Source: Prostheceraeus crozeri (Eukaryota; Platyhelminthes; Polycladida; Euryleptidae). From it: 64,000 nucleotides of DNA. The notes under the pieces were generated by a model, which saw nothing but the letters and a program-made list of their open reading frames with translations, ran no database searches and had not been told where the DNA came from. The stretch lies in assembly GCA_907163375.1 (NCBI GenBank), contig CAJQUW010005702.1, positions 62,001-126,000 of the forward strand, read 5' to 3'. The position numbers and the translations under genes were made by a program. Shown piece by piece: positions 1 to 64,000 of this stretch (position 1 is the first letter of the stretch; every line of letters starts with the position of its first letter).

Positions 1-3000
1 TATGTTAAGAATAAAGTTTTATCTGTTTGTATGTTAGAAATAGAATGAAATTTCACCAGTTGGCAGGTTAAGAATAAAGTTTTATCTGTTTCTATGATAG
101 AAATAAAACAAAGTTTCTACCGTTTACAAGTTAAAAATAAAGTTTCAATAGTTTACAAGTTAAGAATAAAGTTTCAATAGTGTGCATGTTCAGAATAAAG
201 TTCTATTTGTTTATATGTTAGAAATTGAATGAAGTTTCACCAGTTTACAGGTTACGAATAAAGTTCTATCTGTTTAAGTTTACAAGTTAAGAATAAAGTT
301 CTATCTGTTTATATGTTAGAAATAAAATGAAGGTTTACCAGTTTACAAGTTAAGAATAAAGTTCTATCTGTTTGTATGTTAGAAATAAAACAAAGTTTCA
401 ATAGTGCATATGTTAAGAATAAAGTTTTATCTGTTTGTATGTTAGTAATAGAATGAAGATTCACCAGTTGGGAAGTTAAGAATAAAGTTTTATCTGTTTC
501 TATTATAGAAATAAAACAAATTTCAACCGTTTACAAGTTAAAAATAAAGTTTCAATAGTTTACAAGTTAAGAATAAAGTTTCAATGGTGTGTTTGTTAAG
601 AATAAAGTTCTATCTGTTTATATGTTAGAATTAGAATGAAGTTTCACCAGTTTACAAGTTAAGAATAAAGTTCTATCTGTTTGCATATTAGAAATAAACT
701 TCTATCTGTTTTATATGTTAGAAATAGAATGAAGTTTCACCAGTTGGCAAGTTAAGAATAAAGTTGTATCTGTTTGTATGTTAGAAATAAACTTCTATCT
801 GTTTATATGTTAGAAATAGAATGAAGTTTGACCAGTTTACAAGTTAAGAATAAAGTTCTATCTGTTTATATGTTAGAAATAAAATGAAGTTTTACCAGTT
901 TACAAGTTACGAATAAAGTTCTATCTGTTTAAGTTAACAAGTTAAAAATAAAGTTTCAATGGTATGCAAGTTAAAACTAATGTTTCAATAGTGCATATGT
1001 TAAGAATAAAGTTTTATCTGTTTGTATGTTAGAAATAGAATAAAGTTTCACCAGTTGGCAAGTTAAGAATAAAGTTTTATCTGTTTCTATGATAGAAATA
1101 AAACAAAGTTTCAACCGTTTACAAGTTAAAAATAAAGTTTCAATAGTTTACAAGTTAAGAATAAAGTTTCAATATTGTGTATGTTAAGAATAAAGTTTTA
1201 TCTGTTTATATGTTAGAAATAGAATGAAGTTTCACCAGTTTACAAGTTAAGAATAAAGTTCTATCTGTTTCTATGTTAGAAATAAACTTCTATCTGTTTT
1301 ATATGTTAGAAATAGAATGAAGTTTCACCAGTTGGCAAGTTAAGAATAAAGTTCTATCTGTTTGTATGTTAGAAATAAACTTCTATCTGTTTATATGTTA
1401 GAAATAAAATGAAGGTTCACCAGTTTACAAGTTAAGAATAAAGTTCTATCTGTTTATATGTTAGAAATAAAATGAAGTTTCACCAGTTTACAAGTTACGA
1501 ATAAAGTTCTATCTGTTTAAGTTAACAAGTTAAAAGTAAAGTTTCAATTGTTTGGAAGTTAAAACTAATGTTTCAATAGTGCATATGTTAAGAATAAAGT
1601 TTTATCTATTTGTATGTTAGAAATAGAATGAAGTTTCAGCAGTTGGCAAGTTAAGAATGAAGTTCTATCTGTTTCTATGATAGAAATAAAACAAAGTTTC
1701 AACCGTTTACAAGTTAAAAATAAAGTTTCAATAGTTTACAAGTTAAGAATAAAGTTTCAATATTGTGTATGTTAAGAATAAAGTTTTATCTCTTTATATG
1801 TTAGAAATAGAATAAAGTTTCACCAGTTTACAAGTTAAGAATAAATTTCTATGTGTTTATATGTTAGAAATAAAATGAAGTTTCATCAGTTTACAAGTTA
1901 AGAATAAAGTTTCAATAGTTTACAAGTTAAGAATAAAGTTTCAATAGTGTGCACGTTCAGAATAAAGTTCTATTTGTTGATATGTTAGAAATAAAATGAA
2001 GGTTCACCAGTTTACAAGTTTAGAATAAAGTTCTATCTGTTTGTATGTTAGAAATAAAACATAGTTTCAACCGTTAACAAGTTAAAAATAAAGTTTCTAT
2101 AGTTTGCAAGTTAAAACTAATGTTTCAATAGTGCATATGTTGAGAATAAAGTCTCTTCTCTTTCAATAGTGCATATGTTAAGAATAAAGTTTTATCTGCT
2201 TGTATGTTAGAAATAGAATGAAATTTCACCAGTTGGCAGGTTAAGAATAAAGTTTTATCTGTTTCTATGATAGAAATAAAACAAAGTTTCTACCGTTTAC
2301 AAGCTAAAAATAAAGTTTCAATAGTTTACAAGTTAAGAATAAAGTTTCAATAGTGTGCATGTTCAGAATAAAGTTCTATTTGTTTATATGTTAGAAATAG
2401 AATGAAGTTTCACCAGTTAACAAGTTACGAATAAAGTTCTATCTGCTTAAGTTTACAAGTTAAGAATAAAGTTCTATCTGTTCATATGTTGGAAATAAAA
2501 TGAAGGTTCACCAGTTTACAAGTTAAGAATAAAGTTCTATCTGTTTGTATGTTAGAAATAGAATGAAGATTCACCAGTTGGGAAGTTAAGAATAAAGTTC
2601 TATCTGTTTATATGTTAGAATTAGAATGAAGTTTCACCAGTTTACAAGTTAAGAATAAAGTTCTATCTGTTTGTATGTTAGAAATAAACTTCTATCTGTT
2701 TTATATGTTAGAAATAGAATGAAGTTTCACCAGTTGGCAAGTTAAGAATAAAGTTCTATCTGTTTGTTTGTTAGAAATAAACTTCTATCTGTTTATATGT
2801 TAGAAATAGAATGAAGTTTGACCAGTTTACAAGTTAAGAATAAAGTTCTATCTGTTTATATGTTAGAAATAAAATGAAGTTTCACCAGTTTACAAGTTAC
2901 GAATAAAGTTCTATCTGTTTAAGTTAACAAATTAAAAATAAAGTTTCAATAGTATGCAAGTTAAAACTAATGTTTCAATAGTGCATATGTTAAGAATAAA

Positions 3001-6000
3001 GTTTTATCTGTTTGTATGTTAGAAAAAGAATGAAGTTTCACCAGTTGGCAAGTTAAGAATGAAGTTTTATCTTTTTCTATGATAGAAATAAAACAAATTT
3101 TCAACCGTTTACAAGTTAAAAATAAAGTTTAAATAGTTTACAAGTAAAGAATAAAGTTTCAATATTGTGTATGTTAAGAATAAAGTTTTATCTGTTTATA
3201 TGTTAGAAATAGAATGAAGTTTCACCCGTTAACAAGTTAAAAATAAAGTTCTATCTGTTTATATGTTAGAAATAAAATGAAGTTTCATCAGTTTACAAGT
3301 AAAGAATAAAGTTTCAATAGTTTACCAGTTAAAAATAAAGTTTCAATAGTGTAGATGTTGAGAATAAATTTCTATTTGTTTATATGTTAGAAATAGAATG
3401 AAGTTTCACCAGTTTACAAGTTACGAATAAAGTTCTATCTGTTTAAGTTTACAAGTTAAGAATAAAGTTCTATCTGTTTATATGTTATAAATAAAATGAA
3501 GTTTCATCAGTTTACAAGTTAAGAATAAAGTTCTATCTGTTTGTATGTTAGAAATAGAATGAAGTTTCACCAGTTGGCAAGTTAAGAATGAAGTTTTATC
3601 TGTTTCTATCATAGAAATAAAACAAAGTTTCAACCGTTTACAAGTTAAAAATAAAGTTTCAATAGTTTACAAGTTAAGAATAAAGTTTCAATATTGTGTA
3701 TGTTAAGAATAAAGTTTTATCTGTTTATATGTTAGAAATAGAATGAAGTTTCACCAGTTTACAAGTTAAGAATAGAGTTCTATCTGTTTATATGTTAGAA
3801 ATAAAATGAAGTTTCATCAGTTTACAAGTTAAGAATAAAGTTTCAATAGTTTACAAGTTAAGAATAAAGTTTCAATAGTGTGCAGGTTCAGAATAAATTT
3901 CTATTTGTTTATATGTTAGAAATAGAATGAAATTTCACCAGTTTACAAGTTACGAATAAAGTTCTATCTGTTTAAGTTTACAAGTTAAGAATAAAGTTCT
4001 ATCTGTTTATATGTTAGAAATAAAATGAAGTTTAATCAGTTTACAACTTAAGAATAAAGATTTATCTATTTGTATGTTAGAAATAAAACAAAGTTTCAAC
4101 CGTTAACAAGTTAAAAATAAAGTTTCAATAGTTTGCAAATTAAAACTAATGTTTCAATAGTGGGCATGTTAAGAATAAAGTTTTATCTGTTTCTATGATA
4201 GAAATAGAACAAAGTTTTAACCGTTTACAAGTTAAAAATAAAGTTTCAATAGTTTACAAGTTAAGAATAAAGTTTCAATAGTGTGCACGTTCAGAATAAA
4301 GTTCTATTTGTTTATATGTTAGAAATAGAATGAAGTTTCACCAGTTTACAAGTTAAGAATAAAGTTCTATCTGTTTATTAGTTAGAAATAAAATGAAGGT
4401 TCACAAGTTTACAAGTTAAGAATAAAGTTCTATCTGTTTGTATGTTTGAAATAGAATGAAATTTCACCAGTTGGCAGGTTAAGAATAAAGTTTTATCTGT
4501 TTCTATGATAGAAATAAAACAAAGTTTCTACCGTTTACAAGTTAAAAATAAAGTTTCAATAGTTTACAAGTTAAGAATAAAGTTTCAATAGTGTGCATGT
4601 TCAGAATAAAGTTCTATTTGTTTATATGTTAGAAATAGAATGAAGTTTCACCAGTTTACAAGTTACGAATAAGGTTCTATCTGTTTAAGTTTACAAGTTA
4701 AGAATAAAGTTCTATCTGTTTATTAGTTAGAAATAAAATGAAGGTTCACAAGTTTACAAGTTAAGAATAAAGTTCTATCTGTTTGTATGTTAGAAATAAA
4801 ACAAAGTTTCAACCGTTAACAAGTTAAAAATAAAGTTTCAATAGTTTGCAAGTTAAAACTAATGTTTCAATAGTGCATATGTTAAGAATAAATTCTTATC
4901 TCTTTCAATAGTGCATATGTTAAGAATAAAGATTTATCTGTTTGTATGTTAGAAATAGAATGAAATTTCACCAGTTGGCAGGTTAAGAATAAAGTTTTAT
5001 CTGTTTCTATGATAGAAATAGAACAACGTTTCTACCCTTTACAAGTTAAAGAATAAAGTTTCAATAGTTTACCAGTTAAGAATAAAGTTTCAATAGTGTG
5101 CATGTTCAGAATAAAGTTCTATTTGTTTATATGTTAGAAATAGAATGAAGTTTCACCAGTTTACAAGTCACGAATTAAGTTCTATCTGTTTAAGTTTACA
5201 AGTTAAGTATAAAGTTCTATCTGTTTAAAGGTTAGAAATAAAATGAAGGTTCACAAGTTTACAAGTTAAGAATAAAGTTCTATCTGTTTGTATGTTAGAA
5301 ATAAAACAAAATTTCATCCGTTAACAAGTTAAAAATAAAGTTTCAATAGTTTTCAAGTTAAAACTAATGTTTCAATAGTGCATATGTTAAGAATAAAGTT
5401 TTATCTGTTTGTATGTTAGAAATAGAATGAAGTTTCACCAGTTTACAAGTTACGAATAAAGTTCTATCTGTTTAAGTTTACAAGTTAAGAATAAAGTTCT
5501 ATCTGTTTATATATTAGAAATAAAATGAAGGTTCACAAGTTTACAAGTTAAGAATGAAGTTCTATCTGTTTGTATGTTAGAAATAAAACAAAGTTTCAAC
5601 CGTAAAAAAGTTAAAAATAAAGTTTCAATAGTTTGCAAGTTAAAACTAATGTTTCAATAGTGCATATGTTAAGAATAAAGTCTTATCTCTTTCAATGGTG
5701 CATATGTTAAGAATAAAGTTTTATCTGTTTGTATGTTAGAAATAGAATGAAATTTCACCAGTTGGAAGGTTAAGAATAAAGTTTTATCTGTTTCTATGAT
5801 AGAAATAAAACAAAGTTTCTTCCGTTTACAAGTTAAAAATAAAGTTTCAATAGTTTACAAGTTAAGAATAAAGTTTCAATAGTGTGCATGTTCAGAATAA
5901 AGTTCTATTTGTTTATATGTTAGAAATAGAATGAAGTTTCACCAGTTTACAAGTTACCAATAAAGTTCTATCTGTTTAAGTTTACAAGTTAAGAATAAAG

Positions 6001-9000
6001 TTCTATCTGTTTATATCTTAGAAATAAAATGAAGGTTCACATGTTTACAAGTTAAGAATAAAGTTCTATCTGTTTGTATGTTAGAAATAAAATGAAATTT
6101 CACCTGTTGGCAGGTTAAGAATAAAGTTTTTTCTGTTTGTATGTTAGAAATAGAATGAAATTTCACCTGTTGGCAGGTTAAGAATAAAGTTTTTTCTGTT
6201 TCTATGATAGAAATAAAACAAAGTTTCTACCGTTTACAAGTTAAAAATAAAGTTTCAATAGTTTACAAGTTAAGAATGAAGTTTCAATAGTGTGCATGTT
6301 CAGAATAAAGTTCTATTTGTTTATATGTTAGAAATAAAATGAAGGTTCACCAGTTTACAAGTTAAGAATAAAGTTCTATCTGTTTGTATGTTGGAAATAA
6401 AACAAAGTTTAAACCGTTAACACGTTAAAAATAAAGTTTCAATAGTTTGCAAGTCAAAACTAATGTTTCAATAGTGCATATGTTAAGAATAAAGTTTTAT
6501 CTGTTTGCATGTTAGAAATAGAATGAAGATTCACCAGTTGGCAAGTTAAGAATAAAGTTTTATCTGTTTCTATGATAGAAATAAAACAAAGTTTCAACCG
6601 ATTACAAGTTAAAAATAAAGTTTCAATAGTTTACAAGTTAAGAATAAAGTTTCAATAGTGTGCACGTTCAGAATAAAGTTCTATTTGTTTATATGTTAAA
6701 AATAGAATGAAGTTTCACCAGTTTACAAGTTACGAATAAAGTTCTATCTGTTTAAGTTTACAAGTTAAGAAGAAAGTTCTATCTGTTTATATGTTAGAAA
6801 TAAAATGAAGGTTCACCAGTTTACAAGTTACGAATAAAGTTCTATCTGTTTAAGTTAACAAGTTAAGAATAAAGTTTCAATAGTTTGCAAGTTACAACTA
6901 CTGTTTCAATAGTGCATATGTTAAGAATAAAGTCTTATCTCTTTCAATAGTGCATATGTTAAGAATAAAGTTTTATCTGTTTGTATGTTAGAAATAGAAC
7001 GAAATTTCACCAGTTTACAATTTAAGAATAAAGTTCTATCTGTTTATATTTTAGAAATAAAATGAAGTTTCATCAGTTTACAAGTAAAAAATAAAGTTTC
7101 AATAGTTTATAGGTCAAGAATAAAGTTTCAATAGTGTGCATGTTCAGAATAAATTTCTATTTGTTTATATGTTAGAAATAGAATGAAGTTTCACCAGTTT
7201 ACAAGTTACGATTTAAGTTCTATCTGTTTAAGTTTACAAGGTAAGAATAAAGTTCTATCTGTTTATATGTTAGAAATAAAATGAAGTTTCATCAGTTTAC
7301 AACTTAAGAATAAAGTTCTATCTGTTTGTATGTTAGAAATAAAACAAAGTTTCAACCGTTAACAAGTTAAAAATAAAGTTTCAATTGTTTGCAAATTAAA
7401 ACTAATGTTTCAATAGTTGGCAAGTTAAGAATAAAGTTTTACCTGTTTCTATGATAGAAATAGAACAACGTTTCTACCCTTTACAAGTTAAAAATAAAGT
7501 TTCAATAGTTTACAAGTTAAGAATAAAGTTTCAATAGTGTGCACGTTCAGAATGAAGTTCTATTTGTTTATATGTTAGAAATAGAATGAAGTTTCACCAG
7601 TTTACAAGTTACGAATAAAGTTCTATCTGTTTAAGTTTACAAGTTAAGAATAAAGTTCTATCTGTTTATAAGTTAGAAATAAAATGAAGGTTCACAAGTT
7701 TACAAGTTAAGAATAAAGTTCTATCTGTATGTATGTTAGAAATAAAACAAAGTTTCAACCGTTAACAAGTTAAAAATAAAGTTTCAATAGTTTGCAAGTT
7801 AAAACTAATGTTTCAAGAGTGCATATGTTAAGAATAAAGTCTTATCTCTTTCAATAGTGCATATGTTAAGAATGAAGTTTTATCTGTTTGTATGTTAGAA
7901 ATAGAATGAAATTTCACCAGTTGGCAGGTTGAGAATAAAGTTTTATCTGTTTCTATGATAGAAATAAAACAAAGTTTCTACCGTTTACAAGTTAAAAATA
8001 AAGTTTCAATAGTTTACAAGTTAAGAATAAAGTTTCAATAGTGTGCATGTTCAGAATAAAGTTCTATTTGTTTATATTTTACAAAAAAGAATGACGTTTG
8101 ACCAGTTTACAAGTTAAGAATAAAGTTCTATCTGTTTATATGTTAGAAATAAAATGAACTTTCACCAGTTTACAAGTTACGAATAAAGTTCTATCTGTTT
8201 AAGTTAACAAGTTAAAAATAAAGTTTTAATAGTTTGCAAGTTAAAACTAATGTTTCAATAGTGCATATGTTAAGAATAAAGTTTTATCTTTTTGTATGTT
8301 AGAAATAGAATGAAGTTTCCCCAGTTGGCAAGTTAAGAATGAAGTTTTATCTGTTTCTATGATAGAAATAAAACAAAGTTTCAACCGTTTACAAGTTAAA
8401 AATAAAGTTTCAATAGTTTACAAGTTAAGAATAGAGTTTCAATATTGTGTATGTTAAGAATAAAGTTTTATCTGTTTATATGTTAGAAATAAAATGAAGT
8501 TTCACCAGTTTACAAGTCAAGAATAAAGTTTTATCTTTTTCTATGATAGAAATGAAACAAAGTTTTAACCGTTTACAAGTTAAAAATAAAGTTTCAATAG
8601 TTTACAAGTTAAGAATAAAGTTTCAATAGTGTGCATGTTCAGAATAAAGTTCTATTTGTTTATATGTTAGAAATAGAATGAAGTTTCACCAGTTTACAAG
8701 TTACCAATAAAGTTCTATCTGTTTAAGTTTACAAGTTAAGAATAAAGTTCTATCTGTTTATATGTTAGAAATAAAATGAAGGTTCACCAGTTTACAAGTT
8801 AAGAATAAAGTTCTATCTGTTTGTATGTTAGAAATAAAACAAAGTTTCAACCGTTAACAAGTTAAAAATAAAGTTTCAATAGTTTGCAAGTTAAAACTAA
8901 TGTTTCAATAGTGCATATGTTAAGAATAAAGTCTTATCTCTTTCAATAGTGCATATGTTAAGAATGAAGTTTTATCTGTTTGTATGTTAGAAATAGAATG

Positions 9001-12000
9001 AAATTTCACCAGTTGGCAGGTTGAGAATAAAGTTTTATCTGTTTCTATGATAGAAATAAAACAAAGTTTCTACCGTTTACAAGCTAAAAATAAAGTTTCA
9101 ATCGTTTACAAGTTAAGAATAAAGTTTCAATAGTGTGCATGTTCAGAATAAAGTTCTATTTGTTTATATGTTACAAAATAGAATGACGTTTGACCAGTTT
9201 ACAAGTTAAGAATAAAGTTCTATCTGTTTATATGTTAGAAATAAAATGAACTTTCACCAGTTTACAAGTTACGAATAAAGTTCTATCTGTTTAAGTTAAC
9301 AAGTTAAAAATAAAGTTTTAATAGTTTGCAAGTTAAAACTAATGTTTCAATAGTGCATATGTTAAGAATAAAGTTTTATCTTTTTGTATGTTAGAAATAG
9401 AATGAAGTTTCCCCAGTTGGCAAGTTAAGAATGAAGTTTTATCTGTTTCTATGATAGAAATAAAACAAAGTTTCAACCGTTTACAAGTTAAAAATAAAGT
9501 TTCAATAGTTTACAAGTTAAGAATAGAGTTTCAATATTGTGTATGTTAAGAATAAAATTTTATCTGTTTATATGTTAGAAAGAAAATGAAGTTTCACCAG
9601 TTTACAAGTCAAGAATAAAGTTTTATCTTTTTCTATGATAGAAATGAAACAAAGTTTTAACCGTTTACAAGGTAAAAGTAAAGTTTCAATAGTTTACAAG
9701 TTAAGAATAAAGTTTCAATAGTGTGCATGTTCAGAATAAAGTTCTATTTGTTTATATGTTAGAAATAGAATGAAGTTTCACCAGTTTACAAGTTACCAAT
9801 AAAGTTCTATCTGTTTAAGTTTACCAGTTAAGAATAAAGTTCTATCTGTTTATATGTTAGAAATAAAATGAAGGTTCACCAGTTTACAAGTTAAGAATAA
9901 AGTTCTATCTGTTTGTATGTTAGAAATAAAACAAAGTTTCAACCGTTAACAAGTTAAAAATAAAGTTTCAATAGTTTGCAAGTTAAAACTAATGTTTCAA
10001 TAGTGCATATGTTAAGAATAAAGTTTTATCTGTTTGTATGTTAGAAATAGAATGAAGATTCACCAGTTGGCAAGTATAGAATAAAGTTTTACCTGTTTCT
10101 ATGATAGATATAAAACAAATTTTCAACCGTTTACAAGTTAAAAATAAAGTTTCAATAGTTTACAAGTTAAGAACAAAGTTTCAATGGTGTGTTTGTTAAG
10201 AATGAAGTTCTATCTGTTTATATGTTAGAAATAGAATGAAGTTTCACCAGTTTACAAGTTAAGAATAAAGTTCTATCTGTTTGTATGTTAGAAATAAACT
10301 TCTGTCTGTTTTATATGTTAGAAATAGAATGAAGTTTCACCAATTGGCAAGTTAAGAATAAAGTTCTATCCGTTTGTATGTTAGAAATAAACTTCTATCT
10401 GTTTATATGTTAGAAATAGAATGAAGTTTGACCAGTTTACAAATTAAGAATAAAGTTCTATCTGTTTATATGTTAGAAATAAAATGAAGTTTTACCAGTT
10501 TACAAGTTAAGAATAAAGTTCTATCTGTTTAAGTTAACAAGTTAAAAATAAAGTTTCAATAGTTTGCAAGTTAAAACTAATGTTTCAATAGTGCATATGT
10601 TAAGAATAAAGTTTTATCTTTTTGTATGTTAGAAATAGAATGAAGTTTCACCAGTTGGCAAGTTAAGAATGAAGTTTTATCTGTTAAAACAAAGTTTCAA
10701 CCGTTTACAAGTTAAAAATAAAGTTTCAATAGTTTACAAGTTAAGAATAAAGTTTCAATATTGTGTATGTTAAGAATAAAGTTTTATCTGTTTATATGTT
10801 AGAAATAGAATGAATTTTCACCAGTTTACAAGTTAAGAATAAAGTTCTATCTGTTTATATGTTAGAAATAAAATGAAGTTTTATCAGTTTACAAGTAAAG
10901 AATAAAGTTTCAATAGTTTACAAGTTAAGAATAAAGTTTCAATAGTGTGCATGTTCAGAATAAATTTCTATTTGTTTATATGTTAGAAATAGAATGAAGT
11001 TTCACCAGTTTACGAGTTACGAATAAAGTTCTATCTGTTTAAGTTTACAATTTAAGAATTAAGTTCTATCTGTTTATATGTTAGAAATAAAATGAAGTTT
11101 CATCAGTTTACAAGTTAAGAATAAAGTTCTATCTGTTTGTATGTTAGAAATAAAACAAAGTTTCAACCGTTAACAAGTTAAAAATAAACTTTCAATAGTT
11201 TGCAAATTAAAACTAATGTTTCAATAGTGGGCATGTTAAGAATGAAGTTTTATCTTTTTCTATGATAGAAATGAAACAAAGTTTTAACCGTTTACAAGTT
11301 AAAAATAAAGTTTCAATAGTTTACAAGTTAAGAATAAAGTTTCAATAGTGTGCATGTTCAGAATAAAGTTCTATTTGTTTATATGTTAGAAATAGAATGA
11401 AGTTTCACCAGTTTACAAGTTACCAATAAAGTTCTATCTGTTTAAGTTTACAAGTTAAGAATAAAGTTCTATCTGTTTATATGTTAGAAATAAAATGAAG
11501 GTTCACCAGTTTACAAGTTAAGAATAAAGTTCTATCTGTTTGTATGTTAGAAATAAAACAAAGTTTCAACCGTTAACAAGTTAAAAATAAAGTTTCAATA
11601 GTTTGCAAGTTAAAACTAATGTTTCAATAGTGCATATGTTAAGAATAAAGTCTTATCTCTTTCAATAGTGCATATGTTAAGAATGAAGTTTTATCTGTTT
11701 ATATGTTAGAAATAGAATGAAATTTCACCAGTTGGCAGGTTGAGAATAAAGTTTTATCTGTTTCTATGATAGAAATAAAACAAAGTTTCTACCGTTTACA
11801 AGCTAAAAATAAAGTTTCAATAGTTTACAAGTTAAGAATAAAGTTTCAATAGTGTGCATGTTCAGAATAAAGTTCTATTTGTTTATATGTTACAAAATAG
11901 AATGACGTTTGACCAGTTTACAAGTTAAGAATAAAGTTCTATCTGTTTATATGTTAGAAATAAAATGAAGGTTCACCAGTTTACAAGTTACGAATAAAGT

Positions 12001-15000
12001 TCTATCTGTTTAAGTTAACAAGTTAAAAATAAAGTTTTAATAGTTTGCAAGTTAAAACTAATGTTTCAATAGTGCATATGTTAAGAATAAAGTTTTATCT
12101 TTTTGTATGTTAGAAATAGAATGAAGTTTCCCCAGTTGGCAAGTTAAGAATGAAGTTTTATCTGTTTCTATGATAGAAATAAAACAAAGTTTCAACCGTT
12201 TACAAGTTAAAAATAAAGTTTCAATAGTTTACAAGTTAAGAATAGAGTTTCAATATTGTGTATGTTAAGAATAAAGTTTTATCTGTTTATATGTTAGAAA
12301 TAAAATGAAGTTTCACCAGTTTACAAGTCAAGAATAAAGTTTTATCTTTTTCTATGATAGAAATGAAACAAAGTTTTAACCGTTTACAAGTTAAAAATAA
12401 AGTTTCAATAGTTTACAAGTTAAGAATAAAGTTTCAATAGTTTGCAAGTTAAAACTAATGTTTCAATAGTGCATATGTTAAGAATAAAGTTTTATCTGTT
12501 TGTATGTTAGAAATAGAATGAAGATTCACCAGTTGGCAAGTATAGAATAAAGTTTTACCTGTTTCTATGATAGATATAAAACAAATTTTCAACCGTTTAC
12601 AAGTTAAAAATAAAGTTTCAATAGTTTACAAGTTAAGAACAAAGTTTCAATGGTGTGTTTGTTAAGAATGAAGTTCTATCTGTTTATATGTTAGAAATAG
12701 AATGAAGTTTCACCAGTTTACAAGTTAAGAATAAAGTTCTATCTGTTTGTATGTTAGAAATAAACTTCTGTCTGTTTTATATGTTAGAAATAGAATGAAG
12801 TTTCACCAATTGGCAAGTTAAGAATAAAGTTCTATCCGTTTGTATGTTAGAAATAAACTTCTATCTGTTTATATGTTAGAAATAGAATGAAGTTTGACCA
12901 GTTTACAAATTAAGAATAAAGTTCTATCTGTTTATATGTTAGAAATAAAATGAAGTTTTACCAGTTTACAAGTTAAGAATAAAGTTCTATCTGTTTAAGT
13001 TAACAAGTTAAAAATAAAGTTTCAATAGTTTGCAAGTTAAAACTAATGTTTCAATAGTGCATATGTTAAGAATAAAGTTTTATCTTTTTGTATGTTAGAA
13101 ATAGAATGAAGTTTCACCAGTTGGCAAGTTAAAAATAAAGTTTCAATAGTTTACAAGTTAAGAATAAAGTTTCAATATTGTGTATGTTAAGAATAAAGTT
13201 CTATTTGTTTATATGTTAGAAATAGAATGAAGTTTCACCAGTTTACAAGTTACCAATAAAGTTCTATCTGTTTAAGTTTACAAGTTAAGAATAAAGTTCT
13301 ATCTGTTTATATGTTAGAAATAAAATGAAGGTTCACCAGTTTACAAGTTAAGAATAAAGTTCTATCTGTTTGTATGTTAGAAATAAAACAAAGTTTCAAC
13401 CGTTAACAAGTTAAAAATAAAGTTTCAATAGTTTGCAAATTAAAACTAATGTTTCAATAGTGGGCATGTTAAGAATAAAGTTTTATCTTTTTCTATGATA
13501 GAAATGAAACAAAGTTTTAACCGTTTACAAGTTAAAAATAAAGTTTCAATAGTTTACAAGTTAAGAATAAAGTTTCAATAGTGTGCATGTTCAGAATAAA
13601 GTTCTATTTGTTTATATGTTAGAAATAGAATGAAGTTTCACCAGTTTACAAGTTACCAATAAAGTTCTATCTGTTTAAGTTTACAAGTTAAGAATAAAGT
13701 TCTATCTGTTTATATGTTAGAAATAAAATGAAGGTTCACCAGTTTACAAGTTAAGAATAAAGTTCTATCTGTTTGTATGTTAGAAATAAAACAAAGTTTC
13801 AACCGTTAACAAGTTAAAAATAAAGTTTCAATAGTTTGCAAGTTAAAACTAATGTTTCAATAGTGCATATGTTAAGAATAAAGTCTTATCTCTTTCAATA
13901 GTGCATATGTTAAGAATGAAGTTTTATCTGTTTATATGTTAGAAATAGAATGAAATTTCACCAGTTGGCAGGTTGAGAATAAAGTTTTATCTGTTTCTAT
14001 GATAGAAATAAAACAAAGTTTCTACCGTTTACAAGCTAAAAATAAAGTTTCAATAGTTTACAAGTTAAGAATAAAGTTTCAATAGTGTGCATGTTCAGAA
14101 TAAAGTTCTATTTGTTTATATGTTACAAAATAGAATGACGTTTGACCAGTTTACAAGTTAAGAATAAAGTTCTATCTGTTTATATGTTAGAAATAAAATG
14201 AACTTTCACCAGTTTACAAGTTACGAATAAAGTTCTATCTGTTTAAGTTAACAAGTTAAAAATAAAGTTTTAATAGTTTGCAAGTTAAAACTAATGTTTC
14301 AATAGTGCATATGTTAAGAATAAAGTTTTATCTTTTTGTATGTTAGAAATAGAATGAAGTTTCCCCAGTTGGCAAGTTAAGAATGAAGTTTTATCTGTTT
14401 CTATGATAGAAATAAAACAAAGTTTCAACCGTTTACAAGTTAAAAATAAAGTTTCAATAGTTTACAAGTTAAGAATAGAGTTTCAATATTGTGTATGTTA
14501 AGAATAAAGTTTTATCTGTTTATATGTTAGAAATAGAATGAAATTTCACCAGTTTACAAGTCAAGAATAAAGTTTTATCTTTTTCTATGATAGAAATGAA
14601 ACAAAGTTTTAACCGTTTACAAGTTAAAAATAAAGTTTCAATAGTTTACAAGTTAACAATAAAGTTTCAATAGTGTGCATGTTCAGAATAAAGTTCTATT
14701 TGTTTATATGTTAGAAATAGAATGAAGTTTCACCAGTTTACAAGTTACCAATAAAGTTCTATCTGTTTAAGTTTACAAGTTAAGAATAAAGTTCTATCTG
14801 TTTATATGTTAGAAATAAAATGAAGGTTCACCAGTTTACAAGTTAAGAATAAAGTTCTATCTGTTTGTATGTTAGAAATAAAACAAAGTTTCAACCGTTA
14901 ACAAGTTAAAAATAAAGTTTCAATAGTTTGCAAGTTAAAACTAATGTTTCAATAGTGCATATGTTAAGAATAAAGTTTTATCTGTTTGTATGTTAGAAAT

Positions 15001-18000
15001 AGAATGAAGATTCACCAGTTGGCAAGTATAGAATAAAGTTTTACCTGTTTCTATGATAGATATAAAACAAATTTTCAACCGTTTACAAGTTAAAAATAAA
15101 GTTTCAATAGTTTACAAGTTAAGAACAAAGTTTCAATGGTGTGTTTGTTAAGAATGAAGTTCTATCTGTTTATATGTTAGAAATAGAATGAAGTTTCACC
15201 AGTTTACAAGTTAAGAATAAAGTTCTATCTGTTTGTATGTTAGAAATAAACTTCTGTCTGTTTTATATGTTAGAAATAGAATGAAGTTTCACCAATTGGC
15301 AAGTTAAGAATAAAGTTCTATCCGTTTGTATGTTAGAAATAAACTTCTATCTGTTTATATGTTAGAAATAGAATGAAGTTTGACCAGTTTACAAATTAAG
15401 AATAAAGTTCTATCTGTTTATATGTTAGAAATAAAATGAAGTTTTACCAGTTTACAAGTTAAGAATAAAGTTCTATCTGTTTAAGTTAACAAGTTAAAAA
15501 TAAAGTTTCAATAGTTTGCAAGTTAAAACTAATGTTTCAATAGTGCATATGTTAAGAATAAAGTTTTATCTTTTTGTATGTTAGAAATAGAATGAAGTTT
15601 CACCAGTTGGCAAGTTAAGAATGAAGTTTTATCTGTTAAAACAAAGTTTCAACCGTTTACAAGTTAAAAATAAAGTTTCAATAGTTTACAAGTTAAGAAT
15701 AAAGTTTCAATATTGTGTATGTTAAGAATAAAGTTTTATCTGTTTATATGTTAGAAATAGAATGAATTTTCACCAGTTTACAAGTTAAGAATAAAGTTCT
15801 ATCTGTTTATATGTTAGAAATAAAATGAAGTTTTATCAGTTTACAAGTAAAGAATAAAGTTTCAATAGTTTACAAGTTAAGAATAAAGTTTCAATAGTGT
15901 GCATGTTCAGAATAAATTTCTATTTGTTTATATGTTAGAAATAGAATGAAGTTTCAACAGTTTACGAGTTACGAATAAAGTTCTATCTGTTTAAGTTTAC
16001 AATTTAAGAATTAAGTTCTATCTGTTTATATGTTAGAAATAAAATGAAGTTTCATCAGTTTACAAGTTAAGAATAAAGTTCTATCTGTTTGTATGTTAGA
16101 AATAAAACAAAGTTTCAACCGTTAACAAGTTAAAAATAAAGTTTCAATAGTTTGCAAATTAAAACTAATGTTTCAATAGTGGGCATGTTAAGAATAAAGT
16201 TTTATCTGTTTCTATGATAGAAATAAAACAAAGTTTTAACCGTTTACAAGTTAAAAATAAAGTTTCAATAGTTTACAAGTTAAGAATAAAGTTTCAATAG
16301 TGAGCACGTTCAGAATAAAGTTCTATTTGTTTATATGTTAGAAATAGAATGAAGTTTCACCAGTTTACAAGTTACGAATAAAGTTCTATCTGTTTAAGTT
16401 TACAAGTTAAGTATAAAGTTCTATCTGTTTATAAGTTAGAAATAAAATGAAGGTTCACAAGTTTACAAGTTAAGAATAAAGTTCTATCTGTTTGTATGTT
16501 AGAAATAAAACAAAGTTTCAACCGTTAACAAGTTAAAAATAAAGTTTCAATTGTTTGCAAGTTAAAACTAATGTTTCAATAGTGCATATGTTAAGAATAA
16601 AGTCTTATCTCTTTCAATAGTGCATATGTTAAGAATAAAGTTTTATCTGTTTGTATGTTAGAAATAGAATGAAATTTTACCAGTTGGCAGGTTAAGAATA
16701 AAGTTTTATCTGTTTCTATGATAGAAATAAAACAACGTTTCTACCCTTTACAAGTTAAGAATAAAGTTTCAATAGTGTGCATGTTCAGAATAAAGTTCTA
16801 TTTGTTTATATGTTAGAAATAGAATGAAGTTGCACCAGTTTACAAGTTACCAATAAAGTTCTAGCTGTTTAAGTTTACAAGTTAAGAATAAAGTTCTATC
16901 TGTTTATATGTTAGAAATAAAATGAAGGTTCACCAGTTTACAAGTTAGGAATAAAGTTCTATCTGTTTAAGTTAACAAGTTAAGAATAAAGTTTCAATAG
17001 TTTGCAAGTTAAAACTAATGTTTCAATAGTGCATATGTTAAGAATAAAGTTTTATCTGTTTGTATGTTAGAAATAGAATGAAGTTTCACCAGTTGGGAGG
17101 TTAAGATTGAAGTTTTATCTGTTTCTATGATAGAAATAAAACAAAGTTTCAACCGTTTACAAGTTAAAAATAAGGTTTCAATAGTTTACAAGTTAAGAAT
17201 AAAGTTTCAATATTGTGTATGTTAAGAATAAAGTTTTATCTGTTTATATGTTAGAAATAGAATGAACTTTCACCAGTTTACAAGTTAAGAATAAAGTTCT
17301 ATCTGTTTATATGTTAGAAATAAAATGAAGTTTCATCAGTTTACAAGTAAAGAATAAAGTTTCAATAGTTTACAAGTTAAGAATAAAGTTTCAATAGTGT
17401 GCATGTTCAGAATAAATTTCTATTTGTTTATATGTTAGAAATAGAATGAAGTTTCACCAGTTTACAAGTTACGAATAAAGTTCTATCTGTTTAAGTTTAC
17501 TGGTTAAGAATAAAGTTCTATCTGTTTATATGTTAGAAATAAAATGAAGGTTCACAAGTTTACAAGTTAAGAATAAAGTTCTATCTGTTTGTATGTTAGA
17601 AATAAAACAAAGTTTCAACCGTTAACAAGTTAAAAATAAAGTTTCAATAGTTTGCAAATTAAAACTAATGTTTCAATAGTGCATATGTTAAGAATAAAGT
17701 CTTATCTCTTTCAATAGTGCATATGTTAAGAATAAAGTTTTATCTGTTTATATGTTAGAAATAGAATGAAATTTCACCAGTTGGCAGGTTAAGAATAAAG
17801 TTTTTTCTGTTTCTATGATAGAAATAAAACAAAGTTTCTACCGTTTACAAGTTAAAAATAAAGTTTCAATAGTTTACAAGTTAAAAATAAAGTTTCAATA
17901 GTATGCATGTTCAGAATAAAGTTCTATTTGTTTATATGTTAGAAATAGAATGAAGTTGCACCAGTTTACAAGTTACCAATAAAGTTCTAGCTGTTTAAGT

Positions 18001-21000
18001 TTACAAGTTAAGAATAAAGTTCTATCTGTTTATATGTTAGAAATAAAATGAAGGTTCACCAGCTTACAAGTTACGAATAAAGTTCTATCTGTTTGTATGT
18101 TAGAAATAAAACAAAGTTTCAACCGTTAACAAGTTAAAAATAAAGTTTCAATAGTTTGCAAGTTAAAACTAATGTTTCGATAGTGCATATGTTAAGAATA
18201 AAGTTTTATCTGTTTGTATGTTAGAAATAGAATGAAGAGTCACCAGTTGGCAAGTTAAGAATAAAGTTTTATCTGTTTCTATGATAGAAATAAAACAAAT
18301 TTTCAACCGTTTACAAGTTAAAAATAAAGTTTCAATAGTTTACAAGTTAAGAATAAAGTTCTATCTGTTTGTATGTTAGAAATAAAACAAAGTTTCAACC
18401 GTTAACAAGTTAAAAATAAAGTTTCAATAGTTTGCAAATTAAAACTAATGTTTCAATAGTGGGCATGTTAAGAATAAAGTTTTATCTGTTTCTATGATAG
18501 AAATAAAACAAAGTTTTAACCGTTTACAAGTTAAAAATAAAGTTTCAATAGTTTACAAGTTAAGAATAAAGTTTCAATGGTGTGTTTGTTAAAAATAAAG
18601 TTCTATTTGTTTATATGTTAGAAATAGAATGAAGTTTCACCAGTTTACAAGTTACGAATAACGTTCTATCTGTTTAAGTTTACAAGTTAAGAATAAAGTT
18701 CTATTTGTTTATAAGTTAGAAATAAAATGAAGGTTCACAAGTTTACAAGTTAAGAATAAAGTTCTATCTGTTTGTATGTTAGAAATAAAATGAAGGTTCA
18801 CCAGTTTACAAGTTAAGAATAAAGTTCTATCTGTTTATATGTTAGAAATAAAATGAAGTTTCACCAGTTTACAAGTTACGAATAAAGTTCTATCCGTTTA
18901 AGTTAACAAGTTAAAAATAAAGTTTCAATAGTTTGCAAGTTAAAACTAATGTTTCAATAGTGCATATGTTAAGAATAAAGTTTTATCTGTTTGTATGTTA
19001 GAAATAGAATGAAGATTCACCAGTTGGCAAGTATAGAATAAAGTTTTATCTGTTTCTATGATAGAAATAAAACAAATTTTCAACCGTTTACAAGTTAAAA
19101 ATAAAGTTTCAATAGTTTACAAGTTAAGAATAAAGTTTCAATGGTGTGTTTGTTAAGAATGAAGTTCTATCTGTTTATATGTTAGAAATAGAATGAAGTT
19201 TCACCAGTTTACAAGTTAAGAATAAAGTTCTATCTGTTTGTATGTTAGAAATAAACTTCTATCTGTTTTATGTGTTAGAAATAGAATGAAGTTTCACCAG
19301 TTGGCAAGTTAAGAATAAAGTTCTATCTGTTTGTATGTTAGAAATAAACTTCTATCTGTTTATATGTTAGAAATAGAATGAAGTTTCAGCAGTCTACAAG
19401 TTACGAATAAAGTTCTATCTGTTTAAGTTTGCAAGTTAAGAATAAAGTTCTATCTGTTTGTATGTTAGAAATAAAACAAAGTTTCAACCGTTAACAAGTT
19501 AAAAATAAAATTTCAATAGTTTGCAAGTTAAAACTAATGTTTCAATAGTGCATATGTTAAGAATAAAGTTTTATCTGTTTCTATGATAGAAATAAAACAA
19601 AGTTTTAACCGTTTACAAGTTAAAAATAAAGTTTCAATAGTTTACAAGTTAAGAATAAAGTTTCAATGGTGTGTTTGTTAAGAATAAAGTTCTATTTGTT
19701 TATATGTTAGAAATTGAATGAAGTTTCACCAGTTTACAAGTTACGAATAAAGTTCTATCTGTTTATGTTTACAAGTTAAGAATAAAGTTCTATCTGTTTG
19801 TATGTTAGAAATAAAATGAAGGTTCACCAGTTTACAAGTTAAGAATAAAGTTCTATCTGTTTGTATGTTAGAAATAAAACAAAGTTTCAACCGTTAACAA
19901 GTTAAAAATAAAGTTTCAATAGTTTGCAAGTTAAAACTAATGTTTCAATAGTGCATATGTTGAGAATAAAGTTTTATCTGTTTGTATGTTAGAAATAGAA
20001 TGAAGATTCACCACTTGGCAAGTATAGAATAAAGTTTTATCTGTTTCTATGATAGAAATAAAACAAAGTTTCAACCGTTTACAAGTTAAAAATAAAGTTT
20101 CAATAGTTTACAAGTTAAGAATAAAGTTTTAATGGTGTGTTTGTTAAGAATGAAGTTCTATCTGTTTATATGTTAGAAATAGAATGAAGTTTCACCAGTT
20201 TACAAGTTAAGAATAAAGTTCTATCTGTTTGTATGTTAGAAATAAACTTCTATCTGTTTTATATTTTAGAAATAGAATGAAGTTTCACCAGTTGGCAGGT
20301 TAAGAATAAAGTTCTATCTGTTTGTATGTTAGAAATAAACTTCTATCTGTTTATATGTTAGAAATAGAATGAAGTTTGACCAGTTTACAAGTTAAGAATA
20401 AACTTCTATCTGTTTATATGTTAGAAATAAAATGAAGTTTCACCAGTTTACAAGTTACGAATAAAGTTCTATCTGTTTAAGTTAACAAGTTAAGAATAAA
20501 GTTTCAATAGTCTGCAAGTTAAAACTAATGTTTCAATAGTGCATATGTTAAGAATAAAGTTTTATCTGTTTGTATGTTAGAAATAGAATGAAGTTTCACC
20601 AGTTGGCAAGTTAAGAATAAAGTTTTATCCTTTTCTATGATAGAAATAAAGCAAAGTTTCAACCGTTTACAAGTTAAAAATAAAGTTTCAATAGTTTACA
20701 AGTTAAGAATAAAGTTTCAATATTGTGTATGTTAAGAATAAACTTTTATCTGTTTATATGTTAGAAATAGAATGAAGTTTCACCAGTTTACAAGTTAAGA
20801 ATAAAGTTCTATCTGTTTATATGTTAGAAATAGAATGAAGTTTGACCAGTTTACAAGTTACGAATAAAGTTCTATCTGTTTAAGTTAACAAGTTAAAAAT
20901 AAAGTTTCAATAGTTTGCAAGTTAAAACTAATGTTTCAATAGTGCATATGTTGAGAATAAAGTTTTATCTGTTTGTATGTTAGAAATAGAATGAAGTTTC

Positions 21001-24000
21001 ACCAGTTGGCAGGTTAAGAATGAAGTTCTATCTGTTTCTATGATAGAAATAAAACAAAGTTTCAACCGTTTACAAGTTAAAAATAAAGTTTAAATAGTTT
21101 ACAAGTTAAGAATAAAGTTTCAATATTGTGTATGTTAAGAATAAAGTTTTATCCGTTTATATGTTAGAAATAGAACGAAGTTTCACCAGTTTACAAGTAA
21201 AGAATAAAGTTTCAATAGTTTACAAGTTAAAACTAAAGTTTCAATAGTGTTAATGTTGAGAATAAATTTCTATTTGTTTATATGTTAGAAATAGAATGAA
21301 GTTTCACCAGTCTACAAGTTACGAATAAAGTTCTATCTGTTTAAGTTTAGAAGTTAAGAATAAAGTTCTATCTGTTTGTATGTTAGAAATAAAACAAAGT
21401 TTCAACCGTTAACAAGTTAAAAATAAAGTTTCAGTAGTTTACAAATTAAAACTAATGTTTTAATAGTGGGCATGTTAAGAATAAAGTTTTATCTGTTTCT
21501 ATGATAGAAATAAAACAAAGTTTTAACCGTTTACAAGTTAAAAATAAAGTTTCAATAGTTTACAAGTTAAGAATAAAGTTTCAATGGTGTGTTTGTTAAG
21601 AATAAAGTTCTATTTGTTTATATGTTAGAAATAGAATGAAGTTTCACCAGTTTACAAGTTACGAATAAAGTTCTATCTGTTTAAGTTTACAAGTTAAGAA
21701 TAAAGTTCTATCTGTTTATAAGATAGAAATAAAATGAAGGTTCACAAGTTTACAAGTTAAGAATAAAGTTCTATCTGTTTGTATGTTAGAAATAAAATGA
21801 AGGTTCACCAGTTTACAAGTTAAGAATAAAGTTCTATCTGTTTGTATGTTAGAAATAAAACAAAGTTTCAACCGTTAACAAGTTAAAAATAAAGTTTCAA
21901 TAGTTTGCATGTTAAAACTAATGTTTCAATAGTGCATATGTTAAGAATAAAGTTTTATCTGTTTGTATGTTAGAAATAGAATGAAGATTCACCAGTTGGC
22001 AAGTATAGAATAAAGTTTTATTTGTTTATATGATAGAAATAAAACAAATTTTCAACCGTTTACAAGTTAAAAATAAAGTTTCAATAGTTTACAAGTTAAG
22101 AATAAAGTTCTATCTGTTTGTATGTTAGAAATAAAACAAAGTTTCAACCGTTAACAAGTTAAAAATAAAGTTTCAATAGTTTGCAAATTAAAACTAATGT
22201 TTCAATAGTGGGCATGATAAGAATAAAGTTTTATCTGTTTCTGTGATAGAAATAAAACAAATTTTCAACCGTTTACAAGTTAAAAATAAAGTTTCAATAG
22301 TTTACAAGTTAAAAATAAAGTTTCAATGGTGTGTTTGTTAAGAATAAAGTTCTATTTGTTTATATGTTAGAAATAGAATGAAGTTTCACCAGTTTACAAG
22401 TTACGAATAAAGTTCTATCTGTTTAAGTTTACAAGTTAAGAATAAAGTTCTATTTGTTTATAAGTTAGAAATAAAATGAAGGTTCACCAGTTTACAAGTT
22501 AAGAATAAAGTTCTATCTGTTTGTATGTTAGAAATAAACTTCTATCTGTTTTATATGTTAGAAATAGAATGAAGTTTCACCAGTTGGCAAGTTAAGAATA
22601 AAGTTCTATCTGTTTGTATGTTAGAAATAAACTTCTATCTGTTTATATGTTAGAAATAGAATGAAGTTTGACCAGTTTACAAGTTAAGAATAAAGTTCTA
22701 TCTGTTTATATGTTTGAAATAAAATGAAGTTTCACCAGTTTACAAGTTACGAATAAAGTTCTATCTGTTTACGTTAACAAGTTAAGAATAAAGTTTCAAT
22801 AGTTTGCAAGTTAAAACTAATGTTTCAATAGTGCATATGTTAAGAATAAAGTTTTATCTGTTTGTATGTTAGAAATAGAATGAAGTTTCACCAGTTGGCA
22901 AGTTAAGAATAAAGTTTTATCTGTTTCTATGATAGAAATAAAACAAAGTTTCAACCGTTTACAAGTTAAAAATAAAGTTTCAATAGTTTACAAGTTAAGA
23001 ATAAAGTTTCAATATTGTGTATGTTAAGAATAAAGTTTTATCTGTTTATATGTTAGAAATAGAATGAAGTTTCACCAGTTTACAAGTTAAGAATAAAGTT
23101 CTATCTGTTTATATGTTAGAAATAAAATGAAGTTTCATCAGTTTACAAGTAAAGAATAAAGTTTCAATAGTTTACAAGTTAAGAATAAAGTTTCAATAGT
23201 GTGCATGTTCAGAATAAAGTTTTATTTGTTTATATGTTAGAAATAGAATGAAGTTTGACCAGTTTACAAGTTACGAATAAAGTTCTATCTGTTTGTATGT
23301 TAGAAATAAAACAAAGTTTCAACCGTTAACAAGTTAAAAATAAAGTTTCAATAGTTTGCAAGTTAAAACTAATGTTTCAATAGTGCATATGTTGAGAATA
23401 AAGTCTTATCTCTTTCAATAGTGCATATGTTAAGAATAAAGTTTTATCTGTTTGTATGTTAGAAATAGAATGACATTTCACCAGTTGGCAGGTAAAGAAT
23501 AAAGTTTTATCTGTTTCTATGATAGAAATAAAACAAAGTTTCTACCGTTTACAAGTTAAAAATAAAGTTTCAATAGTTTACAAGTTAAGAATAAAGTTTC
23601 AATAGTGTGCATGTTCAGAATAAAGTTCTATTTGTTTATATGTTAGAAATAGAATGAAGTTTCAACCGTTTACAAGTTACCAATAAAGTTCTATCTGTTT
23701 AAGTTTACAAGTTAAGAATAAAGTTCTATCTGTTTATATGTTAGAAATAAAATGAAGGTTCACCAGTTTACAAGTTAAGAATAAAGTTCTATCTGTTTGT
23801 ATGTTAGAAATAAAACAAAGTTTCAACCGTTAACAAGTTAAAAATAAAGTTTCAATAGTTTGCAAGTTAAAACTAATGTTTCAATAGTGCATATGTTAAG
23901 AATAAAGTTTTATCTGTTTGTATGTTAGAAATAGAATGAAGATTCACCAGTTGGCAAGTTAAGAATAAAGTTTTATCTGTTTCTATGATAGAAATAAAAC

Positions 24001-25246
24001 AAATTTTTAACCGTTTACAAGTTAAAAATAAAGTTTCAATAGTTTACAAGTTAAGAATAAAGTTCTATCTGTTTGTATGTTAGAAATAAAACTAAGTTTC
24101 AACCGTTAACAAGTTAAAAATAAGGTTTCAATAGTTTGCAAATTAAAACTAATGTTTCAATAGTGGGCATGTTAAGAATAAAGTTTTATCGGTTTCTATG
24201 ATAGAAATAAAACAAATTTTCAACCGTTTACAAGTTAAAAATAAAGTTTCAATAGTTTACAAGTTAAGAATAAAGTTCTATCTGTTTATATGTTAGAAAT
24301 AAAATGAAGTTTCATCAGTTTACAAGTTAAGAATAAAGTTTTATCTGTTTGTATGTTAGAAATAAAACAAAGTTTCAACCGTTAACAAGTTAAAAATAAA
24401 GTTTCAATAGTTTGCAAGTTAAAACTAATGTTTCAATAGTGCGCATGTTAAGAATAAAGTTTTATCTGTTTGTATGTTAGAAATAAAAATAAAGGTTCAA
24501 TAGTTTACAAGTTAAGAATAGGGTTTTGTCTGCTTGTATGTCAGAAATGAAATAAAGTTTCACCAGTTGAAAAATTAAAAATAAAGTTTCAATAATGTGT
24601 ACGTTAGAAATAAAGTTTCAACCGTTAACGTTTACAAGTTAAAAATAAAGTTTCAATAGTGTGTATGTTAAGAATAAAGTTCCATCTGTTTATATGTTAG
24701 GAATAAAAATGAAGGTTTAATAGTTTACAAGTTAAGAATTAAGTTTTATCTGCTTGTATTTCAGAAATGAAATAAAGTTTCAACCGTTTACAAGTTAAAA
24801 ATAAAGTTTCAACAGTGTGTATGTTAGAAATAAAGTTCTATCTGTTTATATGTTAGAAACGAAACAAAGTTTCAACAGTTTACAAGCTGACAAATAAAGT
24901 TTCAACAGTGTGTACGTTAGTAATAAAGTTTTGTCTGTTTGTAAGTTAGAAATAAAGTTTTAACTGCTTGTATGTTAGAAATAGAGGTATGACAGTTTAT
25001 ATGCTAGAAAGAAAGGTATAACTGTTTGTAAGACAAGATCGTAAGATTTACTAGTTTGCAAGTTAGACTCAGCGTTCTACTAGTTGTAAATGAGAAATAT
25101 CGTTTCAACAGTTTACAGATTAAAATAAAGTTTCAATAGTGTGTATGATGGAAATAAAGTTTAAGCGCTCTCTGCGTTAGAAATAAAGTTTCAGCCGTTT
25201 ACAAGTTAAAAATAAAGTTTTAACAGTGTGTACGTTAGAAATAAAT
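1..25246 (+). repeat. AT-rich satellite array, forward arm
   Basis: The whole stretch is a tandem satellite of related monomers of about 29 and 34 bases. Typical monomer starts are CAAGTTAAGAATAAAGTT and TATGTTAGAAATAAAATG, followed by variable tails such as TCTATCTGTTTA, TCAATAGTTTA or TCACCAGTTTA. Near-constant words are GTTA(A/G)(A/G)AATAAA and AAAGTT, recurring about every 30 bases. Monomer types follow one another in recurrent orders, which gives higher-order repeats. Stop codons are dense on both strands, and I see no gene, RNA gene or transposon inside. Strand composition is asymmetric (G over C) and reverses at the palindrome near 25.34 kb. Divergence rises in the last 700 bases before the palindrome, as expected at the edge of an array. 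Host satellite is the simplest reading. Confidence 0.95.
10071..15022 (+). repeat. Higher-order satellite repeats of about 2.47 kb
   Basis: A rare variant, CAAGTATAGA followed by TTTTACCTG, occurs at 10071, 12537 and 15023, so the spacings are 2466 and 2486 bases. The surrounding monomer order and private variants are shared between these blocks. A second private marker, GACGTTTGACCAG, recurs at 8093, 9185, 11904 and 14137. The blocks look like recent large tandem duplications, with internal deletions, superimposed on the older 30-base periodicity. Confidence 0.8.
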
Positions 25247-25440
25247 GAAAGTAAGAACTTCATCGTATGAGTATTCAAAGCATGTTTTTTAAATCAAATG
25301 TGTGTAGTACTGACATGATAGAATCAAATGAACTTGACAAACGCGTTTGTCAAGCTTGATTCTATCATGTCAGTACTACACACATTTGATTTACAAAACA
25401 GGCTTTGAATACTCATACGATGAAATTCTTACTTTCATTT
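25247..25440. repeat. Palindromic centre of the inverted satellite
   Basis: Two non-satellite arms of about 97 bases face each other across a dyad axis between 25343 and 25344. The innermost 22 bases (25333-25354) are a perfect palindrome containing ACGCGT. Outside it the arms match with a few substitutions and a roughly 5-base indel: left AATCAAATGAACTTGAC against the complement of right GTCAAGCTTGATT. They run outward into satellite of opposite orientation on each side. The arm sequence resembles neither the satellite nor the Polinton. It could form a very long hairpin. Its function is unknown. Confidence 0.9.
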
Positions 25441-28400
25441 ATTTCTAACGTACACACTGTTAAAACTTTATTTTTAACTTGTAAACGGCTGAAAATTTAT
25501 TTCTAACGCACAAAGCGCTTAAACTTTATTTCCATCATACACACTATTGAAACTTTATTTTTAACTTATAAACGGTAACGGTTGAAACTTTATTTCTAAC
25601 GTACACATTATTGAAACTTTATTTTTAACTTTTCAACTGGTGAAACTTTATTTCATTTCTGACATACAAGCAGATAAAACTTCATTCTTAACTTGCCAAC
25701 TGGTGAAACTTCATTCTATTTCTAACATACAAACAGATAAAACTTTATTCTTAACATGCGCACTATTGAAACATTAGTTTTAACTTGCAAACTATTGAAA
25801 CTTTATTTTTAACTTGTTAACGGTTGAAACTTTGTTTTATTTCTAACATACCAACAGATAAAACTTTATTCTTAACTTGTAAACTGATGAAACTTCATTT
25901 TATTTCTAACATATAAACAGATAGAACTTTATTCTTAACTTGTAAGCTGGTGAAACTTCATTCTATTTCTAACATATAAACAGATAGAACTTTATTCTTA
26001 ACATGCACACTTGAAACTTTATTCTTAACTTGTTTACTATTGAAACTTTATTTTTAACTTGTAAACGGTTGAAACTTTGTTTTATTTCTAACATACACAC
26101 AGATAGAACTTTATTCTTAACTTGTAAACATAAACAGACAGAACTTTATTCGTAACTTGTAAACTGGTCAAACTTCATTCTATTTCTAACATATAAACAA
26201 ATAGAACTTTATTCTGAACATGCATACTATTGAAACTTTATTCTTATCTTGTAAACTATTGAAACTTTATTCTTAACTTGTAAACTGATGAAACTTCATT
26301 TTATTTCTAACATATAAACAGACAGAACTTTATTCTTAACTTGTAAACTTAAACAGATAGAACTTTATTCGTAACTTGTAAACTGGTGAGACTTCATTCT
26401 ATTTCTAACATATAAACAGATAGAACTTTATTCTGAACATGCATACAATTGAAACTTTATTCTTAACTTATAAACTATTGAAACTTTATTCTTTACTTGT
26501 AAACTGGTGAAACTTCATTCTATTTCTAACATATAAAACAGATAGAAGTTTATTTCTAACATACAAACAGATAGAACTTTATTCTTAACTTGTAAACTGG
26601 TGAAACTTCATTCTATTTCTAACATATCAACAGATAATACTTTATTCTTAACAAACACACCATTGAAACTTTATTCTTAACTTGTAAACTATTGAAACTT
26701 CATTTTTAACTAATAAACGGTTGAAAATTTGTTTTATATCTATCATAGAAACAGATAAAACTTTATTCTTAACTTGCCAACTGGTGAAACTTCATTCTAT
26801 TTCTAACATACAAACAGATAAAACTTTATTCTTAACATATGCACTATTGAAACATTAGTTTTAACTTGCAAACTATTGAAACTTTATTTTTAACTTGTTA
26901 ACGGTTGAAACTTTGCTTTATTTCTAACATACTAACAGATAGAACTTTATTCTTGACTTGTAAACTGGTGAACCTTCATTTTATTTCTAACATATAAACA
27001 GATAGAACTTTATTCTTAACTTGTAAACTTAAAAAGATAGAACTTTTTTCGTAACTTGTAAACTGGTGAAACTTCATTCTATTTCTAACATATAAACAAA
27101 TAGAACTTCATTCTGAACATGCACACTATTGAAACTTTATTCTTAACTTGTAAACTATTGAAACTTTATTCTTTACTTGTAAACTGATAAAACTTCATTT
27201 TATTTCTAACATATAAACAGATAGAACTTTATTCTTAACTTTTAAACTGGTCAAACATCATTCTATTTCTAACAGATAGAAGTTTATTTCTAACATACAA
27301 ATAGATAGAACTTTATTCTTAACTTGCCAACTGGTGAAACTTCATTCTATTTCTAACATACAAATAGATAAAACTTTATTCTTAACATACACTATATTGA
27401 AACTTTATTCTTAACTTGTAAACTATTGAACCTTCATTTTTATTTGTAACATACAAACAGATAAAACTTTATTCTTAACTTCTAAACTAATGAAACTTCA
27501 TTTTATTTCTAACACATAAACAGATAGAACTTTATTCTTAACTTGTAAGCTGGTGAAACTTCATTCTATTTCTAACATATAAACAGATAGAACTTTATTC
27601 TGAACACTATTCTTAACTTGTAAACTATTGAAACTTTATTTTTAACTTGTAAACGGTTGAAACTTTGTTTTATTTCTATCATACAAACAGATAAAACTTT
27701 ATTCTTAACATATGCACTATTGAAACATTAGTTTTAACTTGCAAACTATTGAAACTTTATTTTTAACTTGTTAACGGTTGAAACTTCATTTTATTTATAA
27801 CATATAAACAGATAGAACTTTATTCTTAACATGCACATTATTGAAACTTTATTTTTAACTTGTAATCTATTGAAACCTTATTCTTAACTTCTTAACTACT
27901 TAAACTTTATTTTTAACTTGTAAACGGTTGAAACTTCATTTTATTTCTAACATATAAACAGACAGAACTTTATTCTTAACTTGTAAACTTAAACAGATAG
28001 AACTTTATTCGTAACTTGTAAACAGGTGAACTTCATTCTATTTCTAACATACAAACAAATAGAACTTTATTCTGAACATGCATACTATTGAAACTTTATT
28101 CCTAACTTATAAACTATTGAAACTTTATTCCTTACTTGTAAACTGATGAAACTTCAATTTATTTCTAACATATAAACAGACAGAACTTTATTCTTAACTT
28201 GTAAACTGGTGAAACTTTATTCTATTTCTAACATATAAAACAGATAGAAGTTTATTTCTAACATATAAACAGATAGAACTTTATTCTTAACAAACACACC
28301 ATTGAAACCTTATTCTTAACTTGTAAACTATTGAAACTTTATTTTTAACTTGTAAACGGTTGAAACTTCATTTTATTACGATCATAGAAACAGATAAAAC

Positions 28401-31400
28401 TTTATTCTTAACTTGCCAACTGGTGAAACTTCATTCTATTTCTAACATACAAACAGATAAAACTTTATTCTAACATATGCACTATTGAAGCAGATTGAAC
28501 TTTATTCTTAACAAACACACCATTGAAACCTTATTCTTAACTTGTAAACTATTGAAACTTTATTTTTAACTTGTAAACGGTTGAAACTTCATTTTATTTC
28601 TATCATAGAAACAGATAAAACTTTATTCTTAACTTGCCAACTGGTGAAACTTCATTCTATTTCTAACATACAAACAGATAAAACTTTATTCTTAACATAT
28701 GCACTATTGAAGCAGATAAAACTTTATTCTGAACATGAACACTATTGAAACTTTATTCTTAACTCGTAAACTATTGAAACTTTATTCTTTACTCGTAAAC
28801 TGATGAAACTTCATTTTATTTCTAACATATAAACAGATAGAACTTTATTCTTAACTTGTAAACTGGTCAAACTTCATTCTATTTCTAACATATAAATAGA
28901 TAGAAGTTTATTTCTAACATACAGACTGATAGAACTATATTCTTAACTTGCCAACTGGTGAAACTTCATTCTATTTCTAACATACAAACAGATAGAACTT
29001 TATTCTTAACATATGCACTATTGAAACATTAGTTTTAACTTGCAAACTATTGAAACTTCATTTTTAACGTGTTAACGGTTGAAACTTTGTTTTATTTCTA
29101 ACATACAAAGAGATGGAACTTTATTCTTGACTTGTAAACTGGTGAAACTTCATTTTATTTCTAACATATAAACAGATAGAACTTTATTCTTAACTTGTAA
29201 ACTGAAACAGATAGAACTTTATTCGTAACTTGTAAACTGGTGAAACTTCATTCTATTTCTAACATATAAACAAATAGAACTTTATTCTGAACATGCACAC
29301 TATTGAAACTTTATTCTTAACTTGTAAACTTAAACAGATAGAACTTTATTCGTAACTTGTAAACAGGTGAACTTCATTCTATTTCTAACATACAAACAAA
29401 TAGAACTTTATTCTGAACATGCATACTATTGAAACTTTATTCTTAACTTATAAACTATTGAAACTTTATTCCTTACTTGTAAACTGATGAAACTTCAATT
29501 TATTTCTAACATATAAACAGACAGAACTTTATTCTTAACTTGTAAACTGGTGAAACTTTATTCTATTTCTAACATATAAAACAGATAGAAGTTTATTTCT
29601 AACATATAAACAGATAGAACTTTATTCTTAACAAACACACCATTGAAACCTTATTCTTAACTTGTAAACTATTGAAACTTTATTTTTAACTTGTAAACGG
29701 TTGAAACTTCATTCTATTTCTATCATAGAAACAGATAAAACTTTATTCTTAACTTGCCAACTGGTGAAACTTCATTCTATTTCTAACATATAAACAGATA
29801 GAAGTTTATTTCTAACATGCAAACAGATAGAACTTTATTCTTAACATATGCACTATTGAAGCAGATAAAACTTTATTCTGAACATGCACACTATTGAAAC
29901 TTTATTCTTAACTTGTAAACTATTGAAACTTTATTCTTTACTCGTAAACTGATGAAACTTCATTTTATTTCTAACATATAAACAGATAGAACTTTATTCT
30001 TAACTTGTAAACTGGTCAAACTTCATTCTATTTCTAACATATAAATAGATAGAAGTTTATTTCTAACATACAGACTGATAGAACTATATTCTTAACTTGC
30101 CAACTGGTGAAACTTCATTCTATTTCTAACATACAAACAGATAGAACTTTATTCTTAACATATGCACTATTGAAACATTAGTTTTAACTTGCAAACTATT
30201 GAAACTTCATTTTTAACGTGTTAACGGTTGAAACTTTGTTTTATTTCTAACATACAAAGAGATGGAACTTTATTCTTGACTTGTAAACTGGTGAAACTTC
30301 ATTTTATTTCTAACATATAAACAGATAGAACTTAATTCTTAACAAACACACCATTGAAACCTTATTCTTAACTTGTAAACTATTGAAACTTTATTTTTAA
30401 CTTGTAAACGGTTGAAACTTCATTTTATTTCTATCATAGAAACAGATAAAACTTTATTCTTAACTTGCCAACTGGTGAAACTTCATTCTATTTCTAACAT
30501 ACAAACAGATAAAACTTTATTCTTAACATATGCACTATTGAAACAGATAAAACTTTATTCTGAACATGCACACTATTGAAACTTTATTCTTAACTCGTAA
30601 ACTATTGAAACTTTATTCTTTACTCGTAAACTGATGAAACTTCATTTTATTTCTAACATATAAACAGATAGAACTTTATTCTCAACTTGTAAACTGGTCA
30701 AACTTCATTCTATTTCTAACATATAAATAGATAGAAGTTTATTTCTAACATACAGACTGATAGAACTATATTCTTAACTTTCCAACTGGTGAAACTTCAT
30801 TCTATTTCTAACATACAAACAGATAGAACTTTATTCTTAACATATGCACTATTGAAACATTAGTTTTAACTTGCAAAATATTGAAACTTCATTTTTAACG
30901 TGTTAACGGTTGAAACTTTGTTTTATTTCTAACATACTAACAGATAGAACTTTATTCTTAACTTGTAAACTGGTGAACCTTCATTTTATTTCTAACATAT
31001 AAACAGATAGAACTTTATTCTTAACTTGTAAACTTAAACAGATAGAACTTTTTTCGTAACTTGTAAACTGGTGAAACTTCATTCTATTTCTAACATATAA
31101 ACAAATAGAACTTTATTCTGAACATGCACACTATTGAAACTTTATTCTTAACTTATAAACTATTGAAACTTTATTCCTTACTTGTAAACTGATGAAACTT
31201 CAATTTATTTCTAACATATAAACAGATAGAACTTTATTCTTAACTTTTAAACTGGTCAAACTTCATTCTATTTCTAACATATAAACAGATAGAAGTTTAT
31301 TTCTAACATACAAACAGATAGAACTTTATTCTTAACTTGCCAACTGGTGAAACTTCATTCTATTTCTAACATAGAAATAGATAAAACTTTATTCTTAACA

Positions 31401-34400
31401 TACACAATATTGAAACTTTATTCTTAACTTGTAAACTATTCAACCTTCATTTTTATTTCTAACATACAAACAGATAAAACTTTATTCTTAACTTCTAAAC
31501 TAATGAAACTTCATTTTATTTCTAACATATAAACAGATAGAACTTTATTCTTAACTTGTAAGCTGGTGAAACTTCATTCTATTTCTAACATATAAACAGA
31601 TAGAACTTTATTCTGAACACTATTCTTAACTTGTAAACTATTGAAACTTTATTTTTAACTTGTAAACGGTTGAAACTTTGTTTTATTTCTATCATACAAA
31701 CAGATAAAACTTTATTCTTAACATATGCACTATTGAAACATTAGTTTTAACTTGCAAACTATTGAAACTTTATTTTTAACTTGTTAACGGTTGAAACTTT
31801 GTTTTATTTATAACATATAAACAGATAGAACTTTATTCTTAACATGCACATTATTGAAACTTTATTTTTAACTTGTAATCTATTGAAACTTTATTCTTAA
31901 CTTCTTAACTATTTAAACTTTATTTTTAACTTGTAAACGGTTGAAACTTCATTTTATTTCTAACATATAAACAGACAGAACTTTATTCTTAACTTGTAAA
32001 CTTAAACAGATAGAACTTTATTCGTAACTTGTAAACAGGTGAACTTCATTCTATTTCTAACATATAAACAAATAGAACTTTATTCTGAACATGCATACTA
32101 TTGAAACTTTATTCTTAACTTATAAACTATTGAAACTTTATTCCTTACTTGTAAACTGATGAAACTTCAATTTATTTCTAACATATAAACAGACAGAACT
32201 TTATTCTTAACTTGTAAACTGGTGAAACTTTATTCTATTTCTAACATATAAAACAGATAGAAGTTTATTTCTAACATATAAACAGATAGAACTTTATTCT
32301 TAACAAACACACCATTGAAACCTTATTCTTAACTTGTAAACTATTGAAACTTTATTTTTAACTTGTAAACGGTTGAAACTTCATTTTATTTCTATCATAG
32401 AAACAGATAAAACTTTATTCTTAACTTGCCAACTGGTGAAACTTCATTATATTTCTAACATACAAACAGATAAAACTTTATTCTTAACATATGCACTATT
32501 GAAACAGATAAAACTTTATTCTGAACATGCACACTATTGAAACTTTATTCTTAACTTGTAAACTATTGAAACTTTATTCTTTACTCGTAAACTGATGAAA
32601 CTTCATTTTATTTCTAACATATAAACAGATAGAACTTTATTCTTAACTTGTAAACTGGTCAAACTTCATTCTATTTCTAACATATAAATAGATAGAAGTT
32701 TATTTTTAACATACAGACTGATAGAACTATATTCTTAACTTGCCAACTGGTGAAACTTCATTCTATTTCTAACATACAAACAGACAGAACTTTATTCTTA
32801 ACATATGCACTATTGAAACATTAGTTTTAACTTGCAAACTATTGAAACTTCATTTTTAACGTGTAAACGGTTGGAACTTTTTTTTATTTCTAACATACTA
32901 ACAGATAGAACTTTATTCTTAACTTGTAAACTGGTGAACCTTCATTTTATTTCTAACATATAAACAGATAGAACTTTATTCTTAACTTGTAAACTTAAAC
33001 AGATAGAATTTTCTTCGTAACTTGTAAACTGGTGAAACTTCATTCTATTTCTAACATATAAACAAATAGAACTTTATTCTGAACATGCACACTATTGAAA
33101 CTTTATTCTTAACTTGTAAACTATTGAAACGTTATGCTTTACTTGTAAACTGATGAAACTTCATTTTATTTCTAACATATAAACAGATAGAACTTTATTC
33201 TTAACTTTTAAACTGGTCAAACTTCATTCTATTTCTAACATATAAACAGATAGAAGTTTATTTCTAACATACAAACAGATAGAACTTTATTCTTAACTTG
33301 CCAACTGGTGAAACTTCATTTTATTTCTAACATACAAATAGATAAAACTTTATTCTTAACATACACAATATTGAAACTTTATTCTTAACTTGTAAACTAT
33401 TGAACCTTCATTTTTATTTCTAACATACAAACAGATAAAACTTTATTCTTAACTTCTAAACTAATGAAACTTCATTTTACTTCTAACATATAAACAGATA
33501 GAACTTTGTTCTTAACTTGTAAGCTGGTGAAACTTCATTCTATTTCTAACATATAAACAGATAGAACTTTATTCTGAACACTATTCTTAACTTGTAAACT
33601 ATTGAAACTTTATTTTTAACTTGTAAACGGTTGAAACTTTGTTTTATTTCTATCATACAAACAGATAAAACTTTATTCTTAACATATGCACTATTGAAAC
33701 ATTAGTTTTAACTTGCAAACTATTGAAACTTTATTTTTAACTTATTAACGGTTGAAACTTTGTTTTTTTTATAACATATAAACAGATAGAACTTTATTCT
33801 TAACATGCACATTATTGAAACTTTATTTTTAACTTGTAATCTATTGAAACTTTATTCTTAACTTCTTAACTATTTAAACTTTATTTTTAACTTGTAAACG
33901 GTTGAAACTTCATTTTATTTCTAACATATAAACAGACAGAACTTTATTCTTAACTTGTAAACTTAAACAGATAGAACTTTATTCGTAACTTGTAAACAGG
34001 TGAACTTCATTCTATTTCTAACATATAAACAAATAGAACTTTATTCTGAACATGCATACTATTGAAACTTTATTCTTTACTTATAAACTATTGAAACTTT
34101 ATTCCTTACTTGTAAACTGATGAAACTTCAATTTATTTCTAACATATAAACAGACAGAACTTTATTCTTAACTTGTAAACTGGTGAAACTTTATTCTATT
34201 TCTAACATATAAAACAGATAGAAGTTTATTTCTAACATATAAACAGATAGAACTTTATTCTTAACAAACACACCATTGAAACCTTATTCTTAACTTGTAA
34301 ACTATTGAAACTTTATTTTTAACTTGTAAACGGTTGAAACTTCATTTTATTTCTATCATAGAAACAGATAAAACTTTATTCTTAACTTGCCAACTGGTGA

Positions 34401-37400
34401 AACTTCATTATATTTCTAACATACAAACAGATAAAACTTTATTCTTAACATATGCACTATTGAAACAGATAAAACTTTATTCTGAACATGCACACTATTG
34501 AAACTTTATTCTTAACTTGTAAACTATTGAAACTTTATTCTTTACTCGTAAACTGATGAAACTTCATTTTATTTCTAACATATAAACAGATAGAACTTTA
34601 TTCTTAACTTGTAAACTGGTCAAACTTCATTCTATTTCTAACATATAAATAGATAGAAGTTTATTTTTAACATACAGACTGATAGAACTATATTCTTAAC
34701 TTGCCAACTGGTGAAACTTCATTCTATTTCTAACATACAAACAGACAGAACTTTATTCTTAACATATGCACTATTGAAACATTAGTTTTAACTTGCAAAC
34801 TATTGAAACTTCATTTTTAACGTGTAAACGGTTGGAACTTTTTTTTATTTCTAACATACTAACAGATAGAACTTTATTCTTAACTTGTAAACTGGTGAAC
34901 CTTCATTTTATTTCTAACATATAAACAGATAGAACTTTATTCTTAACTTGTAAACTTAAACAGATAGAATTTTCTTCGTAACTTGTAAACTGGTGAAACT
35001 TCATTCTATTTCTAACATATAAACAAATAGAACTTTATTCTGAACATGCACACTATTGAAACTTTATTCTTAACTTGTAAACTATTGAAACGTTATGCTT
35101 TACTTGTAAACTGATGAAACTTCATTTTATTTCTAACATATAAACAGATAGAACTTTATTCTTAACTTTTAAACTGGTCAAACTTCATTCTATTTCTAAC
35201 ATATAAACAGATAGAAGTTTATTTCTAACATACAAACAGATAGAACTTTATTCTTAACTTGCCAACTGGTGAAACTTCATTTTATTTCTAACATACAAAT
35301 AGATAAAACTTTATTCTTAACATACACAATATTGAAACTTTATTCTTAACTTGTAAACTATTGAACCTTCATTTTTATTTCTAACATACAAACAGATAAA
35401 ACTTTATTCTTAACTTCTAAACTAATGAAACTTCATTTTACTTCTAACATATAAACAGATAGAACTTTGTTCTTAACTTGTAAGCTGGTGAAACTTCATT
35501 CTATTTCTAACATATAAACAGATAGAACTTTATTCTGAACACTATTCTTAACTTGTAAACTATTGAAACTTTATTTTTAACTTGTAAACGGTTGAAACTT
35601 TGTTTTATTTCTATCATACAAACAGATAAAACTTTATTCTTAACATATGCACTATTGAAACATTAGTTTTAACTTGCAAACTATTGAAACTTTATTTTTA
35701 ACTTATTAACGGTTGAAACTTTGTTTTATTTATAACATATAAACAGATAGAACTTTATTCTTAACATGCACATTATTGAAACTTTATTTTTAACTTGTAA
35801 TCTATTGAAACTTTATTCTTAACTTCTTAACTATTTAAACTTTATTTTTAACTTGTAAACGGTTGAAACTTCATTTTATTTCTAACATATAAACAGACAG
35901 AACTTTATTCTTAACTTGTAAACTTAAACAGATAGAACTTTATTCGTAACTTGTAAACAGGTGAACTTCATTCTATTTCTAACATATAAACAAATAGAAC
36001 TTTATTCTGAACATGCATACTATTGAAACTTTATTCTTTACTTATAAACTATTGAAACTTTATTCCTTACTTGTAAACTGATGAAACTTCAATTTATTTC
36101 TAACATATAAACAGACAGAACTTTATTCTTAACTTGTAAACTGGTGAAACTTTATTCTATTTCTAACATATAAAACAGATAGAAGTTTATTTCTAACATA
36201 TAAACAGATAGAACTTTATTCTTAACAAACACACCATTGAAACCTTATTCTTAACTTGTAAACTATTGAAACTTTATTTTTAACTTGTAAACGGTTGAAA
36301 CTTCATTTTATTTCTATCATAGAAACAGATAAAACTTTATTCTTAACTTGCCAACTGGTGAAACTTCATTCTATTTCTAACATACAAACAGATAAAACTT
36401 TATTCTTAACATATGCACTATTGAAACAGATAAAACTTTATTCTGAACATGCACACTATTGAAACTTTATTCTTAACTTGTAAACTATTGAAACTTTATT
36501 CTTTACTCGTAAACTGATGAAACTTCATTTTATTTCTAACATATAAACAGATAGAACTTTATTCTTAACTTGTAAACTGGTCAAACTTCATTCTATTTCT
36601 AACATATAAATAGATAGAAGTTTATTTCTAACATACAGACTGATAGAACTATATTCTTAACCAGCCAACTGGTGAAACTTCATTCTATTTCTAACATACA
36701 AACAGATAGAACTTTATTCTTAACATATGCACTATTGAAACATTAGTTTTAACTTGCAAACTATTGAAACTTCATTTTTAACGTGTTAAAGGTTAAAACT
36801 TTGTTTTATTTCTAACATACAAACAGATGGAACTTTATTCTTGACTTGTAAACTGGTGAAACTTCATTTTATTTCTAACATATAAACAGATAGAACTTTA
36901 TTCTTAACTTGTAAACTGAAACAGATAGAACTTTATTCGTAACTTGTAAACTGGTGAAACTTCATTCTATTTCTAACATATAAACAAATAGAAATTTATT
37001 CTGAACATGCACACTATTGAAACTTTATTCTTAACTTGTAAACTATTGAAACTTTATTTTTAACTTGCAAACGGTTGAAACTTCATTTTATTTCTAACAT
37101 ACAAACAGATAAAACTTTATTCTTAACATATGCACTACTGAAACAGATAAAACTTTATTCTTAACATATGCACTATTGAAACATTAGTTTTAACTTGCAA
37201 ACTATTGAAACTTTATTTTTTACTTGTTAACGGTTGAAACTTTGTTTTATTTCTAACATACAAACAATTAGAACTTTATTCTTAACTTGTAAACTGGTGA
37301 ACCTTCATTTTATTTCTAACATATAAACAGATAGAACTTTATTCTTAACTTGTAAACGGTTGAAACTTTGTTTTATTTCTATCATAGAAACTGATAGAAC

Positions 37401-40400
37401 TTTATTCGTAAATTGTAAACTGGTGAAACTTCATTCAATTTCTATCATATAAACAAATAGAACTTTATTCTAAACAAGCACACTACTGAAACTTTATTCT
37501 TAACTTGTAAACTATTGAAACTTTATTCTTTACTTGTAAACTGATGAAACTTCATTTTATTTCTAACATATAAACAGATAGAACTTTATTCTTAACTTGT
37601 AAACTGGTCAAACTTCATTCTATTTCTAACATATAAACAGATAGAACTTTATTCTGAACACTATTCTTAACTTGTAAACTATTGAAACTTTATTTTTAAC
37701 TTGTAAACGGTTGAAACTTTGTTTTATTTCTATCATACAAACAGATAAAACTTTATTCTTAACATATGCACTATTGAAACATTAGTTTTAACTTGCAAAC
37801 TATTGAAACTTTATTTTTAACTTATTAACGGTTGAAACTTTGTTTTATTTATAACATATAAACAGATAGAACTTTATTCTTAACATGCACATTATTGAAA
37901 CTTTATTTTTAACTTGTAATCTATTGAAACTTTATTCTTAACTTCTTAACTATTTAAACTTTATTTTTAACTTGTAAACGGTTGAAACTTCATTTTATTT
38001 CTAACATATAAACAGACAGAACTTTATTCTTAACTTGTAAACTTAAACAGATAGAACTTTATTCGTAACTTGTAAACAGGTGAACTTCATTCTATTTCTA
38101 ACATATAAACAAATAGAACTTTATTCTGAACATGCATACTATTGAAACTTTATTCTTTACTTATAAACTATTGAAACTTTATTCCTTACTTGTAAACTGA
38201 TGAAACTTCAATTTATTTCTAACATATAAACAGACAGAACTTTATTCTTAACTTGTAAACTGGTGAAACTTTATTCTATTTCTAACATATAAAACAGATA
38301 GAAGTTTATTTCTAACATATAAACAGATAGAACTTTATTCTTAACAAACACACCATTGAAACCTTATTCTTAACTTGTAAACTATTGAAACTTTATTTTT
38401 AACTTGTAAACGGTTGAAACTTCATTTTATTTCTATCATAGAAACAGATAAAACTTTATTCTTAACTTGCCAACTGGTGAAACTTCATTCTATTTCTAAC
38501 ATACAAACAGATAAAACTTTATTCTTAACATATGCACTATTGAAACAGATAAAACTTTATTCTGAACATGAACACTATTGAAACTTTATTCTTAACTCGT
38601 AAACTATTGAAACTTTATTCTTTACTCGTAAACTGATGAAACTTCATTTTATTTCTAACATATAAACAGATAGAACTTTATTCTTAACTTGTAAACTGGT
38701 CAAACTTCATTCTATTTCTAACATATAAATAGATAGAAGTTTATTTCTAACATACAGACTGATAGAACTATATTCTTAACTTGCCAACTGGTGAAACTTC
38801 ATTCTATTTCTAACATACAAACAGATAGAACTTTATTCTTAACATATGCACTATTGAAACATTAGTTTTAACTTGCAAACTATTGAAACTTTATTTTTTA
38901 CTTGTTAACGGTTGAAACTTTGTTTTATTTCTAACATACAAACAATTAGAACTTTATTCTTAACTTGTAAACTGGTGAACCTTCATTTTATTTCTAACAT
39001 ATAAACAGATAGAACTTTATTCTTAACTTGTAAACGGTTGAAACTTTGTTTTATTTCTATCATAGAAACTGATAGAACTTTATTCGTAAATTGTAAACTG
39101 GTGAAACTTCATTCAATTTCTATCATATAAACAAATAGAACTTTATTCTGAACAAGCACACTACTGAAACTTTATTCTTAACTTGTAAACTATTGAAACT
39201 TTATTCTTTACTTGTAAACTGATGAAACTTCATTTTATTTCTAACATACAAACAGATAGAACTTTATTCTTAACTTGTAAACTGGTCAAACTTCATTCTA
39301 TTTCTAACATATAAACAGATAGAAGTTTATTCTTAACTTGTAAACTTAAACAGATAGAACTTTCTTCGTAACTTGTAAACTGGTGAAACTTCATTCTATT
39401 TCTAACATATAAACAAATAGAACTTTATTCTGAACATGCATACTATTGAAACTTTATTCTTAACTTGTAAACTATTGAAAATTTATTCTCTACTTGTAAA
39501 CTGATGAAAATTCATTTTATTTCTAACATATAAACAGATAGAACTTTATTCTTAACTTTTAAACTGGTCAAACTTCATTCTATTTCTAACATATAAACAG
39601 ATAGAAGTTTATTTCTAACATACAAACAGATAGAACTTTATTCTTAACTTGCCAACTGGTGAAACTTCATTCTATTTCTAACATACAAATAGATAAAACT
39701 TTATTCTTAACATACACAATATTGAAACTTTATTCTTAACTTGTAAACTATTCAACCTTCATTTTTATTTCTAACATACAAACAGATAAAACTTTATTCT
39801 TAACTTCTAAACTAATGAAACTTCATTTTACTTCTAACATATAAACAGATAGAACTTTGTTCTTAACTTGTAAGCTGGTGAAACTTCATTCTATTTCTAA
39901 CATATAAACAGATAGAACTTTATTCTGAACACTATTCTTAACTTGTAAACTATTGAAACTTTATTTTTAACTTGTAAACGGTTGAAACTTTGTTTTATTT
40001 CTATCATACAAACAGATAAAACTTTATTCTTAACATATGCACTATTGAAACATTAGTTTTAACTTGCAAACTATTGAAACTTTATTTTTAACTTATTAAC
40101 GGTTGAAACTTTGTTTTATTTATAACATATAAACAGATAGAACTTTATTCTTAACATGCACATTATTGAAACTTTATTTTTAACTTGTAATCTATTGAAA
40201 CTTTATTCTTAACTTCTTAACTATTTAAACTTTATTTTTAACTTGTAAACGGTTGAAACTTCATTTTATTTCTAACATATAAACAGACAGAACTTTATTC
40301 TTAACTTGTAAACTTAAACAGATAGAACTTTATTCGTAACTTGTAAACAGGTGAACTTCATTCTATTTCTAACATATAAACAAATAGAACTTTATTCTGA

Positions 40401-43400
40401 ACATGCATACTATTGAAACTTTATTCTTAACTTATAAACTATTGAAACTTTATTCCTTACTTGTAAACTGATGAAACTTCAATTTATTTCTAACATATAA
40501 ACAGACAGAACTTTATTCTTAACTTGTAAACTGGTGAAACTTTATTCTATTTCTAACATATAAAACAGATAGAAGTTTATTTCTAACATATAAACAGATA
40601 GAACTTTATTCTTAACAAACACACCATTGAAACCTTATTCTTAACTTGTAAACTATTGAAACATTAGTTTTAACTTGTAAACGGTTGAAACTTCATTTTA
40701 TTTCTATCATAGAAACAGATAAAACTTTATTCTTAACTTGCCAACTGGTGAAACTTCATTCTATTTCTAACATACAAACAGATAAAACTTTATTCTTAAC
40801 ATATGCACTATTGAAACAGATAAAACTTTATTCTGAACATGCACACTATTGAAACTTTATTCTTAACTTGTAAACTATTGAAACTTTATTCTTTACTCGT
40901 AAACTGATGAAACTTCATTTTATTTCTAACATATAAACAGATAGAACTTTATTCTTAACTTGTAAACTGGTCAAACTTCATTCTATTTCTAACATACAAA
41001 CAGATAGAACTTTATTCTTAACATATGCACTATTGAAACATTAGTTTTAACTTGCAAACTATTGAAACTTCATTTTTAACGTGTTAAAGGGTGAAACTTT
41101 GTTTTATTTCTAACATACAAACAGATGGAACTTTATTCTTGACTTGTAAACTGGTGAAACTTCATTTTATTTCTAACATATAACCAGATAGAACTTTATT
41201 CTTAACTTGTAAACTGAAACAGATAGAACTTTATTCGTAACTTGTAAACTGGTGAAACTTCATTCTATTTCTAACATATAAACAAATAGAAATTTATTCT
41301 GAACATGCACACTATTGAAACTTTATTCTTAACTTGTAAACTATTGAAACTTTATTTTTAACTTGCAAACGGTTGAAACTTCATTCTATTTCTAACATAC
41401 AAACAGATAAAACTTTATTCTTAACATATGCACTACTGAAACAGATAAAACTTTATTCTTAACATATGCACTATTGAAACATTAGTTTTAACTTGCAAAC
41501 TATTGAAACTTTATTTTTTACTTGTTAACGGTTGAAACTTTGTTTTATTTCTAACATACAAACAGATAGAACTTTATTCTTAACTTGTAAACTGGTGAAC
41601 CTTCATTTTATTTCTAACATATAAACAGATAGAACTTTATTCTTAACTTGTAAACGGTTGAAACTTTGTTTTATTTCTATCATAGAAACTGATAGAACTT
41701 TATTCGTAAATTGTAAACTGGTGAAACTTCATTCAATTTCTATCATATAAACAAATAGAACTTTATTCTGAACAAGCACACTACTGAAACTTTATTCTTA
41801 ACTTGTAAACTATTGAAACTTTATTCTTTACTTGTAAACTGATGAAACTTCATTTTATTTCTAACATATAAAATGTAAACAGATAGAAGTTTATTTCTAA
41901 CATACAAGCAGATAGAAGTTTATTCTTAACTTGCCAACTGGTGAAACTTCATTCTATTTCTAACATACAAACAGATAAAACTTTATTCTTAACATACACA
42001 ATATTGAAACTTTCTTCTTAACTTGTAAACTATTGAAACTTTATTTTTAACTTGTAAACGGTTGAAACTTTGTTTTATTTCTATCATAAAAACAGATAAA
42101 ACTTCATTCCATTCTTAACTTGCCAACTTGTGAAACGTCATTCTATTTCTAACATACAAACAGATAAAACTTTATTCTTAACATATGCACTATTGAAACA
42201 TTAGTTTTAACTTGTAAACTATTGAAACTTTATTTTTAACTTGTTAACTAAAACAGATAGAACTTTATTTTTAACTTGTAAACGGTTGAAACTTTGTTTT
42301 ATTTCTAACATACAAACAGATAGAACTTTATTCTTAACTTGTAAACTTAGACAGATAGAACTTTATTCGTAACTTGTAAACTCGTGAAACTTCATTCTAT
42401 TTCTAACATATAAACAAGTAGAACTTTATTCTGAACATGCATACTATTGAAACTTTATCCTGAACATGCATACTATTGAAACTTTATTCTTAACTTATAA
42501 ACTATTGAAACTTTATTCTTAACTTGTAAACTGATGAAACTTCTTTCTATTTCTAACATATAAACAAATAGAACTTTATTCTGAACATGCACACTATTGA
42601 AACTTTATTCTTAACTAGTAAACTATTGAAACTTTATTTTTAACTTGTAAACGGTTGGAACTTTTTTTTATTTCTAACATACAAACAGATAGAACTTTAT
42701 TCTTAACTTGTAAACTGGTCAAACTTCATTCTATTTCTAACATATAAACAGATAGAAGTTTATTCTTAACTTGTAAACTTAAACAGATAGAACTTTCTTC
42801 GTAACTTGTAAACTGGTGAAACTTCATTCTATTTCTAACATATAAACAAATAGAACTTTATTCTGAACATGCACACTATTGAAACTTTATTCTTAACTAG
42901 TAAACTATTGAAACTTTATTTTTAACTTGTAAACGGTTGGAACTTTTTTTTATTTCTAACATACAAACACATAGAACTTTATTCTTCACTTGCAAACTTA
43001 AGCAGATAGAACTTTATTCGTTACTTGTAAACTGGTGAAACTTCATTCTATTTCTAACATATAAACAAATAGAACTTTATTCTGAACATGCATACTATTG
43101 AAACTTTATTCTTAACTTATAAACTATTGAAACTTTATTCTATTGCTAACATATAAAACAGATAGAAGTTTATTTCTAACATATAAACAGATAGAACTTT
43201 ATTCTTAACAAACACACCATTGAAACTTTATTCTTAACTTGTAAACGGTTGAAAATTTGTTTTATTTCTATCATTGAAACAGATAAAACTTTATTCTTAA
43301 CTTGCCAACTGGTGAAACTTCATTCTATTTCTAACATACAAACAGATAGAACTTTATTCTTAACATATGCACTATTGAAACATTAGTTTTAACTTGCAAA

Positions 43401-44541
43401 CTATTGAAACTTCATTTTTAACGTGTTAACGGTTGAAACTTTGTTTTATTTCTAAGATACAAACAGATAAAACTTTATTCTTGACTTTTAAACTGGTGAG
43501 ACTTCATTTTATTTCTAACATATAAACAGATAGAACTTTATTCTTAACTTGTAAACTTAAACAGATAGAACTTTATTCGTAACTTGTAAACTGGTGAAAC
43601 TTCATTCTATTTCTAACATATAAACAAATAGAAATTTATTCTGAACATGCACACCATTGAAACTTTATTCTTAACTTGTAAACTATTGAAACTTTATTTT
43701 TAACTTGCAAACGGTTGAAACTTCATTCTATTTCTAACATACAAACAGATAAAACTTTATTCTTAACATATGCACTACTGAAACAGATAAAACTTTATTC
43801 TTAACATATGCACTATTGAAACATTAGTTTTAACTTGCAAACCATTGAAACTTTATTTTTTACTTGTTAACGGTTGAAACTTTGTTTTATTTCTAACATA
43901 CAAACAGATAGAACTTTATTCTTAACTTGTAAACTGGTGAACCTTCATTTTATTTCTAACATATAAACAGATAGAACTTTATTCTTAACTTGTAAACGGT
44001 TGAAACTTTGTTTTATTTCTATCATAGAAACTGATAGAACTTTATTCGTAACTTGTAAACTGGTGAAACTTCATTCAATTTCTATCATATAAACAAATAG
44101 AACTTTATTCTGAACATGCACACTACTGAAACTTTATTCTTAACTTGTAAACTATTGAAACTTTATTCTTTACTTGTAAACTGATGAAACTTCATTTTAT
44201 TTCTAACATATAAACAGATAGAACTTTATTCTTAACTTGTAAACTGGTCTAACTTCATTCTATTTCTAACATATAAACAGATAGAAGTTTATTTCTAACA
44301 TACAAACAGATAGAAGTTTATTCTTAACTTGTCAACTGGTGAAACTTCATTCTATTTCTAACATACAAATAGATAAAACTTTATTCTTAACATACACAAT
44401 ATTGAAACTTTATTCTTAACTTGTAAACTATTGAAACTTTATTTTTAACTTGTAAACGGTTGAAACTTTGTTTTATTTCTATCATAGAAACAGATAAAAC
44501 TTCATTCTTAACTTGCCAACTGGTGAACCTTCATTTTATTT
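25441..44541 (-). repeat. AT-rich satellite array, reverse arm
   Basis: This is the same satellite family as the first 25 kb, now reverse-complemented (for example AACTTTATTCTTAACTTGTA repeated throughout). It holds the same set of monomer tails but in different higher-order arrangements, so it is not a base-for-base mirror of the left arm. It ends abruptly at about 44541, in the middle of a monomer of the type ATTTTATTTCTAACAT, where the Polinton terminus starts. I see no gene or RNA gene within it. Confidence 0.95.
31615..37655 (-). repeat. 1,961-bp higher-order satellite repeats
   Basis: The private junction GAACACTATTCTTAACTTG occurs at 27602, 31615, 33576, 35537, 37656 and 39917. The spacings 31615-33576 and 33576-35537 are both exactly 1961 bases, and the intervening sequence is near-identical line for line. 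The next spacings are 2119 and 2261 bases, so those copies carry extra monomers. This indicates recent unequal exchange or amplification in the reverse arm only. Confidence 0.85.
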
Positions 44542-44825
44542 CAAACAAGTAATGGGCAAAAGACCGTTCCAGGACAGGACAGGTCAAAAAAAAAATTGGT
44601 AACTTTAAAAACGACATAAATTCATGAATTTAGTCCCTTTTTCAGGTTTTAAAGACCTGAATTCATGAATTTAGTCCATTCAAAAAGTACCATTTTTCAA
44701 AAAAAATGGTATTTTTAAAAACAACATAAATTCATGAATTTGAACCCTTTTTCAGGTTATGAAGACCTAAATTCATAAATTTGGGCGTTTTTAAAAATAC
44801 CCAGTTTTTCAAATTTTTCAAAAAT

Positions 44826-45102
44826 CTCAAATTTGAGAATTGCAATTTTCACCCTTAAAATCATGACCGTTCTAGGACACCGAAAATCATAAAAGTTGAA
44901 AATCTCAAATTTGAGAATTACAATTTTTACCTAGAAAATCATGACCGTTCCAGGACACCGAAAAAATCAGAAAAGTTAAGAATCTCAAATTTGAGAATTA
45001 CAATCGGGCGAAGCCCTAGAACCTTCGGTTCGATTTTCATTGCTTAAATCATGACCGTTCTAGGACACCGAAAATCATAAAAGTTGAAAATCTCAAATTT
45101 GA
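44826..45102 (+). repeat. Tandem units in TIR, one interrupted by a GC hairpin
   Basis: CTCAAATTTGAG begins units at 44826, 44904, 44984 and 45091, giving periods of 78, 80 and 107. Each unit has the order CTCAAATTTGAGAATT, AATCATGACCGTTC, AGGACACCGAAAA. The third unit is longer by almost exactly the 28-base GC-rich hairpin element at 45005-45032 plus 2 bases, so the first two units serve as empty-site comparisons. Confidence 0.88.
45005..45032 (+). repeat. 28-nt GC twin-hairpin element (TIR copy), flanked by AT
   Basis: The element starts with C, then GGGCGAAGCCC, then TA, then GAACCTTCGGTTC plus G. Both stems close on a three-base loop (GAA, then TTC). It contains GCGAAGC, a heptamer known to form an unusually stable DNA mini-hairpin. 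It is flanked by AT on both sides and sits within an otherwise AT-rich tandem unit. The same 28 bases occur in reverse complement inside the polymerase gene. Confidence 0.88.
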
Positions 45103-45179
45103 GAATTTCAAATTCATGAATTTTATCCATCTTTCAGGTTTTTAAAATATATCATGTGACTAAAAATATTTCTTTAAAA

Positions 45180-45338
45180 ATGGAAGAAACAAAAATGGAA
45201 GGAACTTCAGAAATGAATGAAACAAAAATGGAAGGAACAAAAGTGGAAGGAACTTCAGAAATGGAAGAAACAAAAGTGGAAGGGACCGCAAGAATATATC
45301 CTTCGTTATCTCAATTAAACTTTTACGGAGCAGCGTGA
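45180..45338 (+). pseudogene. Orphan 5' copy of the TIR-spanning membrane-protein gene
   Basis: The left TIR carries the first 46 or so codons of the membrane-protein gene that is full length at the right end. It includes the Glu/Thr/Met/Lys-rich repeats built on MEGT and VEGT and the segment ARIYPSLSQL. At 45320 the TIR ends, and the frame runs only a few unrelated residues (NFYGAA) to a stop. The frame also extends upstream to a GTG, but in a eukaryotic element the ATG at 45180 is the credible start. It may be transcribed from the duplicated promoter to give a 52-residue peptide, but nothing suggests that peptide is functional. Confidence 0.85.
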
Positions 45339-45479
45339 CTTCTTTCTTTCTTTCTCTCTCTCTCGATCCTGTCTGTTACAGGAATATTGTATTCACAATG
45401 ACATGCATTCTTTAAAACAATTGCTTGTCTTCAATGAGAATAATTCCCATATGCTTTTAATAGAATGACCTTGAACGCA

Positions 45480-45570
45480 AATGGAAAAATACACCAACTA
45501 TCGAACCATGTCGACAGCCATATCGACAAACTTTCTGACATCGGCGCGACAGTTGGTGTATTTTTCCATT
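45480..45570. repeat. Perfect 20-bp inverted repeat with structured 51-nt loop
   Basis: The arms AATGGAAAAATACACCAACT (45480-45499) and its exact complement (45551-45570) enclose 51 bases. Inside the loop TGTCGA and TCGACA form a second small stem, so a branched hairpin is possible. The sequence matches no repeat elsewhere in the window. A tiny terminal-inverted-repeat transposon remnant or a regulatory hairpin are both possible. Confidence 0.8.
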
Positions 45571-45798
45571 CAAGCAGTGTCGCATGAATGATTGTTATTG
45601 AAACCAAAATGAAGAGAAATGCTCATTCATTTCTCTTCTCTCTCATATGTCTATTGTGTTTAGATTGTATTTGTTCTTTTGTTCTCATAGTGTGAATGAG
45701 ATTTCACAACTCGCATTATGCGCTATTGTCTGTGATTTCCTTCACCCCTATCAGCTGAAACAATTTTAGCAGCTGCTACACGCTAATTCTTTTGAGAA

Positions 45799-46015
45799 AT
45801 GTCTGAAATAGATTTTATTCCATTTAAAATGAGAAACATCAGGGTCTTCCAAAAAATATACAGCAAACAAAACCACATTAAATTTCGATTTAAATGAGAT
45901 TGCTAAGCAATTGGGAATAAAGAATTTTCACATATTGATGAGTAATGAATTACTATTGATAAAAGATGTACGAAACACTGACTCAACTCATACAATGCAA
46001 CAATGTAACGTTTAA
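45799..46015 (+). pseudogene. Decayed 5' fragment of the adenain-like protease gene
   Basis: Bases from about 45850 to 45960 are a diverged duplicate of the start of the protease gene at 46263. The translated segment beginning at 45881 reads NFDLNEIAKQLGIKNFHILM, against NFDLKKIANQLGIKNFHVLM in the intact gene. An upstream ATG at 45799 opens a frame offset by one base from this segment, so a frameshift separates them. The downstream frame stops at 46015, long before any catalytic residue could be encoded. It is a non-functional relic of a local duplication or of a replaced older gene. Confidence 0.85.
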
Positions 46016-46049
46016 ATTTAGATTAAATTAAATCATTTCAAAATTGAAT

Positions 46050-46228
46050 AAGTAGTAAAGAAAGACATCATTAGAGACCAGTTTTAAATCAATACCCCCC
46101 CCCTTCTGACTAAGTAGTAAGGAAAGTCATCATTATAAAAATGTTTTAAATCAATACTCCTTCTGACTAAGTAGTAAGGAAAGACATCATTAGAGAACAG
46201 TTTTAAATCAATACCCCCCCTCTGACTT
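46050..46228 (+). repeat. Three tandem ~60-nt repeats with C-runs
   Basis: AAGTAGTAA(A/G)GAAAG(A/T)CATCATTA starts copies at 46050, 46112 and 46169. Each ends with GTTTTAAATCAATAC and a run of C followed by TTCTGACT. The C-run differs between copies (nine, none, seven). They lie directly upstream of the protease gene and may hold its promoter, but no clear motif proves this. Confidence 0.85.
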
Positions 46229-46262
46229 CTAGGGGTCCCTTAAGAAATTTTTTTATTATAAA

Positions 46263-46751
46263 ATGAGCAACATAAATGAGTTTTTGAAATTATATGGAAC
46301 ACAAACGACAACGAATTTCGACCTAAAGAAAATCGCAAATCAATTGGGAATAAAGAATTTTCATGTTCTAATGAGAGACAAATTACAATTGATCAAAAAT
46401 AAGCCAACAGGAACCTTCAGTTCCCGGAACAAAGTTCCATCAATAACTGTAAATTTCATAACAAATCTTCATACGTCAGATGAAAAAGGTGTACATTGGT
46501 CAGCAGGCGTTAAAAATCATCAGCAGAACTATTATTTTGATCGCCCGGAGGCTGAGAACTATTGGTTCGATTCATACGGTTTGTCCCCTACAAATGAAGT
46601 AAAAGAATTACTTGGAACGGGAACATACAATACATTTCAAATTCAAAAACCAGGAACTACCTATTGTGGACAATTATGTTTATACGTTTTGTACAAATTA
46701 CAAAAAGGAGTACCATTTCTTGATATTATGTTAGAGTTAAACAATCTATAA
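46263..46751 (+). CDS. Adenain-like virion maturation cysteine protease
   Basis: This is a protein of 162 residues related to adenovirus protease (family C5/ULP1-like), which cleaves capsid and core precursors during virion assembly. The catalytic elements are visible in the right order and spacing: His78 in GVHWSAG, Asp103 in YWFDSYG, Gln128 as oxyanion residue, and Cys135 in TYCGQLC. The Gln-to-Cys distance of seven matches adenain. The first 60 residues precede the core. Residues about 50-59 are encoded by a twin-hairpin GC-rich segment (46410-46437) flanked by CA, probably an in-frame insertion. The gene is the only rightward gene in the left part of the element and converges on the integrase gene with just 34 bases between stop codons. 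The start is the first ATG, after TTTTATTATAAA. It appears intact. Confidence 0.9.
   Translation: MSNINEFLKLYGTQTTTNFDLKKIANQLGIKNFHVLMRDKLQLIKNKPTGTFSSRNKVPSITVNFITNLHTSDEKGVHWSAGVKNHQQNYYFDRPEAENYWFDSYGLSPTNEVKELLGTGTYNTFQIQKPGTTYCGQLCLYVLYKLQKGVPFLDIMLELNNL
46410..46437 (+). repeat. GC twin-hairpin insert in protease gene, flanked by CA
   Basis: Two short stems follow each other: GGAAC/GTTCC around CTTCA, then GGAAC/GTTCC around AAA. The 28-base segment is flanked on both sides by CA and reads through in frame. The sequence is more diverged from the typical member than the polymerase copies, so membership rests on architecture, length and flanks. Confidence 0.6.
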
Positions 46752-46755
46752 CTCA

Positions 46756-46780
46756 AGCGAAGCTAGCTAAAGCGCCACCT
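46756..46780. repeat. Small GC hairpins between convergent genes
   Basis: AGCGAAGCT (46756-46764) contains the stable GCGAAGC hairpin heptamer and is followed by GCGCC and ACCTAAAGGT. It fills the 34-base gap between the stops of the protease and integrase genes, so it may also act in 3'-end formation. It is a partial member of the GC-hairpin family. Confidence 0.5.
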
Positions 46781-46785
46781 AAAGG

Positions 46786-48249
46786 TTAAAGCTCTGTTTT
46801 CTGTAATTCATTTTGATAAAAACGACCTCTGATATCTTCATCATCTAAATCTTTAATTTCGTAAGTAATCGGATAACTTTGATTTATTTTAGAAACTTCA
46901 AATATTTCTTTAGTCCAATAGCCAACAAAGCCTTTTTCAAATTTGTTCTTATATTTAAATATTCTAACTCTATCTCCAATTTTAAATTTCGGCTTAAGTT
47001 TCTGTAAATTCGGATTACTCTCATTTGAATTATTATTCTCGAATATTTTTTTTCTTATCAAATCAGGGTCGACAGAAGCATTCTTTGGAGTTTCTTCAAT
47101 ACCAGAATGAACTTTATTATTGTACTCATCTACAATTCCTGGTAATATTTTTAACCATTTCTGATTTCTTTGCTCAGTAAATTTCTTGAATAATTTATTT
47201 TTTAACGTCCGATTGAATCTTTCTATCACTACGGCCTTCCCTGCATTTTCAGTTGAATAAACAGTTTCAAATAATGGTTGAACGTTTCGGTTATAAAATT
47301 CCGATCCTTTATCAACAAACAATTTTCTTGGCTTTCTATTACTTTCTTTAAAGATTTCTTCAAACGCATATTTAACTGATAGACCACTTTTATTTTTTAA
47401 AGGTTTCACCCAAGCGTATCGTGTATATAAATCTATAACGGTCAATGCGTATTTATAATCAGAATCATTCGGCATATGAATAAGATCAGCACTCCAAATA
47501 TCATCTTTATTAAATACTTTTACTTTCAATAGATATTTCGGCTTTCTATATTCCTTGTGAATTTCGGACGCGTAGGTTCGAGCGTTGCTCTCAGAGTTAT
47601 TAGTTCGAGCGTTGCTCTCAGAGTTATTAGTTCGAGCGTTGCTCTCAGAGTTATTAGTTCGAGCGTTGCTCTCAGAGTTATTAGTTCGAGCGTTGCTCTC
47701 AGAGTTATTAGTTCGAGCGTTGCTCTCAGACAGCTTAGCTGTCGTTTCATTTAAACCCTGTCCGAATAATATTTTAGCTTGTAAAGCTTTCTTAACAAAC
47801 ATTCTTTCAATTTTTTCTCTAAATGTAGGATTCTGAATACTATCTAATTCTTGTATCATCTTCTTATCAGCTGCATGACGAGAACTTAGATCATGATTTC
47901 GATAAGCTAAATCATGCCTGTAAGCGGCGGCGTCTACTCTATTTATCGGTTCTTCACCTGGTTTCGGATTATTATTCTCATCTAGTCTTATATCTAATCG
48001 AGTTCCTGGACCGGTATATGAATGACCAGGAAGATGTTTTTCTTTCGAATATTTACTCCAAATAAATCCAGGAAAGTTTTCTAATGTTTTTTGTATGTCA
48101 CCACCGTAGGTAGTAGTCAAACTTTGTTTGTTGTCGTTACCTTCATAAATTTTACAATTTGAGTTTTTATTTTTGTTTAATAGATAATTCAATAAATCTA
48201 AATTAGAAATTTTTAATTTAGTTAAATTTTCGGAATTTGTAGAATTCAT
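46786..48249 (-). CDS. Phospholipase A2-like domain fused to a DDE integrase
   Basis: This is a 487-residue fusion. Residues about 70-160 are a parvovirus-type secreted PLA2 domain, with the Ca-binding loop YTGPGT (GPG 80-82) and the catalytic HDLAY (His112, Asp113). Such domains help virions breach endosomal membranes. Residues 174-225 are six copies of SESNARTNN. Residues about 235-487 are an integrase: catalytic core with Asp255 (WSADLIHM), Asp313 (FVDKGSEF) and Glu343 (VIERFNRTLK), then an SH3/chromo-like C-terminal domain (RVRIFKYKNKFEKGF to GRFYQNELQ). The usual N-terminal zinc domain of Polinton integrases is absent, and the second Asp to Glu gap is 29 residues rather than about 34-35. 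LFGQG (161-165) fits the adenain consensus (M/I/L)XGX-G and could separate the two activities. The fusion probably arose by deletion between two neighbouring genes. Integrase activity is uncertain. Confidence 0.88.
   Translation of the reverse strand: MNSTNSENLTKLKISNLDLLNYLLNKNKNSNCKIYEGNDNKQSLTTTYGGDIQKTLENFPGFIWSKYSKEKHLPGHSYTGPGTRLDIRLDENNNPKPGEEPINRVDAAAYRHDLAYRNHDLSSRHAADKKMIQELDSIQNPTFREKIERMFVKKALQAKILFGQGLNETTAKLSESNARTNNSESNARTNNSESNARTNNSESNARTNNSESNARTNNSESNARTYASEIHKEYRKPKYLLKVKVFNKDDIWSADLIHMPNDSDYKYALTVIDLYTRYAWVKPLKNKSGLSVKYAFEEIFKESNRKPRKLFVDKGSEFYNRNVQPLFETVYSTENAGKAVVIERFNRTLKNKLFKKFTEQRNQKWLKILPGIVDEYNNKVHSGIEETPKNASVDPDLIRKKIFENNNSNESNPNLQKLKPKFKIGDRVRIFKYKNKFEKGFVGYWTKEIFEVSKINQSYPITYEIKDLDDEDIRGRFYQNELQKTEL
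47576..47730 (-). repeat. 27-bp tandem repeat (5.7 copies) in the PLA2-integrase linker
   Basis: The unit starts GTTCGAGCGTTGCTCTCAGA and repeats at 47576, 47603, 47630, 47657, 47684 and 47711 (the last partial). It encodes SESNARTNN on the minus strand. Each unit contains GAGC-GTT-GCTC, a stem with a three-base loop like the GC-hairpin family. The copies are identical as far as I can see, which implies recent amplification. The other frames through it are open only because of the repeat and are not genes. Confidence 0.93.
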
Positions 48250-48318
48250 TTTAAAAGATAAAAAAAATTAAAAAGATAAAATAAAATAATTGTTTTACCG
48301 AAAAAGGTTCTGAGGTTA

Positions 48319-48860
48319 TTACCTTATCATACTAGGACTTAGATATATTCCAGAACCATCTTTAGTTTCTTTAATTTCAATTAAATCATCAACATTGTGG
48401 AGAATATTTTTAAGAACTCGTTTTCCTTCATCAACTAATTTTAATTTACTAATAAAATTATCTACTACTCCTTTTCCTTCGGGCGAAGCCCTGGAAGACA
48501 TCTCCGTTGACCCATGAACCGATGTCCCTTCACCCCTAGCAACTTTCTCTAACTCTCTGTTATGACGTTTTTGTTCTTCTAATGCTGCCTTCTCTGATTT
48601 TTTTTATTTACTTCTTGGACAATACCAGCTGTCCCACCTGCAACACTTCCTGCTGCTGCTATGCCACCTATTATTAGGGGAATTAATGGGAGAATCCCGC
48701 CATTCTTTTCTTCTTGTAATTGAATATTCTCTATCATTGGTTTACTTATGTAATACTTTTTTTTATTAATAGTAATAGTTTTAGGGGTATTTTTGTCAAC
48801 AATATTACGTAATTTTAATTCAACAGTTTTATTATTAATATTACTTTTCGCTTGCGACAT
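48319..48860 (-). CDS. Small virion-type protein with hydrophobic Gly/Ala segment, frameshifted
   Basis: Two overlapping-style frames form one gene. The 5' part (48579-48860, 93 codons) has a basic N-terminus, KYYISKPMIENIQL, then a membrane-active-looking stretch LPLIPLIIGGIAAAGS near residue 55. The 3' part continues in the frame used by 48319-48501, ending KDGSGIYLSPSMI after a conserved DEGKRVLKNIL block. Glycine-rich hydrophobic proteins of this kind are standard in Polintons and adintoviruses and have been compared with small adenovirus core or membrane-active proteins. That comparison is only by resemblance. The frames are offset by one base at an A8 run (plus-strand T-run 48598-48605). 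This could be a true indel, a sequencing error or a slippery -1 site. A 49-nt GC hairpin element lies in the 3' part and encodes the SSRASP segment. The gene sits between integrase and major capsid, leftward. Confidence 0.7.
48480..48528 (-). repeat. 49-nt GC hairpin element inside virion gene, flanked by TT
   Basis: It begins with the shared module CGGGCGAAGCCCTGGAAG and continues with a larger hairpin whose arms are GACATC and GATGTC. It is flanked by TT on each side. Forty-eight bases are identical to the copy at 50971-51018, which lies in an unrelated spacer. Element plus 2-bp flank equals 51 bases, so the reading frame is kept. Confidence 0.85.
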
Positions 48861-48887
48861 TTTTAATAAAAAAATTTAAAGCTAAGA

Positions 48888-49023
48888 ATTTTAAGTTGTC
48901 AAAATTTTTAATCTATTCTAGTTACCAAAAATTTTAAGTTACCAAAATTTTTAATCTATTCTAGTTATGAAAAATTTTTAAGTTAAGAATTTTTAATCTA
49001 TTCTAGTTATGAAAAAATTTTAA
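48888..49023 (-). repeat. ~43-bp tandem repeats derived from the capsid gene 3' end
   Basis: ATCTATTCTAGTTA recurs at 48911, 48954 and 48996 (periods 43 and 42), with AAAATTTTTAA between. The last unit merges with the end of the capsid gene (TTTATTCTAG at 49028-49037), so the repeats look like duplications of the capsid stop-codon region. They form the leader of the downstream small virion gene and may hold its promoter. Confidence 0.8.
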
Positions 49024-50358
49024 TTAATTTATTCTAGTCATCTTCCCATTAAGAATTTCAATAGAATATTTTACATCTTCTAGCAATAAACCATAAGCCA
49101 TCAATGAAGTTGTGGAATCTTTCTTTTCAATATTAATTGTTACATCACAACCAGTCTTGATAATATCTTCAGATTGTGCACTTAAATCGAAACAGAAAAT
49201 TGGATATAAATGTCTCCAATCTCCAGGAGTTAATTGTGGTTCAACTCCAAATTCTATACAAAGATTTCGATAAGAATCATATCCTTCCATAAATTGATTA
49301 TTGGTATCATCGAATCTTAATGGATCAATTGGATATCGAGTTTGATTTAATGAAACTTGTAAACTTCGAATTGTATTAATATGAAAAATATTATTGTTCT
49401 TATCAAAACTTGGAGAATTATTTCTTTGAAATGTTAGTAATAAATATCTTGGTGTATTCGCAGTTCTAGTAAAATGCCAGTTAAATCTTTGTTCGGAAAA
49501 AGTTACTGAACTAGCAGTTCTCTTTAGAAAATTAACTGGAATTGGTTTGTTAGTATTTAATCTTTTAGCAATAGCTGTTTCAATCTCTAAACTAGGAGTA
49601 ATATGCTTAATCCACCATTCAAGTCTATCAATTTTTAAATATGCTTTTTTTCCAGTCTTACCAAAAAAGATTAATTCATTATTTGCTGTACGATGAATTA
49701 TTAATTTAAATTTTAACTGATATGATATTTTAACATAATCTAAATATCCGAATAATGGAGACAATGACCAATTTACTGTTTGCTTACTTTTCTTGTTAAA
49801 TTCACGTCTTTCTTTATATGCAGTATTGTTTGTTTTATTTAAATGTTTTGCAATATTTTCTACATCTTTCGCAATTCCTGCGGCATCTGTTCCAGCGTGA
49901 GTTAAATCCTCAATAATTATGCCATCATTAGTATCAGGAAACCAACCTTCGATTTCATGCTTTTTATTATTTTCACCAATTATTACAAATCTAAGCATTG
50001 TATCAATTACACCTGGAGAATCACTTATTGTTTCTATATTTTGAGTTGCAACATCTAAACGCATTTGTGTAAATAATCTTGGAAAGAAATTATTCTCTAG
50101 TGTAATATTATCGGTATCTGGTAATGGTGTTGTAAAATTAGCATCAGAATATAGAGAATATTCACAGTGTAAAAATGAATCAGGTAAATATAAATAACTC
50201 TGCTGATTATCAACTTCAAAGATTAAATCTCCTCCAGTATTTACTCTACTGGAAGATCCGGGATTCATAGCAATTCTTATATAGTCATTCTTTTTTTGAT
50301 TATAACTGACGAACGGAGGATCGTCTAATCTAAATTTATTTTCGATAAGCGAAGACAT
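49024..50358 (-). CDS. Double jelly-roll major capsid protein
   Basis: This protein of 444 residues has the Polinton/adintovirus hexon-type pattern that forms the icosahedral shell. Recognisable landmarks are a first barrel with GGDLIFEVDNQQSYLYLPDS (residues 42-61) and FFPRLFTQMRLDV (91-103), and the turn region WSLSPLFGYLDYVK (197-210). A conserved block WWIKHITPSLEIETAIAKRL (248-267) follows, then RYLLLTFQRNN (304-314), and the C-terminal signature YPIFCFDLSAQSE (385-397) leading to AYGLLLEDVKYSIE (421-434). The length fits the family (about 430-550). There is no signal peptide or membrane segment. The leader before the ATG holds AAATTTTTTTTTC and a TTATAAAA box-like stretch. It lies in the leftward structural block between the two small virion genes. 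It is intact, with no hairpin insertion. Confidence 0.85.
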   Translation of the reverse strand: MSSLIENKFRLDDPPFVSYNQKKNDYIRIAMNPGSSSRVNTGGDLIFEVDNQQSYLYLPDSFLHCEYSLYSDANFTTPLPDTDNITLENNFFPRLFTQMRLDVATQNIETISDSPGVIDTMLRFVIIGENNKKHEIEGWFPDTNDGIIIEDLTHAGTDAAGIAKDVENIAKHLNKTNNTAYKERREFNKKSKQTVNWSLSPLFGYLDYVKISYQLKFKLIIHRTANNELIFFGKTGKKAYLKIDRLEWWIKHITPSLEIETAIAKRLNTNKPIPVNFLKRTASSVTFSEQRFNWHFTRTANTPRYLLLTFQRNNSPSFDKNNNIFHINTIRSLQVSLNQTRYPIDPLRFDDTNNQFMEGYDSYRNLCIEFGVEPQLTPGDWRHLYPIFCFDLSAQSEDIIKTGCDVTINIEKKDSTTSLMAYGLLLEDVKYSIEILNGKMTRIN

Positions 50359-50429
50359 TTTTATAAAAAATAATTTGACTTTTTGTTTTTCTCACAGATA
50401 GAAAAAAAAATTTTACTAAAATATAATTT

Positions 50430-50930
50430 TTAGAATTTTGCTAGACCAGCTCCGCTACAGCTTTGCTGGTTAGACCGAAGGTTGCTGCTCACGCCATTAC
50501 CTCTTATTTCTTCAATTGTTTTTTTATTATTTTTATTTTCAATATGTTTACTATCACCATCAACAGCTATGTTAGCAATTTTATTTTTTGCTTCATCTGA
50601 AAGTTTTTTTAATTTTTTTAGTTCTTCAGAATCATTCCTAAGTTTACGAATAGCTTCTAGTTGTTTTAATTCGTTTTGAGACTTAACAGCATTTGATATT
50701 GCACTAGCTGTACTACCTATAGCAGCTGCTCCTTTTGCGGCAGATGAAATCAAATCTTTATTATTTTTAATTAAGTTAACAATACTACCAATACCAGAAA
50801 AGATGCCATCCCCTTCTTTTTGAACGGTTTCTCTATTATCATAATGATAAACAGGATTCATACGTGGTTCATGAGAAATTTTTTGATTTGAAGCAAAATG
50901 TTTAAGATTGTGTTTATAAATTATAGGCAT
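50430..50930 (-). CDS. Minor virion-type protein with amphipathic Gly/Ala segment
   Basis: This is a protein of 166 residues. A basic, aromatic N-terminus with PVYHYDNRETVQKEGDG leads to GIFSGIGSIVNLIKNN and the alanine-rich stretch AAKGAAAIGSTASAIS (residues 41-80), which looks like an amphipathic membrane-active helix pair. A charged coiled coil follows (85-115). Small proteins of this architecture next to the capsid gene are typical of Polintons and recall adenovirus VI or X proteins in function, which is inference only. IRGNG at 142-146 fits an adenain cleavage site. The last 20 residues, including a lone Cys158, are encoded by GC-rich hairpin sequence (50440-50490), so the original C-terminus was probably altered by an insertion. 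Confidence 0.68.
   Translation of the reverse strand: MPIIYKHNLKHFASNQKISHEPRMNPVYHYDNRETVQKEGDGIFSGIGSIVNLIKNNKDLISSAAKGAAAIGSTASAISNAVKSQNELKQLEAIRKLRNDSEELKKLKKLSDEAKNKIANIAVDGDSKHIENKNNKKTIEEIRGNGVSSNLRSNQQSCSGAGLAKF
50440..50490 (-). repeat. GC hairpin cluster at the 3' end of the minor virion gene
   Basis: It holds CAGCTTTGCTG (50458-50468), a stem with a TTT loop, and ACCGAAGGT (50474-50482), a stem with a GAA loop. ACCAGC and GCTGGT form a wider pair around the first. Architecture and loop type match the GC-hairpin family, in a locus otherwise rich in A and T. It sets the last codons of the gene. Confidence 0.6.
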
Positions 50931-50970
50931 TTTTTAGTAATAAATTTGACTTTTAGGAAAAATATAAATA

Positions 50971-51018
50971 CGGGCGAAGCCCTGGAAGACATCTCCGTTG
51001 ACCCATGAACCGATGTCC
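50971..51018 (+). repeat. 48-nt GC hairpin element in spacer
   Basis: It is identical over 48 bases to the element inside the frameshifted virion gene (48480-48527). It starts CGGGCGAAGCCCTGGAAG and ends ACCGATGTCC. It lies between the 57-residue gene and the 166-residue gene, where it is surrounded by AT-only sequence. A TA on the left matches a TA two bases past the shared end. This copy shows that the element spreads as a unit independent of gene context. Confidence 0.85.
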
Positions 51019-51033
51019 ATTATAAAAAAATGT

Positions 51034-51207
51034 TTATTTTTTGTTCTTAACTTTTGCAGATTGCGTTTTTGGTTTAACTTTATCAGGAACCAAACCTGCA
51101 TCAATCATTCTTTTTATTCTATGATTTTCTTTCATAATATTTCTTTCTTTTAGTAACTCTTCTAATTGTTTAATTCTTTTAAAATTATTAGCTCTAATTT
51201 TATCCAT
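51034..51207 (-). CDS. 57-residue partial paralogue of the conserved 273-aa protein
   Basis: The protein begins MDKIRANNFKRIKQLEELLK and ends with a Lys-rich tail (VKPKTQSAKVKNKK). About 30 of its first 42 residues match the N-terminus of the 273-residue protein at 60055 (MDKVRADNFKRIKQLDELIK), with the similarity ending around residue 42. So the first helical segment of that protein exists twice in the element, once alone. It is predicted to be a charged helix. The start and leader (TTTTTAAAAATTATATTT) resemble those of its neighbours, suggesting it is expressed with the leftward structural block. The role is unknown. It could compete with or join the larger paralogue. Confidence 0.75.
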   Translation of the reverse strand: MDKIRANNFKRIKQLEELLKERNIMKENHRIKRMIDAGLVPDKVKPKTQSAKVKNKK

Positions 51208-51381
51208 TTTTAAAAATTATATTTATACTTTTATATTTTTAAATTTTTTTTAAAAATTATATTTTTAAATTTTTTTAAAAATTATATTTATACTTTTATA
51301 TTTTTAAAATTATATTTATATTTTTTATGATTCTTATTTTTTGTAGGTAAAAATATTTAAGTTAATATTTACAATACTCCT
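51208..51381. other. AT-only spacer with repeats
   Basis: This is simple AT-rich sequence with repeated TTTAAAAATTATATTTATAC and TTTTATATTTTTAAA units. It probably contains the 3' end of the fibre-like gene and the leader of the 57-residue gene. No other feature is seen. Confidence 0.6.
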
Positions 51382-52269
51382 TTAAGATTTACGTTTGTGA
51401 ATGGACAACAACTTCGAGATAACTTTATTAATTGACTGTTGCACTTTATCTATTGCGTCAAGCAGCGTGTGATGTACTTTAATTTCTTTTCTATTAACTT
51501 GCATTTTCTGCTGATTAATCTTCAATGCCGTTTTAAGTGCATTTAACTTAATCTTAAGAACATCTAATTGTCTTTTAACAGAATCTAACTGTTCTTTATT
51601 TTCTTTAGAGTTTTCTTGTAAATTTTTCTTTAATTCATTTTCTAAATTGATTTTAAGAGTTTTCATTTTATCAACTCTTTGATTAAGTGAGTTTACTTCA
51701 TTTATTATTCTATTCATCTTTTTCATTTGTTGAGTAATTTTAGAACTTAATTCATCAACACTTTTTTGGAATGTAGTTTGTAACTGCTTTAAATTTTTTT
51801 TAATTCTTTCAGGTAGTTTTTCTATTTCATCTTCTAATTGTTCTTTTAACATTTTTATCTGATGTTTATTTTTAATTACAGCAGATTTTAAATTTAAAGA
51901 AAGTAATATTAAAATTTTTGATTGTTCAGAAATCTTTTTAAAAAGTTTTGCTATATCTGCTTCTAGCTCTCTATCCTTTTTATCAAGTTTTAATAATTTT
52001 TCGTTTAATGATTTGTCATTAAGGTTAAGCAACTTTAATTCGTTCATCAGTGGAACCATAACATCGTTTATATATTTTTCCTTTAAGTCATTGATTTGTG
52101 TATCAACATATTGTTTATTTGTTAACTCTGTATTTTGTTGCGGAAGAATAGAAAGATGCAATGGACCAGATAAAACGTCTCCAGTTTTCATAATATAATT
52201 TTCTATCTCTATTTCTAATTCACGATTATTCGGGATATATGCACCTCCACCAACATTTGGTAACATCAT
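51382..52269 (-). CDS. Coiled-coil protein with tail-fibre-type motif (putative fibre)
   Basis: The protein has 295 residues. Near the N-terminus MKTGDVLSGPLHLSILPQQN (27-46) followed by TELTNKQYVDTQI (47-59) matches the GD-L-GPL-L...NKKYVD pattern of bacteriophage tail-fibre repeats and of fibre-like proteins in some Polintons. The rest (60-295) is almost entirely charged heptad coiled coil, ending in a basic tail HKRKS, with no membrane segment. A trimeric stalk bound to the virion vertex by its N-terminus is a reasonable model, but no knob domain is present, so a receptor role is unproven. It heads the leftward structural block and is divergent from the zinc-finger gene, sharing an 85-base promoter region. 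Two ATGs start the frame; either could be used. Confidence 0.65.
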   Translation of the reverse strand: MMLPNVGGGAYIPNNRELEIEIENYIMKTGDVLSGPLHLSILPQQNTELTNKQYVDTQINDLKEKYINDVMVPLMNELKLLNLNDKSLNEKLLKLDKKDRELEADIAKLFKKISEQSKILILLSLNLKSAVIKNKHQIKMLKEQLEDEIEKLPERIKKNLKQLQTTFQKSVDELSSKITQQMKKMNRIINEVNSLNQRVDKMKTLKINLENELKKNLQENSKENKEQLDSVKRQLDVLKIKLNALKTALKINQQKMQVNRKEIKVHHTLLDAIDKVQQSINKVISKLLSIHKRKS

Positions 52270-52354
52270 TTTTTAACAATAAAAATAAAATTTTTTCTAA
52301 TAAAAATAAATTTTTTTTCTAATAAAAATAAAATTTTTTCTAATAAAAATAAAA
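52270..52354. promoter_or_regulatory. Divergent promoter region with 21-bp repeats
   Basis: All 85 bases between the fibre-like gene (-) and the zinc-finger gene (+) are repeats of AATAAAAATAAAATTTTTTC with T. Copies start at 52278, 52299, 52321 and 52342 (the last cut by the ATG). A-tract/T-tract leaders of this kind precede most genes of the element, for example the polymerase gene. The region must serve both the structural and the replication block. Confidence 0.65.
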
Positions 52355-53269
52355 ATGGAAATGACTCAAATTTGTCAAGTTTGTGGAGTAGATTTTTTAA
52401 ACCCAACTATGTTGTTTACTCATATGAAAAATACATCATGTGGGAAAATTAATCGAAGTAACTTTTATAAAAAACAGTATGATGGTATTCAATCTAATAA
52501 TAATCAACTGGAACAACCATTGCAAAAATTAAAACATTTATTTATTTCAGATCAGGGGCAAAATCTTTATACCGCTAGAAAAAATACACCTAGAAAAAAT
52601 ACACCTAGGCAAAATAATAATTATTTAGCACAAAATAATCATGTAAATACAAATAATCCTTTTACTCAAAATAATCATTTAGATACAATAAATAATCCTT
52701 TTACTCAAAATAATCATGTAAATCCAAATAATCCCCTTACTCAAAATAATCATGTAAATCCAAATAATCATGTAAATCCAAATAATCATGTAAATCCAAA
52801 TAATAAATCTGTGAAAGGGGATACGAAAAAATGTTCTGGTTGTAATAAAAATATAACGTCCAAAAATTTTGCACGTCATTTAAAAATATGTGAACAAACA
52901 GAAGAGGTTAAAAAAGAAAAAAAAGATAAAATGAAAGATCAGTTATGTCGTAATTGTAATAAATATTTTACAATTCAAGGAATTACTAATCATTATAATT
53001 CTTGTATAAGTTCTACAAGACAATGTACAAGTTGTCAAAATACTAAACCTAAGACAGAGTTTTATGATAGTAAATATAAGTGTAAGGATTGTTTAAAGGA
53101 AAAAGTAAAATGTAGAGGTTGTCAAAAAATTATATTAAAGAAAAATTTTCCAAGACATGTAACACTATGTCCAAAACTTAATGAAGATTTAAATCAAAAT
53201 ATTCCAAATCAAAATATTCCAAATCAAAATATTCCAAATCTTCATCAACGTATAAATACTTTTTATTAG
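52355..53269 (+). CDS. Multi-zinc-finger protein with Asn-rich repeats
   Basis: The protein has 304 residues and five putative zinc-binding units. A C2HC finger lies at the N-terminus (Cys7, Cys10, His23, Cys29). A C2HC finger at 160-179 follows, then a second at 198-217. Next is a C4 unit at 224-246 (CTSCQNTKPKTEFY, a pattern of small HNH/zinc proteins), and last a C2HC finger at 253-272. Between the first two lies an Asn-rich low-complexity stretch with TPRKNTPR and NNHVNPNN repeats (18-bp DNA unit, about 52700-52800), and the C-terminus has three NQNIP repeats. No catalytic motif is seen. Nucleic-acid binding, perhaps as a regulator of the adjacent replication genes, is inferred from the fingers and position. 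The repeat expansions look recent. Confidence 0.75.
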   Translation: MEMTQICQVCGVDFLNPTMLFTHMKNTSCGKINRSNFYKKQYDGIQSNNNQLEQPLQKLKHLFISDQGQNLYTARKNTPRKNTPRQNNNYLAQNNHVNTNNPFTQNNHLDTINNPFTQNNHVNPNNPLTQNNHVNPNNHVNPNNHVNPNNKSVKGDTKKCSGCNKNITSKNFARHLKICEQTEEVKKEKKDKMKDQLCRNCNKYFTIQGITNHYNSCISSTRQCTSCQNTKPKTEFYDSKYKCKDCLKEKVKCRGCQKIILKKNFPRHVTLCPKLNEDLNQNIPNQNIPNQNIPNLHQRINTFY

Positions 53270-53620
53270 TATTTCTATTAAAATAGTCTTATATATTAAA
53301 ATAGTCTTATATATTAAAATAGTTGTATTTCTACTAAAATAGTTGTATTTCTACTAAAATAGTTGTATTTCTACTAAAATAATCTTATATATAGTAAAAT
53401 ATTATTTTTTTATAAATAATAAAATATTATTTTATTAAAATATTCTTAAGCATTCCGGAAGAGAGGAGAGGTATAAAAATACTTCTTTTGAGTATAGGAA
53501 CAAAAATTCCGACACATTCCGGAGGTTCTACAGAGGTTAAAAACACTCATTAGAGTGTAAGAATGCTAGTCCGGAATCAACAAATAATAACTCCTAAATT
53601 TTTTATTTAAAAAATAATAA
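53270..53620. promoter_or_regulatory. Gene-free leader of ATPase 2: tandem repeats and duplicated CATTCCGGA block
   Basis: The first part is tandem repeats of ATTAAAATAGTCTTATAT and TTGTATTTCTACTAAAATAG (20 bp, copies from 53322). The second part is an imperfect duplication of about 65 bases, starting CATTCCGGA at 53451 and 53515. Each copy has GAGGT(A)TAAAAA, then a GAGT(G/A)TA block, and ends near TCCG(GA). The first copy holds TATAAAAATA, a possible TATA box. The module is more GC-rich than its surroundings and is the best promoter candidate for the ATPase 2 gene. Confidence 0.55.
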
Positions 53621-55144
53621 ATGAATAAAAGCGAAAATTTGGAAGATTTATATTCACCGGTTATAATTAAAAGTAATAAAAGTGATAAAAGTAATAAAAG
53701 TAATCTAAGTCGTCATAAATCTCTTAATGCAATAAATGAAATGATAAATAATTATATAAATAACACTGAGTTTCAAGATACACTAACTCCTCAAGATCCT
53801 AATCTAAATGATATTAATAATATTGTAGATAATCCTAGATATAATCCTAGATATAATACTATAGGTAATAATATATATAATAATATAGATAAAAATATAG
53901 ATAAAAATACATATAATAATATAGATAAAAAAATATATAATAAAAGATATTTAGAAACACTACCCCCTAATTCATCTCTTAATAAAAAAATACCACAATC
54001 AGATCTTACACGTCTTTGGAATTTTTTAAAATTTCATTGTATAAAAATATTGTTAGCATGTATTTTAATATTTTTTATTTATCATCTTGTTATATGTATT
54101 GGAAATCAATGGGGTTACTTTCTAACAGAGGAACAAAAGAGAATAATTTTTTATAACCAAGAAAAAAAAACTTTTAAAGGATGGAAGACTGAGGAGGATA
54201 AGATTAAGGATAAAACTAATAATAAACAAGGTAAAATGCATCAAGAAAATTTACATTTCATTGTTTACGGTAAAACTGGTAGTGGTAAGACTACGTTTAT
54301 TAAAAAATATATAAACGAACATTATAAGGATGAAACAAAAGTACATATTTTTTGTATGCATACTTCTGAATGGCCAACTTTTACAAACGTCTATAATGAT
54401 AAACAATTAGATGAGTTACAAGATATGGAAAGTTTTGCTGGTACACCTGAAAATAAATCTTTATTGATTTTAGATGATGTTGCAAGTTTATCAAAACAAA
54501 AAAATATGTCAGAAATATTTACAAAAGGAAGACATCAAAATATTGAAATAGTTGTATTAGCTCATAAAGCTTGTGATGTAGATAATAAGATTAGAGAAAA
54601 CATTCAAACATTTTTTACAACTACACAAAATAATGCAGCATTCTTTAATGATATTAATAAAAATTATAAAATGAATATGCCTTTATCATATTATACACAA
54701 CATAAATATGGAATAATACGTGTTGACACCATAAGTGGACATATGCAAGTATATGATAAAAATTTAAATATATTAGTAGATACCGAACATGAAATCTATA
54801 ATAACTCTCAAGATTTTGATATTAGAATGTATGCAAATACAAAACATTTATCAAATCAAGTTATAGAACAAATAATTATCTTTTTAGAATCCGAAGCAAA
54901 AGTACCACTAAAAATTATTCCTGATACATTTTATTTTTATTTTGATCATTATTTAAATGCAAAATTTGGTATACCAATACCAAAAAGATTACAAGATAAT
55001 GAAACATTAAACTATTTAAAAATTGCAATAAATGATGTTAGAAACGCTTTAAGAAAAGCAACACCAATAATATCTGATGTTAAATCTACATTTTCTGATG
55101 CCAAATCTACATTTGTTGAAGCCAAAAAACTTTTAATGATATAA
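53621..55144 (+). CDS. Second FtsK/HerA-like P-loop ATPase with N-terminal membrane anchor
   Basis: The protein has 507 residues. The N-terminal 130 are low complexity (Ser/Lys and NIYNNIDKN-type repeats). Residues about 139-160 (CIKILLACILIFFIYHLVIC) form one membrane segment. The ATPase core follows: Walker A GKTGSGKT (217-224), Walker B LLILDD (281-286), and TKGRHQNIEIVVLAHK (301-316), which aligns with the TRGRHNNCSVFYLTQ region of the packaging ATPase at 61913. It is thus a distant relative of the A32/FtsK-HerA group, but it lacks that protein's YLTQ pattern and adds a long C-terminus (about 380-507). The Polinton core set has one such ATPase. This extra, membrane-tethered one may act in another transport step. 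The motif YLETLP near residue 110 also occurs in the polymerase N-terminus. It appears intact. Confidence 0.75.
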   Translation: MNKSENLEDLYSPVIIKSNKSDKSNKSNLSRHKSLNAINEMINNYINNTEFQDTLTPQDPNLNDINNIVDNPRYNPRYNTIGNNIYNNIDKNIDKNTYNNIDKKIYNKRYLETLPPNSSLNKKIPQSDLTRLWNFLKFHCIKILLACILIFFIYHLVICIGNQWGYFLTEEQKRIIFYNQEKKTFKGWKTEEDKIKDKTNNKQGKMHQENLHFIVYGKTGSGKTTFIKKYINEHYKDETKVHIFCMHTSEWPTFTNVYNDKQLDELQDMESFAGTPENKSLLILDDVASLSKQKNMSEIFTKGRHQNIEIVVLAHKACDVDNKIRENIQTFFTTTQNNAAFFNDINKNYKMNMPLSYYTQHKYGIIRVDTISGHMQVYDKNLNILVDTEHEIYNNSQDFDIRMYANTKHLSNQVIEQIIIFLESEAKVPLKIIPDTFYFYFDHYLNAKFGIPIPKRLQDNETLNYLKIAINDVRNALRKATPIISDVKSTFSDAKSTFVEAKKLLMI

Positions 55145-55335
55145 AACCATTAATAAATGGTGTTAGTGAAATACTTAATAATTAAACAAATTTATCATAA
55201 TTAAACAAATTTATCATAATTAAACAAATTTATCATAATCGAACCGAAGGTCGAATTTTTTTTCTCTAAAAATTAAAACAAAAATTTTTTTTTAAAAAAA
55301 CTAAAACAAAAATTTTTTCTTTAAAAAAATAAAAA
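55145..55335. other. Spacer with 19-bp repeats and polymerase leader
   Basis: AATTAAACAAATTTATCAT is repeated three times (55180-55236). A partial GC hairpin, CGAACCGAAGGTCG, follows at 55240-55253, then two copies of AAAACAAAAATTTTTT, the A/T-tract leader also seen before other genes. No gene is visible here. Confidence 0.7.
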
Positions 55336-58300
55336 ATGAAAAAATTTTATTGTGTCTTATGTGAAAAAAAATTACAAACAAAAAGAAGTTATCAATCTCA
55401 TCTACAAAGTAAAATGCATTTACAAAATGTAGAACGAGTTGATGAAGGAAATATATTAAAATTAAATAGTTATAAAAACTATCTAGAAACATTACCTACT
55501 GATATAAAAGTTAAAAAAATATTTGATGATTATTCACATTCGGAATATAAAAAAGTTTTTAATAGTGAAGATGAACATGTACGAACCGAAGGTTCTAGGG
55601 CTTCGCCCGTATCAGATGGAAGATATTTATTTAGCGATACTGATGAATTTAACGAAATAGATGAATTTAACGAAATAGATGAATTTGATGAAGCCGTACA
55701 CGGGGCATCAAAGATGTCTTCCAGGGCTTCGCCCGAAACAGATATAAAATATTTATTTAATGAAACGGTTGAATATAATGAAACCGATAAAACTTTTTCT
55801 GATATTCTAACCAACTTTTCTAATATATTTAAGAAATCTTTCAAATGTTATATGAATGTAGAAGTACTTTATACAAAAAATGGATCTGATGGAATTCCTA
55901 AAGAAATAATACAAGGACATTTTACAAAGTCACAAGAAATTCATAATGTAAATAATATACAACCCATATTTCAATCGATGATACTTAAATTAGAAAATTG
56001 TATAATTGAAGCCCAGTTAAGTGAATCTGGTTGGAGATTTGTTAAAATACTATCTAAGAAAATAGTAATTGATAAATATAAAAATAATACTGGTGGTAGT
56101 TATGTTCCTTTACCTTTCAGTTCACCTCAATTAATCAACATAAAAAATGAAGATGATTATTGTTTTCTGTGGAGTATTATAGCACATTTACATCCTGCAA
56201 AATATCATAAAGAAAGACTAAGTCATTATAATAAAGAAGAATATATAAAGGAATTTGATCTTTCGGATGGTTTACATGAATTTCCATATGATTATAATAG
56301 GTTAATAAAGTTTCATAAAAAGAATAAAAATTTAATTGAAGTAAATGTTTTTGAATTAAATGTGAATTATGTTTCTATTGGTAAAATTACTCCACTTTAC
56401 TCAGATTCAAAAAAATTTTATTTGAATAATAAAAATTTATGCCAATCAGAAATAGTATATAATGATAGAGGAAATTACATGCATCATAATATTTTTTACC
56501 AAGGAAATATAATATGTACTGAAAAATTTGAACTTGTTAAAACACTATCACCAATAATGATTAATCATAATAATTATAAAGGACGTACTGATGATTATAA
56601 TTACAAATATTCATCTTTATCTTCAGAATATCAACAAAAATTAGAAAATTTAAATAAAAGTTTAGAAAAATGTAAAATAGATTATCAACAACAAACAAAA
56701 ATGTTACTACAAGAATATCACCATAAATATCAAAATAAGATAGAAACAATTCAAAAATTAAATGAAGAAAATAATAAAAAATTAAATGAAGAAAATAATG
56801 AAGAAAATGAAACCAATCAAAAAATAAATGAATGTTTAAAAAAATGTCTACAACAATATAAAGAACAATATGATAAAGAATATATTTATCAACTACAAAT
56901 ATTAAATCAAAATTATTATCAAAATACATTTAATATTACAAAAGAAATTAATGAAACACATGAAATATATAAAGATGAATTTGAAAAACTAGAACAGTCA
57001 AAACAACCAGCACAAGCGAATATATTATATTATCAGGGTCATTTTATATTGTGTAAAGATGTTTCTATATTTACAAAAACTTCAGATAATAAAAATTTTC
57101 CTTGTCTTCAATGTATGACAAGTTTTAGAACTTTAGAAGAAATGAATAGACATTTGGAGAATTGTCAACAAAACGAAGCAGTTCAAAATACTTTTCCTAA
57201 AGATGATTATTTAGAATATAATAAATGGTATTTTAAAAATAAAGTACCCTTTACTATTTATTGTGATTTTGAAGCATATAATGTTAATATGACACAAAAT
57301 CAAACGGAAAGTTCCAGGGCTTCACCCGATTCTGAAGATTATAATTCTGAAAATTATAATTCTGAAAAAAGTGCGCCTGAAAAAAGTGCACCTGGAAAAA
57401 GTTCAGCTGAACAAAGTAAAGAAAAATATTTATTTGAACAAAAACCATTATGTTGGGGAATGTACATTCACTCAAATTATCCTAATTTATTTAAATCAGA
57501 ATATTTTCAATACTATGGTGAAGATAGTTCAGAAATGTTTACAAAGAAAGTAGAAGAATTACAAAATTATTTTTCACAATTGCTTGAAACAAATATACCA
57601 ATGCTTCCATTGACGGATGAAGAAAGAAAAGAATTTGATGATGAAATAAATTGTTATTACTGTGGAAAAGGTTTTACAAATAAATATAAAACTGGCAAAG
57701 GTAGATATCTTGATAAGGTAAAAGATCATGATCATCTAAATGGATTATATAGAGGTGCAGCACATAATTCTTGTAATCTTAATGCTAATAAATTTAAATA
57801 TAACTTTGTTCCTTTATATTTCTACAATGGTTCTAAATATGATTTCCATCTAGTAATGAAAGATTTATTTTCATCTGAAAAATTACAACAACAAAAAATA
57901 AATGTACTATGTAAAACAGAAGAAGAATATTTTTCAATGCAATTAGGTTGTATTAGAATTTTAGATGCATTTAGATTTTTTACTCCTTATTCATTAGATG
58001 TTATGGGAAAATCTTTGAAATCTGAACAATGTAAAATATTAAATAAATATAATTTAAAGCCTTTAAAAGGCATATTTCCATATGAATATTTAACTGGAGA
58101 TTTTAATTCTGTGAATAAAATTATGGAAGAAGAACAACTTCCTCCAATAAATAAATTTAAATCAACATTAAAACAATCACAATTATCTGACGAAGATTAT
58201 GCAGAAGCTGAAAAAAATTGGAGAGAGTTAAATTGTAAAACAATGTATGATTATACAATGAAATATCTACAGATAGATGTATTAATACTAGCTGATCTTT

Positions 58301-59916
58301 TTGAAAACTTTCGTGATATGTGTTTAGAATATTACGGAATAGATCCATGTTATTGTTATTCTACACCAGGTTTAACATGGTTAGCAGGATTAAAACATAC
58401 TGGTGTTCAAGCCGATGGCTCTAGGACAAAGTCCGTTAAACTTAAACATTATAAAGAAAATACATATGATAAATTATTATTTTTTGAATCTGGAATTAGA
58501 GGTGGTGTTTCATCAGTTTTAGGTAATAGATATGTTAAATGTTATAATAAGAAAGTAAATCCACAAGAATATGGAATAATGAAACCTTTATCTCCAGAAG
58601 AAAGCGATCAGTTTATAAAATTGTTTAATCAAAATATAGAAGGACTTATATCAAATGAAGATAGTCAAGCAGCAGTTGATGAAATCATGAGAGAAAACTA
58701 TTTATTATATTATGATTTTAATAGCTTATATTCTTCTTGCATGATACAAGAATTACCAACAGGTGAAATGACATGGTGTAATAATCTAGATTATCAAAGA
58801 ACATATGATGGTGAAAATAATTTTGGTTATGTATATGAAGTTGATTTAGTATACCCTGATTATATAAAAGACGCAACAAAATATTATCCTTTCTGTCCAG
58901 AAAATAAAATTCCCAATATAGAAGATTTTTCAGATTATCAAAAATCTATAATGCCGAAAAAATACAGACCAACAAAAAAACTTATGTTAACAAAAAGCAA
59001 TAAAGGAAAGTATGTTGTTGAAGGAAGAATGCTAGATTGGTATTTAGATCATGGTATGATTCTCACCAAAATACATCGAAAACTAGAGTATAGAAAATCT
59101 AAATGGTTAAAAAATTATATAGAGTTCAATATTGAAAAACGTAAAATAGCTAAAAGAAATAAAGATGATTTTGGAAACGTTTTCTTCAAATTAATGAATA
59201 ATGCATTTTATGGTAAGACTTTAGAAAATGTGCGTAATAGACAAAATATTGAAATAGTTTATGATAGAGATAGATTTCAAAATTTAACAAGGAAACCTAC
59301 ATATAAAAGAACTACTAGATTCAGTGATGAACTTTGTGCTGTTCATCTAAGAAGAAGCATTGTAAAACATGATAAGTTTAATTTCATTGGTTTCACTATA
59401 TTAGAATTAGCTAAACTATTTATGTATAGTTTTATATATGATTATTTAGCACCTGCTTATGGCAAAAACTATAAATTACACTTTACAGATACCGATTCTA
59501 TTTTCTTAGAATTAACAGTACCATATGGTTCTTCACTTGATAAAGAAATTAATAAAATAAAAGATATTATTCATCCTTCTGATTTATGTAAAGTAAAAGA
59601 TGAATTAGAAGGAAATGAAGATTTCATAACAGAAGCTATATTTTTAAAATCTAAATGTTACTGTTATGATACAACTAATAATATTAAAACACATAAAACA
59701 TTGAAAGGAATTTCAAAGGCATCAGTAGCTAATCAAATAACATTTCAAGATTATAAAAATGCATTATTTAATAATGAAATAAAAACAGCATATAATTATA
59801 GACTTAATTCAAAGAAACATAAAATGTATTTAAAAGAAGAACATAAATTAGCATTAGATCCATTTGATGATAAAAGAAAAATTTTACCTGATGGAATAAC
59901 TACTTTACCTTTTTAA
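55336..59916 (+). CDS. Protein-primed family B DNA polymerase with extra N-terminal domains
   Basis: The replicase of the element, 1526 residues. It has a C2H2 finger (residues 6-28), a low-complexity region with two hairpin-encoded inserts (82-135), and the N-terminal block usual in Polinton polymerases (LINIKNEDDYCFLWSIIAHL, 266-285, function unknown). A coiled coil of about 130 residues (425-555) follows, then a C2HC finger (590-610). The exonuclease motifs are Exo I CDFEAY (Asp644, Glu646), Exo II YNGSKYD (830-836) and Exo III YLQID (977-981). A zinc/HNH-like segment with CYYCGK and DHDHLNGLYRGAAH (773-812) lies between Exo I and II. The polymerase motifs are A DFNSLY (1127-1132), B KLMNNAFYG (1285-1293) and C TDTDS (1384-1388). 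All catalytic residues are present. Four GC-hairpin inserts are read in frame (near 82, 120-135, 655 and 1025). The coiled coil and inserts explain its length, above the usual 1000-1300. Confidence 0.93.
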   Translation: MKKFYCVLCEKKLQTKRSYQSHLQSKMHLQNVERVDEGNILKLNSYKNYLETLPTDIKVKKIFDDYSHSEYKKVFNSEDEHVRTEGSRASPVSDGRYLFSDTDEFNEIDEFNEIDEFDEAVHGASKMSSRASPETDIKYLFNETVEYNETDKTFSDILTNFSNIFKKSFKCYMNVEVLYTKNGSDGIPKEIIQGHFTKSQEIHNVNNIQPIFQSMILKLENCIIEAQLSESGWRFVKILSKKIVIDKYKNNTGGSYVPLPFSSPQLINIKNEDDYCFLWSIIAHLHPAKYHKERLSHYNKEEYIKEFDLSDGLHEFPYDYNRLIKFHKKNKNLIEVNVFELNVNYVSIGKITPLYSDSKKFYLNNKNLCQSEIVYNDRGNYMHHNIFYQGNIICTEKFELVKTLSPIMINHNNYKGRTDDYNYKYSSLSSEYQQKLENLNKSLEKCKIDYQQQTKMLLQEYHHKYQNKIETIQKLNEENNKKLNEENNEENETNQKINECLKKCLQQYKEQYDKEYIYQLQILNQNYYQNTFNITKEINETHEIYKDEFEKLEQSKQPAQANILYYQGHFILCKDVSIFTKTSDNKNFPCLQCMTSFRTLEEMNRHLENCQQNEAVQNTFPKDDYLEYNKWYFKNKVPFTIYCDFEAYNVNMTQNQTESSRASPDSEDYNSENYNSEKSAPEKSAPGKSSAEQSKEKYLFEQKPLCWGMYIHSNYPNLFKSEYFQYYGEDSSEMFTKKVEELQNYFSQLLETNIPMLPLTDEERKEFDDEINCYYCGKGFTNKYKTGKGRYLDKVKDHDHLNGLYRGAAHNSCNLNANKFKYNFVPLYFYNGSKYDFHLVMKDLFSSEKLQQQKINVLCKTEEEYFSMQLGCIRILDAFRFFTPYSLDVMGKSLKSEQCKILNKYNLKPLKGIFPYEYLTGDFNSVNKIMEEEQLPPINKFKSTLKQSQLSDEDYAEAEKNWRELNCKTMYDYTMKYLQIDVLILADLFENFRDMCLEYYGIDPCYCYSTPGLTWLAGLKHTGVQADGSRTKSVKLKHYKENTYDKLLFFESGIRGGVSSVLGNRYVKCYNKKVNPQEYGIMKPLSPEESDQFIKLFNQNIEGLISNEDSQAAVDEIMRENYLLYYDFNSLYSSCMIQELPTGEMTWCNNLDYQRTYDGENNFGYVYEVDLVYPDYIKDATKYYPFCPENKIPNIEDFSDYQKSIMPKKYRPTKKLMLTKSNKGKYVVEGRMLDWYLDHGMILTKIHRKLEYRKSKWLKNYIEFNIEKRKIAKRNKDDFGNVFFKLMNNAFYGKTLENVRNRQNIEIVYDRDRFQNLTRKPTYKRTTRFSDELCAVHLRRSIVKHDKFNFIGFTILELAKLFMYSFIYDYLAPAYGKNYKLHFTDTDSIFLELTVPYGSSLDKEINKIKDIIHPSDLCKVKDELEGNEDFITEAIFLKSKCYCYDTTNNIKTHKTLKGISKASVANQITFQDYKNALFNNEIKTAYNYRLNSKKHKMYLKEEHKLALDPFDDKRKILPDGITTLPF
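55582..55609 (-). repeat. 28-nt GC twin-hairpin in polymerase gene (copy 1), flanked by TA
   Basis: It is the exact reverse complement of the 28 bases at 45005-45032 in the TIR, flanked by TA on both sides. Element plus flank equals 30 bases. On the coding strand it reads RTEGSRASP without stop. It lies in the poorly conserved N-terminal region of the polymerase. Confidence 0.9.
55693..55735 (-). repeat. GC hairpin element in polymerase gene (copy 2)
   Basis: The last 17 bases, TTCCAGGGCTTCGCCCG, are the shared module of the family. Upstream lie a stem GGCATC/GATGTC around AAA and a smaller stem CCGT/ACGG. If the element is taken as 43 bases, AA flanks both sides and the net insertion is 45 bases. 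The limits are less certain than for the 28-base copies. It encodes the segment around KMSSRASP. Confidence 0.7.
57301..57328 (-). repeat. 28-nt GC twin-hairpin in polymerase gene (copy 3), flanked by AT
   Basis: Twenty-three of 28 positions match copy 1, including AGGGCTTC and the terminal CCCG. It is flanked by AT on both sides. It is read in the same frame and orientation as copy 1 (TESSRASP). It lies just after the Exo I motif, in a spacer-like segment followed by KSAPEKSAPGKS repeats. Confidence 0.82.
58408..58435 (-). repeat. 28-nt GC twin-hairpin in polymerase gene (copy 4), flanked by TT
   Basis: Nineteen of 28 positions match copy 1, and TT flanks it on both sides. The stems are kept by paired changes: GGAC/GTCC replaces GGGC/GCCC and GCC/GGC replaces ACC/GGT. 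It is read in the same frame (QADGSRTKS) between the conserved TGV and LLFFESGIRGG blocks, where typical Polinton polymerases are shorter. Confidence 0.75.
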
Positions 59917-60054
59917 TTTTCTAATTTCTATTTTCTAAATATAACAATATAACAATATAAAATATTATAAAATAATATAACATAAAATAATATAACATAA
60001 AATAATAATATAAAATAATAATATAAAATAATAATATAAAATTAACATATAAAA
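59917..60054. other. AT-only spacer with short tandem repeats
   Basis: This holds repeats of ATAACAATATAA, then AATAATATAACATAAA and AATAATAATATAAAAT up to the next ATG. It is the probable leader of the 273-residue gene. No conserved motif beyond A/T tracts. Confidence 0.6.
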
Positions 60055-60876
60055 ATGGATAAAGTTAGAGCTGATAATTTTAAAAGAATAAAACAATTAG
60101 ACGAATTAATAAAACAAAGAAATATTATGAAAGAAAATCATCTTCAACATAGAATGATAAAAGCTGGTATTCAATCTGATATGTTTGAACAATTAAAATT
60201 AACTGAAGAAGTAAAAACTGATTATGAAAAAACTGTCGAACCATTTAAAACTCTTGAAAAAGAACTTAATGAAAAACGTGTTGATATTGCGGATCCTATA
60301 CTTAAAACACTATTAGATGACTATGGTTTGTTAGAGGCAAACATAGATAAAAAATTACCAAAATCTATGTTATTCGAACATTCTACTTTCTTTTTAGATA
60401 AAAAATTATTTGCAAGATTTTATCTTGGTGGTAAAGAAATATTTCCACAACCTTTACGGGGATTAATTTTTACTCCAGATAAAAAACCTATTAGTTTAGA
60501 TAGAAATTTTGTTGATCTTTTAAGAGGAGCAGATTTAAAAAATTATGCTGTAGAAGATCTAATAAAATATAAAACTATATTAGATAGAGTAGGTGTAGTA
60601 AAAACTCTTGAACGTTATAAACAATTAGAAAATTTATTATCAACGGGAGTTAAAGTAGGAAAAGGTTTATCTGAAAAACAGAAAACAGAAACAACTGTAT
60701 TCTTACCAGATGATCCACAAGAATTACTAAATAGATTAAATATTTTAATATCTGCAATAAAAGAAGGACATAATTCTAGTTTCAATGAAATTCATGCTAT
60801 ATTGAAAAGACTGTTAGAAAAGAAGATTCTAAATGAAGAAGATTATAAAAGTGTAGCTGAAATATGTTGTTTCTAA
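60055..60876 (+). CDS. Conserved Polinton protein of unknown function
   Basis: The protein has 273 residues. It starts with a charged helical segment (MDKVRADNFKRIKQLDELIK) that is duplicated as the 57-residue protein at 51034. The middle has a compact block FFLDKKLFARFYLGGKEIF (112-130) then LRGLIFTPDKKPISLDRNF, a pattern seen in Polinton proteins of unknown function. The C-terminus LPDDPQELLNRLNILISAIK with SSFNEIHAILKRLLEKKIL is a strongly conserved Polinton signature known to me only as hypothetical. There is no signal peptide, membrane segment or catalytic motif. Its place between polymerase and penton-like genes and its conservation suggest a core virion or replication role. It appears intact. 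Confidence 0.75.
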   Translation: MDKVRADNFKRIKQLDELIKQRNIMKENHLQHRMIKAGIQSDMFEQLKLTEEVKTDYEKTVEPFKTLEKELNEKRVDIADPILKTLLDDYGLLEANIDKKLPKSMLFEHSTFFLDKKLFARFYLGGKEIFPQPLRGLIFTPDKKPISLDRNFVDLLRGADLKNYAVEDLIKYKTILDRVGVVKTLERYKQLENLLSTGVKVGKGLSEKQKTETTVFLPDDPQELLNRLNILISAIKEGHNSSFNEIHAILKRLLEKKILNEEDYKSVAEICCF

Positions 60877-60980
60877 TTTTTATTTATGATTCTTATTTAT
60901 GATTTTTATCTATGATTTTTATTTATGATTTTTATCTACGATTTTTATCTATAATATTTATTTAATTTTTTAGTTTAAAA
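60877..60980. other. Spacer of 16-bp tandem repeats
   Basis: It holds about six copies of TTTTTAT(T/C)TA(T/C)GAT ahead of the penton-like gene. It is simple AT-rich sequence; leader function is assumed from position only. Confidence 0.65.
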
Positions 60981-61784
60981 ATGTCTTCGAGAGAATTATC
61001 ATCAGCAGATTTAGACAAAATTAATAATCATTTAGAAAATTTGACAGAGATTTTGGGTTCATCAAAATTTAGTACGACGTTAAAAATTATAACAACTACT
61101 TCATCACACACTTGTAATTTAGAACCCATTCTACATTTGGAACAAAATAAAAATTATCAAATTGCATTGACTAGTTTCTCTACATTTAACACTATTCAAA
61201 ACGTTATCAAAGATGTGAATGATCAATTTAGATATTCTACTGATAAAGGCAAAACATGGAAAATACTAACTTTTCTTCCTGGTTCTTACGAAGTTGAATC
61301 AATATCAAATGAAATTAAGAGACATTTAGGGATACCATTTAAAGATAAGAAACAATTACATTTTGCAGTTGAACCGGCAGTTAATAAATTTTCTCTTACT
61401 TTAGACGAAAATCATCAAGTTGATTTTAATCATGATAGATCATTGTCAAAGCTATTAGGATTTAATAAACAAACTTATAGTCAAGGTTATCATTTAAGTG
61501 AGAAGATTCCAAAAATAACTGAAATAAATTCAATTGTTGTACATTGTGACATTATTGAAGGAGGTTATATAAATGGTAAATTATCAAATTTAATATTCAG
61601 TTTTCCAGCTTTTACTGTGCCCATTGGTTATAGATTAAATGTAATTCCACAAACATTAATATATTTCCCTATTACAAGAAAAACTATTAACAACATTAAC
61701 ATTAGAATCACTGATGAGAAAGGACAAGAAATAAATTTTGGAGGCGAAGAGATTATGATAGATCTTTTGGTTCGAGAGGTATAA
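60981..61784 (+). CDS. Penton-like minor capsid protein
   Basis: The protein has 267 residues and the pattern of Polinton/adintovirus penton-base homologues, single jelly-roll proteins that fill the capsid vertices. Landmarks are LEQNKNYQIALTSFSTFNTI (residues 54-73, early strand pair), then WKILTFLPGSYEVESISNEI (92-111), and LSKLLGFNKQTY (155-166). The C-terminal strands GYINGKLSNLIFSFPAFTVP and INNINIRITDEKGQEINFGG are also present. The length is typical. There is no membrane segment. The stop codon lies inside the first of three 21-bp repeats. It sits just upstream of the packaging ATPase in the same orientation, an order common in Polintons. It appears intact. Confidence 0.8.
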   Translation: MSSRELSSADLDKINNHLENLTEILGSSKFSTTLKIITTTSSHTCNLEPILHLEQNKNYQIALTSFSTFNTIQNVIKDVNDQFRYSTDKGKTWKILTFLPGSYEVESISNEIKRHLGIPFKDKKQLHFAVEPAVNKFSLTLDENHQVDFNHDRSLSKLLGFNKQTYSQGYHLSEKIPKITEINSIVVHCDIIEGGYINGKLSNLIFSFPAFTVPIGYRLNVIPQTLIYFPITRKTINNINIRITDEKGQEINFGGEEIMIDLLVREV

Positions 61785-61843
61785 ACTCCCGTTCGGGAGG
61801 TATAAACTCCCGTTCGAGAGGTATAAACTCCCACGCGAAGCTA
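61770..61843 (+). repeat. Three 21-bp repeats carrying the penton gene stop, plus GC hairpin
   Basis: GTTCG(A/G)GAGGTATAAACTCCC occurs at 61770, 61791 and 61812. Each copy contains the same GAGGTATAA (stop) end as the gene, so the gene's last codons were tandemly duplicated. CTCCCGTTCGGGAG forms a palindrome across the repeat junction. ACGCGAAGCTAG (61833-61844) follows and contains the GCGAAGC hairpin core. Confidence 0.85.
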
Positions 61844-61912
61844 GAAAAGTTTAATTTTCTTCTTCTTCTTTAAAAATAAAAACAAAATAAAAATAAATTT
61901 TTTTATTAAAAA

Positions 61913-62677
61913 ATGAGTGTAATGTCTTTAAATAAAAAAAAACTTAAATTTAATCATCATTCAAATTTATCTAATAAAGTTTTGTCAGTTATTTGTGGAA
62001 GATCGGGTTGTGGAAAAACATATCTATTATTTAAAATTTTAACAACTCCAAATTTTTTGGATTATAACAATCTTATAATTTATACAACAACAGCAGAACA
62101 ACCTGTCTATCAATTTTTAAAATATGGATTTGAAAATAATCTTAAAAAAACAGCAATTGCTTCCCTATTCGAAGAATACGAAAAATCTGAATATGAAGAA
62201 GAAATAAGTTCATGGTGTGAGGAAGCAGTAGAAAATACTCAGTTAGTAGAATCTAATAAAAATAACCATATAAAGATACAATTAACAGATGATAGTGGTA
62301 ATATGCAAGATCCTAGTAAACTAGATAAAACAATGAAACATTGTGTAATTTTTGATGATTGTGTTAATGATAGAAATCAGTCAGTTCAGAGAAATTATTT
62401 TACAAGAGGTAGACATAATAACTGTAGTGTTTTTTATTTAACACAAAGTATGTATTCATTAGACGGAAGTGTTATTAGAAAGAATGCAAATATATTTATA
62501 CTATTTGAAATAAATGCAAGAAACTTAAGTGATTTGCTAAGAGATTTATGTATAAGAGATAAAGATGAATTTAAACAATCGTGTAATAATGCTTGGGCAA
62601 AAGATTATGGATTCATTACAATTAATATTGATAAAAAAATTCATGATAGAGTTATCGAACAATTGTTCTCTGACTAG
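61913..62677 (+). CDS. A32/FtsK-HerA-type genome packaging ATPase
   Basis: The protein has 254 residues and is the canonical Polinton packaging ATPase, which pumps DNA into capsids. Walker A is GRSGCGKT (29-36), Walker B CVIFDDC (144-150), and the characteristic block RNYFTRGRHNNCSVFYLTQS (160-179) contains the likely arginine finger and sensor, followed by YSLDGSVIRKNAN. The length is standard, and there is no membrane segment. It is the last gene of the rightward block and ends just before a cluster of three GC hairpins. The leader is the usual AAAATAAATTTTTTTATTAAAA. It appears intact. Confidence 0.9.
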   Translation: MSVMSLNKKKLKFNHHSNLSNKVLSVICGRSGCGKTYLLFKILTTPNFLDYNNLIIYTTTAEQPVYQFLKYGFENNLKKTAIASLFEEYEKSEYEEEISSWCEEAVENTQLVESNKNNHIKIQLTDDSGNMQDPSKLDKTMKHCVIFDDCVNDRNQSVQRNYFTRGRHNNCSVFYLTQSMYSLDGSVIRKNANIFILFEINARNLSDLLRDLCIRDKDEFKQSCNNAWAKDYGFITINIDKKIHDRVIEQLFSD

Positions 62678-62714
62678 GCTTCGCCTCGAGGGGCTTTGCC
62701 CCGACTGAAAGTCG
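62676..62714. repeat. Cluster of three GC hairpins after the packaging ATPase gene
   Basis: Three stems with three-base loops follow in a row: AGGCTTCGCCT (62676-62686), GGGGCTTTGCCCC (62690-62702) and CGACTGAAAGTCG (62702-62714). Bases 62687-62714 alone make a 28-base unit starting CGA and ending TCG. The cluster begins at the stop codon of the ATPase gene and may serve as a transcription or 3'-end signal as well as being a hairpin-family insertion. Confidence 0.8.
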
Positions 62715-62907
62715 ATCGAAGATTTGTTTACCGAGTGATAAAAAATATACAACATAGGGGTATAATATTTTTTTTAAAATATAATATTTGAATTTTGCGG
62801 TAACATTGGAATACAGCAAAAACATTTTACTGAACAAATTATTTTTTTATTGCTTTGTTGTCTGATATCTTTTCGTTCAAAGGTTTCTCGTTTAAAGTTT
62901 TCCTGTT
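62715..62907. other. Intergenic region between convergent genes
   Basis: AT-rich, with no independent gene. Its right part (about 62836-62907), read on the minus strand, continues the frame of the membrane-protein gene past its stop for some two dozen codons with similar Lys/Thr/Leu/Asn-rich repeats, which suggests this is a lost C-terminus. Confidence 0.55.
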
Positions 62908-63666
62908 TTAAGTTTTGTTTAATAAAGTTTTGTTTAATAAAGTTTTGCTTAAATTTTCGCTTAAAGTTTTTAGCTCTTCTAAAAAAATTTTGTCATTTTC
63001 TTCATTAGAAATTTTACCATCAGTAAAAGTTTTACCACCCTGTTTATTCTTATCACCAACTTTTTCTGACTGTAATTTAAATGATATTTTATTTACTTCA
63101 TTAGCTATTTGATCAAATTTTTCAATCTCATCTAACGTAATAACATTATCATCACATACTCTTTGAAAGTAGTAATGTAGTTTATCATAGACTTCTTTAA
63201 TATGTAAATGCTTAGTTTTTAATGATTTTCGTTTCTTAGTTATTAAAGATTTATCTAACATTGTAACAAGTGAAGTTGTAAAAACACCCGTACCTGTTAA
63301 AGCTGTAGCAACTACTGGAATTACTAAAACACCTGAAGATATAACAATTGTTAAAGCACCTAAACTTATTGTTAAGAATATGCCAATTCCTTGTGTTACA
63401 TTCTTAACTTTAGTCCATCTCTTTCTTAATTTTTTATAATGCTCTAATCTTAATAATAATTGAGATTCCTTATCTTTCATATACCTTACTCTATCCTTGT
63501 GTTTTTCTATATTTAATTCACTTATTTTTAATTGAGATAACGAAGGATATATTCTTGCGGTCCCTTCCACTTTTGTTTCTTCCATTTCTGAAGTTCCTTC
63601 CACTTTTGTTCCTTCCATTTTTGTTTCATTCATTTCTGAAGTTCCTTCCATTTTTGTTTCTTCCAT
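62908..63666 (-). CDS. Two-segment membrane protein starting inside the right TIR
   Basis: The protein has 252 residues counted from the first ATG. The frame opens 24 bases upstream at a GTG that is not a credible eukaryotic start. The N-terminus is a Glu/Thr/Met/Lys repeat region (MEGT, VEGT). After a coiled coil, residues about 93-137 hold two adjoining membrane segments (VTQGIGIFLTISLGALTIVI, then VLVIPVVATALTG). A conserved-looking helical region KHLHIKEVYDKLHYYFQRVC with VITLDEIEKF follows. Proteins of this layout (hydrophobic hairpin, then a helical region) recur in Polintons without a known function. The C-terminus has TLLNKTLLNKT and ends in a TAA within that repeat; similar repeats continue in frame beyond it, so the stop may be premature. 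The promoter and first 46 codons lie in the TIR, so a truncated copy exists at the left end. Confidence 0.75.
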   Translation of the reverse strand: MEETKMEGTSEMNETKMEGTKVEGTSEMEETKVEGTARIYPSLSQLKISELNIEKHKDRVRYMKDKESQLLLRLEHYKKLRKRWTKVKNVTQGIGIFLTISLGALTIVISSGVLVIPVVATALTGTGVFTTSLVTMLDKSLITKKRKSLKTKHLHIKEVYDKLHYYFQRVCDDNVITLDEIEKFDQIANEVNKISFKLQSEKVGDKNKQGGKTFTDGKISNEENDKIFLEELKTLSENLSKTLLNKTLLNKT

Positions 63667-64000
63667 TTTTAAAGAAATATTTTTAGTCACATGATATATT
63701 TTAAAAACCTGAAAGATGGATAAAATTCATGAATTTGAAATTCTCAAATTTGAGATTTTCAACTTTTATGATTTTCGGTGTCCTAGAACGGTCATGATTT
63801 AAGCAATGAAAATCGAACCGAAGGTTCTAGGGCTTCGCCCGATTGTAATTCTCAAATTTGAGATTCTTAACTTTTCTGATTTTTTCGGTGTCCTGGAACG
63901 GTCATGATTTTCAAGGTAAAAATTGTAATTCTCAAATTTGAGATTTTCAACTTTTATGATTTTCGGTGTCCTAGAACGGTCATGATTTTAAGGGTGAAAA
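63527..64000 (-). repeat. Right terminal inverted repeat (partial)
   Basis: It matches the reverse complement of 44846-45319 across its full visible length with no net indel and very few or no differences, for example a C/T change in the pyrimidine before AGGACACCG between internal units is conserved in both copies. The outer ~300 bases, corresponding to 44548-44845, lie beyond the window. It contains the second copy of the 28-nt hairpin element and the start of the membrane-protein gene. Confidence 0.93.
63814..63841 (-). repeat. 28-nt GC twin-hairpin element (right TIR copy)
   Basis: This is the TIR partner of the copy at 45005-45032 with identical sequence and AT flanks, so the insertion predates the last homogenisation of the two TIRs. 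Confidence 0.9.

Follow-up and report, generated by a model that had tools for sequence, protein, structure and literature searches.

A Polinton with GC-rich hairpins

The window, a 64,000-nucleotide stretch of a Prostheceraeus crozeri contig, ends in an AT-rich element with terminal inverted repeats (TIRs), an rve integrase, pPolB, an A32-like ATPase and a double jelly-roll (DJR) capsid protein, features that identify it as a Polinton/Maverick. Its main landmarks are the following (window coordinates, strand in parentheses).

44846..45319 (+), left TIR, 474 nt, 100% complementary to 63527-64000
49024..50358 (-), DJR capsid protein (PF21738)
55336..59916 (+), pPolB, 1526 aa (PF03175); four hairpin elements in the window copy, further sites in other copies
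63527..64000 (-), right TIR, reaching the window end

The hairpin features of this Polinton are listed next.

45005..45032 (-), main-form double hairpin, 28 bp, left TIR; flanks AT / AT; empty in L011
46407..46437 (+), 31-bp double hairpin in a 162-aa ORF; flanks CA / CA; empty in L025, filled in L027 and L028
46542..46569 (+), decayed 28-bp element in the 162-aa ORF; flanks AT / AT; empty in L028
46756..46764 (+), single mini-hairpin AGC-GAA-GCT
47576..47730 (-), array of 27-bp tandem units, 5.7 copies, 100% identical, each with a GAGC-GTT-GCTC hairpin; lies within an integrase/PLA2-like ORF and keeps its frame
48480..48527 (-), 48-bp variant; first-hairpin loop holds a 15-bp insert
50445..50482 (-), three short hairpins in a row, close to the end of ORF 50430-50930
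50971..51018 (-), 48-bp variant again, this copy lying in a spacer
55240..55253 (+), one short spacer hairpin; in L025 the place holds a full, decayed element, flanks AT / AT
55582..55609 (+), main-form 28-mer in pPolB; flanks TA / TA; in-frame peptide RTEGSRASP
55699..55735 (+), 37-bp variant in pPolB, GACATC-type first hairpin plus GGGCTTCGCCC; flanks TA / AA
57301..57328 (+), decayed main form in pPolB; flanks AT / AT
58408..58435 (+), 28-bp double hairpin in pPolB with other stems, AGCC-GAT-GGCT and GGAC-AAA-GTCC; flanks TT / TT
61770..61841 (+), ORF 60981-61784 ends among 21-bp tandem units and a GCGAAGC mini-hairpin; the unit count varies among copies
62676..62714 (+), triple hairpin, AGGC-TTC-GCCT, GGGGC-TTT-GCCCC and CGACT-GAA-AGTCG, at the end of a second A32-like ORF
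63814..63841 (+), main-form 28-mer, right TIR; flanks AT / AT

The 162-aa ORF that holds 46407..46437 is, judging by its motif, presumably adenain-like. The 28-mer CGGGCGAAGCCCTAGAACCTTCGGTTCG is found in both TIRs and is matched letter for letter in pPolB (55582-55609). Of three internal repeats of the left TIR, the third is filled at 45005, and those near 44845 and 44925 are without the insert, which provides built-in empty sites.

Hairpins in excess of chance

Hairpins were called under a strict rule: a 3-nt loop, a perfect stem of at least 4 bp and at least 3 G/C in the stem. The interval 44561-64000 contains 26, against a mean of 1.83 (maximum 4) in 30 dinucleotide shuffles of the same interval; a single tandem array (47580-47725) supplies 6 of these as its units, the two TIR copies are counted twice, and those at 45712, 48688 and 58059 are chance-like. 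The capsid protein gene has no strict-rule hairpin in the window copy. Loops of 4 and 6 nt are close to background in the window (2 versus 1.77 and 2 versus 1.53), and those of 5, 7 and 8 nt exceed it (7, 5 and 8 versus 1.57-1.90). Polinton-like DNA totalling 130.8 kb yielded 169 hairpins versus 10.9 and 54 doubles versus 0, the controls for this set and for the 64-kb set described below being first-order Markov resamplings. Hairpins with 5-nt loops were also raised in this DNA (40 versus 8.8), which counts against the interpretation favored in the Discussion. Fold z-scores of eight sequences were modest (-0.9 to -2.9).

The first-pass annotation had proposed a dispersed family of GC-rich twin-hairpin mini-elements at 14 loci of an AT-rich Polinton and had held that chance does not explain them. 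The data support the family, the shuffles (26 versus 1.8) bear out the second statement, and the GC-rich double-hairpin observation is confirmed. When each locus was inspected letter by letter, 10 of the 14 passed the strict rule; of the others, 57301 proved to be a decayed copy, and 46756, 55240 and 61833 each have one mini-hairpin whose stem is 2-3 bp. The hairpins do often stand two in a row, as described, though not at every locus, 62676 being a triple. GAA or TTC loops, said to be the commonest, account for 90 of the 169 hairpins in the Polinton-like set.

Filled and empty sites

Comparison of Polinton copies revealed filled/empty pairs that differ by exact insertions, typically of 28 bp plus a 2-bp duplication of AT, TA, TT or CA. 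Of the 8 double elements of 28-37 bp that the window contains, 7 have identical flanking dinucleotides, the two TIR copies counting as one event and boundaries being taken from empty sites where present; target-site statistics are based on the sampled loci. A clear 2-bp duplication is missing from both 48-bp copies (48480, 50971) and from the 62676 triple, and the flanks at site 55770 are unlike in most filled copies (TA or TG versus TT). Site 58408 is empty in 8 of 11 other Polinton copies, and in two metagenome relatives, P0049 and P0050, precisely the 10 residues of this site are missing. Inserts of 31 and 39 bp occur at spacer site 45161. Gap lengths also include 28, 29, 31, 35, 37, 38, 49, 61, 91, 112 and others, which come from spacer sequence, arrays, decayed elements or places where the alignment is ambiguous.

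The same sequence is present at many sites. Allowing up to 5 mismatches, the main element gave 65 matches in loci L001-L048 plus the window at nine different sites, namely the TIR (internal repeats counted once), 55240, 55582, 55699, 55770, 57301, near 57385, and 60856, plus a ninth site without a mapped position in the window. A second element, CGGCTAAAGCC..GCTCCG, gave 9 matches at three sites (44780, ~49035 and ~56790). The sites of both elements differ in their flanks, and most have their own dinucleotide duplication; sites and Polinton copies share ancestry and are not independent.

Hairpin exchange and survival in reading frames

Three pPolB sites within 200 bp are variably occupied among 30 copies. 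At all three, either a GAACC-type or a GACATC-type first hairpin precedes a constant GGGCTTCGCCC, an exchange of one hairpin of the pair. Site 55582 is cleanly empty in L002 and lacks the element in L005, L014, L022 and L023 (5 of 30 copies without it), and others have the GACATC variant; site 55699 carries the GAACC form in other copies or is empty (GCCGTAACAGA). At 57301 a GACATC-type variant is found in L006, L010, L011 and L020, and sites 58089/58102 display all four presence/absence combinations among 11 copies. Hairpin units are also duplicated in tandem, and older copies decay.

Many copies survive within protein genes without shifting the frame. At 12 coding sites the intact inserts measure 24, 30, 33, 36 or 39 bp, all multiples of three. 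This may be due to the length of the element and not to selection alone, as 28 + 2 gives 30 in the TIR too. The GGGCTTCGCCC half occurs at 73 places in L001-L048, 38 of them in a locally open frame and 36 of these 38 solely in the RASP frame; it uses one reading frame at 7/7 coding sites. Inserts of 31 and 38 bp are seen at 60856, seven codons upstream of a stop, and one-base losses at coding sites in L020, L040 and L044.

Abundance and genomic location

The first-pass annotation had let its proposal depend on further host copies at more than random frequency. One 11-mer was counted genome-wide: exact GGGCGAAGCCC occurs 13,298 times in the host genome, against 36 for the reversed control. In 20 sampled loci, drawn from the first contigs listed, 42 of 44 GGGCGAAGCCC motifs lie within Polinton homology; one of these loci, L021, has Polinton homology over only 4%. 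The motifs at L009 and L015 were left out of the family because GGGCGAAGCCC there is the center of a longer palindrome of other sequence, outside Polinton homology.

Hairpin doubles were scarce outside Polintons in the samples examined. A 64-kb set taken by place contained 36 hairpins versus 30.5 expected and 0 doubles with 3-nt loops; it comprises 16 stretches, one of which (L057) is itself Polinton over ~3.1 kb, so the set is not pure host DNA. DNA without homology to the window was also enriched (50 versus 20.1 hairpins, 2 doubles), partly due to a second polymerase-bearing element. This second polymerase gene also bears a row of hairpins. The double-hairpin copies reside in Polintons rather than in mitochondrial DNA as sampled by 4.3 kb of the COX1 contig, which held one 3-nt-loop hairpin and no double. 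Searches of viral_contigs with the capsid protein, the ATPase and a 37-row capsid alignment found no relatives, and the exact 28-mer gave 0 matches. A 17-base half-element had 13 matches in viral_contigs, which were taken as chance; the surrounding DNA there is 46-69% GC.

Loop and closing pair

Stems vary widely across units, and the loop and closing pair are kept. The closing pair is C-loop-G in 32/40 unit types versus 15/34 in the by-place DNA (p=0.0018), and GNA loops are found in 17/40 versus 1/34 (p=7e-5), giving the preference C(GNA)G. This sequence forms a stable mini-hairpin in single-stranded DNA.

Discussion

The hairpins are probably selfish, non-autonomous mobile double-hairpin mini-elements of ~22-40 bp that belong to the Polintons of the host and move as hairpins folded from single-stranded replication intermediates. 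A typical copy would have two short perfect stems with 3-base loops, inserted where the target dinucleotide is A/T-rich and flanked by the resulting 2-bp duplication. Loop chemistry and location suggest the single-strand route: the hairpins would fold, move and swap on DNA exposed by the protein-primed strand-displacement replication of the Polinton. A putative structure-specific cut with a 2-nt stagger, then fold-back or template-switch repair, would account for the duplication and for the preferred loop, and would explain why the elements are confined to Polintons. Inside genes, copies would last if the peptide that they add is short, polar and in frame, RTEGSRASP being an example.

Exact insertion with a 2-bp duplication and the presence of one sequence at nine sites would also be expected of MITE-like elements, in which a putative host or Polinton transposase or integrase cuts at terminal C...G ends with a 2-bp stagger and the hairpins are shrunken terminal repeats. 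We regard this as unlikely. The two hairpins of a copy are unlike, as in GAACCGAAGGTTC ta GGGCTTCGCCC, and so form no inverted repeat across the element; targets are AT, TA, TT and CA, and not TA alone as in Tc1/mariner-like MITEs; the loop and closing pair are kept despite wide stem variation; and the elements are scarce in sampled non-Polinton DNA of the same nucleus. Spread mostly by gene conversion or recombination among Polinton copies after few insertions, the elements being hardly mobile, seems improbable: first-hairpin swaps where copies share a site, together with all four combinations at 58089/58102, do indicate exchange among copies, but the main element occupies nine sites and the second three, with unlike flanks and mostly their own dinucleotide duplication. 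Hairpins functioning in transcript ends, packaging or regulation, under selection on the Polinton and differing among copies through loss, are very improbable. Some do occupy spacers or the ends of genes (50445, 61770, 62676), and hairpins reportedly terminate transcripts in some giant viruses, according to a Noumeavirus study. We set the terminator reading aside as a general explanation because many hairpins are inside reading frames and their presence varies at aligned sites; site 58408 is precisely empty in two metagenome relatives, and older copies decay (46542, 57301). Finally, selection on RNA or an RNA-level origin of the hairpins may be considered.

Mobile double-hairpin elements would have counterparts elsewhere, and the first-pass likening to Rickettsia palindromic elements and yeast GC clusters fits as a likeness of behavior (exact insertion with short target duplication, in-frame presence in genes, shuffled hairpin units). 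The Rickettsia elements are palindromic, bacterial and longer, and lie in frame within protein genes; in-frame presence is common to both, whereas the Polinton elements are ~22-40 bp with two 3-nt-loop stems, a comparison made at the level of features rather than sequence. Double-hairpin elements have also reportedly been described in mitochondrial DNA of Allomyces. Fungal mitochondrial double-hairpin elements (Allomyces, Schizosaccharomyces) are likewise small, dispersed, built of two adjacent GC-rich stems and thought mobile, in the part of the source cited (PMC10085805); those of fission yeast number 1-14 copies, between genes or in rRNA genes, in the same account. The Polinton elements share with them neighboring GC-rich hairpins as one unit (54 doubles versus 0) and presence/absence at shared sites, but are nuclear, with one stem occurring 13,298 times and many copies in frame in protein genes. 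Yeast mitochondrial GC clusters (GC42), in the section cited, have a putative 2-nt (AG) target duplication, diversify rapidly and merge and shuffle palindromic units (PMC4478555). The Polinton elements, compared with these by behavior and not by sequence, instead use AT, TA, TT and CA in a nuclear, virus-like carrier. Short palindromic repeats of Volvox carteri are spread across organelle DNA and occur in the nucleus too; as the cited portion describes them, they lie in noncoding organelle DNA, their nuclear copies are ascribed to organelle transfer, and a link to Polintons or coding frames does not appear (PMC2670323).

In agreement with the first-pass statement, the literature searched contained no report of hairpin mini-elements in Polintons/Mavericks; the double-hairpin kind itself is already known from organelle DNA. 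New relative to that annotation are the filled/empty pairs, the 2-bp duplication, the loop preference, the scarcity outside Polintons in our samples and the second polymerase gene with its hairpin row. A more speculative extension, to which we incline less than to the mobile-element reading itself, is that what is copied and recombined, on the displaced strand of protein-primed replicons, is the ~11-nt hairpin with its C(GNA)G loop. It would then be among the smallest nuclear mobile elements, and mitochondrial double-hairpin elements, GC clusters and Polinton elements might be one physical strategy, arising wherever long single-stranded DNA is exposed, without dedicated transposase.

The movement of organellar double hairpins and GC clusters is unsettled, partly because mitochondria supply few copies, and the yeast GC-cluster paper, in the part cited, weighs several mobility routes and chooses none (PMC4478555). 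Thousands of stem copies in related Polintons offer many natural filled/empty sites, so that one can measure how targets are chosen, how long the duplication is, how hairpins are exchanged and what the loop contributes. In behavior the elements resemble mitochondrial double hairpins and yeast GC clusters, but their carrier is a nuclear virus-like transposon. This transposon would itself have far smaller parasites, which survive inside its genes. The short in-frame peptides that they add would be a source of new protein segments, and a loop type tied to a strand-displacement replicon would provide a testable rule for where to search next.

A Polinton rich in GC-rich hairpins

A single Polinton occupies positions 44846-64000 of the window. 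Its inverted terminal repeats (TIRs) are 474 nt each and 100% complementary, and the right copy reaches the window end. The ORFs encode an rve integrase with a phospholipase A2-like domain, a double jelly-roll capsid protein, a Pox_A32-type ATPase, a second A32-like protein and a DNA polymerase B (pPolB) of 1526 aa with zinc-finger matches at its N-terminus. The ORF at 46263-46751 had no Pfam match; by motif, we take it to resemble an adenain-type protease. To the left, positions 1-44500 are AT-rich satellite with units of ~29-35 bp. The strand orientation of the satellite flips near 25 kb, where GC skew passes from about +0.25 to -0.3, and two inverted halves adjoin the Polinton.

Hairpins were scored by a strict rule (3-nt loop, stem of at least 4, at least 3 G/C). 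Region 44561-64000 contained 26, compared with 1.83 (maximum 4) across 30 shuffles, bearing out the proposal of the first-pass annotation that chance does not explain them. Six of the 26 are units of one tandem array. Among other loop lengths in this region, those of 4 and 6 nt were at background and those of 5, 7, and 8 nt were raised. The annotation had listed 14 hairpin places, 10 of which satisfy the strict rule; the stems at 46756, 55240, and 61833 are shorter, and the hairpin at 57301 is decayed.

Insertion of double hairpins with a 2-bp duplication

Aligning Polinton copies reveals gaps made up of a single double hairpin together with a second copy of the flanking dinucleotide. The internal repeats of the TIR provide the empty site, reading GCAAT/TTTCA and ACAAT/TTTTA against the filled ACAAT-28 bp-ATTTTCA. 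With element boundaries taken from empty sites wherever such existed, identical dinucleotides flank seven of the eight double elements of 28-37 bp in the window: AT at four elements (two of these, in the TIRs, count as one event), TA, TT, and CA. The eighth is flanked by TA/AA.

An alignment of ~200 bp of pPolB from 31 sequences (the window and 30 copies) contains three sites, each filled in part of the sequences and empty in the others. Hairpins are swapped at these sites: all three hold either a GAACC-type or a GACATC-type first hairpin followed by the constant second hairpin GGGCTTCGCCC, and at the first site one copy (L019) holds both types back to back. Sites 58089 and 58102 occur in all four filled/empty combinations among 11 other copies. 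Site 58408 is filled in 3 and empty in 8 of 11 other copies. In two related metagenome polymerases, P0049 and P0050, the stretch missing there is precisely the ten-residue VQADGSRTKS.

The same element sequence is reused at different sites. Allowing up to 5 mismatches, the 28-bp main element (GAACC-type first hairpin, then GGGCTTCGCCC) occurred 65 times at nine sites in the window and 48 loci fetched from the host assembly (L001-L048).

Sites of the main element (window positions)
TIR (internal repeats counted once)
55240 (in L025)
55582
55699
55770
57301
near 57385 (in L010 and L024)
60856
one site in L018 and L020, without a window position

A 27-bp form is found at 45161 in L027, and the element at 46542, which agrees with the main one in 19/28 letters when compared by eye, appears to be an old copy. 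A second element, CGGCTAAAGCC..GCTCCG, has 9 occurrences at three sites (44780, ~49035, and ~56790); its two copies in L019 are a single site doubled by tandem repeat. At site 60856 the hairpin element is duplicated in tandem (37 bp) in L022 and L019.

Elements within genes

Genes tolerate the elements in frame. At 12 coding sites the lengths of intact inserts are all multiples of three.

Coding insert lengths (site, length)
46407, 33 bp
46542, 30 bp
50827, 36 bp
55582, 55699, and 55770, 30 or 39 bp
57715, 24 bp
58089, 58102, and 58408, 30 bp
58784, 39 bp
59684, 36 bp

The exceptions are inserts of 31 and 38 bp at 60856, seven codons ahead of a stop, inserts of 31 and 39 bp at the spacer site 45161, one-base losses in L020, L040, and L044, and further lengths in the full gap list. 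The rule of three partly reflects element length, because 28 + 2 = 30 in the TIR too.

The constant reading frame is a second sign of selection, beside insert length. GGGCTTCGCCC occurs at 73 places in L001-L048, 38 of them within a locally open frame. Thirty-six of these, representing seven coding sites as judged by their flanks, are open solely in the frame that reads RASP; of the other two, one can be read through in two frames, and the second, a TIR copy, is open in a different frame. Since the main element is stop-free in four of six frames, chance is an unlikely explanation for the use of a single frame at 7/7 coding sites. At 48480 the RASP frame differs from that of the ORF start. Within 48322-48860, the small ORF 48579-48860 ends, and downstream the sequence is open in another frame with a RASP-frame hairpin; this copy of the gene appears disrupted.

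The old inserts at 46542 and 57301 have decayed, which counts against a function at the insertion site. At 47576-47730, in frame within the integrase ORF, a 27-bp hairpin unit is repeated 5.7 times with 100% identity, indicating very recent expansion.

Distribution in the host genome

The exact 11-mer GGGCGAAGCCC has 6516 + 6782 copies genome-wide (2.049 Gb, 14,165 contigs; sampled GC 0.39), as against 19 + 17 for the reversed control. In 20 loci around GGGCGAAGCCC matches, all on contigs at the head of the list, 42 of 44 motifs lay within homology to the window Polinton. The other two, in L009 and L015, were rejected as family members, being the centres of longer unrelated palindromes.

Polinton-like DNA (130.8 kb) contained 169 strict hairpins and 54 double hairpins, compared with 10.9 and 0 after Markov resampling; 5-nt-loop hairpins were also raised (40 versus 8.8). 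Flanking DNA (65.9 kb) had 50 hairpins against 20.1 expected, with 2 doubles. Stretches of long contigs chosen by place (16 in all, 64 kb) yielded 36 hairpins against 30.5 expected and no 3-nt-loop doubles; one of the 16 (L057) is Polinton over ~3.1 kb. This Polinton DNA (L057:1-3130) matches window pieces at 77-92% and has no GGGCGAAGCCC; its presence in 1 of 16 stretches hints that Polintons make up a sizeable share of the genome. Elsewhere, ~4.6 kb of almost pure A (L021:1-4600), real or an assembly artefact, lies directly beside a Polinton end.

A different DNA polymerase B gene (L026:7544-9001; PF03175 in two separate pieces) carries an in-frame row of GGGAC-TTT-GTCCC-type hairpins, and this copy has a stop within the gene. 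A like polymerase gene at L012:6825-8999 has a hairpin row of other make-up, cut off at the locus end. The habit is thus probably shared by more than one family of Polintons.

Shared form and known systems

Stems are highly varied (GGGC, GAACC, GACATC, CAGTC, GGAGC, AGCC, GACGGC, and others); nevertheless, the elements form a family by form. The loop is closed by C-G (C 5') in 32 of 40 unit types, compared with 16/38 in flanking and 15/34 in by-place DNA (Fisher p = 0.0018 for the latter). GNA loops are found in 17 of 40 unit types (114/176 copies), as against 5/38 in flanking and 1/34 in by-place DNA (p = 7e-5 for by-place). Work on d(GCGAAGC) identified C(GNA)G as a mini-hairpin that is particularly stable in single-stranded DNA. 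Eight sequences were folded computationally as single-stranded DNA; two or three hairpins were predicted for each, one hairpin being bulged, with modest z-scores (-0.9 to -2.9).

Yeast GC42 clusters show a putative 2-nt (AG) duplication, merger, and shuffling (PMC4478555); fission-yeast double-hairpin elements (DHEs) combine two hairpins and are located mainly in mitochondrial intergenic regions (PMC10085805); Volvox palindromes are present in each of the three genomes and, in the organelles, occupy noncoding DNA (PMC2670323); and sponge mitochondrial hairpin elements have several origins (PMC2800124). By their defining features the Polinton elements work in the same way as DHEs and GC clusters, but they stand outside those mitochondrial families. 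A literature search, with most subscription journals outside its coverage, found no report of hairpin mini-elements in Polintons, and the word 'Maverick' is absent from the text on the Prostheceraeus crozieri genome (PMC9469890).

COX1 and a COX2-like frame were observed within a 100-kb host contig (C6227; 100,701 bp). The open frame around COX1 extends well upstream of the conserved start, and the contig may represent a mitochondrial genome of large size, units assembled in tandem, or a nuclear copy. Among the 120 matches listed from 7999 scored candidates, this COX1 is closest to three metagenome proteins (91, 78, and 76%), followed by the polyclads Pseudostylochus intermedius and Stylochus stellae (71%).

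Proposed mechanism

Polintons are thought to copy by protein-primed strand displacement. A transposon-derived polymerase reportedly has intrinsic strand displacement activity (PMC3511435). It is possible that a transposase moves the elements. We favor movement as folded single strands. Strand-displacement copying of the Polinton would expose long single strands, on which C(GNA)G-closed hairpins would fold readily; the folded hairpins may be cut or bypassed and then copied to other places. This single-strand route would account for the presence of the elements in Polintons and their near absence elsewhere in our samples, as well as for the comparable elements described in mitochondria.
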